Shown: piece after piece, positions 1-64,000 of the stretch
How positions within the stretch are numbered: the stretch's first letter is position 1
How the letters are laid out: each line of letters begins with the position of its first letter
Source: Geosiphon pyriformis
Taxonomy: Eukaryota; Glomeromycota; Glomeromycetes; Archaeosporales; Geosiphonaceae
Assembly (NCBI GenBank): GCA_016748015.1
Contig: JAAOMT010000258.1
Coordinates: 345,008 to 409,007, forward strand
Length of the DNA: 64,000 nt
Direction of reading: 5' to 3'
Position numbers and translations under genes: made by a program
Notes under the pieces: model-generated
What the model was told of the DNA's origin: nothing
Seen by the model: the letters and a program-made list of their open reading frames with translations, nothing else
Database searches by the model: none

Positions 1-517
1 AACCTATTTTAGTTTCTAGTGATACCGAGGTACATGTGAAAAATCACGCTAAAAACAGGTATTAATTTGAAATTCAACAAAAATTTTTTAATTAAAAGTT
101 ATAATTAGGCCAATTAATCACGTAAGATTACATTTTTGAATTAATACGACAAGAAAATGAGAATTTTTTTAAAAGATTTTTTTTATATAAATTTAATTTA
201 TTACAAATAAATTATTAATGGGATATGTTCAAAAAATTTTGATATTTTTTAAATTTGAACCAAATATTAATTTAAAATAAAAAAATAGTTAACATGTAGG
301 CACCAAGTATTAGATAATATGTGGTTAATGACTTTAATGAAAGGAAAAGTCATTAAAAATTAAAACTTTAAGACAAACCCTTTTAAAGTTTTAATTTCTG
401 TAAACCTTAAAAAAAAATATTGTGTGTTGATTAAGCAATTTTTGATGATGACAATATAAGAATATAAACTAAAAAAAAATAAAATTTCTTATTATGTTTA
501 AAAAAGTGTATAACTAA

Positions 518-541
518 TTTTTTTTTTTTTTTTTTTTTTTT
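518..541. repeat. Poly-T tract (24 T)
   Basis: An uninterrupted run of about 24 T. It could be a homopolymer or the poly-A tail of a retrocopy inserted on the minus strand; no adjacent retroelement is recognisable. Confidence 0.8.
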
Positions 542-745
542 GGAAATGTAATTTCGGCAAAAAAGATTGGTATTTATTTTATTCTACCAATCGGACCAAA
601 AAAAATATAAAACTTTAAATTATTTTACTTTTTATATAAAATACAAATGACTAATTTTTTTGAAAATTATAATTTTTCAAGTTCTTGTTTGGGTCATTTT
701 ACTTTGATATTTGTGTCAATTTCGATCAGGATCTAAATTATTTTT

Positions 746-821
746 CATTTAATAAAAATATACTATTCATTTAATAAAATATACTATTCATTTAATAAAA
801 ATGTACTATTCATTTAATTTT
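746..821. repeat. Tandem repeat, about 23-24 bp unit, 3 copies
   Basis: The phrase CATTTAATAAAA followed by TATACTATT or TGTACTATT recurs three times head to tail, with one-base length differences and a single A/G change between copies. Confidence 0.8.
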
Positions 822-1335
822 GATGTTAAATTAGAAAAAAAAATATATATATATAGTGAAAACTCTACAAAAATAAAGTTTATTATTTTTAATATTTTTC
901 ATTTATTTTTAATTTAATCAAAATTATAGAAACAAAAAAAAAATTATATATATATATATATATATTTAAATATTAGCATTTTCAAATAATAATTATTGTA
1001 TTAGAAACAGACGTGTAAAAATGTATAAAACAATAAATAAAATTTTAATTATTATTAAATCTTTGAAGAAAAATATAATAATTATAAATATAAATATATA
1101 TATTTATATTTATATTTTTAATTCAATTTTTAATCCAAAAATTTTATAATGTGTTAATTAAAAATTATTGTGTGTAATAAAAAAATCTTTGTAAATGTTT
1201 GTGTTAAACAAAAAACTTTGTACTATTAATAATAATAATAATAAGATATTTTAATATAAAAAATGTATTTAATACATTTATATGAACCTGTCGACAAAAA
1301 AAAAGATCAATTTCAAATTATTTTTACATTTGTAA

Positions 1336-1365
1336 GAAAAGAAAAGAAAAGAAAAGAAAAGAAAA
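1336..1365. repeat. Pentanucleotide microsatellite (GAAAA)6
   Basis: Six perfect head-to-tail copies of GAAAA, purine-only on the plus strand. Confidence 0.9.
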
Positions 1366-1559
1366 ATAATTGTCTACAAGAAAAATTTAACTATTGTACT
1401 TTCTAAAATCTATTATAGCTTAAAAAAATACTTTTTTTTTCGTTTACAACATCTGATGCTTACAATTAAACAAAAAAATCAAATTAATGCAGAAAAATCT
1501 TAATAATAAAAATTGGTCATAAACCTTCTTTTTTCAGATGAAAATGTTATTTTAACTGT

Positions 1560-1720
1560 TTCAAAATACAATCGCTCAATTGTACAAAAGCATATCATTT
1601 AAAGCACATAAATTGTAAACTATTTCAGTTGTGATCGATTGTTTATCTCATAGTCTCGACCTCAATCCTATTGAAAAATTTCGGAAAAATTTTTAAGAGA
1701 TATGTGGAGGAAAGAAAATT
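1560..1720 (+). pseudogene. Tc1/mariner transposase relic
   Basis: One frame around 1640-1690 reads H-S-L-D-L-N-P-I-E-K-F, which matches the S-P-D-L-N-P-I-E-x-x-W signature near the third catalytic residue of Tc1/mariner DDE transposases. About 60 bases upstream the same strand reads N-C-T-K-A-Y-H, resembling the D-N-A-x-x-H region of these enzymes, although a stop lies between the two. No start, upstream catalytic domain or terminal inverted repeats are visible, so this is an old truncated fragment. The motif match is strong but short. Confidence 0.55.
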
Positions 1721-1978
1721 CAAAATTTAGAGTAATTAAAAATATTTATGTTTGAAAGATATTTGCTTACAAGGTTTTACTTAAATGAAATTAACAAATA
1801 AATTTATATGTAAGACAATAATTAAAATAATTGATTTTTCTATATGTGAATTTTTGAAAGTTAATTTAATATTGTTATTTATTGCATTCGAAATTAATAT
1901 ATTTGAATAAAAATTTTCTGTTATATTACAATTTAATTTTGTTTTTTATAAATTAATAAACAAATATTAAAAATTCTC

Positions 1979-2007
1979 AATCAGTTTCAATCAGTTTCAA
2001 TCAGTTT
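1979..2007. repeat. 10-bp tandem repeat, 3 copies
   Basis: TCAGTTTCAA is repeated three times (third copy incomplete), followed by a poly-A run at about 2021-2043, just beyond the 3' end of the minus-strand lipase gene. Confidence 0.8.
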
Positions 2008-2073
2008 TGTCTCTTATTTTAAAAAAAAAAAAAAAAAAAAAAACAATAATGAAATTTATTTATGATTATTTTT

Positions 2074-3512
2074 TTAATGTCCAAAGATAATTTGAATTAA
2101 TCTTTCCCAAATATTCAGATTATGAGTCTCTAAAACATTTGAAGAAATATTCCAAGGAGCTGGATCATTAAGACAATTTCTCATCATATATCCAAAATAA
2201 GGACCATTATTTGATAAAAAGTTTCGATTTATAAATTGACCATTACATTCCTAAAGTGATAAAAATTGTTTTCAGAGTTTATTTTTATCCACTAAAAAAA
2301 TAAAATAATCATAATTTACTGACCTGACTTTCCAAAATAATGCTAGGCATATTTTCCGGATATAGCGTCACCCCAACACACAGAAAGGCCTTCCAGTTAG
2401 CACATTCACAATTAGATTCAATCCAAACTTCTACACTAGTATGCTCATAAAAATTCCCAACCGTACTTGATGGAAGTTTTGGTACATAATCATCCATATA
2501 AGTCACCCGTACTACACAAATAGCCTTCGATGTCCTAATGTGTTGTACAAATTCCCGATTACCTAAATGCGGTTGACCAAAAGTATATACTCTCAGAAAT
2601 ATATTTAGGTCCAAGTGAATCATTTCCAACATTTGTAATACTGCATAAACTAAAAAAAAGGAAAAAGCGTCACATCAAACAATAATTCCCAAGTTGATGT
2701 TCAAATAAATTTTTGGATGAAAAAAATTTACTGATAATCTTACCACCACCAGAACCATGCCCAACGGCCACAATTGTGTTAATATTGTATTCTTTTATAC
2801 CCGATAAAATAAGGCTCGTCATTTTTATGTGTATTCTCTGAAATTTTTCATAAAAGACTCTATCAACTTTAGCTCCAATAGCATACCGATTTGTCGTAGG
2901 GTAGTCAACAAGTTCATTATTTCGAATCGACCAGTCTTGCTCATTATCAACTCTAGATCCTCTAACTATTAGAATTAATTTTGAATCTCGTACGGCAACT
3001 CCGGCTAAAGATGATAAATAATTTGATATTTTTTTCTTTAATGATTTAATCGAAAAAATTTATTTTTCATCTCAAAAACTTACCATAAATCTCATGGCCA
3101 ACCAAATTTTCTTCACCCAAACAATATGATCTCATTGCCCACCATGCGTATTCATCTATACGGTCACGTTTTATTTCAGAAATTAGGTATTCACGTTTGA
3201 TCCTATTCCCGGCAGGGATTGATCTTGCAATTGATTTAACTTTATGACTACCATTGTAATTGGTAATCAAGATATATTTGTTAAGTTCAATTTTCTGGAT
3301 GTCCTTTTCGAATAAAGTTAATTTGTTGCACAAGAAACCTGTAGCAACTTTATGAAAAGATTTTATTTTATATTAGGAGCGAGAGAATTTTTTCTTAAAT
3401 CATAGGATTCTCAAAGATTTTTACCATATGCAATAAATATAAAAAGATTTAAAAAAAAGACAATAAATAAAGTTTTTAAAAACCAATTGAAGCTGTTGCT
3501 CTTGTTTATCAT
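2074..3512 (-). CDS. Secreted class 3 lipase-like protein, 5 exons
   Basis: I splice this as exons 3512-3425, 3338-3084, 3004-2744, 2649-2324 and 2250-2074, all with GT-AG introns and consistent phase, giving 368 residues. The first exon encodes a positively charged start followed by a hydrophobic stretch (about residues 11-28), a likely signal peptide. Class 3 lipase features follow: a strand reading LILIVRGSRVD then W, and VYTFGQPHLGN followed by RVTYMDDYVPKLP and a late His region. In the family, the nucleophile serine lies in G-H-S-L-G-G. Here the elbow reads G-H-G-S-G-G (about residues 196-201), so the expected Ser is Gly and a Ser sits one place later; activity is therefore uncertain. 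A truncated paralogue lies at 60.25-60.53 kb. The predicted role is hydrolysis of ester lipids outside the cell, or a non-catalytic secreted derivative. Confidence 0.85.
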
Positions 3513-3520
3513 TTTCCAAA

Positions 3521-3572
3521 TTTTTATGTCCAGGGAAAATTATCAATATATATATAAATATATATATTTGGA
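3521..3572 (-). promoter_or_regulatory. Upstream region of lipase with a block shared with its pseudogene copy, plus TATA-rich tract
   Basis: Just upstream of the lipase start, the plus strand reads TTTTTATGTCCAGGGAAAA. The lipase pseudogene has TTTTTATTGCCAGGGAAAG at 60558-60576, at a comparable distance from its ATG. Farther upstream is a long TATA-type tract (about 3545-3570). Retention of the block in two diverged copies may mark a 5' UTR or promoter element, but could also be plain shared ancestry. Confidence 0.45.
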
Positions 3573-4459
3573 TAGTATATGAGATATCCCCTCTTTTGTA
3601 TTCGAAGTCGATAAAAAAGATTTCATAGAGCTAAAAAACTTTATAAGTCACTGAGATGAAAAATTATCTTTTATTTTTATCACGAAATACCCCATGTTAT
3701 TGTTATTTACCTAAATTTAGCTGAGAATTTTTTCGATGATTACAACTTTGAAATAATCCACGAAAACTTTTCGAGTTAAAATATGGTAACCTCATTTTAT
3801 TAATTGAAAATTTTATATATATGGCAAAGCAGAATCTTCAAAAAAAAAAAAAAATATTAATTTACCTTAAATGACATCATCATGTGAAAATTTCTTTTGT
3901 TCCTTGATGAATTCTGGTTAAAAAGAATTTAAATTATCAGCTGAAACTATTTGCTGAAGATTAAATATTTCTTATCTAAGAAATGAAATAGACGATTTAT
4001 TTTGAATCACTTAATTTTTCAATTTCTAAATGATTGTATATGGAAAAAACAATCTTAATTGACATATTTGAGAAAAAACTTTTGAACAAATCGATCGATT
4101 TCCAATGAAAAGAATTTATTTCGATAGTGTGAATGAAATTTTCTAAACTTATTGGGAGTTTATTAAAAAAAACACTTTATTCAAGAGTCGGAATTTCTTT
4201 CCAAAATTTGAGTAATTTAATATCTCCATTTACAATAAATTCTTAAATGAAAATCGTCATTGTTATTTGTCAACATCTTCTTTATTCGTGATAGTTTCAA
4301 AGTATAATTATAAAAATTAAAATTTTATTTAACTTAATTGAATCTATTATTTTATATTACATGTACAGTATATTCAAATTCTGTAAATTATCTCTATCTG
4401 AGAAGAGAGCTCAAAATATTCCATTGAGTACATCAATTTTCAGCAGCATTTCTATTCAA
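3573..4459. other. Intergenic, no gene seen
   Basis: The stretch is AT-rich with a poly-A run near 3840-3855. I see no coding frame or RNA gene in it; it should hold the promoter of the lipase gene and the terminator of the stress-protein gene, but no signal is distinctive. Confidence 0.6.
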
Positions 4460-5426
4460 TTAAAAATTGTACAAAGTTATTTCGCTCGACACATCACTTT
4501 CAACTGTATCCATTTGTCTTGTATTGAATGCGCTATAACCTGGAACTTGGTTGTCAAAGGATTTTTTCCTTTGCGGGCAAATAGCTCCAAAAATCTTCTT
4601 AAAGGTTTCTGAGAAAAAAAATGTATGCAAAAAAGAATTTTTGAGTGTGTATTTCAAAGATTGAAATAGTAATGGTGGTGAATTGAAAAATTTGCTTACC
4701 TCTTGTTAAAAATCGGTCAATTCTTAATTTACATTTTTTTCCAAGAGTACTCGGTGCTTCAAAAGATGGTATTGATTCAAAATTTTTAGCGTTACTAACC
4801 ACTGAAATATCCAGTTTCTTTTGAAAGTGCTCAATTTTCGATCGGACCACCAGATTTCTTATTTTCTTTCGACCCCGTTCACCGATCAAGACTACATCGG
4901 GCTTAATACTTTTACAAAGATCTAATAATTCGTGACGTGGATTACCTTCCAAAATTATCAGAGTACTTGTAATCTATTCAAGGGATTAAAAATTTTTAAA
5001 TCGTTGAAAATTTTCTGAAAATAATTAAAAATTACAAACTTTCATAAAACATACATTCTTGTAATATAATTGGCGTGATAAATTTTCCAATTGATTTCTA
5101 GCCTCTTGCTCCTTTCTTTTTTGCCATTCTGTATCCTGAAAAGGCATTTGAGACTGGATTGTCACATTAGGGACCATTCCTACGCCCACCATCAACAAAT
5201 CAGAATATAGGAAATTCGAAACTTTAGGTAGTGTTACGACCATGACTAGAAAGACGTGATCCAAGTCTGGTTGAAGGAAATCATCCAAGGCCCATTGAAA
5301 AAGTTGTGTGGCAGGTTCAGATTCGTGATATGCGAGCATCACTCGTCGTCGTCGCATTAGTGGTCCAAGGGTGGTGTTTGATGAAGCTGCAGCCAAGTAA
5401 TGACTAGAATTTTCGACAAATGCCAT
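4460..5426 (-). CDS. Universal stress protein (UspA-like), 3 exons
   Basis: Exons 5426-5055, 4973-4700 and 4608-4460 join in phase with GT-AG introns to give 264 residues. The core is a UspA-type alpha/beta fold: R-R-V-M-L-A-Y-H-E-S-E followed by a W-A-L helix and a hydrophobic strand (L-V-M-V-V), then after a linker H-E-L-L-D-L-C-K-S-I-K-P-D-V-V-L-I-G-E-R-G-R. That last segment is the conserved kPDlvviGsRG stretch. The classical ATP-binding G-x2-G-x9-G(S/T) signature is only partly present: G-E-R-G is there, but the third Gly is replaced, so this may be a non-ATP-binding type. The C-terminal tail (about 80 residues) is basic and not recognisable. Family members act in the cytosol in stress survival; the specific role here is unknown. 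The start is the first in-frame ATG before the core. Confidence 0.8.
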
Positions 5427-5533
5427 TTTTAATGGGAGTCAGATTAGATGAATATTCTTCTCTCTCGCAAGAAAAGTGTTTTGCGAGGCTATCATCTGAT
5501 AAAAATTCAGAAAGACCCTTATATATATATTTA

Positions 5534-5535
<2 letters not shown>

Positions 5536-5568
<33 letters not shown>
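5536..5568. repeat. (TTA)n microsatellite
   Basis: About eleven copies of TTA/ATT just upstream of the minus-strand stress-protein gene. A short ORF that reads through it as a run of tyrosines (5448-5639) is a composition artefact. Confidence 0.9.
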
Positions 5569-5569
<1 letters not shown>

Positions 5570-8500
5570 CGTTGATATTAAACGGAAAAGTGAGACTATA
5601 GAAAATTGGTTCCATGCAACAAATAGCCTAGTTCTGTAAATATAAACAAAATAAAAGACTAGCCACCCCATTCATCCTTATTAAGAAAAGATTTACTAAT
5701 TGTTGTGCTTTGAATTTTAAAAAAAAATCAATGTTTAAAGGGTTACTATTATTAGAAGGTTTTTAATAATTTTGAAGCATTAATTTCGCTTAAAATATTA
5801 TTCAAGTTAACTATAATTAGAAATTCAAGATAAAACTATCAACAGCATGTGAAATATAAGAAATTCTTCACTTTAGTATTTGATTATGTAGCATCTATCA
5901 AACTTTAGTCAAACAATCAGTGCAAGGTTATGCACATAATCGCACCAACTTTTGCCAAGCAAAATATTATCAAAGTAATGATATTGGAACGATAGATTAT
6001 CCAACACACTATTTTCAGGTTATTTGAATTTTCAAATCTAATAATTTAAATTACCTAGCCGGAAATAACATCTATTTATTGTGATAATCATTTCAAATCA
6101 GTTTCTGCCCTAAAATACGTCATAAAATAAATATTTACAATTACGTTAATATTTGGGAGAAGTTTCACTTTTAAGAAAGGTTTTAACTTCAAATATGAAA
6201 AATTAAAAATTTCACCAGAAACAATCAAAATTCTTTGGTACGAAACATTTTAAGTTTTACTTGAAACACTGTGAGTATGGCAATATTTGGGAAATAGTCA
6301 AAGATAATATTCTTTAATATAAAATTTCAAAACGGAAAATTGTTGAATTGATGAGTTTTAACAAACCAGTCAAATCTTAATAATCATTATCTATAGTAAT
6401 CATGACCGTAATATTTTGTTCAGGATTTTCTGAAAATTCTAAAAAAGAATAATAGATTTAAGTTTTTAGAAAGTGTTAGTAACAGTAATAATAGCTCTAG
6501 ATATTTTTATAATTATTTAGCGTTAAAAAAGAAAACGAAGAGTAAATGAATAATTCAAATCAGTCTTAATTAAAATATTCATTCATAATTTTTTAAAGCA
6601 TAGGCATTTAAATTTTATTACAACTTTTAAAGTTAAAAATTTTTATTATCATCGAATTATTAGATTTATTGTAACCTGAATAGTTTTTAAATTCTTGAAT
6701 TATCTTGTAATTATTATTTATAATTATTTTTAATTGGATAAATTTTTAATTCACTTTTTTAGCATGTTTTTAATTTTTTTATTTTTGCGAAAATATTAAA
6801 AGTTATTATACTAAATTTAAAATTTTATGATTTTAATTTTTTGATATTCAACATAATAATAAATAAAAAAAATTTAAATTTTAAAATAATATTATAATAA
6901 TTTTTTTAATTCCATTTTGAACTTTTGATAATAATATATTATTTATTTTTTTAAAAATATATTTAATAAATGAAATTTAATTTTTTTATTTGTGCATTTA
7001 AATTAAAAAAAAATGAAAAGTGTTTTATTTTAATATAATTTTTTTAATGGAATTTAGCTTATTCTAAAAAAAAATTTAAAATGTAATATTATACCTTATA
7101 GAATCAAAAAAAAAATTTTTAATAATTAAAAAAATTAAATAATTACAAAGATAAATTTTTTAAATTTTTTTTTTTCTATATATTTATCAATTTTATAAAA
7201 TTATTTTTGAAAAGAAATCAAAAAAGTGTTTTTAAAATCAAATACAATTTTTTTTTTATAAATTTCAATTATAATTTTTATTTTTTGAAAATCTTAATTT
7301 TTCACTTTTTATAAATAACTACTTTTCAAATTTAAGTGATTAAATGATAAATTTTTTTTTTCTAAATATTAATTTATCAAATAATGATTCCTTAAAACTA
7401 AAGTTTTTCTGATTCGAGGCTTAGCATACAAACTTTATGGGTGATGATTATGGGAGGTTTTTTTTTTTGATAAAAGGAACAAAGTTTAAACAATTAGGCT
7501 GATTAGATTTTAGCTAAAATAACAATCCGCAGCACTTAGAAAATAAAGTCTTTAATTAAATTCATGAATTTAAACCTACTATACTCGTATCAGCTAAAAC
7601 TTTTCGTTAAATTTGGGAAATATCTAATCAAAAATTTTAAAAAATCTAATTTAGGAGGATTTAGTTTCGTACCCTAACTTAATTAGTAAAATGTGGAGCA
7701 AAAATTGAATTCTAATTAAATATATAAATATACGAAAATCACTACTTAATACTTTTATCCATTGGGTCTACTATGTTACTTTTTATTATACTAAAGAGAA
7801 TTCCATGTTAGAAACCTCATTCGCAAATATTAGGAGATTTTCGTATTGCAGCTTGCTTTTTAGCTAACTATAACATAATGTTTCAATAGAGATTAACAAT
7901 GTACATGTGTTATATTTGTAAGCAATGAAAAGTTGTTAACTTGAAAAGATTTAAACTTTATGTCAGATTTTTTAATAATAGGACAACTATTTCAATTTAT
8001 ATTTAAATTTCCAGTTAACTTTTAATCATTGAAATCACCCATTGAGGATTTGGTTAATACACAAATATTGCAAATCTTCATATGGTAAAAAATTACAAAA
8101 ATTTTAATCTTAATTAATGGTTACAGGGAAAAATTTTATTATATCACTGTTTTTATTTTTCCAACCAAAATTTTTAATTTTTCAAGGTATTTGATACTTC
8201 CAAATAATTACCTTTTCCAAGAAAATACTTCGTCTTTCAGGAATTAGGTAATTCTAGACTCCACACTCTGTAAAAGGATTCTAACTTTTAGCAAACAATA
8301 ATAGGAGATATAGATAACCTTTTTAGTAAAAAATCGAGTAATTCTTACAGCTTTGGGTAAATATTATTGTTATGAAAATTTATCTTTAATATCAGATTGT
8401 AAAGATGATCTTATAATTTTTCAATTAAAATCGATCGATAGATATGAGTTTCGCAATTTTTATACAGACCAATTAAAATTCTACTAGAAAATAGCTAACA

Positions 8501-9117
8501 CGTTAATGAAGAATAATATGAAGAATTTACTGTTGTTTTATATAATCGATCTCTTATTGACCGGTTTAATGAAAGGTTGAGTAAAAAATCGAGCCATTAT
8601 CTTGCAAATCACTGATCGTTTTGCTACTTCAAAAATGATTTCAAATGGAGGTTTATTAAAGATTTGGAATAAATTAACACCCTTAATAATAATAATAATA
8701 ACATAAAGTATTTAAATGATATTATCAGTTAATAAAACGAAAATTAAATGATAATTAAATAAAAAATATAAATGAAAAAACAACACTCGTGTTTTATAGA
8801 TTTTATTAAAATATTTTAATCTAAATTATTATTATTATTATTGTTGTTATTTTTGTTTTCAAAGTTTTTTTCGAAATTTTTGTGAAAAAAATTGTTATTA
8901 AAGAAAATTAAAGAATGAAATTAAATTCAAATATTTTTGTTACGTTAAAATTAATTTACTTTTAAATTATAAAATAATTAACAAATGTCAATTTTTAAAA
9001 TTTGTTACTTTTTTATTTTAAACTAATTATTAAACATTATTTGACTATATATTTTCTAATGCTTTTTATATTATTTAAATTAAATTCCTTATATTATTTA
9101 ATTATTTCTTATTTTTT

Positions 9118-9121
<4 letters not shown>

Positions 9122-9149
<28 letters not shown>

Positions 9150-9171
9150 GTTTTTAATTTTTCTATTTAAC

Positions 9172-9206
<35 letters not shown>
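9122..9206. repeat. Two (TTA)n microsatellites in close succession
   Basis: ATT/TTA trinucleotides run over 9122-9149 and again over 9172-9206, separated by about 22 bases of T-rich sequence. Confidence 0.85.
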
Positions 9207-9210
<4 letters not shown>

Positions 9211-10774
9211 TATTAATTTATCCATTGTGCATTAATTTTATTAAGTCATTTTATATAGTTTTATTGTTTAAAATTATTTGTTGGTTTGATCATTAATCTA
9301 TTTATCAATTAACCTGTTGATCTAATTTTTATTTTGGTTATTGATTTAATTATAAATAAAACCTTATAAAACTATAAAACAAGTTCATTTTTTATATCTT
9401 ATTAAATTAATTAACAAATTATTTTTTTTGCTTTTCTGGTTTTTGTTAATAAAATTAACTTAATGTTATTTAAATAATTAATTTTTAATTTCTTGATTAA
9501 AATTAAATTAATTAACTTTATATAATTTATTATTATTTTGTTTATTATTTTATTGTCCATATTTTTATATATATATTACTATTTATTTATTTATTTTTTA
9601 TTACAATTTATCATAGTATTAAATTTTACAATTAGAATTAATTATTGATTTTTTGATCTTTTATAAAACAAAAAAATAAAAATAAAAATTAATCTTTATT
9701 TATATTTTAAAAAATTACATTTTAAATAAAATTTCAAGAATAAAAAACTTGAATATGTTGTTCAAAATTTAAATTTAATGATATAAAAATTTAAAAAAAA
9801 ATACTTTATATATTAATATTTTTTATTATTCTAATCAAAAAGCTTGTAGTTTTTTCTTGTTTTTTTTTTCAAAATAGTCGAAGATTGAAAAATTGGTTGC
9901 TAGAATAAAGAAAGATACATAATTTCTTTAACATTTGTACTCATTCTAATATTTATAAATAATTTTTTTTAAGATAAAATTTTTGTAAAGTATATTAAAA
10001 ATATAATTAACTAAAATTTAAAATTTTTAATATACTTTAAAACTTTTAAAACACAATTTATAGAAAGTTAGAACAAATGTATTTGCATTTAAACTCATTG
10101 TTTCTCATTATTTTATTGATTTTCAAAAATAATAATTTACCTCAATCTAAAATAAATAATGCTATTTTAAAGCTGGTAAAATTTTTAATAAGACTTTCTA
10201 TATTTAAAATGTTATTAATGGATTGAATTCATTAATCGTGAAAGATTAATTTTTCATTTCAATATGTTAATTTCTTACACAAAACCAGAATTCAGAACCA
10301 TTAGTAGGTATAACTGAGAATAATTTACAAACTTTATTATTATAATTTTATGAAAATTTTCATTTTAAATTGTTTCATCTCTTTAAAATACTTGATATTT
10401 AAAAAAATTCATGCATAACCCTTTGATAAAGTTTTTTTTTTCTTGATTAGTTACTTTTAGTTTTCAATTATATTTGTTATAGTAAATAGTTCTCTTTGGT
10501 ACATTTTCAATATTATGACTCGTGGTCAATATCAATAAGTTGGAATTATAAATTAAAACCTTTAGTTTTAATGTTACTTATATTTTGACTTCAAAATCAA
10601 TAATCAAAAAAGTTTTAGTTTATCTGAATTGATAAAAAATAATAATTTAAGCTTCAAAATAAATTATTAACCATATTTAATTGGTGTGGAAAGAGATTTT
10701 TTTTAGAGGTAAAATAATTTAAAATGAGACATCATCTTTTTAAATTAAATAATAAGCTAATATATCAATATTTT

Positions 10775-10892
10775 TACAACTACGGCCATAAATAGTGAAA
10801 AGCACCGGGATCCGTCCGATCTTCAAAGTTAAGTCACTAATAGCCCTGTCAGTACTGTGATGGGGGACCACGCAGGAATACAGGGTGCTGTA
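10775..10892 (+). rRNA. 5S ribosomal RNA
   Basis: The sequence carries the eukaryotic 5S landmarks in order: a 5' strand TACAACTACGGCCATA, the loop region CCGTCCGATCTTCAAAGTTAAG that contains box A, and GATGGGGGACCACGCAGGAATACAGGGTGCTGTA containing box C. The first and last few bases (TACA/TGTA) can pair as helix I. Length is about 118 nt, normal for 5S. A TTTT run at 10893-10896 fits an RNA polymerase III terminator. It stands alone in AT-rich DNA, with no 18S/5.8S/28S nearby, so this is a dispersed copy. Several positions differ from common fungal 5S, so I cannot tell from sequence alone whether it is expressed. Confidence 0.9.
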
Positions 10893-11560
10893 ATTTTAGT
10901 AATACTTCTTCAAGGTTAATTTTTGAGATACGACCAATTTTTATTTTCTTTTGGGTCAAGTATCCCGTCCAATTTATGATTAGGATTTGTTGAAAATTAA
11001 TATTGAATCAAGTCCCGATTTTATTTCTTTTACTCGTGAAAAAAAGAATGATTTAAAATGTTAGATTTCAATTTTAATTTATCTATAATTTAAGTATGAA
11101 AGAAATGTTGAATTTAAAAGATAAATTTCAAAAAATAATTTTAAAAAATATTAACTCAATAAACTTATCAATCACATGTGTGATAACATTATCAAAAATT
11201 TCAAGAAATTTGTCCTATAAAAAAGCCAGTTAATAAGTTATTCGGATATTAAAAATATTGCAAAGTAAATTTGATTATTGTTTTTCTTATTTATCTCACA
11301 TTATTGAAATTTAAGACCATATTTAATAATTCCGATCAGAAATCGTGGAGTAAAGTCAAATTAACTTCAATGTTAATAAATTGTCAAAGTGAAATAGTCT
11401 TTCTTATTTTATTTCAATTAATAACTTAAAAAAATTAATCTATTTGTTTAAAAATAAATAATGAAGAAATCGCACAGTTGTTGACAGAGTAATTGGTTTT
11501 GCCCAATGACGATTGACATATAAAATCACTCAATTCTTATTTTTTCAAAATATTATATTA

Positions 11561-11607
<47 letters not shown>

Positions 11608-12336
11608 TTTATTTTTATTATAGCATTAACAATAGCAAATAATATAAATAATAATATTTAAATTATTTATTTATTTTAATATAGTTAATAAATTTCTCAT
11701 TCATTAAATATTTAAAAACTGTATAGTAACAAAAATAGTAACTTATTTTAGAAAAAAAAGATTTTAAAGAATTTTACACTCAATAATTTGTTAATAACTT
11801 GGTTAAAATTGTAAAAACATATATATATGAAATTCGTGAAAAAAATAAATTGCATCTTTACAAATATTACTATAAATTTTCTCATTATTATTATTTTTTA
11901 TTAATATACATCATGATTTTTATTTTTCATTCCACAATTTAAAAAACCCAAATCCTGATTCAACTCGAATTCGATATTTTGTCTGTCGATCTTCATCATG
12001 TTCACAACCCACAGTGGCTCAGCCACTATTCAGGTATGCGCATAATATAATACTATTGTTTAAAATGAAGCTCAGTTTTATTTATTATATATGATGACTT
12101 CTTTTATGTGTGTATTATAAATCATAGCTTCTGCTTGGCGGTGCATCATGCGACAACTGTGCCCAGAGTACGCGCAAATGATGATCAGAAGCATCAATCC
12201 GTTTTGAATAATAATTTGTAATATTACAATTATCCTGTCAGAAGTTTCAAATAGTAGTTTGAACTTATATTTTTGAAATACCCGAAATTTCACTTTAAAA
12301 TTTATTTTTATCCTAGAAACAAATCACCTCATAAAA
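10893..12336. other. Intergenic between 5S rRNA and hAT gene
   Basis: AT-rich without a supportable gene. It holds a (TTA)n microsatellite at about 11564-11607. A short perfect inverted repeat, GTGGC-TCA-GCCAC, lies near 12012-12024, preceded by CA. It could be a remnant of a hAT-type terminus, but no matching right end or 8-bp duplication was found. Confidence 0.55.
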
Positions 12337-14526
12337 ATGCCACCTGCGAGTCCAATTTGGGCCCATTTCACGAAAATTGGGCGTGTTGTTGGCTACGAAC
12401 AAGAGCGAGCCAGATGTAATTATTGTGGGCATGAAATGAATGCCGCAGTAAGAGCTGCTAAAATACATTTAGAAACATGTATAGAGGCAAGTGACGAGAT
12501 TCTTCAAGGATTTTTTGGGGAAACCTGGGTGCGACGTAGACCAAATCGGTACAAAGAGCCTGGCAGAGCACATACCTCTTTGGCTAGTAATGCTCGCCTT
12601 GTTTCAACCTCAGTAGCCCCCCCATCAGCTAGTAATACCGTTTCTTACACAATTCCACAAACTTCGCGCGTTTCCTTACCACCATTAAATCGATCTAATA
12701 ATTCAAATCAAAATCAAACCAAGCAATCTTTTGCTGATCGAATTTCTATAAATGAACAAGAAGAACTTGAATTGTTATTTGCCCAATCGATATTTCGATG
12801 TGGATTGACTTTATCGCTCCCTGACTTGCAACCGATCAAAGACGTTTGGAAGCGAGCTAGGCCAGCATTTATATTACCATCGCCTAAAAGAATTTCGACT
12901 TCCTTGCTCAATCGCGTGTACGAGGACACGAATCTAGAAGTCAATGCTCGAATTCAAAATGCTGAGAATTTGTGCCTGATTTCCGATGGGTGGTAGGTTA
13001 TTATAATGATACTATTTCCCCAATTTAGATTTTAAAAATTAAGGTTCTCAGAGCAATTGAAAAAATTTTCTTTAGGACAAATATAGTTAAAAAAAACTGG
13101 ACTAATTATATCCTGACCACACCAAAGCCAGTTTTTCTTTCTGCTCAGGTAACTGGATACACTCGTCAAGATGCGGATAAGATGGCTCAAGAGCTGGAAA
13201 AAATAATTAACAAGCTCGATGTATCGAGGCTTTCAGCAATAATTACAAGCACAGGATCCGTTACGAAAAAAGCCTGGCGAATCTTGGAACCCAAATATCC
13301 CAGGACAATTTTTGTTGGCTGTGTCTCACATAGTTTACATATTTTGATTCGCGATATATTGAACCTTAACTGGGCAATAGAAGTCATGAATGGTGCTCGA
13401 TATATTGTCAAGCTCTTCAAGAAAGTTCCGGTTTCCGCTGCTATATTAAAACGAAACCAATTGGCTCAATATGGAAATATAATCTCTCTGAAACCTCCAA
13501 GAAAAAAGGGATGGGTTTCGAAATTTTTTTGTTTGAAATCCCTTCAAACCAATAAAGTTGCTTTGAACCTTACAATCTCTGAGCTAGAGAACACTTCAAA
13601 TATAGTGGGTGAAATCAAAACAATTTGCTTGGATGATGAAAATTTTTGGAATGGAGTCGATTTACTGGTGAAGGTCCTGGAAAAATTGATGGAAGGAATC
13701 AAATTATTTGACAACGATGAGCCACAAATGTCGAAAATATACGAATGGTACACTGATCAGTTACGATCCGAAGGTATGTTTCTAATATTTGAAAAATGTT
13801 ATTTATTTAAGGATCATATCGACACTTCCTGACCAATTCTCATTGCTCATAGATTTTGTATTTCATCCAGTCAATAATTCTATTAGGGATATTATGGAGA
13901 CACGGTGGAAGAAAATCTACCATCCAGTAATGCAAGTCGCATATCTCTTGGATCCTGAACGAATGGGTCGGCATTTGCCTCCAGATGCAATGACCACACT
14001 CGCCCAATTTATTCAGAAATATTACCCAACTGAAGGCCAAACCTTCTGGGCACAAATACTGCAGTACAAATCTCGAACCGGGCCATTCGATAATCTTCTA
14101 GCCTGGAATACCGCAAGTACAGTTGATCATGTCACCTGGTGGCAAGGAAATTTTAAATTAGCCGCCCCAGAGCTAACCCAGGTTGCTACACGTATCCTCA
14201 CAATTCCCACTGCTTCGCCTGCGTCAAAACGTAATTGGTCAGCTTTCTCATACACGGATGATAGGAAAATGAATCAAATTACAAGTAGTCAATTTACAAA
14301 GCTACTTTATATATACAGCAATTATCAAATGCAACAACCATTCAAAGTTCAAATGGAAGCTGTTTTAAACGGTGATGAAAAAATGGGCGAGGTTCAAAAT
14401 CAAAAGGAGGCCGATGGAGATGAATATGAAGATTTTGAAAGTGATAATAGTGAGATAACCGATGGTGAAAAGATGAATTACGATGTGAATACCGAAGATG
14501 AAGAAGAGGTCCTTGAAAATTTTTGA
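12337..14526 (+). CDS. hAT-family transposase or transposase-derived protein, 3 exons
   Basis: Exons 12337-12992, 13076-13773 and 13853-14526 join in phase (GTAGGT and GTATGT donors, TTTAG and CATAG acceptors) to give 675 residues. The N-terminus is a BED-type zinc finger (C-x2-C then H-x4-C, about residues 26-48). A Pro/Ser/Asn-rich linker leads to the RNase H-like core: I-S-D-G-W (D217) is the usual first catalytic Asp motif, and G-C-V-S-H-S-L-H-I-L is the conserved C-x2-H motif. The position normally occupied by the second catalytic Asp (T-D-N in the family) reads T-S-T (S277). The C-terminus carries the hAT dimerisation region (I-L-T-I-P-T-A-S-P-A-S-K-R-N-W-S-A-F), then an acidic tail. 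The reading frame is fully open, but no terminal inverted repeats or target duplication were found. It may be a disabled transposase or a domesticated DNA-binding protein. Confidence 0.8.
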
Positions 14527-17427
14527 AAACCATATTGGAATTGGTGAATAAAATTTTACTTTGATATTTGAAAAATCCGCACACAATTCGATGAATTTGA
14601 TTTATAAAATACTAAATAAAAAACCAAAAATCGGGACGTTTTTGAAACGAGGAAACATGACAGTTAGGTAGGGTTCCTCTTAGGTTCCAAGCATTTTGCC
14701 TCAGGATGCCACTACAGCGTTTTCCAATAAGTTAATAAATAATTTGAACTTAAACTCTTCCTAAAATTTATTTCTACTAATAAATTTCAATCGAAGGTCA
14801 CCAGTTTAACTACTGCATTTTTAGAAATCGGCCTAATTAATTGTTTGTACCTGATAAATATAAGTCTAGTTTCCTGATGAGGGAAAACTTTTTAAATTCA
14901 GGTTTCACATATTATGATGCTGGTAGTACATACAATACTGGATTGTGTAAAAGGAGGGGAGCATACACATAAACTATCAAAAGTATCATTTCGAATCATT
15001 TTATACAACTTATAAAGGACTTAAAACATTGATTTCTTTTGAACAGGCAACTAAGGCTATGTCTTTTAGCCATTTCTTTTGACAGGAGCAAGTGTATATT
15101 CATTTTGGACAAACCATAAACTTAGTAGCTGGTTTCGAAATTCTCTCATTGAGAGTTTTGCGTTTAGATAAACTTATTTGTTTTTGATATCTTTCGGCTA
15201 AATTTGATGGCAAAAATTGAATATGTTCAAGGATGATTGAAACAAGGCATGCTTTAATATTTCTCAAATGAGCAATAGATGATGTCCTGGTTGTTTCCTT
15301 TTATTTTCTAGTTTTATTGATTGCAGAAGTAAATAAGCAGATTATATTTTTCTGATTCTTTTTGAAAATAAAGCCTTAAAAACAGACAAAAAAAAATTGA
15401 GGGAAAATGATGTTCAATTTTTTGTAAAAGGGTAAAATTTCTCAATGCATAGCATTATTATTAAAAGACAAACAATAATGCAGATTCAGATTTTGAAAAT
15501 AAGCCACTTCTGCTAAATATTAGAGCCTGCATCATAAAAGCCTGAATTGTTTGGAGAACTGGTTTTAAGATTCTTATTTTGAGCTTGAATTTGTAACTAA
15601 TGATCTATGCTTCAGGAATTCATTAGGGCATAAGCATCCAGTTTTGTAAAGAAAGTCGGTATTAATAATCTTGTTTAAAAAATTGGCCGCCACAAAAGGA
15701 AATAGGCGTATATGATTGGAAAATAAATGGCGAACAATGAAGTTGATAGCAAGATCAGTTAACTTGATAGAAATATTTCTCGCAAAAGGAAAAGCTCAAA
15801 CCTAAATTCTGTCGAATGCTATATGAAAAATCCTCTAGTAAGATGATTCTTACCAAGAATTTAAAATTTAACATTTTATAAAGAAAAAGGAAGTGTAAGC
15901 ATTACCACATAATCAGAAGTAAAAGTTATTTTGGTTGCCAGTAATAGATGGCTTGAAAATGTTAATTTAAAAGGGTCTTTCCAGAAGATAAATGCAGCAT
16001 TGAAACATATTTTGAGTGAGAAGGGTTATCATATTAAAACTTCAATTTTTCTATCATGAACGTATTTGTATCTTTTAGTCTTCTAACGAAACTATTATTA
16101 GAACAGGTTTTCAAAACGGGTATTAATAGTACCCAGGAAACAGCCAGATTCGAGAATAATAATTGTTAAAACCATGCAATCATTCCTTGGCAAACTTGGA
16201 AATGGTTGTCTGGTTTGTCAATTAGCCCTTATCTTGTGCTTTCTTTAGGATATTTTAATGGTCATGACATACATTTTTATGATATGAAATTCTCAAAGTT
16301 ATTTACATTAAGGAATCATGATAGAAACAACCCAACAAGTGAAAATTGAACGAGAGCATCCACAATATTAGTAGCTTTAAGGTATAAACCTCGTTAGCTG
16401 TTTTATCTGTTTTCTGCTTTCAGTGTATAGTCAGTAGTTGTTTAATAGAAAGATATACGGGATGGGAGTTTTGCTTATAAAGATGATAAATTTGCTATTT
16501 GAGTTTTCAAGTGAGCAAAAATTTCTCGATAGCTATTTTCATATATTTCGATTTTTATGCACAAAATAACCATTCAATAAAAAAAAGAATATCCTAAGCT
16601 TATTTTTCAAAAAATTTATAGCTTTTCTTATTTCGTATATGAATTTCTGGTATTGATTGAGTAAAATTAAAAATGTAACTTGGGGTTTTGGAAAAAAATC
16701 TTAATTTCTAATTTCTTCAAGTTAAAAGTCATATAAGACTTGAAAAGGGTTTGCTTTTATCCTTGAAAATTTAACTTCCTGAATTAAAATAAATAAATTT
16801 TTTGGTGGGCTCCCTAAATAAAATATTTGTACTTAATTTGAAAACTTGAAACAAATTAATGGAAAGTTTAAAATAAAGGAAAACGTTTTCCAAAACTTGA
16901 TTGAAATTGGTCGGTTTGAAAATTAAAACGTTGAATGGCTTTAATTTCCACTGTTCTATGCAAGTATTGACGTTATTGCATCCTTATGATTAACCTGGCT
17001 TTGCGGAAAGGTTAAAATCTCGATTCGCTTTGCCTGAAGTGGATGAGTAGATTGTACTGAAATGGCGAATATTTTATGTTTAATTAAAGCGATTTGTCCT
17101 CATATCGCTTGGCGAATTAGATTCCTCTGGAAGATTACTCAAGTTGAATATACATTGGTCTAATGCTAGCGTTAATATAAAAATCTTAGGAGTCTAAATT
17201 TACCCTATTTATATGCTATCATGGGCTATATGTGTATTTTTATTTTCTTGATAAAAATGATCTGAATTTATTTTAATATCTCTTGAATGAATATAGCTTT
17301 CAAACTGGGTTATTGTTACAAGGATTATTATGCAAACGAATTATTTAAAACGATAGAAACATAAAATATGACGGAATGTCCTCGAATTATCGTTATAGAA
17401 AACACTTGTTAAATATTTGAAGAAAGC
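14527..17427. other. Gene-free stretch of moderate composition
   Basis: Nearly 3 kb that is less AT-biased than the deserts, yet has no long ORF on either strand. It reads like old decayed sequence. A possible LINE relic (16130-16345) is listed separately. I could not recognise anything else. Confidence 0.5.
16130..16345 (+). pseudogene. Possible LINE ORF2 C-terminal relic
   Basis: One frame reads A-R-F-E-N, a stop, and then W-Q-T-W-K-W-L-S-G-L-S-I-S followed by about 40 open codons. The W-K-x-L-S-G-L-S phrase resembles the region after the Cys-rich segment in the LINE ORF2 tail at 51.7-53.0 kb (there W-E-A-C-S-G-L-S-R-S-S). Similarity is short, and the surroundings give no further support. 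Confidence 0.25.
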
Positions 17428-18897
17428 TCAAGCTTCATCAACGTACGTCTCAGCTGTTTCCTCAGAACTTCCAGTAAATACCCAATCGAAAATGGCACAG
17501 GTTTGTTGGGTAACTTCATCAATAGAGGCGTCACCATTTACCTAAGTTGTAAAAGTCGGATATGAAGAAACTATACCATTTCAAGTTTTGAATACAAAGA
17601 TAATAGGATTACCTTTTGTACACGCCCATCCACATCATAATATTCAATGACTGGGAAGCTTGTCTCTTCAAAAATTTGGATTCGCCTAGATAAGCCCATG
17701 CCAAAATCAAACTTAATTTAATTTCAGCTAAAATATCTCAAAGGAATTTGGATGAGCAGTTTTTACGTACCTTCGAATGGCTGTTAAATTATCATCCAGT
17801 CTTCCACTTGTTTCTCCTCGCTTAATTAACCGATTTACAAGAATTTCAGATGGACATTCAAAATACAAGATAAAAGTACAATTTCCAATCTACATTTAAT
17901 TTCCAAAATACAAATTAATCCATGTTTTTCGGTTTAAGTTGTAAATGCGAAAAGAACTTTAAAATACATACAGTAGTCTCGAATTCTTTGGCTTGATCCA
18001 TAGTTCTTATATTCATAAAATTAGCAGCATTTTAGCAATAAAATAGTACATAATTTACAAGAATTTAATAAGGTTTACCTTGGAAAGCCATCAATCAAAA
18101 ACCCCTTTTTATTTTCTGCTACTGCAACTTCCATTTTTTGCAGCAAAAGTCTTATTGTCACGTTCTGTTTTTAAATGCAGTGCGAGATGCTTTAGATAAA
18201 TCATACTTTTATTAAATTTTAAGATATATATATTAGGAACCATACATTAGAAACAATCTTCCCTTCTTCCATGGCCTGCTTAATTTCTTGTCCTATCTCT
18301 GTACCGCTGCTTACTTCTTGTCGTAATAAATCTCCAGTCGAGATATGAGCCATTTCGTACGTCTCCACCAACTTTTCACATTGAGTGCCTATGCAATAAA
18401 TTACCGTAGATTAATTTGGATAAAAATTATGCTAATTTCATTTGAATTCTCATTATGATCTTTACCTTTTCCTGAACCAGGGCCACCTTGAAATACAAAA
18501 TTTAAAAAATAAGTACCACAAAAAATAAAGAATCCTAATTTTACGAAATGAAAATACCTAATACAAATACAATTAAGCAATTATCAAATGGTAATGACTC
18601 GCGATTAATCGTCATGTCACTTGAATCTGGGCCTGATTCCTTTGAAGTATTTTCAGCTGAATTTGAAGCATCATCGAGCAGGTTTGCATCAACCGCCGCA
18701 GTCTTCCTTTTGCCGAAAAATTTCCGCGCATACCATGGGGGTTGTTGTGTTGGGGTAATCGGTTTTGGAGGCACAGTTGTTAGAGCTTCTTCCAAGGGCA
18801 AACTAAAATTTTCAAATAAAATTTGGTTAGAATAATAATTCTTATGGCTGTTTAACAATTGCTTTTTTAGAGAGCAATTCCTTGAAGTCGTGTTCAA
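17428..18897 (-). CDS. Nucleoside monophosphate kinase (adenylate / UMP-CMP kinase family), 8 exons
   Basis: Exons 18897-18558, 18486-18466, 18388-18246, 18164-18079, 18005-17972, 17889-17771, 17685-17613 and 17541-17428 keep phase throughout and give 309 residues. Motifs in order: P-loop G-G-P-G-S-G-K-G-T-Q (residues 114-123), the NMP-binding stretch H-I-S-T-G-D-L-L-R, D-G-F-P-R-T, and the lid region K-R-G-E-T-S-G-R-L-D-D-N followed by P-V-I-E-Y-Y. The enzyme transfers phosphate from ATP to a nucleoside monophosphate. S-T-G-D-L-L-R and F-P-R-T look adenylate kinase-like, whereas S-x-P-V-I-E-Y-Y looks UMP-CMP kinase-like, so I do not fix the substrate. The P-loop is split between a 21-nt microexon and its neighbours. 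An N-terminal extension of about 105 residues precedes the fold; its true start is uncertain, and an internal ATG about 20 codons before the P-loop is the alternative. Confidence 0.88.
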
Positions 18898-19808
18898 AAT
18901 TTAAATATATTACTCATTTGATTTGTTGATAGAAAAGTTCAGAAGTTATATTCTTAAATTCACAACAAAAATGGTCATAGAGATTCCTTTCGATAAAAAT
19001 CATACCAAGTGCAAAAAAATCCATATTTCAGTGAAAAAGGAAAAGCATCCGGAAGGCATTGAGTCGGTGCAGTGTCATCTTCCGCGAAATGTCCTTGATT
19101 CCTAAAAGCAATTAAAATCACAAAATAAGGTATAAAAATATTGAACTATTCATCACTAAATTATTCAGAAACTTTCTAAAACTTAGCACGACTGAGATCA
19201 ATTTTTTCCAAAAAGTGATTGAATTCGATTACCGTGTCATTATTAAAACTGGTAATTGACGTTCAAATGGATATTGATTTCTTTATTAATATAAAGAATT
19301 CAAATATTTCCAATTATAAAAGTTATTAAGAGGCTTTTTGCGAGTAAAAAGAATAGAAATCAAAGCTGCATGAATAGCTAGTTTGAGTATCCAACGCTCC
19401 TAAATTTTTAAGAAATAAAATGTAATTAAACTATTCCATCGCACTACGGCAATTTTTGAAGAATAAAGTGGTCACATTATAACACGACATTCACATCCTG
19501 ATCCAAATAGGAGAATAGAGAAGAATAAAAATCATTGGTGGTGAAAAGTAAGGGATAAAGCGAACTTGAAATGATCACTGTTCACAAAATGTGGTGGCCA
19601 ATTGTTTGTACTCATTAAACATTACGAATAATGGATCCCATCATCTTAAAAATTTTGTCGCGGATTAGCATGTTGCATCAGCGTATTTCAAAGTGATATA
19701 GATTTTACAACCAAAAATTTACATATACTAGTAAAACTACTGAATTTTGTATCTTTTGATGTATAAAAATGAAGCAATTTTAGCTAGTGAAAAAAAAATA
19801 TAGCTTAT
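18898..19808. other. Intergenic between NMP kinase and VMS1
   Basis: No supportable gene. A 60-codon ORF on the plus strand (18923-19105) has balanced composition and ends with a normal stop, but has no recognisable motif or clear promoter. I treat it as at best a hypothetical small protein. Confidence 0.45.
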
Positions 19809-22225
19809 TCAGCCTACCGAAGCACGATGCTTAGCAACACATTGAGTACTACAGTACCTCCATTGCATTCGTTCAAATGGTACTTTGCCAGCCAACGAAG
19901 CGTTACACTCTTCACAAACCAACCCAACGTTAATGTCATGATTGCTGTTTTTCGTATTTGATATCAAAACGCTTTCACTATTACCACGATTAGTAAGTTT
20001 TGCAAATCTTACTTCCGCAGCACGAGCTCTTTTCTCACGCTCAATTCTAATTTTCATTTCGGGTGTTAAATTCGTATCGGTTATAACTTGGGAGATCGAT
20101 TGAGCTATGAAGGTTTGTTTTGGGATTGTTGATGTCTCAGCAATGTTTCCTTCATCTTTATCTTTTTTCATGTGATCATCCTCCTTAATTATTTTCTTTT
20201 TACGCTCTTTATCTTTCTTTTTCTTTTCCTTTTCCTTCGCCTTTCGTTCTTGTTCTTCTTCCAATTCTTTTGTCAAGGGACTTGGAACGTGAGCTGCACT
20301 CCAGTCCCATTTCTCCATCTGTTCAGCCATGTATCGACGAAAGGCATTTCTTGTTTCTTTATTTTGTGCGATGTCATATGGCGTTTTATTTTGCGCCGAA
20401 ATTACTGTCGGATCGAGGTTTAAAGTTAGGAAATAGGAAACAATCTCTGGTTGACCAGCAAATGATGCCAGATGAAGGAAGGTTGGAGTAGCTTTGAACT
20501 CTTCATCTTCAAGTGTAAGTTTTGGAGAAATTGAAAACTTTTGCATGTGCGTGATTAAAAGATCCAGTTTTCCTTTACGAATTAAATCGATCAATTTTTT
20601 AACTCCATTAAGATCGGTTTCTTGAATTGGATCTTGTTTCACTGTTTTAGCCTTTGATAGACCAGTTGTCTTTGCAGCCACTTCTACCTTTCGAGCAAGT
20701 GCCTCTGCAGGATCTTGGACCAAGGGGATTTGCTTTAATGATTCTGTACTCACTTCAAAAATTTTGAGAGTAGTAAGCTTTGCGAAGCTACGTTTAAGCT
20801 CCTTCAAAGTCTTACAGGCACATAACGAAATAAGCTTGCAATTCATAATAAAAATTGACTTTTAACTAGAACTCACATACCGGTCGCTTTGTTGAAAATG
20901 GGAAGGAACGGATTCTAGAGTCAGCTTGAAATTGGAATAAATTGAGTTTGAATTTTAATCAGTAAGAACCATGACAGGTGTATAAAATACCTTTTTTCAT
21001 AACTGCTCCTTCATACCCATATATGATCTTTTTGTTAGCACTAGGGGCGTATACGAAAATGCATTCACTTATTTCAATCCATTTCTTCCAGGTCGCCAAC
21101 AAATCACGTATTTCCTGTGAAAAAGAATATAACAATTCAGGAAAATTCTTGAAAAATGCTATAAATAAATCAAACAATCTTGAAACCTGCTGTAATTTAG
21201 CTTCGTTGAATCGGCGCAAATCAGCTCCTGCAGATTTTGCTCCACTTTTGGCGTTATCATGAGCAGATTGCGCTCCACCTTGTTTCTTCCTCACTTTTAT
21301 AAAAAATGAATTATAATTTAATTGAAACAAAATATGTATTGAATTGTCTAAATCACAACCTACCTGTATAGCGCTGAAACCTTTTATGCACAATTGGTTC
21401 CATCCCAGCATCTTTTCCAGTCCTGTACGGGTTCAAAGAGCACACCAGCCCAGCAAAATAACCCCCACTTAGCATAATCATAGTCCAAATACGCTTAGTT
21501 CCTGCATTGCTATCTTTTATTTGTGCATTTTTCAAGAATTCCACCGAGTTACCATGTCTGTAATCTGGAAATATTTGTTTATAGATGCCGAGATGAATTT
21601 CAACGGGGAGAAATGGTTGAGCCGAAAACCAAAGGTAGGGTGAATCATAATGCTGAAGATTTTCTTTTTCAATCTCTTTTGTGTCATGTACAAATTGATG
21701 TTTTTCAAATAGAGCTGTCACGGCGTCGTATGATGTTTGTATAGAGATATTAGGTTTTTCGGAATCAGTATCACTTGAACTATCAGTCAATTCTGTGCAG
21801 AGAAAAGATTAATTCAATGAAAAATCCTTTTTTAAGAATGCACAGAAACATTAACAAAAAGGCGAACCGGCAAGCATTTCCTCGAATTCTTCTTCAGAGA
21901 CAGGTTTAACTACACTCTTGCTGACTTTTCGTCTTAAATTAAACCTATGCCAATCGGTTTGAAAATGTTCTCTATATTCTTCGGCTGTTTCAAACCTGAT
22001 TTCACCACAGGCACTACATGCAGACCCGCTAACATCTGTGTTTGCAATCCCCGATTGAACCTCTTTATCGATTTGAGGTTCCATGTTAGCTTGATGAGAT
22101 TTTAGTGCATTGAGGATTTCAGATGATAAATTGAAAATGTTTAGATTTTGGGCGAGTAATGGGTGGATTTTTGGGGCGATTGATGACTGACTTTGCTGTT
22201 GTTTTTTTTCGTTTTGGTCTGCCAT
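19809..22225 (-). CDS. VMS1: Vms1/ANKZF1 peptidyl-tRNA endonuclease of ribosome quality control, 6 exons
   Basis: Exons 22225-21868, 21792-21364, 21293-21187, 21114-20991, 20924-20881 and 20810-19809 give 687 residues. Domain order matches the family: C2H2 finger (C70, C73, H87, H93); release factor-like VLRF1 domain with the signature R-Y-T-V-R-K-K-Q-G-G-A-Q-S, whose Gln (Q271) matches the catalytic Gln of yeast Vms1; an ankyrin region (about 422-517); a Lys/Glu-rich coiled-coil stretch (about 535-577); a Cdc48-binding VIM motif fitting R-x5-A-A-x2-R (612-622); and a C-terminal Cys-rich treble-clef-like segment (C-x2-C ... Y-C-S-T-Q-C-x3-H). The protein releases nascent chains from stalled 60S subunits by cleaving tRNA, and recruits Cdc48/p97. 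All key residues are present, so it should be functional. The first intron uses an unusual GTTCGC donor, and intron 3 uses GTTTCA. Confidence 0.93.
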
Positions 22226-24034
22226 TTTGACTTTGATTTGACTGTTAAAAATTGAGGTTCAAAATACTGATTGTGAAAAGTAGTGATTAAGATATTTATC
22301 AATGAATAACATATGTGTAACATAAACTTACTTTTGAAAGGTTTCTGAATTTTTTCGAAAGAAGACTTCTTAAAATTAAAACACAATCGAGCTCCTAGAG
22401 CAAAAGCCTTTTATACATGACAACTTTTTACTACTGCGGACAATGACAGATAGTGTAATGTGGCGCTGGTGCATGAGACTGATCAACTCTGATATAGGCA
22501 GGGAATTAAAAGCCGCAGTATTTCTGATCTTAAAATGGGTATCACTCTAAATTTTCAAGTTTCTTGAAGCAATCAAAGCAAAGAAATATTCTGCGGCCCT
22601 GATGCCCTCATTCACAAAGCAAAGCAAAAGAATTGATCTGAAGATATCGTTTTAAATGCAACTGTTTCAAAAAGACTTGCCGAAAGGACTTTGAGCTACA
22701 TCTTGCTTCCTCTACCTTTCATATGACACAATTAATCAAATAAAATATGGTCAAAAACCTAAATGATAAAGAATCTATCAACAGATTGAAAAACATAATT
22801 TCCTTAGAAATATCAGTTCATCTTTTTATCTACCAGCACTATATGTTCTGATCCAGAAAAAATTATAAATATCGACCAAAAGGATCCTTTTAGTTTTTTT
22901 GGAGCGAAAGAAGTGCCGATTTTGTGTGGCTTAAATCAGCATTTTTCCTCAGAGGAGGAAAAATCAGCAATAAATGATCTTAAAAATGGTCTTTATTCAA
23001 AGGTCGTCTAGGATAAATGGATATTGGTATGGAACTGTAAAGCATATGCATCTGGCGCTACAAATACAGTGTTTTGCTTTTGACAAGCAAGTGATTCTGA
23101 TGCATCCATATTTTTCTAGCATTTAACTTTTGACATCATCATTATTTTAATAGACAAGATTTTTTGCATGCTGTATTCCCTTACCATGATAGAACAATAT
23201 TTAATCATTTCTTCATTATTCGCATAGTTATCATTATATTCAGTATTTGCTAATTTGACTTCGTCCATTACACAGTACAAGATATATCCACTCTTTCAAG
23301 TTTTATGTAAGCTTAATTTATTAAATATTGTCGTAAAAGCTAACGAATACTGAATGGTAGGCTAATACTTAAATCAATTATCTGCGAATTCGTAATTCAA
23401 ATTTAAATATAATAATTAGCTTACGATTGGGAGCTAAAATATATTAGCATGTATTAGATAATAATGTTTATTTTTAAAGAAGCAGAAAAAAGTTGAACAT
23501 TATTTCTATGGAATAGTATAATGTGTAAAATTTTTAGGAAATTATGATTTACAGAAATCAAAAATATATTCATAAAATTATTAAGTAAAAAAACTTTTAA
23601 ATATATATACAAAATATTTTTAAATATTTTAAAAAAAGCTAAATTTGGTTTAATTAATTAATTTCAAAAAAGTTTTGATAATTTAATTTATAACATATGA
23701 TATAAAATGAAAATTTCAAAAAATTTATTCATAAATCAGAATACTCAATATTTTATTTAATAAATATTAAAGGAATTTTAATTTAATAAAAAACCTAATT
23801 TTATTCAAAATAAAAAACTGTAAAAAATAAAGTAAAATTTTAAGATATAGAGCTTTAAAGCTTCCGAGTACATGTATTGAGTAAAAAAAAATAAGTCATT
23901 ATTGAAAGATCTACTCCACTTGGTTAAAATACACATTATTAGGGTGGTTTTTATCAACTTTAACCCTGAAATCCTTGTCTGTTATGTCTATATTGAATCC
24001 ATAGTTTATCCGCTAGTGCTTTAAAATAAAAGTT
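22226..24034. other. Intergenic between VMS1 and histidine phosphatase
   Basis: This is the shared upstream region of two divergent genes. Around 22850-22995 (+) one frame reads about 45 codons with protein-like composition (for example F-F-G-A-K-E-V-P-I-L-C-G-L) before a TAG, then stays open for another 20 or so codons; this may be a gene relic of unknown kind. From 23350 on the sequence is AT-rich and empty. Confidence 0.45.
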
Positions 24035-24973
24035 ATGTCACAAAATGTCTCTCAAATGAACCATCTGCTTCTCGATCCCCATCTTCTAAAAAACACCTAC
24101 ATAATCCTTCGCCATGGTCATTCAAAAGCAAATGAAGCCAGACTTGTAGTCTCAAAATTCGAAAACGGTGTTCCTTCTAACGGTGTTGGCCCATCAAACG
24201 AAGGATGGGGGTTAACAACGTTAGGAAAGCAGCAAGTTTTGAGTGCTGCCCAATCCCTATACAGCCATCTAGATTCCTTGTCACAAAAATACAGTATAGA
24301 TTATGGGAGCAATGCAAAGATCAGAGTTTCAATTCATTCATCCCCGTTTCTTCGAGCCGTTGAAACTGGAAATATTGTGCATCGCTTTTTTAAATCAAAG
24401 CAACTGCTTTTGAATAAACCAGAGAATTCAGAGTTCTTGGATATTGATGAAAAAATTATAATCAATAATGATTTAAAAGAACGCGATTTTGGGGAATTTG
24501 AATTGAAACCTGACATGGCTTCGTATTTGACGGTGTGGGATATTGATAATGCTCTCTTTTCTCGATTTGAAAGTAACCAAGACAAGCAGGAGTCCGATTT
24601 AATTGACCACAAACTTTTTGGGGATTTGCAAGACAAGTATAAAGAACTAAGCGTGGAACGCTGTGACTAAGTATTACGCCGAATCTATGGAGTTGTATCA
24701 GAAATCGAAAAAGAAAATTTTTTAAAAGGAAACGATAAAAAATCCAATTTTCTAAATGAGCAATTGGACCAAAAACGCGTTATAGTCTTTATAAGTCATG
24801 GTGACTCTTTGCAGATTCTTCAGACAGCTTTTGCAAAATTTGATAATTCGACAATTTTTGGGAGTTCGGCGGGAGAATCAACTCCAAAAAACTTATTTCT
24901 TAACGCATACGCCCATCGAAAGCTAAAGCATCTGCAAACGGCTGAATGGCGTGTACTGGAGTGGCGAAACTGA
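24035..24973 (+). pseudogene. Histidine phosphatase (phosphoglycerate mutase-like) with an in-frame TAA
   Basis: Both halves of a branch 1/2 histidine phosphatase lie in one frame. The N-terminal part has I-L-R-H-G-H-S-K-A-N (catalytic His in RHG), S-S-P-F-L-R-A-V-E-T-G and the acidic motif L-K-E-R-D-F-G-E-F-E. After a TAA at 24668-24670, the same frame continues through E-I-E-K-E-N-F to V-F-I-S-H-G-D-S-L-Q-I-L-Q-T-A-F (second catalytic His), then H-R-K-L-K-H-L-Q-T-A-E-W. The combined span is 312 codons before the final TGA, normal for this family. One C-to-T change (CAA to TAA) explains the break; the alternatives are a sequence error or stop-codon readthrough. No intron with usable signals removes the stop. 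If translated, the enzyme would act on a phosphorylated small molecule; the substrate is unknown. Confidence 0.8.
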
Positions 24974-25164
24974 ATTTAAAATGCTCTATAGCCAGTTAAA
25001 CAATTTACAAATAGCTAGGATCTTTTAAGAGCCAGGTATAAACCTACAACAATATTAAACGGGTTAAAATAACTTTCTATTTTTAGGGAGATTGAACGAA
25101 AAACTATTATTTATTAGCTTTTTAGTCGACAGTATTTTCTCAATAACATTGAGAAACAAATGAA

Positions 25165-26588
25165 TTAAAATATTTCGGCTGATAAGCCCAAGGTTGTAGA
25201 TTTCCGTTTTTTAGCAGCTGAATCACTTTTCTTTGGTGGAACAAGCTTGGCCAATAATTCAGCCAAAAGTTCACTTGCTTGTGGATAAAATGCCAGATTT
25301 TTCATGATATTCTCATATCCAGGCGTACCTCGCACATCCTCAAAATTTTCTTGGACGTAATTCATGGTATGCGTTTTTAGATCATCCCACTTCCAAGCCT
25401 CACGAAACAAGAATTCGGCTGCGGTATTAATATTTAGATCCTTGCATAGTTTTGCCTTTGCTCTTTGACGAAGATCTTTGACCAAATACTTGTCCGCAAT
25501 GGCAAAAAGGGCAATAGGTGATTTTTGTGGCTTATTAACCTCAAAACCAATTTGATCTGTATAAAAAAACTGGAGCATAGCTAAAACTGTATCATGATCG
25601 AAATCCTGAATTTCGATTACCGCTTTAAATTGTGAGTCGGTGGGTGAATCAGCTGAAGATTCTCGCGACGAAGAATTTTCAATAGTTCCGTGGCGATCGA
25701 TCATGACATTATTAGATTCAGCCCATTCACCTTCAAAGATTGCTCGAAAATAGTCTGATCGATTTCGAAGAATGTAGCTATTGCAAAATATACTTTTTTC
25801 TTTGACACTGATTTTGACGTCGGCCACTTCTATTTGATCCAAAGAAGATGCCCATGCATTTATTAATTCTGATGGGGGATTTTGAGTAGGTCTTGTGATT
25901 GTATGTTTGAACTCTACTTGATTTAAAGTAACGCCAATTATCACATCATGTGGAAGGTCAGCGTTTTTGAAGAAACGGGAATATCCTATTTTATCAAACC
26001 GAGATTAATTGAGAAGCAAAACCTTATGAATTCAGATTTATATTGAATGAAATACCTCGCACTGATCTTTCCCCTAGAGAATATTTATCTTTGAGTTCCA
26101 ACGTCTTTTGTTTGATAATTACACTAAATTCAAAATATTCATCAGATAATTTTTAGGAGAAATCGCTTCTCTAAATCAATTGAATGTATACTCACATCGG
26201 CTCTGATGCATCTTTCAAGAAAAGCTCAGCAATGTATGGATTTCTTTCCTCCCAGATTCCTGTTGAGTATTGTTCTCTAGAATTTGGTATGGCATAAAGA
26301 TACATCGAGCAAAACTCGGGATCTGCAGTTGAACACTAGCGGCATTATGACATCAAAGAGATATGAGAGAATATTTTTATGGAGGCTTCCCTTGAAAATT
26401 GATTAACCCAGGTTTTCTTTTCCGCCAAAACTCTAGATCATATATACCGGTTTAAAAACCAACTGCCAGAGGATATCAGCAGCAGTGGAAAAAATTGGAC
26501 TATATATCTTTCCTTCCACCTTAGATATATCATTCAATGTGAATTCAAAACATCCTTTGGCAATGATATTGTTTTCTGCCATGTTCAT
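25165..26588 (-). CDS. MATH-BTB domain protein (copy A), 4 exons
   Basis: Exons 26588-26448, 26335-26196, 26123-26056 and 25985-25165 keep phase (0, 2, 1) and give 389 residues. The N-terminal third resembles a MATH fold: F-E-F-T-L-N-D-I-S-K ... Y-S-P-I-F ... W-Q-L-V-F. The long last exon holds the BTB/POZ fold (about residues 165-280), with A-D-V-K-I-S-V, R-S-D-Y-F-R-A-I-F and L-x-M-L-Q-F-F-Y-T-D, followed by a BACK-like helix region (A-D-K-Y-L-V-K-D-L-R-Q-R-A-K). It ends in a basic K-K-R-K-S tail that could be a nuclear signal. Family members commonly act as Cullin-3 ubiquitin ligase adaptors: the MATH part binds substrate, the BTB part binds Cul3. Copy B at 61.2-62.6 kb has the same exon boundaries, so the two are duplicates. 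The MATH assignment rests on pattern, not on an alignment. Confidence 0.85.
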
Positions 26589-26842
26589 CTTTCCCCGTAC
26601 CTATCAATAAACTAGTTGGCAAGGTTAAACAAAAATTTGAAAAAAAATCCCGAGTGACCTAATGGTGTTTTGTATTAGGCCTCTCACCTTTTGTATTCCC
26701 GAATTTGTTGATAATTCCTTTGATGATCATGCGATAAGCCCTGAAAGGTCAACAACGTGCAGTCGGCAATTGCCAAACAAATATGATAAATTAGGCCATT
26801 TATGGCGCTTGGTACATAAACGATAACAATTTGAAGTTTTGA
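26589..26842. other. Upstream region of MATH-BTB copy A
   Basis: No gene is visible. A small hairpin, CCTAAT-N10-ATTAGG, lies at about 26658-26680. Tandem terminal-repeat copies begin just beyond. Confidence 0.4.
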
Positions 26843-27060
26843 TGATTGTGGTATTATATGGGACGTGCTGCGACAAAACCAAAGTGACGCTTTAAAACTT
26901 ATCAATAAGATAATGGGAAATATGATTAACTTTTTATTCGTTAATTATATGGGGCGTGCCACAACAAAAACTAGACAAAGTGACACTCTAAAATTTGATC
27001 AATTTCATTTACCAATAAGATAATAGGAAATATGAAAAACTTTTTATTCGTCATTTATAT
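26843..27060 (+). repeat. Direct repeats containing extra copies of a transposon terminus
   Basis: Two units of about 100-115 bp (starting near 26846 and 26944) each begin ATTATATGGG(A/G)CGTGC, continue with ACAAAA...AGACAAAGTGAC or a shortened form, then share CAATAAGATAAT(G/A)GGAAATATGA...AACTTTTTATTCGT. A third copy of the leading part begins at 27056 and forms the left inverted repeat of the next element. Copies differ mainly by transitions and small gaps. Confidence 0.8.
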
Positions 27061-27548
27061 AGGGTGTGTTGGAACAAAACCAGACAAAGTGAACATCTGA
27101 CTTTGGTTATTTAAAAGGTATTATCTTTATCTTTTCGCTGGCTTCCTCTGAGAACTCAGAATAGCATTTCTTTTATCCCGGCTGTCACTAAGATAGTTTG
27201 AATTAGTCATAAAGGAGATTTTCGCCTTGAATTACTTTTACTTCAGAGCTGGGCATGATGTTGGGCCGTCCAGCAAGGAAAGAGATGCAAACGCGGCGGT
27301 GAATATTGCTCTTTCCGAGGCCTCCATCATCCTCTCGTCTGACCACTAACCACTTCCTCCTTTTCGCCGCGATGTCAATCACACAAGGTACAACCTTGCA
27401 AACAAATTCCTTTCAGTCGTGACACCAGAATTGGTTCCCCACGACCCCATTCGAGAATGAATATGATAAGGATATTTTGAATTTTTTAATTTTCCTGACT
27501 TCTTTATTACACATGTTCACTTTGTCTGGTTTTGTTCCAGCACGCCCC
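27061..27548. mobile_element. Short element with 36-bp terminal inverted repeats, GC-richer than its surroundings
   Basis: The left end (27061-27096) and the reverse complement of the right end (27513-27548) agree at 33 of 36 positions; all three differences are transitions. The shared core is GGAACAAAACCAGACAAAG followed by TGAACAT. Both ends are preceded by TAT, which suggests a TA-targeting (Tc1/mariner-like) element, although a clean duplication cannot be drawn. The interior is clearly richer in G and C, with several CpG sites, and holds a decayed reading frame (27197-27460). The element is about 490 bp, too short to encode its own full transposase. Confidence 0.7.
27197..27460 (+). pseudogene. 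Decayed reading frame with an RDxNAAxNI motif inside the inverted-repeat element
   Basis: The frame runs about 87 codons between TAG (27194) and TGA (27458), with one internal TAA (27347) that a single C-to-T change would explain. It reads G-H-D-V-G-P-S-S-K-E-R-D-A-N-A-A-V-N-I-A, then after the stop continues P-L-P-P-F-R-R-D-V-N. The R-D-x-N-A-A-x-N-I string resembles the last RuvC motif of TnpB and eukaryotic Fanzor nucleases, which are carried by transposons. The Cys-rich zinc ribbon that normally precedes it is not visible, so this may be coincidence or a fragment. Confidence 0.3.
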
Positions 27549-28500
27549 ATAAGTCTGTGTACAATACGATATGTATAAAAATGAATAAAAACATATTTTT
27601 TCATAAAGTTCTAAGACACAATGAATATTCGAAAAACATAGAAAGATATAGCAAACTTCACTATTGGCAATATTCTAGAAATCATCTTAAAGCTGTGTAA
27701 TTTTGATTTTTAGACAATAATGATAATTTATTTAAAAATGGAATATTCAAATTTTTTTTGGAGTTTTCTTATTTTTATTTGTAATTTTATATAAAATTCC
27801 TATCTTGTTTTTTCTACATGTAATTTCATAAATTTTATATCAAATAATAATTAAACAACTATACAATAATTTAAATGAAACTTTTTTCACAATTTTTTTT
27901 CAATAAAGCATGAATAAAATTTAAATATGTAAATTAACAATCACTTGTTAATCAATTTTTTAAATAATATGTTGAGAATATACTTTAATTTTTTAAAATT
28001 GAAAGAAAACTGCCTATACTCAAGTAATTAAGGCATTCAATTAATGTTATTCATTTTTATTCTATCCTTGTGTATTTTTAGATTTAAACATTTTTAATGC
28101 CATGTTCACTAAATTGAAGATCTAATGTAGTATATATGACATAATAAACTAGCATCACCTTATGATCAGTTGACAATGTTTCATATTTTGATGAAACGCG
28201 AGGAGCCAAAGAATATCAGTAAATTTTAGTAACGAAATATCAGGATTTGTTTGTAACAGGTGATGCAACACGATTGAAATCAAAAAATGAAAATTGCACT
28301 CCATGAACCACTGATGTGCTCCTGCAGTCAACTTTAAATTTGTGTACTTTGTCTTGAATAAATATCATTCACTCATTTATTGCTACAAAACATTTTAACC
28401 TTCCCTCCCGTTTCTTTTTCCCAAAAACTGACACTCCTTTATCAAGCCTAGTTTCTGGGCGCTATGATTTGGTATCTTTTATTTTATTAAATACCTGCTA
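27549..28500. other. Intergenic, AT-rich
   Basis: No gene or RNA signal. The stretch should contain the promoter of the BFA1-like gene. A pyrimidine-rich region near 28395-28440 lies about 60-100 bases upstream of its ATG, as often seen in fungal promoters. Confidence 0.5.
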
Positions 28501-30878
28501 ATGATGAAGTATATTATGAGTTCCAAAGATCACAAATCTCAAAAACAACAAATATCCTCCTCTCTGCCAGCAATCGAACTCTTTGATGATGATTTTGATT
28601 TCTCTGGTGAGGATAGCAACAATAACGAAAACAAAAATAATAATGAAAACAGTGATTATTTTTTCACGCGTCAAATATTAAAACTTGGGGCAAGCCTTCG
28701 ACCAGAATTAGGAGGAAATATTTTTAAGAGTAATGTGGCGGGAAGTCCTACTGCTATTGATGATTTTGCAATGTTCATTGGGCCAGAAGTTGGTTGGGAT
28801 CAACAAGCTTTCTCAAACTCCAGCTATGCTTCCAGTTCCACTACATATGATAAAAGCTTTGAGAGCGAACAAGAAGATTTTGATGATGTTATTTTTCCAG
28901 ATTCAACTTCGGATTCTTCTTTTTCTTTAACCAGCTGCTATCAACGTTCGTCAATATTTCGAGCTACATCGGAATATGACTCAGAAGAATTTTGGTCTGG
29001 CCTAGATCCTCAGGAGGTTGAAAGTATTTTTTCTGTAAAAAAAATTCATCAAAATTCAAACATCACCCCCTGTTATGAGACAGATGATAAATTATTTGAA
29101 CAAAGTTTTTCCGGCATGAGTAAACCTCAACCAAATTTACCGAGAATAAATGTGAAAAGTCCAGGAATCGTGCAACCAAAAACCACTATAAGTTTTTCAC
29201 AACTTTTAAAATCCACAAACGATACATTTTCCAATTCGGATAAAGCGAAATCATCCAAAAGTCTACTGAGCCCTTCAGAAAGTCAAAAAAAGTTTTCAAC
29301 TTCCAAAATTTCCTTATCAAAATTTCACAAAAAACCAAATATTATCAAAAATGATGCCTTTAACGCTTTCCATCCAAGCCAAACTTCCCGCAAAGATTCT
29401 CAACTGGGCAAAATTTCTCCCACAAAATCATCAAAGGGTTCAGCAAACTTAACGAAATCAAGCTCACAAGGACCTTCTGTAAGAAATTCTATTGAGCCTA
29501 ATTATCCTGAGCGAGGCAAATTCAATAAAACTACGGAGATAATAAAAACAAACAATACCTTGAAACTTGAGAGAAAATCAATTGGTTTAAATTCTAAACT
29601 GAATTTCCTTGACACAAGCTCACTGCGCATACCATCATCGAAGAAGTTAAATTTAAAAGGTTAAATCAATAAAAATTCCTATTTTGAAATCTAATTGCAT
29701 TCTACTTATTGCTGAATTTTTCAATTTAGAGGACGAAAGAAAAACTGATGAGTTAAAGGATTTTTCATTTTTGGGCCATCGAAAACATTCAAAAAACATT
29801 TTTTCGCACCGCAATTCTAAATCCCTGTCAAGCGCTACTTCATCCAATACTGGTGAATATATTCATTCCCTTCTGCTCCATTTATACAAATTTCTCCTAA
29901 AATTTCTAAAACATTAGGAAACCCAGAAAACTTACCTTTAATCAGAGAAAATGTCGAAGAAAACTCACTATCCTTAGAATCTTTTGTTCAAGATCGAAGT
30001 CCGAGTTCAAAATGGGTAAATATAACTTGGAAATAAGTTTTAGAAAGCTTCTATTTTGCTTATATTGCTTTCAATTAAAATATAGAAGTGGCGAAGAAAA
30101 CCAACCTTGATTCGGAATTTGAATTCTAGCAAGAGACCCAAGGGTAAATTTTCCACAAAGTCAAAATGATTTTACTCAAAGTGAAATTCAAATTTAATTG
30201 AAACACTAAAAATTTCATTCCAAATTTAAAGTCATCGGTGAAATGACATACAATCCGGACTTCCAACGATGGGATGGTAATGAGTCTATCCTAAAAGAGT
30301 TTGAATTTGATAAAAATTACTCTCAATTTCGAATACAACGTCCCGCTTTGATATCTAACACTCAATCTATGAAATCAACACACATTATTGGGAATATGAT
30401 TTTTGACTCTGAAAAAATGTGTTGGAAATGCAATGCAAAAGATTCTCTCGATGATGATATATTAAAAAACTTTGATGATAATGAACATGATGATTGGGAT
30501 TTTAGAAAAGATATTGTGTTTGAGCGGCAGAATTCAACTGGTAGCAGTCAGGATTTTGAGGTGGGCTGTGAGTTCGATGTTACGCCCGCATTTTTATCTA
30601 GTTTAATGACAGCAGAGAGGCAACACGGTAACGAAATGTCCAGATGGTACCCTGCGGCTGGATCACTAAGAAATGAACAACGGTTCGGGTTACGAGATCC
30701 TAATATCCAGCGGGGGTATTTATATGATATTCGAATGGTAATTAGTATTGTTTTCAAATATGTCAATTTGTTATGATTGTTATTTCATAACTCCTTGTAC
30801 CTTTAGGCTTCTTCAAACCGTCGAAACAAACCTAACCGTTATAATGTGACACCACGGGATGGCCGATCAAAAAAATGA
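28501..30878 (+). CDS. BFA1: Bfa1/Byr4-like mitotic exit / septation network GAP subunit, 6 exons
   Basis: Exons 28501-29659, 29730-29852, 29918-30015, 30086-30143, 30232-30737 and 30807-30878 keep phase and give 671 residues. The first 400 or so residues are Ser/Asn-rich and acidic with no fold visible. The C-terminal third carries the family's conserved blocks: K-W-R-R-K-P-T-L-I-R, V-I-G-E-M-T-Y-N-P-D-F-Q-R-W-D-G-N-E (residues 480-497), R-P-A-L-I, I-I-G-N-M-I-F-D-S-E-K-M-C-W (about 531-544) and V-G-C-E-F-D-V-T-P. In yeasts Bfa1 (Byr4) joins Bub2 (Cdc16) as a two-component GAP that holds the Tem1/Spg1 GTPase off at the spindle pole until chromosomes are positioned. All signature blocks are intact, so the gene is probably functional. 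The start is the first ATG of the long exon; ATG codons at 28504 and 28516 are alternatives. Confidence 0.88.
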
Positions 30879-33099
30879 TCATATATAATTATGAATATCA
30901 ATAATCAATAGCATTAACCTATTTTCAATTTTAGTAGTTATAATCCAAATTGCAATTTATAATTTTTGTACAATGTAAAAATATTTTTGGAAGCAATCTT
31001 CTCTAATTCATCAAATACTCTCCTGGAGGCTCATGTGCCTTAATTCATTGCAATCATACATATTTATAAAAATAAATTATTTTTATTTATTGGTTAACAC
31101 AAATGAATAAATTTCTGTTGCTAATTTATTTATTGTATAATGAGACAAATAATTTAATGATTTATAAAAAAATTATCTGGCACACCTAAATAAAGTATTT
31201 GAGAAATATTGAGGTTTATTTTTTTTTCTTGAAAAGTGTTAAGTTGTCAATAATTTCGCCAATTTATTTATACAATTTGAGTTGTTTTTTTATATGAGCT
31301 TTTTTCAGTCAACAATAAATTTTTAAGCATTTTTAACTGAGTTAAAAAACAAAAGTATTTGAGCAGTTATACATTTGTATATGCATTTTTTATTTTATTA
31401 CTAATTTGTTTTTTTCTTAGAATTGATATTAAAATAAGTTTCAATTACAATTTTTAATTGTAAAATATTGTTCAAAAATAATTAAAACATCAAAATAATT
31501 TTTATTTAATATTTATAAAAAAATTTCAGAATAATTTTTTTTCAATATGTAAAACTTTGTTTTCATAAATATTATTTTTATCAAAAAATATTTTAATACT
31601 TATTTTTTAAAAAGAAATTAAGAATAGTGCTAAGTTTTTATTACAAAATATTTGTTTTAATATCTGTTTTTATTAAAAGTTTATGGTATAATTAAAAGTT
31701 TTGTATGCAGAAAGTTTAATAATATAATTTTATTTTATAAATTTATGTTTTTATTAGTTTTGTTAATATTTTACACAATGTTTATAAGAATTTGTAAAAA
31801 AATTTCTAAATTTCTAAATTAAAAGACATTTTTCTGTTAATAGTAATTTTTTTAATAATTAATATAGCAATATATTCAAATATTGCTTTAATTTTTATTT
31901 TATTTTTATTTAAATTTTCAGAAATAAATTAAATAAAATATTAACTTCTTTTTTAATTTTATTTTCTACTTTATTTTTTTTGTTATTTTGTTGTTTTTAT
32001 AAAACTAATAAATTGAAAAAATTAGTATTGAAATTGTAACATTAAAAATTATTTAATAAAAAATACAAAACATAAACATAAAATTAATTTATTAAAAGTT
32101 AAATACTTATTAGAAAAATAAAAAACATTATAATAAACTGGTTACTATACCAAAAAAATAAAACGCTAAATATAAAAGTTATTAGATTATTGAATTTCTG
32201 TTTTTTATACAAAAAATTCGAGTTAAATCTTTAAATTATAAAACCTAATTCATAAAATCAACTTATAATATTTGTTGTTTTTTATAAGGTATAATTTAAA
32301 TTTTATTAGAAATTATATTATTATTTATAGCAAAGCCAAAAAATTTATGATTTATCTTTTAAAAAATTCAAAATATAGAACTATTTTCAAAAAATATAAA
32401 TCTTTATTTAACAAATTCAGATTAAAATTCTTAATTTTATTATTATTAAGTTTATTATTTCTATTATTAAATTTTAAATTAAAAAATAACTGGAAATAAT
32501 TAATTAAAAAAACCAAAAATTAAAAAAAATTAAAAAAATCTAATCTTAAATTCAATTTTTATTTATACTTTAGAGCTTATTGTTTTAAAATTTATTATTC
32601 TAAATTTTATTATATTAATATTAGTAAATTTATTTTCAACTGCATTAATACTCTATTATTAATTATTCTAAAAAAACTGATTAAAAAAGTTTATTTTTTA
32701 TTAATAGCATTAATAATCTACATATTTATTGTCAAATTAAAAAAATTTACAAACAAAAAAACAATATTCAAACTTGATTAAATAATATTAAAAAAGCTAT
32801 TATTGTTAATAATTAAAATATTGTAAAATCAATACAAACAATTTTATTATATTTTTAAAACATAATAGATATGTAATATTAAAATTTAATTATAAAATCA
32901 GTTAACTTTAATATATTTATAACTGTTTTTTACAATATTTTAATAATCTAAATAGTATTATTAAATTATAAAACTAATTTAATATGATTAAATAAAATAA
33001 TAACAAAACAATTATTACTTATTTATAATATTTTATTAAAGCTTATAATAAATACAAACAATTAACTATAACAAAACTTTTTGTCTTCTTAATTTTATA

Positions 33100-35000
33100 A
33101 TTACTACCAAAGCAAAAAGTAAAAAGACTGCATTTAATATTTTTTCTGAAATATTTAATAAAATTTCAACCAGAAAAGTTCTCTCTGTTGTAGAAACAAC
33201 TAGGCAAAACGTTTTAAAAGTCTTTTCTTTACTCAGTAATCATAAAAGCTGCCTTTAATAACTGTTAAAGCATTTTTTCATTTTTAGCTGGTTTTTACTA
33301 GTCAAAGTTCTCTTAAAAAAACATATTTAAGTTAGTCCCAATGTTGTTTCTACCTTCTTAAAAAGCCCAAAATTTTTTAATAACATACTAGTTAACAAGC
33401 TGGTGTTTCTTTTTATAGTTTTTATATCAGATGTTATTAATATTTTTTCTTTAAAAGTTCAAAAAAAAGGAAGCAGTTGCTCGTTTTTGCTATTGTTACA
33501 CTGAATTTTTTTGTAATTCCTAATAAGATTTTAAATAAAATCTCTATTATATTATCTAACAAGTTATTTAAGATAGACTAAAATTAACTATTGATTATAT
33601 TGTCAAATATAGTGTTTTTTAGCAGATCATTACCAGTTTTAAAAGCAAGCAACTATTTTTTGTAAAGTTATCTGTTCTTGAAAACTGGACTAACTAAATA
33701 AAAATTAATTCATTTTTTTTGCTAATTTTTGGTACTGCTATTAGTAATGCTTGAAAAATTATTACTAATTATTAAAAATTTGCTGGATAAATAACTTCTA
33801 TTATAGTGTTTGGTACTATTTTTAAGATTAAATTGGCTTATATTAAAGCTGTTTTTTAGTCTATACATAGTTTTTTAGGTGTAAAATCAATATTAAAAGA
33901 CAATATAAAACTTTTTTGTATAGAGTTTGCTTCTTAAAAGTCTTTGAAAGTTGCTTTTTTAGTTAAGCTTACAAGCTTTGTTTATTTGGCCACTTTTAAA
34001 ATTGCCAAGTCTTTGGTAATTTCTGAGTCTGGTTTTTTTTTGCTGTTATTATACTGTATAATATACTTTTAGATATATCTGCTGCTAATATCAAGATAGC
34101 TCTTAGTGTGTTTGATAAAATTATTTGTATTGTGTTGAAGTCTGCTAGTATTTGACAATATGTGATTGTTTACTTTAGTAAAATAGACTCTGTTGTATTC
34201 ATTTTAAATCATTAATCAGTTTTAATAAACAAAGATCTTTTTTTTGATAAATTAGAATAAAACTATTATGTCTTATAATAAGTTTAAAACCAAGTTGGTT
34301 AATCTTTTTTTTGGCTGTACTGTTTTTAAAATTAGTAATATAATTTTTCAAGTTGGTAACCAAACATGTTTTATTTTTTGCTTTTTTAATTCTGGTTGTT
34401 GTTTCTGGTTTGCTCTGGTTATATTTGAATTTTAAGTAGATTTAGATGCTATTGTAATTAAAACTAGTACACTAAGAAAATGTCACATCTGATAAAAAAT
34501 TTCTGACTGTTAATACTGTTTTAGTTATTAAAAAGTAGACTATTTGGCTGTAGATTGTAAAGTATCTCCACTTTTTATTTCTAAAACTTCCAAAATATTT
34601 ACACTCTATTTTGTGAGTTTTAAGTCTTATGCCAAAGTTTTTGTCCCTTTAATTTTTTGGTGCTGTCTTAGTTGTTTTTTTTGGAATTTGATCTGACCAA
34701 ACTTTTTGTATTGATTGTGTTAATTGTTAAGTCTATTAATTTTCTGGTTATTATTTTTGAATAGTTTATTAAAAGTAATTTGGTTTTAAGCAGTATTTTA
34801 ATCTTAAAATTAATAAATTTATAGTTTATTTGAGTTTTTTTAGCAAAGTTGTTAGTAAGTTGAAAAAAAAAGTAGTTTTACTGAAAAAAAAGTGTTGTAT
34901 AGATAATATTAATATGTCTAATAATTTGAATTATCTGATTGGTATTGATAATGATATATTTTTTAATTTGATGTTTTTTTAAATATATGAGCCTAATAGT
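33100..35000 (+). mobile_element. Decayed LINE ORF1-like relic
   Basis: This part keeps more G than its surroundings. Between 33923 and 34033 one frame reads E-F-A-S, a stop, then S-L-K-V-A-F-L-V-K-L-T-S and, further on, L-A-T-F-K-I-A-K-S-L-V-I-S-E-S-G. This resembles the ORF1 of the LINE family I recall from arbuscular mycorrhizal fungi. Around 33140-33230 another segment reads like S-T-R-K-V-L-S-V-V-E-T-T-R-Q-N-V-L. Many stops and length changes interrupt the frame. The family link is from memory and needs alignment; that it is coding-derived and heavily mutated is visible directly. Confidence 0.5.
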
Positions 35001-36359
35001 ATTAAAATTGATCTTTTAAAAACAGCTGAATAGTAAATTAAATTAGTCTCTTATAGCATATAATTATTTAATATAGTTTAAAAGATGTCAGTTTTAAGTA
35101 AATTTACTTTTATTATAACAATATAACATAGTCTAAATTGATTTAAATAATTGGTTATATGTAAAAAGTATGTAAACTATATTTAATTTGGAATGTTTAG
35201 TTTGTTTTATAATTTTAAATAATAATTAAACCATATTCATTAAACTTAATATAAAAAAAAAATTAAACTTAATTATTATATTTAATAATTTTTAAAAAAC
35301 TGTTATATTAACCAAAAATTTTGAATTATTTAAGCTATTAACTTAATATAAAATAAATTAGCTAAATTAAATACTAAATTAAAACAATTTAATAAATTTA
35401 TTATATAATATTTAAAGAATACTTAATTAATAATAAGTCTATATATTAGTTTTTACAATAAAAAAAATTAAAATAGAATATGAGTTATATTAATAAGTTT
35501 AATTTTAATAATAGCTAGAATAGACTTAAATTTACAATTATTTCCAAAAAAAATCATATTAAAATTATAATTACCAAATTAAAGACAAAAAATTAACATA
35601 AAAACTTTAATAATTAATATTAAATTCTAATTTATAAATTTAAGAACTTGTAAAAACAATATTAATACTATTTATATTATCTACTATTATTTTAACTATT
35701 AATATACTTATTATATTACAATTATTTTATTTGTATTTTATCTATTAAACACAATTTTTAAGATTATTACAATTAAACTAAATATTTACATAGTAAATAA
35801 TAAGCAAAAATCAGAATTGGTAATTGGTATTAATTATTTATTAACTAATTTCTAATATTGCTAGTTCTTAATATAAAAATTATGTTAGTAATTTGAAAAA
35901 TGCTTCTTTTTAATATTTAAATTAACAAAGCTAATTAAATTTTTATAAAACTTTAAAAACTGAAATTATTAACAATAACCAAAAAACAGATAACAATAAT
36001 CTTATAAATAATAATATTTTATCTACTATTATTATTATTTTTTGGCCATTTTTCTATCTAATTTAAGTAAACATGAATCACAAAAATTATTATTTAATAA
36101 AGTTGTTTTAAACTTAAAAAAGCCAATTATAATAATATATATTAATATAAAAATTAATAATTTATTTAGGGAATTGCTAAATCGACCATCCGTAATATGT
36201 GATATTAATATATATAGAATTTTAATAGTAATTCTAGTTTAATTAAAATAAAAAATAATTTTTTCTTATATAAAATTGAATATAGATTATATATTTAATT
36301 TTTTATTATGCCTTAAGTAATTCATATTGTTTTATAATTAAAAAACACTTCGTTAATAT

Positions 36360-36440
36360 GTTCCTATATAGTTGAATACGAAACTATGACGTAAAATAAT
36401 ATCACGTGTTACGGGTGGGTCGATTTAGCAATTTCCTTAA
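36360..36440. other. Isolated CpG-containing pocket in the AT block
   Basis: About 80 bases with CACGTGTTACGGGTGGGTCG and several CpG sites, in a region where CpG is otherwise nearly absent for kilobases. It contains CACGTG, which also occurs in the LINE 3' end, but no longer similarity is seen. It could be a surviving fragment of a younger insertion. Confidence 0.4.
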
Positions 36441-39400
36441 TTTATTAAGCTTATTTTTAATAATAATTTAGCAAACAATATTATTACAAAACAAAATATA
36501 AACTAATTAAGTTGTTAAATTAATTATGCTAATAAAATTACAAACATATTGTAAACAATATTAACAATTTTTTATTAAAGTCAACAAAATTATTATATTT
36601 ATCAAAGTTTTAATTATAAAAGCTATATAATACTAAGTTTTTATTAATAATAACTGTTTAAAATTTATGCTATGCTAAATAAAAATATTTATTAATTTTA
36701 ATTAGATTTTAATAAACATTATGCAAAAATACTAGCAATTTATAATTACTTTAAAATAATTCCTATCTAAGATTAGCTGTTTATTAAATTCAAAATAACA
36801 GTAAAACAATTTATATTAAAAACTTTTCAAATTAATAATAATTATATTACTTATTATAACTACTTACTTAAGAAAAAACAAAAAAAAACAACTAATAATA
36901 TTAAGATATTTATGTTTAAATAAGTAATCTTAATTATATTAATATCTAAAACTAAAATATGTTAAATACAAAAAATTTATTATTTAATAAAATATATTTT
37001 TTATTCAATAAAAAATAATTAAAAATTATTTAGTTTTATTATAAAATATGCCATAAAAAAATATTTGACTAATCAAAAAACAAAAAATAAGATATTATTT
37101 TATAATTTATTTATAAAAAAACTTTGTTTAATAAATATATATAAAATAATATAGCAAATTAAAAAACAATTAAATATTAACCAAGTTAGAAAATTATTTA
37201 TATAAAATTTAAAAAATAAGTAAATAATATTACTTTTATATTTTAAAACTAATTAATTATTAAAATTTTTAATTAATAAAATATATAATAATTATGGTAA
37301 TATTAATTTTAAATTCGCAAAACCAAATTTTTGTATAAGTATTTTGGCTTTTTTTGCAATAATTAAAACTTTTAAAATATCTAATTATATAATATTTAAG
37401 ATTTTTATCTGAATTTTTAAAGTTATTTTCTTTAAGATTTATATATTTTTATGATTTTACCAAGAAGTTTATAGTATTTAAGTAGTTTTTATATAACAGA
37501 TTTTTGTTGATAAACAAACTTTTATTATTTGTTTTAAATAATAAGCAAGATATTTATAAGATTGATTATATATATTGAATTTATACAAATTTAATTTGTT
37601 TATTAAGTTAAAATATTCTTTATTATTTTTATCGTTTTTTTGTTATCTATTAAGATTTTTATTTGACTATAATAATATAATTTTGTTTGGTAAAAGACGT
37701 TTTTTTATTGATATAAGCAATAATATGTTTTTTTGTTATTATTTAATTGAAATAAAATAATACTTAATTAAAATTTAAAGGCACTAATATAAAAAATAAA
37801 AAGCTTATTTAGATTAAATTGTTTTAAAATAGACTTAAAAATTAATTTTTCTTTAAAAGATTTGAAAGTTTTTATTAAACTGTATTATAATAATAGTTTA
37901 TATATTTTTGAAAAGCCAATTTAAAAATAAACAATTTTTAATAATATAAAACTAATATAAAAAAAATTAAATTTATTAATTACTTGAATTTTTTCTTTTT
38001 TATCTTGGCTAAATTAAAAAAAGATTTTATTTTTTAAATAAAATATTCTAAAAAACAAATAAATTAGCATTTAAAAAAAATTTACTCAGATTTCATCTTG
38101 AAATTTGTATTTTAAAAAAAATTAAAAATTGGTTCTAAATATTTATTTCAAATTTTTCAATATATAATTATATAATTAAAATATACAAAAACAAACTTTT
38201 TATAAATTAGGTTAAACATTTTATAAAAAAGTGAGTTGAATATTTATCAATTTAAAAAATATTATTATATAATAAAAACAGTTTTATTTTTGTTAATAAA
38301 ATTTATTTTTATTTGTTTAAATTCAATAGTTAAATAAATTATTAAGAAGAATATTGTATATTTAAATTTATTAACATTTTTATAATATTAAAAAAATAAA
38401 GATTTTATTTATTGTTTATATTTAGCTAGTAATAATTAATACAAAATTGTAGGATTTTTTTTTTGAATACTACTACAATTATAAATGTTTATTTATTTTT
38501 AGTTTTCTGTATAAATTAAAGATTTTTATTTATTTTATTAATCGAATTGATAAAACTTTATATGAATTAATTAAATTGGTTTGTTAATATTTTTTTAATA
38601 GATTTTATTTGCTTAATTAATAAGAACTTAATTTTGAGTACTTTTTTTAAATGATTTTTTTATTTTATTTTTTTATTTATTACATATCAAACTAATAGTT
38701 TTCAATTTTGTAATAAATTAATACTATTTTGTATTATTATTAAAAAATTACAAAAATTAATTGTATTAATATTTTGTATAAAAACTTATTACCAATAATT
38801 TTATATAATTTTTTTGTTAAATTGTTATTAGAATATTTTTTGAAACATGATATAAAATAATTAATAAATAAGTTTACTATTTATAATTAAACTTTTACAT
38901 ATTATTTAAAAATATATTTTATTGCTAAATATTGTAAAAATCAACTCAATTTTTTTGTTTTTTAAATTGCTGTTATTATTATTAAATTACTTTTGAAAAT
39001 ACTATTTAATATTAATACTTTACTATAATTTGTTTTTTATTATATTAAATAATAAACTTATATAATTTATAATTTAGCTAAGTTTTATTTTTTTTTGTTT
39101 TTAATATTTTAATATTAATTTTAATACATATTTTATTAATTTAAACAGATATAGCTTTTGGAATTTTAAATTTTTATTATTATTATAAATATTAGTTATT
39201 AATTTTATTAAAAATTTATTTATTTTATTTCTAATTACTTTAAAAAATACTAAGTTATTATCAAAAAACTATTATTTAAAATTAAATTTATAAATTATCT
39301 AGCTATTTATAATTTACAAATCAGAAAAATAATATTATTATTTATTAATTTTTGACAATTTTTTCTAAGATTTAAGACTTTTGTAAAAATTTTCAGAATT

Positions 39401-42204
39401 ATAAATGAGTTATTAACTAATTAAATATTGTATAATTAGATATTTTTATAAGATTTAACTTTGGTAAATTCATAAATGTTTTTGTTTATAGTATTTTATT
39501 TTTTTATTGAATATTAAAACAGCTTTATTAAAATTAAAGTTAAAGCTAATTTTTTGCTTTTTGAATTTTGTATAGCCAAAAAATTTACTATTTATATCTT
39601 ATATTTTAGTATAATTATTAGTCAAATTAAAACTATATTAGAAGTTTTTTTTCTTTATAACTTATATTTTTACTTTAAAAAATATATTTATTAGTTTAAA
39701 ACAAATATTTTGTTGTTTTAATTAAGAAATTTTTTTTAAAAGTTTATACAAGTTTAATTAAATTTTAAATTAAATATTTATTTATAATTTTAGAAATTTT
39801 AATCATATTAAAATTGTTACTATTAATTGATATTAATTTTTTGTGTTAATTTAATTGTTATATTTGAAATTAAATTGGTTTTTAAGCAAAAATAATAGAA
39901 TATAAAAAAATTAGATTTTAATTTTTTTATAAAAAAAATATTTTTTGCTTTTTAGTCTATTTTTTTTAAAGTTTACATATTTTATTAACTTTTAAATTGC
40001 TTTTGCATATTTTATAATTATTTATTTTGTATTTTACAGATATTATTCAAATTTTATTAGTTATTTAATTAAAATAAAAATTTTCAAATTAAATAGTAAA
40101 AAAGATATTAATTTGGTTTGTATTTTTAAAAAACTATTTTATTGGTTATTTTTTAAATAAATTATGTAACAAAAAATTCTTAAAAATATTTTCTAAATAT
40201 TTAAGCTTGTAGTTATTATTATACTGATTCTTGTAATTATTTTTTTAAAATCTTTTAATTATTTAATTAAATTTTAAGTATTTTTTTAAAATAAAAATAA
40301 GAGAATTATATTTTGTTAATTAAAAACTGTTTGAATTCTTTGAAAAAAAGTAAAATATTGTTGTCATAAAAAATAATTGATTAAATTATTATATTAAATA
40401 TTGGAATTTATAATAAAGTTTTTTTTGTTTTCATTTTTTGGTAAAATTTTAAGCAATTAATACACAGCTATTTAATTATAAATTTAATAATTTAAAACTT
40501 TAAACTTAAAAAATAATTGTCTAAAAAAACTGAAAATAATATTTTATTAAGGTTATTATTTTTGTTTTAAAATTTTTTTAAAATAAATTTATTGAAAAGT
40601 AATTAATATAACAGAATAAATTTTAATTAAAGAATTTATATAAAACCAATTTTAAAAATCTTAACAAAAAAACAAATAAAACAAAATAAAAAAATAAATT
40701 TTAATATATTCTAAATTGTTTTAATTATAAATATAAAATAATCTTGAATTTTTTGTGTTTTAAAAAAAATAATTGTGTATATTATAATAAATAAATTAAA
40801 AATTTAACAATTTTATAAAAAGCTTTATTTTTATAATATAAATTAGAACAATATATTAATAAATAACAAAAAAAAACAAATATTATATAATAAAAAAATA
40901 ATAAAAAATTAAAATTTGTAAAAGTTTTATATATAAAATTATTTATAAATATTTTAATTGTTATTTTTTCTATTAATAAAAAATAACACAATTACAATAA
41001 TTATATATTATATATTAATATTTTTATAATTTAATAACAAATATTATTTGTATTTTTCAATAAATTTTTATTTAATATGTTTTAAAAAAGCTAACAAAAT
41101 ACAAATTAAGAAAAAATAAAATAAAATAAAGAAGTTAATATTATTGTATTAATTTTTGTTTAAATAAAATAATTTAAATATAAATAATTTGAAATAATAA
41201 TTAAGTTATTTATTAAATTCATAATTATATTAACAAATATTGTTTTTTGTTTAGATTTTATGCTTTTTGTTTATATTTATAAAAATATATATTAAAACTA
41301 ATAATATAATTGTTTTTGAAAATACTTTAAAACATTTTTAAATCTGTTTGTTATGTTTAATAAAAAGCTAAATCTGATATTACTATTGTAAATAAGATTT
41401 TTTTAATAAATATTGATTAGATTTAATTATTTTTGATTTTTTATTCAAATTTTTATATAGCTATTAGACATATAAATAGTATTATAACAAATTTACACTT
41501 CTTTTTAATAAAATTTTTGTATTATTATCTGTTTATTATTATTTGTAAATACTTATATGATAAAAAGTATTTTAATATTTTGTGTTATATTGTAAAAAAA
41601 TAGAGTTTTTTGATTATTTTTTCTCTTGTAAAATAAATTTGGATATTTGTAAAAATTATTAAAATTATATATGGCTTTGTAAAAGTTTATATTGAGTTTA
41701 AACCAATTATTATTATGTGTTTTATAATTTTTATTATTATATATATTAGATAATATTATATATGTTATATTAGATAAAAATTTTATTTTTAAAGACTAAT
41801 ACATAAAAGCTCTTTTTGTTTTTGAGAATTTTAAAGTAATTATTAACAAAATTGTAAATTTTATGTATAATTTAAAGATAATTTATTATAATAAAATATT
41901 ATTAATTTAATTTAAGTTTAGAATATTTATGAAAAAAAATAGTTTAATATTCTATAATACCTTTATGTCTTCTGTTATCTAAAAATTTTTGTTTTTGCTT
42001 TTTGATAGTATTATAAAACTGTTTAAAATTGTTTAATATTTTGATATTTGTTTTAAAATATACAAATTGTGTTTATTTTTACAAATATTAATAATATTAT
42101 TTATGCTAAAATAAGTTTATAATAATGTTTTAACTGGTTTAAATAACTGGTTGTATTTAAAAATATATAATTTATGCTTAGTTTAAATCATTTTTTTTTA
42201 TTAA

Positions 42205-42270
42205 AAGCTTAACGAGTGAAGCCCAACTGCTATCTAGTACATAAAGCCAAACTAAGTGATAAATTATTTA
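42205..42270 (-). mobile_element. LINE 3'-end fragment, reverse orientation
   Basis: Read on the minus strand it gives TTTATGTACTAGATAGCAG, then TTGGGCTTCACTCGTTAA. The LINE end at 53110-53150 reads TTGTACTAGGTAGTGTTTAGACTTCACTCATTAAACG. The upstream part of the fragment is already AT-decayed. Confidence 0.65.
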
Positions 42271-44801
42271 GTTTAATATATTATATTAAATTGTATATAG
42301 ATCTTATTTATTAAAATAAAAAAAATACTTGTTTAATATAAATATTTTTTTATATTTTTTTATCTGTTATAATTTATATATTATATACTTTAAAATTATA
42401 AATTTTTACAAAATAATTTTTTGGTTTTTAAATTAATTAAAATTCTTAAGTAAATAAAAATTATTATTATAAAAATATTCTTAATTTAGATTTTTAATAA
42501 AGTAAAACATAGTTTAATAATATAGCAAAATTAATTTAAACAAATACAAATAATTTAATAAAAAACTAATTTTTTAATAATAAATTTTGATATATTAAAC
42601 AGATCTTAAAACTTAAATTTAGGAAAATTAATTTAGATTTATATATTTAATTAAAAAATATTTATAACAATAAAAAATAACAATTTTAACATAAGATAAA
42701 AAATTAATAATCCAATTTATTAAAATTTAAATATAATAAAAGGCTTAAAAAAAGTTAATAAAAACAGCTTTACAATTAAAAACGAAATATTTTAAACTTT
42801 AATACTTATAATAATATTAATATCCAAAAATTTTTTACCAAATACAATTTTTTTATTTAGTATTAATTTATATAATAATAATATTACGTGTTTTATAAAC
42901 TTATAATAATAATAGTAGATTTTTATTAAGATTTATTAAAAAAATAAAAAATCAAATAAGTTTAATACTAATTTAAAAAACCAAATTACTAATTTTAAAA
43001 ACCATATAATTAAAGAAAAAATTTATTAATTTGACTTAAGTATATTGTAAAAAACAATAGCATTTTTTTAATTAACCAAAAAAATTTAATATTATTTTTT
43101 ATTATTAAAACATAAGCAAAAGCACTTTTAATAAATTAAAATATGCAATAATATATTATTACAAATTAACAGGCTTTAATTAATACTAAAAACATTTCTA
43201 ATTATATTAAAAAGACATTTAAAAATATATTAAAAAGAATTATAATAACAAAAACAAAATTAAATATTACAGAAAATTTTGTAATTTTAAGAATAATAAA
43301 AAATAATTCTTAAATGTTATTATAAAATTAGTAAGTTTTTGAAAAAACAAAAAAAAAGTGTTTTAATTTTTATTTTATTAGTTCGATTTTTATAATTATA
43401 ATTTATTAAATTAAACAATATAATCAATTGCTAATTTATACTAATTTTGACAAATGTTTTGTTGTTGCTATTATCTAAAACCCAAAGAAAGCTATTGTTT
43501 ACAACTAGAACAAAAACAAATATTATGATTGGTACAATAACAACAAAATTAATGAAAACATCAAAATAAAGTTAATATTTTATTTTAACAAAAAAACAGA
43601 TTTAAATCAAAAAAAAGGTTTTAAAAAACATTAAAAGAAATATTTTTAGGTATTTTAAAAGTTGGTAATATGTTTTTAGAAAAAAAAAAGTTGTTTTTGG
43701 CTTTTTTAGCGCAATAGCTACAATTATAACAATTGTGAAGAGTTATATATAATAATAATTAATATGAAATAAAAAAATTAAACATAATATTACAAGTGAT
43801 TCAGTTATATTATAAATAAATTTTAATATTATTTGCAATTGTTAAAATGTGTTACAACATTATTTCTTCATAAAATTATTAGTTAGAATTAAGCTATCAT
43901 AAATCAAAGTATTTTTAATTCTTCTTTTACTATGTAAAAAAATTTATAAAACACTTTAATTTTGATTTTTATTATAAATCTTTTTAGCAGAATTTGCGAT
44001 CTTTTTGTTTTTTAAAATTATATTAAGCAATATTTATCAATTAAAATGATAATTTAATAATCTATTAGCTTCTTAATATTATGTCCTACCATCTTGGTTA
44101 ATATTTCTCACATAAATCAAATTTATAGATTACACAATTAATCTTAAATGTATTATGTACTGTAATGTTTAGCTGTTATTATTCAAGAAAAATCTTGTTA
44201 TTAAAATTAAAATTTAATTAAAGTTGAAATATTGAAAATTCTAACAAAAATTTCATGACATATTTAGAACCTGTATAGCAAAATTATGATGTATTTTTGT
44301 TTTCAATTGGAACTAATAAATTTAGATTAAGATTTAGTGATTCTAAAACTTAATTTGAATGAACTAGAGGACTTAATAAAAGAGTATAAATTGCAACAAA
44401 ATTTTGCTAAAATTGCAATTGAAATCAAAGTTTTACTTGGCAAATATATTGGAGTATAAATTTTAAGGGGAAAAATCTAGAGCATGAGTGATTAATAAAA
44501 AAAGTTTTAATTCGAATCGATAACTTAATTTTCACCCGCCAAACCTTACTAAGTTTCTAATCCAGCATTGAATCTAATTCACGATTGGAAACAATGCATT
44601 ATGCGAGATATTTCTCCCTGCATCAAACACAATTAAACAGGATTTTCAACAATAACGCAAAACTTTGATTTTTCTTTGGCGGGAGAGGGGGAATATTCCA
44701 TTTGTGTCAATTGTAACACCTAACACACAATGAATTTTTACTTCCAATTTTAAATGGATTCAATGATCTGCAAATTCACAAATTGTCTAGCTTTCTGCTG
44801 T

Positions 44802-45179
44802 TTACATTTTATTCGCACTCACAATACAAAGGTATATCTTGGGAGAAAGCTTTTTGGCAGAAGTTATGTAAAAGCATAGCCAAAAGACGTATCGAGCTGA
44901 TAACCAAAGTTTTGGCACCCACATGACATCATAATTATTGGTTCTCATGTATTTGAGGTTCTTTGGCAAAATACAATTATTCTTTAGGTTACTTTCAAGT
45001 CGAGCATTGTTAAATTCCTTAGGTTTTGAACCATTTATGCTAAGTTTTTCCCGATATGAGACTTTAAATGACATTTTCCAGGCAGGGGATGCAGATTTTG
45101 AGCAGGAACAATGAAAAAACAGATATAACATTATAATTTTATCAAGATTCAAGGCAAATCTTGTTTGAAAATTATCCAC
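44802..45179 (-). CDS. Hypothetical protein, unrecognised
   Basis: An open frame of 125 codons in normal-composition DNA next to the kinase gene. The central part (S-P-A-W-K-M-S-F-K-V-S-Y-R-E-K) has protein-like composition, but the N-terminal end is hydrophobic and irregular. I recognise no family. It might be an exon of a larger minus-strand gene that also includes the frame at 45808-46056, but I could not join the two convincingly. It may be chance. Confidence 0.2.
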   Translation of the reverse strand: MDNFQTRFALNLDKIIMLYLFFHCSCSKSASPAWKMSFKVSYREKLSINGSKPKEFNNARLESNLKNNCILPKNLKYMRTNNYDVMWVPKLWLSARYVFWLCFYITSAKKLSPKIYLCIVSANKM

Positions 45180-45559
45180 AGGAAAATAAAAAATGAGAAG
45201 AATGTACCGATTATATTTATTTTGAGATAAAGCAAAATGTATGTCCGAATATTTGTTCTAGTAGATTGGAATTATCTAAAATTGAGAAATTTGGTCAAAT
45301 TTATGCAATTGCTTCTATTAACCTAAAATTTCCAAAGTTTCTTAAGAAGCGTTCATGCTTGATTAAGTTTTTATTCTTCGTAAATGTTATAATAAGTTAC
45401 TTTGCATATCATTTAACTATTGCAAAACAAAACTTGACCCAATTTGCGAAGTCTTTAGTAAGAAGAAAAAAAACCTTGAATTTTTTAATTTTTTCATTGT
45501 TTAAAATGTGTGTTACCTCTTTTCTGTAGAGATTTTGTACCCCCCTAAATTTTTTTCAA

Positions 45560-45790
45560 TATTTAGGGCAAGGCTAAAGAAATATTGTTACTTGCATCCC
45601 CGCTCGGTGGGTTGTCACGAATTGAATTTAAGCTTTTTTTCTTCAAAAACAACATATATTTTCGGTTAAAGAGGAGAACTTGCCTAAATTTATCGTCATG
45701 TCAACATCGACCCGAACAAGTCGTCCAACTTAAATTCGCAATTCGTCTGTCCGTTTGAATTTCTTCAAGTGCGGGAGATTTCCTTCGCGT
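45560..45790. other. GC-richer pocket without an assignable gene
   Basis: This stretch has many CpG sites (for example GCATCCCCGCTCGGTGGGTT) in a kilobase otherwise AT-rich. Neither strand shows a recognisable reading frame or RNA gene. It may be a non-coding exon, a promoter or a fragment of a younger insertion. Confidence 0.35.
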
Positions 45791-45807
45791 AAAGTTATTT
45801 GAATATA

Positions 45808-46056
45808 TTAGTTTTTCAAAATTAAATTATTATTTCCCAACCTAATTATGAATTCCTTTTTTATGCAGGCAATTTGGCCAGAAAAATCGATTTCTTCGAC
45901 CGTAATTGCAACGAAATCACCTGTCTTCGCATTATTTTTCAATTCATTCCGAGAAATGATACTACGATAAAACGAAACGAGTGAATACTGATCCCAACCG
46001 ATCTGTGTGTCCATTGTCCTGTATAGAATGAATTGCACCCATTTAGTCCTAGCCAA
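45808..46056 (-). CDS. Hypothetical protein or exon, unrecognised
   Basis: An 82-codon frame with balanced composition, including M-D-T-Q-I-G-W-D-Q-Y, then G-D-F-V-A-I-T-V-E-E-I-D-F-S-G-Q and C-I-K-K-E-F-I-I-R-L-G. The alternating hydrophobic pattern looks like a real beta-rich segment, possibly one exon of a split gene. It lies divergently, about 240 bp from the kinase gene start. No family is recognised. Confidence 0.3.
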   Translation of the reverse strand: MARTKWVQFILYRTMDTQIGWDQYSLVSFYRSIISRNELKNNAKTGDFVAITVEEIDFSGQIACIKKEFIIRLGNNNLILKN

Positions 46057-46292
46057 TAGTTATTAAATTTCTTATGTAAAATATTTTAGTTTTAAAATAT
46101 TTTGACAAAATTATTAAGTCTAAAAATATGATTTTAAATAAAAATGCTCAATTTCCATGTAAAATTCGGTGTTAAAGGATTGACCGTTATCACATTGATC
46201 TTTATCAGCTGTTAATCAATGCTTATTTGATACCAATCATACCACGTGCCTCTGAAATTTGAGCAAATTTGTCTTTTTACGTTGATAGATAG

Positions 46293-47413
46293 ATGGAGGA
46301 TACCTATTCAACTCTTGTGAACTATATTTTGGAAAAGTTACCATTGTAAGGACTATTCTTTTCACAATTTGGTATAATAAAAGTTATTAATTTTTTTATA
46401 ACATAGCCTTGAAACTAAGACACGTTTGTTAATTGCGATCGCTGGCGTTCCTGGTTCGGGAAAGACATCTTTGGCTAGAACTCTTATTTCCAATATCAAT
46501 AATCGTCATGGAATGGAAGTTGCTGCGATGATACCCATGGATGGTTTTCATTACCCAAAGTCTGCATTAGATAAATTTGCGGTAAAAAATTCTTCTTGCC
46601 AATTATTGCTCATCAATAAATAAGTTTTAAGTGAAAATTAATTGTATATTTGACAATCTAAAGAATCCTAAAGAGGCACATGACAGGCGTGGTTCTCATT
46701 GGACTTTTGATGTCGAAGGTAATTAATTGCTTAAGAATTTTTCTAATTAAATTTACCGTTCGTCAATGTATAATATTCTCAAAATCTAAATCACGTAATA
46801 TAGGCCTTTTAGTGCTTACCAGAAATTTGCGGGCCAAAATTGATGATGAAAAAAGTCTTGAAATAAGTGCACCTTCTTTTGACCATGCTGTAGGCGACCC
46901 TATACCTGACGATATAAAGATTTTTCCCCAGTTATATTTATTTCTAATTTTGAGACCCATTTTTTATGGAATTAACTTAATTCATCACCACATTTGTTTT
47001 TTCTATTACAGCCATCGAATCATAATATTGGAGGGGCTTTATCTACATTTAAGTAAGCCCGATCCCTGGCTAGAAATCTCGAAACAGATGGACGAATTAT
47101 GGTTTGTTGAAGTAGATATGGTCATTGCGAGAACTCGAGTGATTCGGAGGCATTTGACCAGTGGCATAGGTAGGTTGGATCAGACGAATAAAAGTTCTCT
47201 TTTATCGCTTCAAAGTTAATACGATATTGAAAATCAATAATTTTTTATTTCTGCTTTGAAGCTAAAGATAAGAAATCAGCTATTTTCAGAGTCGAAAATA
47301 ATGATATGCCAAATGCTGAATATCTTTTAAAAAACCGAGTCTCTCCGACTCGCGTAATACAAAGTATAGAAGATGAGAGAGAAATTAGATTATCAGAAGC
47401 TTCGAAAAATTAA
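46293..47413 (+). CDS. P-loop kinase of the uridine kinase/Yfh7-like group, 6 exons
   Basis: Exons 46293-46345, 46407-46581, 46664-46718, 46804-46930, 47012-47169 and 47262-47413 keep phase and give 239 residues. The start M-E-D-T-Y-S-T-L leads to a Walker A motif, G-V-P-G-S-G-K-T (31-38). It is followed by I-P-M-D-G-F-H-Y, then A-H-D-R-R-G-S-H-W-T-F-D, P-S-F-D-H-A-V-G-D-P, the strand I-I-I-L-E-G-L-Y-L, the P-W motif and an Arg-rich lid (R-T-R-V-I-R-R-H). This order is typical of the phosphoribulokinase/uridine kinase-like proteins of fungi (Yfh7) and bacterial FrcK-like kinases; the substrate is not known. It should be a soluble ATP-dependent kinase. The gene is complete despite lying inside a long decayed AT block, so it is probably under selection. 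Intron 4 uses a GTTATA donor. Confidence 0.87.
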
Positions 47414-49469
47414 GTTGTGGAATGTATAAACATTTAAGTTTTCTCAATACGTAAAATCTTTTTTTGATTTTATTATTTTATAACTTCTTGAAATTTTTTA
47501 TAAAAATATTATTAAAATGTGTCTTATATTAACTTTTATAAGGTCATTTTTAAAAGCAAAATATTTATTTATTTACTTTATAAAAAATTATTAATTAAAG
47601 TTTTAATTGATTTAAATTGTAAATTAATATTTTAGACAAATCTTTGCAACTTGGCTTATTCTCGAAATTTTGTAATATTTATAGAATATTAATTTTTCAT
47701 TTTATTTGATTGTTTATTAATATATTAAAACAATATTTAAATTTGATTATTATTTCATATTAAGAATTAAATAAAATTTGCATCCAATAACTTAATATAT
47801 ATTTAGAATTGTAATTATATAACAATTAAGTATTATACTGATTAAAATGTTATTTTGATTGCTTAAACATTAAAATATTGTTTTATTTAAAACAAATTTA
47901 TTATTTCATTTATAATATTTGTAATTGTTAAATTTAATTATTTTTTAGTCTTTTATATGTTAATATAGCAACAAAAAAAGATTTTCATAGTAAAAGCAGT
48001 TTAACAAAATGGTTTTGAAGTATTTCTTTTAAATAAGACTTTAGTTGTTTTATTTAACACTTTTTGACCAGTTTTTTTGCAATTTTAATCATAGCAATCA
48101 GTTTTAATTTAAACAATAATAGCAATAATATATTTATTAAGATAAAAACAGATTAATATTTAGCTGTATTATTTAACATAATTACTTTTAAATAATTGAC
48201 TGATGTTATAAAATCTAAAACAACAAATTTTTTTGAAACTGTTATATTATTTCATATTATATTTAATATTAAGCAGTTATTACTAGTTATCAAAAAAATT
48301 TTAAATTATTAATTTTTTTTTAGTGTTTAATACTTTTTTAAAAATTAAATTAAATAATGTAAAATTGTATTTTAGTTATTATATAGCTTTTTGTCTTAAA
48401 TTAGCCATTAAAAATAATATTAAGCTGTTTTATCTAAAATTTACATTTTAAAATTTTTTAAATACTGTCATTAAAATTGAACTTTTTAAATTATTTTTTT
48501 ATTACATTAAAAATTTAAAATTTTTGTAATCTTTAAATATGTTTTTAATTTTGCTATTATTTTATTTCATAATATTTTACTTAATTTATTTTTTAATAAT
48601 ATTAAAAATGCTTTTAAAATATTTAGCAAAATTATTATTATTATACCAAAATATGTTATTTTATATTGTTTATTTTAAAAACTTGATTTTTGTTAATTTA
48701 GCTTTTACTTGCTAATTAATTTTAAAACTGGATTTTAAAAAAAAATTTAGCTTTTTTAATTTTTTTAGGATTTTTAATAAATTTGTCACAATTATACCAA
48801 TAATAATCTGGCTATAAACAATAATTTTTATTTTTTTTGGATAATATTAGTAATAATATGTTTGTTAAAGTTAGTTCTAATCAGTATATAGTTAAATTGC
48901 TTAATATATTAAATTTTAATTAATTTTTATTAGTTTTAAATACAAAACAAGTAATATTTTTACATATAACTTTAATTAATTAACTTATTAAATCATTTAA
49001 TCTTAAAAATTAAATTAATAAAATAAAAACTAACATATTTTTTTTTGTTTTTTGAAAACACTATTAAATTAATTGTATTTGAATAATTCTTACTACTGTT
49101 AAAAATTTTTAAATGAATAATATTACTTAAATAAAAAATAGCAAAAATAATAATATTATTAGATTAAATATAAGTATTATAAATAATATAATAAATAAAA
49201 GTTTTAAAAATGCCAAAAATAATTTGAAAAATACCAAAAATACCAGAAATCTTAAAATACCAAAATAATTTTAAAATAACTAAAAAATAGTTAAAAATAT
49301 TAGAATATTTTGTACTATTAAAAATAAATTTATATATTAATAATAATAATTAATAAAAAAAATTTAACACTTAAAAAACAAAAAATTTAAAATTATTTTT
49401 ACTTTTAAATTAATCATATTTTAAATAAAATATTATTTAAATTACTGTTGTTATTATTTTTTTATTTTA
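47414..49469. other. AT-decayed DNA, nothing recognised
   Basis: The composition falls to near-pure A/T within about 100 bases of the kinase stop codon. No reading frame, repeat end or RNA gene is recognisable. Confidence 0.6.
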
Positions 49470-49566
49470 TTAAAGTTTTACGACCACTACCTAAGTACAT
49501 AAAATCAAACAGATCCTAAATTAAGCATGGCTCATGCTTTTTTCTACACGTGACCAGCCACTCGGT
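49470..49566 (-). mobile_element. LINE 3'-end fragment, reverse orientation, with 3' hairpin
   Basis: On the minus strand it reads GAGTGGCTGGTCACGTGTAG, an A run, a GCATG-containing hairpin (49523-49539), and then TGTACTTAGGTAGTGGTCG followed by an A-rich tail. It matches the last 100 bases of the LINE at 53050-53130. The rest of the element (towards higher coordinates) has decayed beyond recognition. Confidence 0.75.
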
Positions 49567-51666
49567 AAATTATTTTAGTAATACTAAAACATAATTATAA
49601 ATAATATTACTTTTAAAAGATTTATTTTTTATTATTTTTATTTTTTATTTTTGAATTATTTTGTTTAAAAAAATAGCATTGAAAATACAATATTACAAAT
49701 AATCTAATAAAAAAATTTTATTAAAAAACTTTTAAATTAAATTTTCAAAAATAATCATTTATAAAATAGCTTTAAATTATGAAAAACTACTTAAAAATAA
49801 TATTTGATAAAACAGTAAAAATTAAAGTAGTTTACATTAAAACTATGTTTTAATTTCTGTATAATTACTTTAATTTAATATTAATTATTAAAGACAATAT
49901 TTGGCTTTTTTATGTAAAGTTTTTTTAGATTTCTTAAATATTGTTATTTAAATTTAATTGATTAAATTATTTTTTTATTATTTTAAAATTGTAAAGTCTT
50001 TTATAGCATTTGAATTTAGTATTGTTTTTGTTGTTATTAATTTTTATAATATTTTCTTTAAAGTTATTGTAAATAATATTAAGTATTTTTGATAAATTTT
50101 TAAATATTAAGTTGAAGTTTATTAGTTAATAATAATATAGTTGTGTATTTTAAGTAAAAAATTACACTTGTTTTATTTTTTAATTTTACTTAATAATTAA
50201 AATATATTAAATTATTAATATTATTTTAAGTAATAAAATTTAAATTATTTGGTTTTAAAGTATAAAATATTTTTATCTTATTTGTTAAAGTTTTTATCTA
50301 AATTTTTAATAAGTTTTAAGATTTTTAAGAATTAGTTTATTGGTTTAAAGTTAAATAATAAAACTATTATCTTTTTAGTTTTTTTTTATTGTTGTTTTTT
50401 ATTCTATAATTAGTTTTAGACCTTTTTTTTTGAAATTTGAATTGACAAAATTGTCTTTATTAATTAGATTTATTATTAAATTTATTGGTTTTTAATTGTT
50501 TTGATTACAAAATTGGTAAATATTTTATTGTAATTAAAAAACAAGTTAATATTTTTGGCAAATTTATAAGTAATTAAATAAAAAAACCAATTAAAATATA
50601 ATATTTATTAATATAAAATTAAGTAAAAAATTCTATCTAATTAATTTGTTATATTTTTATTAGTTATTATTTTAAAACTTAATAAAAAACAGAAATTTTG
50701 TTTATATAAAAGCTCTAATTTAAAGTTTTGTTTTGATTATATTTTTATTTCTATTAATTTTTAAAAAAACATAAATAATAATTATTTGTTAATTATATTA
50801 AATACTTAAAAATATATTACATATATTTTCGCAATAATAAATAAAATTAATAATTTTATAAATATTTTAAACAAAATTTTTAATATTTTATGTTTTAAAA
50901 TTATTCTTATATAATTGTTAATTATTAAAATAAAAAAACAACTTTTATTTTTTTTGTAGTTTTTAAAAATGCAACTATTTAAAAAAAATTTTAATTATAA
51001 AAACAACCAAACAATATTTTATAAAAGTGTTTTTCTTAATAATAATAAAACTAAGCAGTTTTTAAAATACTTTTTTTGTTTTTGGCTAAAAGTATTTTTT
51101 TAAATATTTTTATTAAAATTAAGCTTGTTAATTTTTTTTTATTTTTAAGATTGTTAAAAACTTTGTGGTTTTTGTTTTTGCTTTTGCTATTGTAATTTTT
51201 TATAATGGTTTTTTTAAAATCAAGTTGGTTAATTTTTTATTAATTATATACTATTTTTTAAAATTAATAATTTAGTTATTAAGTTTATAATTAAGTTTGT
51301 ATTATTTTTAATTTTTTAAATCTAATTATTAGCAAAAATATATTATAATTACTTTTAAATTCAAAAATATTTTTGTTGTAATTATTAAAGTTAGTATTTT
51401 AAAAAAAATTATATATTAATAACTTTTATAACTTAATATTTTATTTAAGATTGTAACTATTATTATTGATTTTAACTTTAAAACAATAAATAAAGCTTAT
51501 AAATTGAAATTAAAATAATATAAAATTTAAATTGCAAAATTTGTTTTATATAATAAAATTTATAATTAAAAAATCAATTAAAAATAAATACAAAGTTTAT
51601 TTTTTAAATGTTTATAATATAAAAAATTAATTAATTTAGATTAATTTTTACTTGTTACATTAAATT

Positions 51667-53022
51667 AATATAATAATAAAATTCTCTCGCAATTTTGGCA
51701 TTGTTTGTGACAATTTGTTGAACATTGACGCTACTGTTCGCCTCTCTGTATATATGGATGGGTCTCTAAGTGGTTTGAGTACTGTTGGTATGAAGACTGA
51801 TGCTACTGTTTTCATTAAGGACATTAATTTGGGGTTGGGTGTGAAGATGTCTGGTTTGGTTTCCTCTACGCTTATGAAGTCGCAGGCCATTGCTCTGGCT
51901 CTTGAGTGTGTTCCCGCTTTTCGTTTAGTGGATTTGTTCTTGAACAGCCAGGCTGCTTTGGATGCATGCAAATCCGAATTCCTACTGGCTTGGCCGGACT
52001 TCAAGAATCGTTGTTGGATCGAGCATCACCACATTACTAATGTCATTTGTGATAAGAATTTGAATGTGAATTGGGTCAAAGTAAAAGGTCATTCAGGTAT
52101 TCCTGGCAACAAACATGCTGACTCACTTGCAGGAGTCGCTGTCTCATCTTCTTAGTGACTGCCACACAGGATTGATGAATGGTTTTTAAAAGCTGGTGAC
52201 TCTGCCATTTCTGGTAATTCAAGACATTTTGTTCATGATATCTTCCAATCAGTTCATTGGGTGCATTGGGAAGTTGGATTTGGTTTCCAAGTTTTGGTGA
52301 ATAGTTTGCAAAGTGATGTTGATTGGGCCAGGTCTGTTTCAGTATGGCACCCAGATTCTCACATGGCTGCTGGCTTCACTAGTTTGCGTACTGCTAGCTT
52401 TCAGACTTATTTCATGAAGGCTCTGCATCATCAACTTCCTGTTGCCGTGCATAAGCGTCTATATAATAGGCTTTACTCCAGTATAGTGTGCTTATTCTGT
52501 GGTGAGATTGAGATTTCTGATCATGTTTTTTCCTGCTTCTTTGACATCATTGGCCATGAGCATTTGATAAACACTTATGCAGTTGTTTGGGAGGCATGCT
52601 CTGGTTTATCTCGTTCTTCTTTGTGCATTTCCCAGTTACTGTTCACTTGTGTTTCAAATTGTGTGGTTGGGGTGGCCCTATGTAAAAGATTTGTTTTCAA
52701 TAATTGGTATTGTAAATCTGTTTTTGTTTTTAAGGATTCCAGGGTGGTAGCTTGTAACATAGTGTTTTTTGTGTGTAAGTTTTGTGCTGCATTCCAGGAT
52801 GAAATCTGGTTGGTTCATGCAAAACACCAGATAGTGATGGAAAAGGGTAGGCTGATTCCTCGTGACAGCTCTATTCCTGCCTCTGTTTCTGGTTTTTCTA
52901 TGGGTTTTTCAGCAGGTGTTGTTAGATTGTTGGGGTTGCTAATACAATTAGTATCCATTTCGGGTTTTATAGATCTTGTTTATTTTTTTCTGGTGCTTGT
53001 GAAGAGGTTTCTGTTCATATAA
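51667..53022 (+). pseudogene. LINE ORF2 fragment: RNase H domain and Cys-rich tail, disabled
   Basis: A single frame spans the whole fragment, broken only by consecutive TAG and TGA codons at 52153-52158. The RNase H domain shows V-Y-M-D-G-S-L-S-G (first Asp kept), K-S-Q-A-I-A-L-A-L-E (the usual catalytic Glu before xQAI is Lys), N-S-Q-A-A-L-D-A (usual Asp is Asn), then K-V-K-G-H-S-G and A-D-S-L-A (last Asp kept). After the stops come V-W-H-P-D-S-H-M-A-A-G-F-T-S, M-K-A-L-H-H-Q-L-P-V-A-V and L-F-C-G-E-I-E-I-S-D-H-V-F-S-C, a conserved tail of this LINE type. All changes named fit G-to-A or C-to-T transitions. The encoded enzyme would have removed RNA from the RNA/DNA hybrid during retrotransposition; this copy cannot. 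Confidence 0.85.
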
Positions 53023-53071
53023 GTGCATAGTGTTGTTCTGACTGGTCTGAGTGGCTGGTCACGTGTAGAAA

Positions 53072-53088
53072 AGGCATGATTCATGCCT
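53072..53088 (+). promoter_or_regulatory. Hairpin in the LINE 3' UTR
   Basis: AGGCATG-ATT-CATGCCT forms a 7-bp stem with a 3-nt loop, about 45 nt after the ORF2 stop. The reverse-oriented copy at 49.5 kb forms AAGCATG-AGC-CATGCTT, where one G:C pair is replaced by A:T. Such 3' structures are often what LINE reverse transcriptases recognise; that role is inferred here. Confidence 0.55.
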
Positions 53089-53160
53089 AGTTTAGATTAT
53101 TTAATGATGTATTGTACTAGGTAGTGTTTAGACTTCACTCATTAAACGAAATAAAAAAAA

Positions 53161-56100
53161 AATAATAAAATAATAAAATAAAATTTTACAAAGAAATAAC
53201 AAAAATAAATATAAAAATTTATTAATAATAATAAGTATAAAAATTTTATGTAAATAAAATAAAATTAGCAAGCTTTTTTAATTTATTAAAAAAATAATAT
53301 GTATTAATATATGTTTAAATAATTAATTATATTAAAATTATTTGTATTATACTTAAATAATATAACTATTTTAAATTTAATATATAAGTTTAATTATTAT
53401 TTAATACAATATAATTATATAAAATTTTAAATTAGATATAATTTTTTTACATATAATTAATATAAGTATAATTTAAATTAAATAGTATTAATTTTAAAAA
53501 AAATCTATTTTAAATAATTATTTTATATATATATATAGCTAAAATATTATTATTTTTAATTATATTATTTACATTATTCTTAATTACAAATAATTAAAGC
53601 TTTTAAAAAATTATTATTTTATTAAAAATTTTATTAACAAATAAATTATCATAAAAATCTATATTTTTATTATTAATATTATATTTTTAATCTTTAGCTT
53701 ATCTTTTTATAAATTAAATATAAAAAAATAAATATATAAAGAAAAAATTTATTTTTTTAAGTATTTATTGCTTATTAAAAAAATTAAAACCAAATTATCA
53801 GTTTTTATTGTAAATATATATTATAAAAAATAAAATAAAAAATTATATCTTATAAAAAAACTTCATTTTATAAGTGTAATTATTTCTATAAAAAACATGT
53901 AATATCTGTCAATATATTATTTTTATTAAAATCTGAAAATAAAAAAAATTCTGTTTACTATTAAGTTTTAAAAAAACTTAAATATTATTTAAATATTGAT
54001 CAAAAAATTATTTTTAATATTAAAATTATTATAAATATTAAAGTATATATTATTTAATTTTTAATTATAAAACTGTTTTTTATAGTTTATTAATTTAGTA
54101 TTTTATGTTAAAACTGTTGTTTTTTTATTATTATATAAGTTTAACTTTTTAATATTAATTCTTAATAAAAAATATATAAATATAAATTAAATTATTAAAG
54201 TCAAAATTGCAAAATTTGTTTAATGTAATAAAATTTGTTATTAAAAAGATAAAATTTTTAAATACTAAAAAAAATTTTATTACATATGTTAAATTATATA
54301 TTATATTATTAAAAATTTAGTTTTAACTTATTTTTAAGATAATAACTTATTTGTTTAAAGATTTTAATCAGATTAAAAATAGTTTTTAGTTGTTATTAAT
54401 TATAATAAATTGTATTAAATATGAGTTGTAACAAAAAATAATAATATATAAAAAAACAAAAAAAAATATATAAACATAATTATAATAAATAAATATTTAT
54501 TAAATTAGATCTAAATAGCTAGCTATATATTAAAAATACATAATTTATGCTTAGAATAATTTTATATAATTAATAAAAAAAATTACTTTATAAAACATTA
54601 AAAAAATTTAAATTTAAATTATGTTTATTTTTTAAATTAGTTAATTTATTATTATAATGCTTAAAAAAACAAATCTAATTAATTTTATGCAAATATAAAA
54701 GTTTTAAAAAATATATTATCTAATTAATATATAATTAAATAATTAATTAATATAAAAAAATAGCTTAGAATTTTAAATATGAGCTTTATTAATTGTAAAA
54801 AAACTTGGATATTTTATAAAATAATAAGTAAAATATTATATTTGTTAAATAATTATACATGAGCTTTTTATAATTGTTTATATATAAATAATAAAAATAA
54901 ATTATTTAATTAACTTTATTATTTTATAATAGTATTATAAAAAATTTAATAACAAAAACAAAAAAACAATAGTTTTACTATTAAAATATTGATTTAATAC
55001 TAAAAATAATTAATAATTATTATTATATTAATGAATCTAATAAATAATTAATCAGACAATTTATAATAAAATAATTAATAAATTACTGTTTAGGCAAAAG
55101 CCAAAACTCAATTAACAATACAAACTATTAACATTAATTTTATCTACTAAACATTGGTTATTACTATTACTATTACAACAACACCGTTTGGTATATCAAT
55201 TAAAATTTAAAACAAAAGTTAAAATAAAATAATATTTTATAAATTTCTGATTTTTATTTATTTATAATTTAATTTGTAAAAATTTTCAAATATAACCATT
55301 TGCTATAATTAAATTATGTATTACTTTAAATTATGTAACAATAAAATATTTGTTAAATTTGAACGAAATTGCCAAAATGCTTAATAGTTTATTAAATTAA
55401 TTTTTATTTGAGAGAAATTTGCTAGAATCTTTCTTGAAATAGTATGATTCAAAATATATTCTACAATAGTTCAGAAATCTTAATACTTGAATAAATAGAA
55501 TTAATTATAGCAAATCTTTTTTTTCAAATTATAAGCACAAAAAATATATATTTTTAAATTATATTATTAGGCTCGAAATTAATAACTGCAAAGTTGATTA
55601 GCTATTAATTTATTTTTTTAAAATCAAATATAATATTATTACAATTAAGTGAAAAAATTGATCTGGAAACAATTTAAATTGAACATCTTCAGCAGTTTGA
55701 AAACTTTCAAATTTTGGTCTTCGAAATTAAAACCTAACATTTTTATAGTTAAAGATTACTAATAATTAGCAAAAAATGAAAGTTAAATTATTTAAAAACT
55801 ACTCTATACAACCATAATAAAAATTGGCTATTCTTATTTTGTACTACTGAACAAAATTAATATTTGAAATAATAGAATATTATTTTCAATACCAAAAGTT
55901 TTTTTAATAATATTGATGCTAACTATGACAAATCTAATCCAAAACAATAATTATGGCAGCAACTTAAGCCAAAGCAACATTAGTAGCACCAATAAAAAAA
56001 TAACAGCAAAATTAAAAAACCAACAAAGAAATAAACAACAAAACTAGATAAGCAAACCCAATTCAACAAACAATTTAATTTTTAATTGGCTATAAATTTG

Positions 56101-59100
56101 GCCAGCCAAATAGCAAATTGCCAATTCTGTTATTATTATTTTTTATTAGCGGCTTTTTTTAAAGGATTTTCGTTTTTATAAATATTGTTTGATAAGCACT
56201 TTTTAAATGATACAATAGTTATACAATAGTGATTTAATTATTTTATAAAAATTGCATATATTCTTACTATTAAGTATTTTGCTATTTTTTTAATCAATCT
56301 TTTTAAAATAGTGTTATGTTTTACTTTTAATATTATGTTTTTTAAAAATAATATAACCATATTTTAGTTTTTAATATATTTTTAATGTCATAAAATAATT
56401 CAAAGAGTGAAAATTTTGCCTCGAATTTATTTTTATTATGTTAAAATAAATTAAAGCAGTTGTTCATATCACAACTTTTGGTTTTTTTTACAAATTATTA
56501 TATAAATATTAAACATATTTAAAAACAACAAATTCAACTTGTAATATATATTTAAGTTAAATTTACATTTTAGCAAAATATATTTTTTATATATCAATCC
56601 AAGTGTGATATTCAATTAAACTTAAAATAAATCGAATTAAAAATAAAATTTTGACCTCAAAAAGTTCATATTTCCCAAAGAACACATAGCTATTATATTA
56701 TTTAAAATAAATAATAATAAATTTAGCTGTCAACCTTTTTGTTCTGCTTTTAACATATTGATGTTAACTATTTTTGAAATCATTTGTTTTAAGATAATTC
56801 TATGAAAAAAATAAATAAATTTTGGGTTCAAAGTACATAATTTTATACTATTATCTCAAATTTTTATACATAAGGTTTTGAATTTAAGTTGTAATATTTA
56901 AAAATCTTGAATTTATTAAATCTTAATTTAACAAAAGATTAATTCAAAATTGTTTATAATTTTGGTTTAAAATTTTAAACCTTCAAAGTTTAATAATAAT
57001 GTTTAAATATTATATTTAATCATTGATTTAATTAATAACTTGATTTTTAACTTAATTATTAAATTAATTATTGACAAAATTATTGGCCTATGCGTTAATT
57101 TAGTCTTTTTCTTAATAAATATATACACAAAATATCTCAAAGCTATAAAAAAGATTTAATTAATTACAGTCTCAATAGTATTTTATTTAAATAAAAGTTG
57201 AATCAATAATTTCTTGAAATTGTATTTGTTAAAATTAACTTAATTAAAAACGTTTTTTTGTAATTTATTAAGTAAATAACAATTAAAAATAAATAATATC
57301 TATTATTAAATTCTAAAAACACTAAGTAAGACATAGAATTATAACAACAGTGTTAATTGAATTTTTTAAATATTAAGTTTGCTTTCTTGTTAAACTTTCT
57401 TTTAATTAAACTTATATTGCTTTCAATTTTTCAATTCTTGCTATTTATTAGTTTTTATTCCAATCTATAAAAATCTATTATATTTAATTATTTTTTATAA
57501 ATCAATGTCAGTTTTGATTACATAATTAACTAACAATAATAACTTAATTAAAAATAGATAATTAAAATAAATAACTAAATTATAACTTATAATAATTAGA
57601 AATGGTTTTTAAAACATTAATATTATGGTATTAAAAAAGCTTTTTTATTTTGAATAACTTTTAACATAACCATTAAATTAAAATTATTGAATTGATACAA
57701 CTTATTGCGAGAAAAATAGGAATACCAATATTAAATAAACAAATAAAATCACAATTTTAAAATAGTATTAAAAATTTTTCGTTAAAATTTACAAAAATAT
57801 TATTGGGAACATTCACTTAAGTTTAAAATTTTAATTAAAACAATATACAATAAAATACTGGTTAATATTAATATGCAAAACAATATCTGAATAATGCCAA
57901 AAATATTTATCAAGGTAAATTAATAAATTTGTTACTAAATTGTATCCCATTTGAAGTAAATAACCTATTTTGTTGTGTTTATATATATGAAAGATTGTGT
58001 TGAATAAAAATTTTCACATTAATTAATTTTTCAAGCAAAATATTTTAATGTCAAAGCAAATTGAAAATGGATATAAAATATTGAAAAAATAATTGAATAA
58101 AAAATTTAAATTACATAAAAAATTATAACAGCAAATTTTTTGAAAGCAAGAAATTCAACAAATTTTCAGAATCCAACATAAAACAACTAACATACAAATA
58201 TTAATAATATTGCATATAAAAAATTAACACAGTTAATAACAATAGTAATAATAATAATAATAATAATTATTATTATTATAAATTTATAAATTTAAAATTT
58301 TTTTCTCATTTTAAAAATATTATTAAATTACAGTAGCACAATTTAAATAATTTCATTAATAAAAAATAGTCACAAAAAAAAATTTGATTACAAACTATTA
58401 ATATTAATTTGAAGCTCAATTTATTAATAAAAATAATATTTTTAAAACTATTAATAGTAAAATTAAATATAAATTATTGTAGAACTCAAGATTGACTAAA
58501 AAGTATTTTCAATTTAAAATACTCTTTATTATATAATAATTTGAAAATGGTTAATATTTTTTGAAAATAACATATGGGAGCAAAAATATTAAGATATTAA
58601 TTTAATTGGTTTTTCTCAATAACAACCACAGCAAAAAATAATAAACAAGTTTGTTATTATTTAAAAAATTCAATTTTTTATTAAATCACATAAGCTATAA
58701 TAATAAAGCTATTTAATAGGAATATTTCCATATCAATGTTAACTATTATGTTATGATTTAAAAAAAAATTATTATATAATTTACTGTTTCATATTTATTG
58801 TTATTTTTATAAAAATTGAATTCGATATAAATCAATAAAATTTCCAAAAAATAATCAAAATTTGATTAATTACAAACGAGTTATATATAACTCGAACTAA
58901 GAAACAATTTATGTATTAAATTATCAATAAAAATGTATAGTAATCTATTTAGGTTAATTCATAATTAGTCTTATTTATTTATTTTTTATATTATTGATTT
59001 GCAACATTTTCGTTTTTTAAAAAGATTTGTTTTGTCTTAAATTAAAGTCAATTGGAATTTTAATGTTATTTTTAATAAATTAATTAATGATAATATTTAT

Positions 59101-60190
59101 TGAAAGTTTATAAAGTTTGCTTATAAATACTAATAGCATTAATTTTGTTTATTGACAATTAGTGATATTTTTAATTTTAAACAATTTTGCTTTTTTTAAA
59201 TAAAAAAATTTGAAATATTTTGGTAAACTTCGAGCAATAATAATATTTGTTATTGATAAAAAAAGTTTTTTTAAAGATTTATCAAATCATATCAATTTAC
59301 TTTAGTTTTTTATTTTTGGTCTTAAATAATAATAAGCGTTTATATAAAATATTAAAAATAAAGAATTATTGCATATTTTCAAAAGTAAGCTATTTTTTAT
59401 TTCTTAAATATATTATTTAAGTTAATTAATTAATATATATATAAATTTCTTATAAACACCGAAAAATTTTACTTAATTATTATCAGTAATTTGTGACTTT
59501 TATAAAGACCTTAAACACTAAAATAAATTTTATAGATTATTAACATTAGATCAATTTATTGTGAGTTTATAAACTTGTAAATTTTTACCAATTCTTTACT
59601 TAATAATTGTTATCTAGCATAAAATATTAATTTTTTCACTAATTGCAATTATACTGATTTTCAAACAGTTAATAATTTTGTTATTTGAAAATTTTCATTT
59701 TTTAAATATTTAACCCATATTTTATTTAATATTATTAATCATCAATGAAATTCAATAGTTTTAACTTCTAATTAATAATAAAAAACACAATTGCTTTTTA
59801 AAATATATAAAATTAACCTTTATATTAATAATTTAATTTAATTTACATTATATATGTTCATAATAAAATAAATAAAATATTTTTCGTTGATTAATCAAAT
59901 TATTTCTTTTGCTACAATTCTGGTCTTATTAAAAATATATTTGAAAATGTTTAATCAAAATTTTCAAATCAGATACTAACACAAGTAAAAAGAGTTTAAT
60001 GTGAACTTTTTATAAATTAATTCAAATCTAAATAAATATGATAATTGAAGTTTTAAAGGCAAATTAAGTATTACAATGATAAAATGTAACTTTAAACAGT
60101 TTGTAAACCAACAAAAAAAACAATAACTTCAAAAAAAAGATATAAATAAAAATGTGCAGTTTATTTTCGGATTAATTTAATAATTTCATG
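53161..60190. other. AT-decayed DNA, nothing recognised
   Basis: Seven kilobases of near-pure A/T sequence. It becomes slightly less extreme from about 55,300, but no coding frame, RNA gene or repeat terminus could be identified. An inverted microsatellite is listed separately. Confidence 0.6.
58246..58280. repeat. Palindromic (TAA)n(TTA)n microsatellite
   Basis: AAT/TAA repeats run directly into ATT/TTA repeats, making a perfect inverted repeat that could fold into a long hairpin. Confidence 0.85.
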
Positions 60191-60251
60191 TGTTGAAAGT
60201 GGTTGCGTGTATAAAAAAAACCATATACTTGCAAAAATTTATTGTTTATTT

Positions 60252-60530
60252 CAAAAAATCCCTGCCCCAATCAAGTTTTCTTGGCCTAAGCAATATGATC
60301 GTCTCCTCAATTTCAATGTCATGGTTAGAGTTTGACTTTGCAATCTACATGGCATTATGACTACTAGTGGGATTGCTATTTACACGCAAAGGTTGTTCGA
60401 TAAAAAAGCTTTGTGAAAGGATTTACTGAATTAAAAATTTTACAATCTACAATAAATATAGCAAATTTGAAAAAAAGACGGCAAATAAATCATTTAAAAA
60501 CCTATGAAGACTATTACTTTTGGCTATCAT
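60252..60530 (-). pseudogene. Truncated paralogue of the class 3 lipase
   Basis: From 60530 the minus strand reads M-I-A-K-S-N-S-L-H-R-F-L then a hydrophobic stretch, matching the start of the lipase at 3512 (M-I-N-K-S-N-S-F-N-W-F-L). The second-exon end R-S-Y-C-L-G-Q-E-N-L-I-G matches R-S-Y-C-L-G-E-E-N-L-V-G of the intact gene. Between them the copy has stops, a lost or shifted first donor and a deletion of roughly 100 bases. Nothing corresponding to the lipase exons 3-5 (catalytic region) is seen towards lower coordinates, where the AT-decayed block begins. The upstream block at 60558-60576 also matches the intact gene. This is clearly a dead copy. Confidence 0.75.
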
Positions 60531-61225
60531 TTTCCTAAGAGTTAGAGAGATACTGAATTTTTATTGCCAGGGAAAGTCAACTTTAAAAATCAGATAAAAT
60601 TTGAGTCATTAGCTTATGTACTTGTTTAAAATAAATAATTTGCAATATTCCAAGTCGCCTGACATCGAAAAGTCACCCAGGATATAAGTCATCTTGCTAA
60701 ATATGGCTTTGAGCACTGACATGCGACTAATGTTTTCAAAGCGTAAATGTTTTTAAAGAATTTTTTTTTCAAATGACTTCAAATCTAAAGCGAGCCAATT
60801 AATTTCCAGGCACTAAGTTTCCTATAAGCATGTGTTTTTATAGATTTCTTCTCTTCATTTAAAATATTCAGTGTTCGTTTTGCTTTGAGCCTATTTTGGA
60901 CTCTTAATAAACCATTTAGCATTTAGTCATATCTTTATTTCATTAAAGTTATCGCAGTAAATTATTTCAAAAAAATTATGAAGCTCGATAAAAAATCAAG
61001 ATATTTATAGTTACATCTTTTCAACGTTAAAAACAATAACCACATTTTTTTCGATGTCAAAAAATTGAATTAGCCTTATTATCTGTCTTTATCAGCCTTA
61101 TGATATCACAATTAAGGCAACGGATGCAATGCACAACAGCCATAAAATGGATCATCTGCAGCTCTTTTTTAACCAACTCCCTTGACTAATTTCGATTTTG
61201 TAATCCCTACACATTAATTCATTAA
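60531..61225. other. Intergenic between lipase pseudogene and MATH-BTB copy B
   Basis: Composition is normal for the gene-bearing part of the window. Apart from the shared CCAGGGAAAG block at 60558-60576 I see no gene. It should contain the promoter of the plus-strand MATH-BTB gene. Confidence 0.5.
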
Positions 61226-62622
61226 ATGCAAGCATTAAAATCAAAGGGCTCGTTTGAATTTACGTTATTTGAAGTTTCAAAAGTCACTGGGGAAGTTTAT
61301 AGTCCACCGTTCGCCACTTCTGATGACATGTTTTGGCAGTTAAAGTTTGTTGCGGTATGAACTGATACAAAATTCTCGAAATTTCACAATGCATATATTT
61401 CAAAAAGGTAATGATTATCTGACAACATGATTTTACAGTCATACAAAGAAGAACCAGATTATTTCTCGTTATTTCTTTGTGCTATTCCCAATGGTGAAGA
61501 AGAGTATTTGACAACAGCTTGGACGAGGCGTAGCACAGTATCTGCGACGCTTTTCTTGAGAAGTCCACATCTACATTGTTCATCTGAATCCTCGACTTCC
61601 TCGTAGGTTTTTCTACTGTTCTGCTATTCCCATAAAACTGTAAAGCTCTTATTGACAGGTGATTAATTTATTAGGCAATATGTAAAGACATTTACGATAG
61701 GGATGGAAAACTTCTGTGCGAAATGGGCAGGCTATGGTATATAACAAACATCGCTTTTCACCATTTTCTTCAATAGTTAAAGTATCCTGTTATCCAGCTA
61801 AAGCTCTCTCTAAAAACAGGATTGAATCGATTTTACAAAAAAAGCTTATTACCAGATGAATTCACACTAGGTGTTGATTTTGACAAAACCGTCTTTAAGC
61901 CTTTAGCTCAGGCTGGGCCACTGCCAGCTCCACCTGTTGCTGAAAATTTGCTTGAAGCATGGACAGCTCAATTAAACCAAACTGAATTAGCAGATGTTCA
62001 ATTTGATGTCCAAGGTCACATGATTTATGCCCATAGTAGCATATTATCAAAAAGATCTGAATATTTCCAAAAGATTTTTCAACAAAAATGGTCCGAATTT
62101 CAAAAGAAAAGTTCAAGCTCTGAATCAGCATACGCAGTACCTTTAGCTGTTGAAAAACCAATCATCAACAACAAATCGGTGACTGAAAATTCTACAATCT
62201 CTGTTAAATATTTTATTAAGGTTACAGACTTTAATCACATAACCTTTCTCGAAATGCTTCGATTTTTATACACCGATAAAGTCATATTCGACAAACGGGA
62301 AGGATCACAAAAAACGGCATTGGCGATGTTCAGCATTGCTGACAAGTATCTAATTTTTGATCTTCGACAACGGGCCAAAGCAAAGTTATGCAGAGATTTA
62401 AATGATTATAATGCTGCCGAACTCTTATTTGGAATGGCTTGGAAATGGCCGGATATCAAAGACCATGTACTCAAGTACGTAGCCGATAATTTCAATCGTA
62501 TTCGTAAAACCCCTAATTTCCAACACATCGAAGCAAATCCGGTGGCATACCCATGCCTTGGTGAATTGATGCTGGAACTTGTACAGCTTTTGGTCCCCCT
62601 GGATAAAAAAAATACAGAATAG
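61226..62622 (+). CDS. MATH-BTB domain protein (copy B), 4 exons
   Basis: Exons 61226-61354, 61439-61602, 61675-61736 and 61820-62622 keep phase (0, 2, 1) and give 385 residues. The first three exons encode a MATH-like part (F-E-F-T-L-F-E-V-S-K ... Y-S-P-P-F-A-T ... W-Q-L-K-F). The last exon holds the BTB/POZ fold (A-D-V-Q-F-D-V, R-S-E-Y-F-Q-K-I-F, L-E-M-L-R-F-L-Y-T-D) and the BACK-like A-D-K-Y-L-I-F-D-L-R-Q-R-A-K. Exon number, phases and many residues match copy A at 25.2-26.6 kb. Copy A has a basic tail that is missing here, and the loop before L-x-M-L is different in length and sequence. The likely role is a Cul3-type ubiquitin ligase adaptor, with the MATH part choosing the substrate. The long last exon also has overlapping minus-strand open frames that are not genes. 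Confidence 0.87.
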
Positions 62623-64000
62623 TATTTCACAGATTTCCTTTTTTTGCTGAATGAACTTTTTTATTTTTGTCCTTATCGAGATTTTCACCCCATAGTTTCC
62701 TTGCAACACTATTTGATATTTTAAAATATCTCGAATTTCGGGTTGAGATTAGATGCAGAAATCCTTGAATTTATGCTGAATTAATTTTCACCAGTTCCTT
62801 CAGAATTTGATACCGTTTTGGGGACTTAAAAATTTACCTTCTGAAACGGTCAAGGCGCAATCTTTTGTATTTGTTTAGCCAATGTGTTTGATTTACGAAT
62901 TTTAAATGATTCCAGAAAATTTCCTGAGGTTCAAACGAATATCTTTAGAAAATATCAGTCATAAAGAATGGGTTATACAGTCAATCAATAAAGTTACAAA
63001 TCCACAATTTGAAAGGTTTAATGTGCTAGTTGCATTTTAAAAATTTAATAATAGGGAGTCAAATGTTTAACTAAATAAAATCTATGCAAATTAATTTTCT
63101 TTTTTCTTAAATTTGGGTCATTCCTTTACCAGTTTCACGAGATTCCAAAGTCTTTCTCAAATCAAAAATTTACAAATATTAATATATCTGCATGTTGATT
63201 CCTCTTAAAACCAGGGAATTTCAAAAGTAACAAGTGTCATAAGCAAATTCCGTAAATCACAAATGACATAGAAAAGGTTTTTATGCTCTCCTCAGGAGCA
63301 AAATTTTAACATTATTTATAAAAATTAAAGGATAAAATGGCAGTATAAGATAAAAGAATTTTGCTTTAGGATCAATTTAGATCGAATTTTTAAATTTAAT
63401 ATCTCCTTAAAAAATCACACTATCAAATAATAACACGGAAAATGGAGTCTTGCAAGTTCGACGATTAAATAAGAGATTCAAAAACAAATCTATCATTGAG
63501 ATTTACAAATCTAACTTAAATATCCCAAATTTTAAGGTACAATCCTTTCCCAAACGTGAGTCCTGATTCGTCAATTCAGGGAAGGTTTAAATACATTGAC
63601 GACTTACTTGGAGGTTTGCAAATTTTCTTCTGATTAAAGCTCTTTAATCTTAAAAAGCATATTCAGGATTTAGCTCAAATCACCTTATTTTACATCCAAA
63701 AGTCAAAACCCACATGCATTCAGAGAACAATGCGTAAGTATTGTATTTCGCGGCACAAAATCTCTCCTAGGCTGATGTCGTTTTACGCCAGTGACACAGA
63801 TCAACTTGTTTTACTTATTGGTAAGTGGGAATCCATTTTTTGAAGAACATGCTGCTCGTTGATCGTAGGATCCTCAAATAATATTTGTCCCACTACGGAA
63901 TTGAGTTCCTATTTTGGATAAAATTACTCAATTCAACGGAACTTTTCAAATTTCAAACGATCAAATTCTCATTTGCATTATGATTTATGTAAGTAATTTA
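62623..64000. other. Downstream region, mostly empty
   Basis: No complete gene. A possible first exon of a plus-strand gene lies at 63775-63820. The remainder is normal-composition intergenic DNA. Confidence 0.5.
63775..63820 (+). CDS. Possible 5' exon of a gene running off the window
   Basis: ATG followed by 15 codons (M-S-F-Y-A-S-D-T-D-Q-L-V-L-L-I) ends at a strong GTAAGT donor, and a plausible CGTAG acceptor follows at 63868. In the joined frame a stop is met after about 17 more codons, so the splicing beyond this point is unclear. It is reported only as a candidate. Confidence 0.15.

Follow-up and report, generated by a model that had tools for sequence, protein, structure and literature searches.

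Origin and content of the AT-rich block

Is the AT-rich DNA in the middle of a Geosiphon pyriformis contig a graveyard of transposons that have lost their cytosines, and if so, by what process? The window, a 64,000-nucleotide stretch of contig JAAOMT010000258.1, had been read in the initial annotation as carrying at 31.2-60.2 kb a 29-kb LINE graveyard with near-total CpG loss. The features considered here are as follows (o/e, observed/expected).

6000..12000, unstranded: AT-rich control, 18-19% G+C, without the signature
12250..14600, + strand: hAT-like gene (DUF659, Dimer_Tnp_hAT), control; normal composition, one place only in the genome search
31200..44400, unstranded: left part of the AT block, decayed repeats; 10-17% G+C (33.0-35.1 kb: 23%), with the signature of CpG and TpC loss and GpC gain
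33000..35100, unstranded: decayed repeat; 11 aligned rows, 5' T the most changed context
41331..42081, + strand: old LINE 3' end; 24-28% amino acid identity to LINE ORF pieces, in DNA of 12% G+C
44400..47400, unstranded: unmutated single-copy island holding a P-loop kinase-like gene; CpG o/e 0.98, TpC o/e 1.06, G+C 0.32
46402-46623, + strand: ORF in the island with a Walker A-like motif
46662-47219, + strand: ORF in the island with a weak match to PDB 2ga8
47400..51600, unstranded: middle part of the AT block; 12-15% G+C, strongest TpC loss at 48.2-51.5 kb (o/e 0.47-0.50)
51673..53150, + strand: younger LINE 3' end with RNase H (PF00075); protein match at 51.67-53.03 kb
53150..60200, unstranded: right part of the AT block; repeats that carry a strong signature at 53.15-54.75 kb

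The abrupt step in composition was found at both edges. G+C dropped from 0.28 (30801-31000) to 0.11 (31401-31600) on the left and rose from 0.19 (60001-60200) to 0.35 (60201-60400) on the right. G+C of the block was mostly 8-17%, CpG and TpC were depleted and GpC was enriched. At 31.2-44, 48-51.4 and 53.1-60.2 kb, the o/e values were 0.37, 0.31 and 0.60 for CpG, 0.67, 0.50 and 0.74 for TpC, and 2.35, 2.75 and 2.40 for GpC, respectively; these three stretches together held 49 CpG. The loss of CpG was uneven, however, with o/e of 1.16 at 35.1-36.5 kb and 0.84 at 58.45-60.2 kb. It was also partly inherited, since L037, a LINE relative with a 907-amino acid open frame, already had a CpG o/e of 0.40.

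The block proved to be largely repetitive and is interrupted by the unmutated island at about 44.4-47.4 kb. The 33.0-35.1 kb repeat had 39 other scored places in the genome at 71-79% identity, the 36.5-44.3 kb region had about 40 long genome matches at 66-77% identity, and the LINE end at 51.68-53.15 kb had 14 full-length copies elsewhere at 84-89% identity. Repeat matches were few at 54.75-60.2 kb, where the signature was mostly weaker. LINE pieces in both orientations had been proposed; protein matches established LINE sequence only at 51.67-53.03 and 41.33-42.08 kb, both on the + strand, and the 33.0-35.1 kb repeat matched neither the LINE nor the gypsy protein queries. The name LINE for the whole block, and the two orientations, are therefore unconfirmed.

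Mutation spectrum between repeat copies

Copies were aligned from LINE families and from gypsy reverse transcriptase (RT) sequences. The F1 alignment took the window copy and 14 full-length copies from the 29 other loci found, and that of the 33.0-35.1 kb repeat took 10 of its 39 other places (12 fetched, L051 and L052 left out as short). For the open LINE 9 of 39 other places were used, and for RT 17 of 150 matches. F1 counts were made without L026 and L027 (short) and F1 pair counts without L024 and L025; F1b pair counts were made without L030, L032 and L035. L039 and L040 were placed in no family, and L053 entered no count. L060-L062 were left out of the F3 outgroup count and, with L037 and L054, out of the F3 six-set comparison; the RT clusters were made without L101, which had no close relative.

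The proposal that copies differ by C-to-T/G-to-A transitions was borne out in the F1, F3 and gypsy sets. The 15 copies of F1 showed 1024/8905 C>T/G>A changes as against 138/11352 T>C and 54 transversions, and the 10 copies of F3 (2.7 kb) showed 997/10631 C>T, 191 reverse changes and 99 transversions. The window copy at 51673..53150 alone had C>T/G>A changes at 74 of 594 counted C/G sites, with 4 reverse changes and 1 transversion. The gypsy RT sequences formed three clusters. In the first, 21 pairs had 12-29 transitions with at most one transversion (0-1); the second gave 27-44 and 0-3 over 15 pairs, and the third 33-46 and 1-3 over 3 pairs. The ratio of transitions to transversions was 12.7 to 78 across the LINE and gypsy sets, and 7.6 in the oldest repeat set. 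The controls gave 97:54 for four gene-derived duplicates, and 49:38, 54:52 and 89:47 (1.0-1.9:1) for fixed differences between LINE families.

When changes were polarised by outgroup, C>T, reverse changes and transversions stood at 5175:2431:212 (F1), 1020:465:136 (F3) and 804:320:42 (F1b). The many reverse transitions speak against a strictly one-way process, though they are inflated because the outgroup copies carry C>T changes of their own. Synonymous and nonsynonymous rates were about equal in L055-L059, so those changes came after insertion. In L060-L062 synonymous change exceeded nonsynonymous, and part of their change therefore predates insertion.

Strand, context and clustering of the changes

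Both strands of F1 were affected, C>T at 439/3469 (0.127) and G>A at 585/5436 (0.108). A tally of transitions by dinucleotide context, as the initial annotation had proposed, showed in the sampled copies that all contexts changed, CpG most and then TpC. The rate at CpG was 0.302 (F1) and 0.342 (F3), compared to 0.094 and 0.076 outside CpG, and CpG exceeded other C in mutability 2.4- to 4.5-fold in F1, F3 and the gypsy sets RTa and RTb. Transposons thus changed most readily at CpG, which gene DNA did not. The odds of change at TpC against [AG]pC were 2.46 (p 4e-22) in F1 and 2.05 (p 4e-14) in F3, and the TpC preference was seen also in RTa (p 0.03) and RTb (p 0.001). Most classified F1 changes nevertheless lay outside CpG (691, compared to 58 at CpG). 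No CpA preference was found in the pooled LINE sets, where CpA and Cp[CT] gave 282/3234 vs 409/4111 (F1) and 243/3608 vs 402/4841 (F3); the gypsy values were 13/475 vs 31/590 (RTa) and 28/364 vs 31/474 (RTb, CpA slightly higher).

CC>TT doubles were not in excess (23 vs 29.4 expected in F1, 24 vs 20.2 in F3). Shuffles reached the observed strand runs in 8/300 cases for F1 (slight same-strand runs) and 136/300 for F3, and the observed spacing in 226/300 for F1 and 12/300 for F3 (slight closeness). The departures were slight, each in one family, and the changes were otherwise random.

Sparing of single-copy DNA

The three single-copy stretches tested, at 12.25-14.6, 44.4-47.4 and 6-12 kb, were all without the signature. 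The last had no long repeat matches except at its 5S rRNA gene (10778-10896) and in short AT-rich segments. Since DNA of 21.8% G+C at 1-12 kb had o/e of 1.00 for CpG, 1.05 for TpC and 1.06 for GpC, AT-richness as the sole cause of the signature was rejected. Selection may account for the sparing of the island's genes. A gene duplicate, its copy number judged from one search only, showed an ordinary spectrum over about 1.1 kb aligned at 89-90% identity (31 C>T/G>A, 19 reverse changes, 22 transversions). Among 20 random 2.5-kb samples, drawn from the 45 of 406 contigs already met in the searches, CpG o/e was ≤0.40 in 14 and 0.75-0.99 in 6.

Tempo of decay

Transitions and transversions climbed together, roughly in proportion, across six sets, from 0.046 and 0.0006 per site in RTa to 0.192 and 0.025 in F2. 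A one-shot burst is thus not needed to explain them; yet RTa, the youngest set, had the highest ratio (78, where the following four had 20-31), and this may point to some front-loading like that of repeat-induced point mutation (RIP). Old copies stood at 8-12% G+C. Copies below 80% identity were far more decayed, and decay therefore seems to continue at low homology.

Cytosine methyltransferase genes

A search for RID/DIM-2-like methyltransferases, likewise proposed at the outset, turned up genes of the DNMT1/DIM-2 class and, among the six loci readable in motif VI, none of RID type. Exon-wise searching of the genome gave seven loci with a PF00145 match. Two had an upstream BAH domain, which scored above the Pfam cut-off in one and below it in the other; one was DNMT1-like, two resembled Dnmt2 and two formed a further pair. 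RID/Masc1 enzymes carry EQT or EET in motif VI and are without BAH. In these loci motif VI read ENV in six of seven, the seventh (C318:820 kb) being unreadable there, and no RID motif VI was seen in the six.

Weighing of the possible processes

In the initial annotation, change in multi-copy DNA had been put down to RIP or to an equivalent linked to methylation. Hypermutation of multi-copy DNA from C to T is strongly supported, and neither finding that would have spoken against it, a lack of transition excess or context preference or a non-repetitive AT block, was made. The analysis showed C>T specificity, change on both strands, its contexts, its occurrence in LINE and gypsy elements, the sparing of tested single-copy DNA and the presence of the enzyme genes. 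The methylation-linked form fits better than strict RIP because of the ENV motif VI, the missing CpA preference, the spared gene duplicate and the gypsy RT, which has 39 other places at 96-98% identity to one copy. Strict RIP would hit any duplicate of about 1 kb at high identity and leave no near-identical repeats, which did not hold for the one duplicate pair tested or for the gypsy RT; the lack of scored LINE copies above 92% identity to an open one points the other way. On balance we favour continuous, transposon-restricted, methylation-linked C-to-T decay. The block would be a sink of LINEs and other repeats that lose cytosines after insertion. Copies would be packed in heterochromatin and methylated, also outside CpG, by the genome's own DNMT1/DIM-2-class enzymes; 5-methylcytosine would deaminate and, poorly repaired there, give T. 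Such strand-symmetric C>T, in any context but CpG most and then TpC, would pile up throughout a copy's life and bring the oldest DNA to about 8-12% G+C, while genes and single-copy DNA would stay unmethylated and keep an ordinary spectrum.

RIP in a wide sense, a mild homology-triggered mutator of multi-copy DNA with a DIM-2/DNMT1-class enzyme in place of RID, is a serious alternative, though an unlikely one. Mostly C>T change on both strands of repeats, the three clean single-copy stretches, the high ratio in the youngest set and the fact that 0 of 39 other scored places exceed 92% identity to the open LINE would all suit it. It sits poorly with the ordinary spectrum of the gene duplicate, the near-identical gypsy RT places, the lack of CpA preference in LINE sets, the absence of the RID motif from the readable loci and the far greater decay of copies below 80% identity. 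Plain cytosine deamination without methylation, left unrepaired in compact chromatin because uracil is poorly handled in silent DNA, would suit the mostly single scattered C>T changes in all contexts of both strands and their seemingly continuous build-up; the higher mutability of CpG, as expected for 5-methylcytosine, and the CpG depletion of most random samples make it improbable.

The TpC preference of F1, F3, RTa and RTb would fit APOBEC-like editing of retroelement intermediates or UV damage, both of which favour TpC. CpG, however, was the top context; the sense-strand G>A rate was not above that of C>T, leaving no one-strand excess, and CC>TT was not in excess. Neither can thus be the sole cause, and we consider a contribution of this kind very improbable. 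Errors of assembly or base calling at methylated cytosines, which long-read callers can misread, are hardly credible as the source: pairs of F3 copies differed by 0-2 indels per 2.7 kb, which suggests an accurate sequence, and 8-12% G+C in old copies is unlikely to come from calling errors.

Relation to known systems

As with RIP in Neurospora and other Pezizomycotina, C>T affects both strands of multi-copy DNA, AT-rich relics lie beside normal genes and tested single-copy DNA is spared. Unlike RIP, there is no overall preference for CpA, the Neurospora context, a RID-type enzyme was not seen, gypsy RT copies of 96-98% identity are tolerated, one gene duplicate is spared and accumulation appears mostly gradual. 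Outside Ascomycota, a RIP-like pattern at TpCpG is reportedly found in Microbotryum; the 5' T preference in Geosiphon resembles it, but TpC is favoured also without a following G. The phrase early-diverging mycorrhizal lineage comes near: Geosiphon is a glomeromycete with Nostoc as its partner. Literature searched for both terms gave no report of RIP in Geosiphon. Strong C>T change confined to repeats, in a fungal group not expected to have such a process, suggests genome-defence-like decay. If methylation extends outside CpG, a testable methylome is predicted; if homology is the trigger, the process would be an analogue of RIP that does without RID. Both readings would explain the CpG-normal and CpG-poor classes of sampled DNA in the genome. 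It is possible, and we suggest it tentatively, that Glomeromycota, represented here by Geosiphon, possess a C-to-T mutator of their own. It would be directed at transposons, depend on neither RID nor the CpA rule and prefer CpG and TpC, all in a lineage long regarded as asexual; C>T changes in retroelements would through it outnumber transversions some 10 to 55 times, and it would build the AT-rich part of the genome.

In the same subphylum, transposon-directed CG methylation is described for Rhizophagus irregularis by Dallaire et al. 2021 (PMC8647823). CpG depletion of Geosiphon repeats fits such methylation, but the C>T changes lie mostly outside CpG and have a TpC bias. CG-only methylation as in Rhizophagus would explain neither the mostly non-CpG changes nor the 5' T preference. 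That paper cites absence of a RIP signature in Gigaspora margarita and Mucoromycotina, and a survey of 1,239 genomes gives RIP-like signatures in ascomycetes alone (PMC12543289). A k-mer screen could miss such decay if the composition of repeats is also that of the remaining non-coding DNA. For Z. radicans and relatives, likewise outside Ascomycota, RIP is described from indices (PMC11105155); there, as here, C>T affects repeats of fungi beyond the clade classically known for it, whereas the changes here were read from aligned copies with transversion controls.

The AT-rich block and its repeats

The G+C content of the window falls at 31.0-31.4 kb and rises again at 60.2 kb. Between these borders, leaving aside the 44.4-47.4 kb island and the young LINE end, CpG and TpC were mostly depleted and GpC stood at 1.6-4.8 times its expected value. 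CpG, TpC and GpC were all near normal in the AT-rich DNA at 1-12 kb, and therefore the block carries a mutational signature beyond low G+C. The initial annotation had described a LINE graveyard with CpG loss; the composition step and the signature were confirmed, but LINE pieces throughout, in both orientations, were not, as protein matches were obtained only at 51.67-53.03 kb and 41.33-42.08 kb, both on the forward strand. Genome search showed the following parts of the block to be repeated:

33.0-35.1 kb, old repeat
36.5-44.3 kb, in parts
51.67-53.15 kb, LINE end
53.15-54.75 kb, repeat

The remainder (54.75-60.2 kb) had few repeat matches among the best 40 candidates scored per search, which is not proof of single copy. 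Its signature was mostly weaker (TpC/ApC 0.71-0.89 vs 0.39-0.48 in the strongest parts), except in a 250-base piece at 58.2-58.45 kb (0.54). The island interrupts the block with normal composition and, among the matches listed, had only short partial ones elsewhere in the genome. It harbours a P-loop kinase-like gene, for which a Pfam search gave no match:

46402-46623, +, first ORF, with what we take to be a Walker-A-like motif
46662-47219, +, second ORF, weak match to PDB 2ga8 (E 7e-4)

Two BTB-domain genes with similar tails, at 25165-26004 (-) and 61777-62622 (+), flank the block.

Repeat copies decay by C-to-T transitions

We compared 15 aligned LINE-end copies (F1; the window copy and L012-L025), each against the majority of the others. 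There were 1024 C>T/G>A changes at 8905 C/G sites, affecting both strands, as against 138 reverse changes at 11352 sites and 54 transversions; the window copy alone had 74, 4 and 1, respectively. A second LINE family (F3; 10 copies, 2.7 kb) showed 997 C>T/G>A changes at 10631 sites, 191 reverse changes and 99 transversions; pairs of its copies differed by 0-2 indels. Of 17 gypsy-type reverse-transcriptase pieces fetched, 16 fell into three clusters, in which pairs differed by 12-46 transitions and 0-3 transversions. Transition:transversion counts in controls from the same genome were 50:22 for a duplicated methyltransferase gene and 22:18, 12:6 and 13:8 for three partial copies of island DNA; pooled (97:54), they differed from F1 (Fisher p 5e-27) and F3 (5e-19), bearing in mind that sites of the same set are only partly independent.

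Between LINE families, the fixed differences numbered 49:38, 54:52 and 89:47. These should date from the period of element activity, so the bias towards C>T arises after insertion. At five fetched loci (L055-L059) synonymous and nonsynonymous rates were equal, in agreement with this, while an excess of synonymous change at three others (L060-L062) implies that part of their change is older. One LINE (L037:75-2795) retained an open 907-aa frame (RNase H, weak RVT_1) despite 83 C>T/G>A changes relative to its relatives, none of its 47 possible stop-making sites being changed (3.2 expected). At L054, 0 of 46 such sites were changed (4.8 expected), and the longest frame was only 367.

CpG changed most often, at 0.302 (F1) and 0.342 (F3) vs 0.094 and 0.076 for other C. 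Among non-CpG sites TpC was highest (0.150 and 0.109), followed by CpC (0.096 and 0.078), and ApC and GpC were lowest (0.055-0.068); a 5' T again ranked top in the 33.0-35.1 kb repeat (0.446 vs 0.219-0.291). These contexts fit the composition of the oldest DNA, where TpC and CpG are lost and GpC is kept. Forward and reverse rates together predicted an equilibrium G+C of 3-6%, vs 8-12% in the three oldest stretches measured.

Mean pairwise differences per site (transitions/transversions)
RTa, youngest gypsy cluster: 0.046/0.0006
RTb, gypsy cluster: 0.080/0.0026
F3 core: 0.083/0.0040
F1: 0.113/0.0047
F1b, further repeat set: 0.126/0.0047
F2, oldest set: 0.192/0.025 (saturating)

Transitions and transversions climbed together across the sets, which favours continuous decay over the life of the copies. 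The ratio of 78 in RTa, vs 20-31 in the next four sets, is based on few transversions (6 over 21 pairs) and leaves room for some early excess of transitions. Mutations were scattered near-randomly; F1 showed a weak tendency to same-strand runs, and in F3 the changes lay slightly closer together than expected.

Methyltransferase genes

A PF00145 profile search of the genome gave 10 exon matches at seven loci. Those on contigs C355 and C327 had a BAH domain upstream, above the Pfam cut-off in C355 and below it in C327. The nearest structures to a C355 catalytic exon were PDB 9baq/9bap, presumably Neurospora DIM-2, and the nearest to the C96 enzyme was DNMT1. The genes on C346 (L009) and C307 (L007/L008) we take, from a motif, to be Dnmt2, which would make two Dnmt2-like genes in one genome; apparent Sel1 repeats adjoin the former. 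The C318 enzyme, with an ENV motif, had DNMT1 and a bacterial methyltransferase as its nearest matches, and no Pfam family was found in the two ORFs upstream of it. It is present as a pair, 89-90% identical over about 1.1 kb and with an ordinary mutation spectrum:

C318:786780-790872, methyltransferase gene (L001/L003)
C318:819213-822836, decayed, inverted partial copy (L005), 32 kb from the gene

Motif VI was ENV at six of the seven loci and unreadable at the seventh, whereas RID/Masc1 enzymes are reported to have EQT or EET (PMC6709928). Thus, no RID-type methyltransferase was seen in this exon-wise search.

Nature of the process

The C>T changes occur in all contexts, most strongly at CpG, in transposons of a genome with DIM-2/DNMT1-class genes, and may well reflect methylation-linked deamination in heterochromatin, which is their best reading from sequence. 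Dim-2 is described as having existed in early-diverging fungi and as able to methylate all sequence contexts (PMC7862722), and Rhizophagus transposons are reported to carry CG methylation (Dallaire et al. 2021, PMC8647823). A milder homology-driven C>T process is possible but less likely. In its favour, no LINE copy exceeded 92% identity to an open one among the best 39 other places scored. Against repeat-induced point mutation (RIP), the C318 gene duplicate was spared (one pair, with copy number judged from PF00145 matches alone), and at least 39 other gypsy reverse-transcriptase places were 96-98% identical.

RIP in the strict sense was rejected, since CpA was not preferred overall, no RID was seen in the exon-wise search, one gene duplicate was spared and some gypsy copies were near-identical. 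Published accounts describe RIP signatures as undetected in Gigaspora margarita and Mucoromycotina (Dallaire et al. 2021, PMC8647823) and RIP-like enrichment as confined to ascomycetes (Badet and Croll 2025, PMC12543289); RIP has been suggested, with caveats, for Entomophthorales (PMC11105155). The transposon-restricted C>T decay found here is a variant of a known process, in a lineage not expected to have it.

Scale and genomic setting

The window is C298:345008-409007 of a 124.7-Mb assembly in 406 contigs, somewhat smaller than the published Geosiphon pyriformis genome, given as 129 Mb in 795 scaffolds with 29.25% G+C and 64.35% repeats (PMC9453076). We drew 20 random 2.5-kb samples from 45 contigs (41.2 Mb) already met in searches, which are not a fair sample of the 406. 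CpG observed/expected was at most 0.40 in 14 of the 20 and 0.75-0.99 in the other six, and a genome-wide scale of the process is suggested. Of 100 bins in these samples, only the five with less than 20% G+C showed TpC depletion; elsewhere in them the process is visible by alignment, not by composition.

Geosiphon is placed in Glomeromycota, Archaeosporales; a profile search of the genome for type I fatty-acid synthase (PF08354) gave no match, and the enzyme is likewise not known from arbuscular mycorrhizal fungi. The window also holds a 5S rRNA gene (10778-10896), with 12 other places of 77-89% identity scattered over the genome, and a single-copy hAT-transposase-like gene (12250-14600; DUF659 and Dimer_Tnp_hAT) that is perhaps domesticated.
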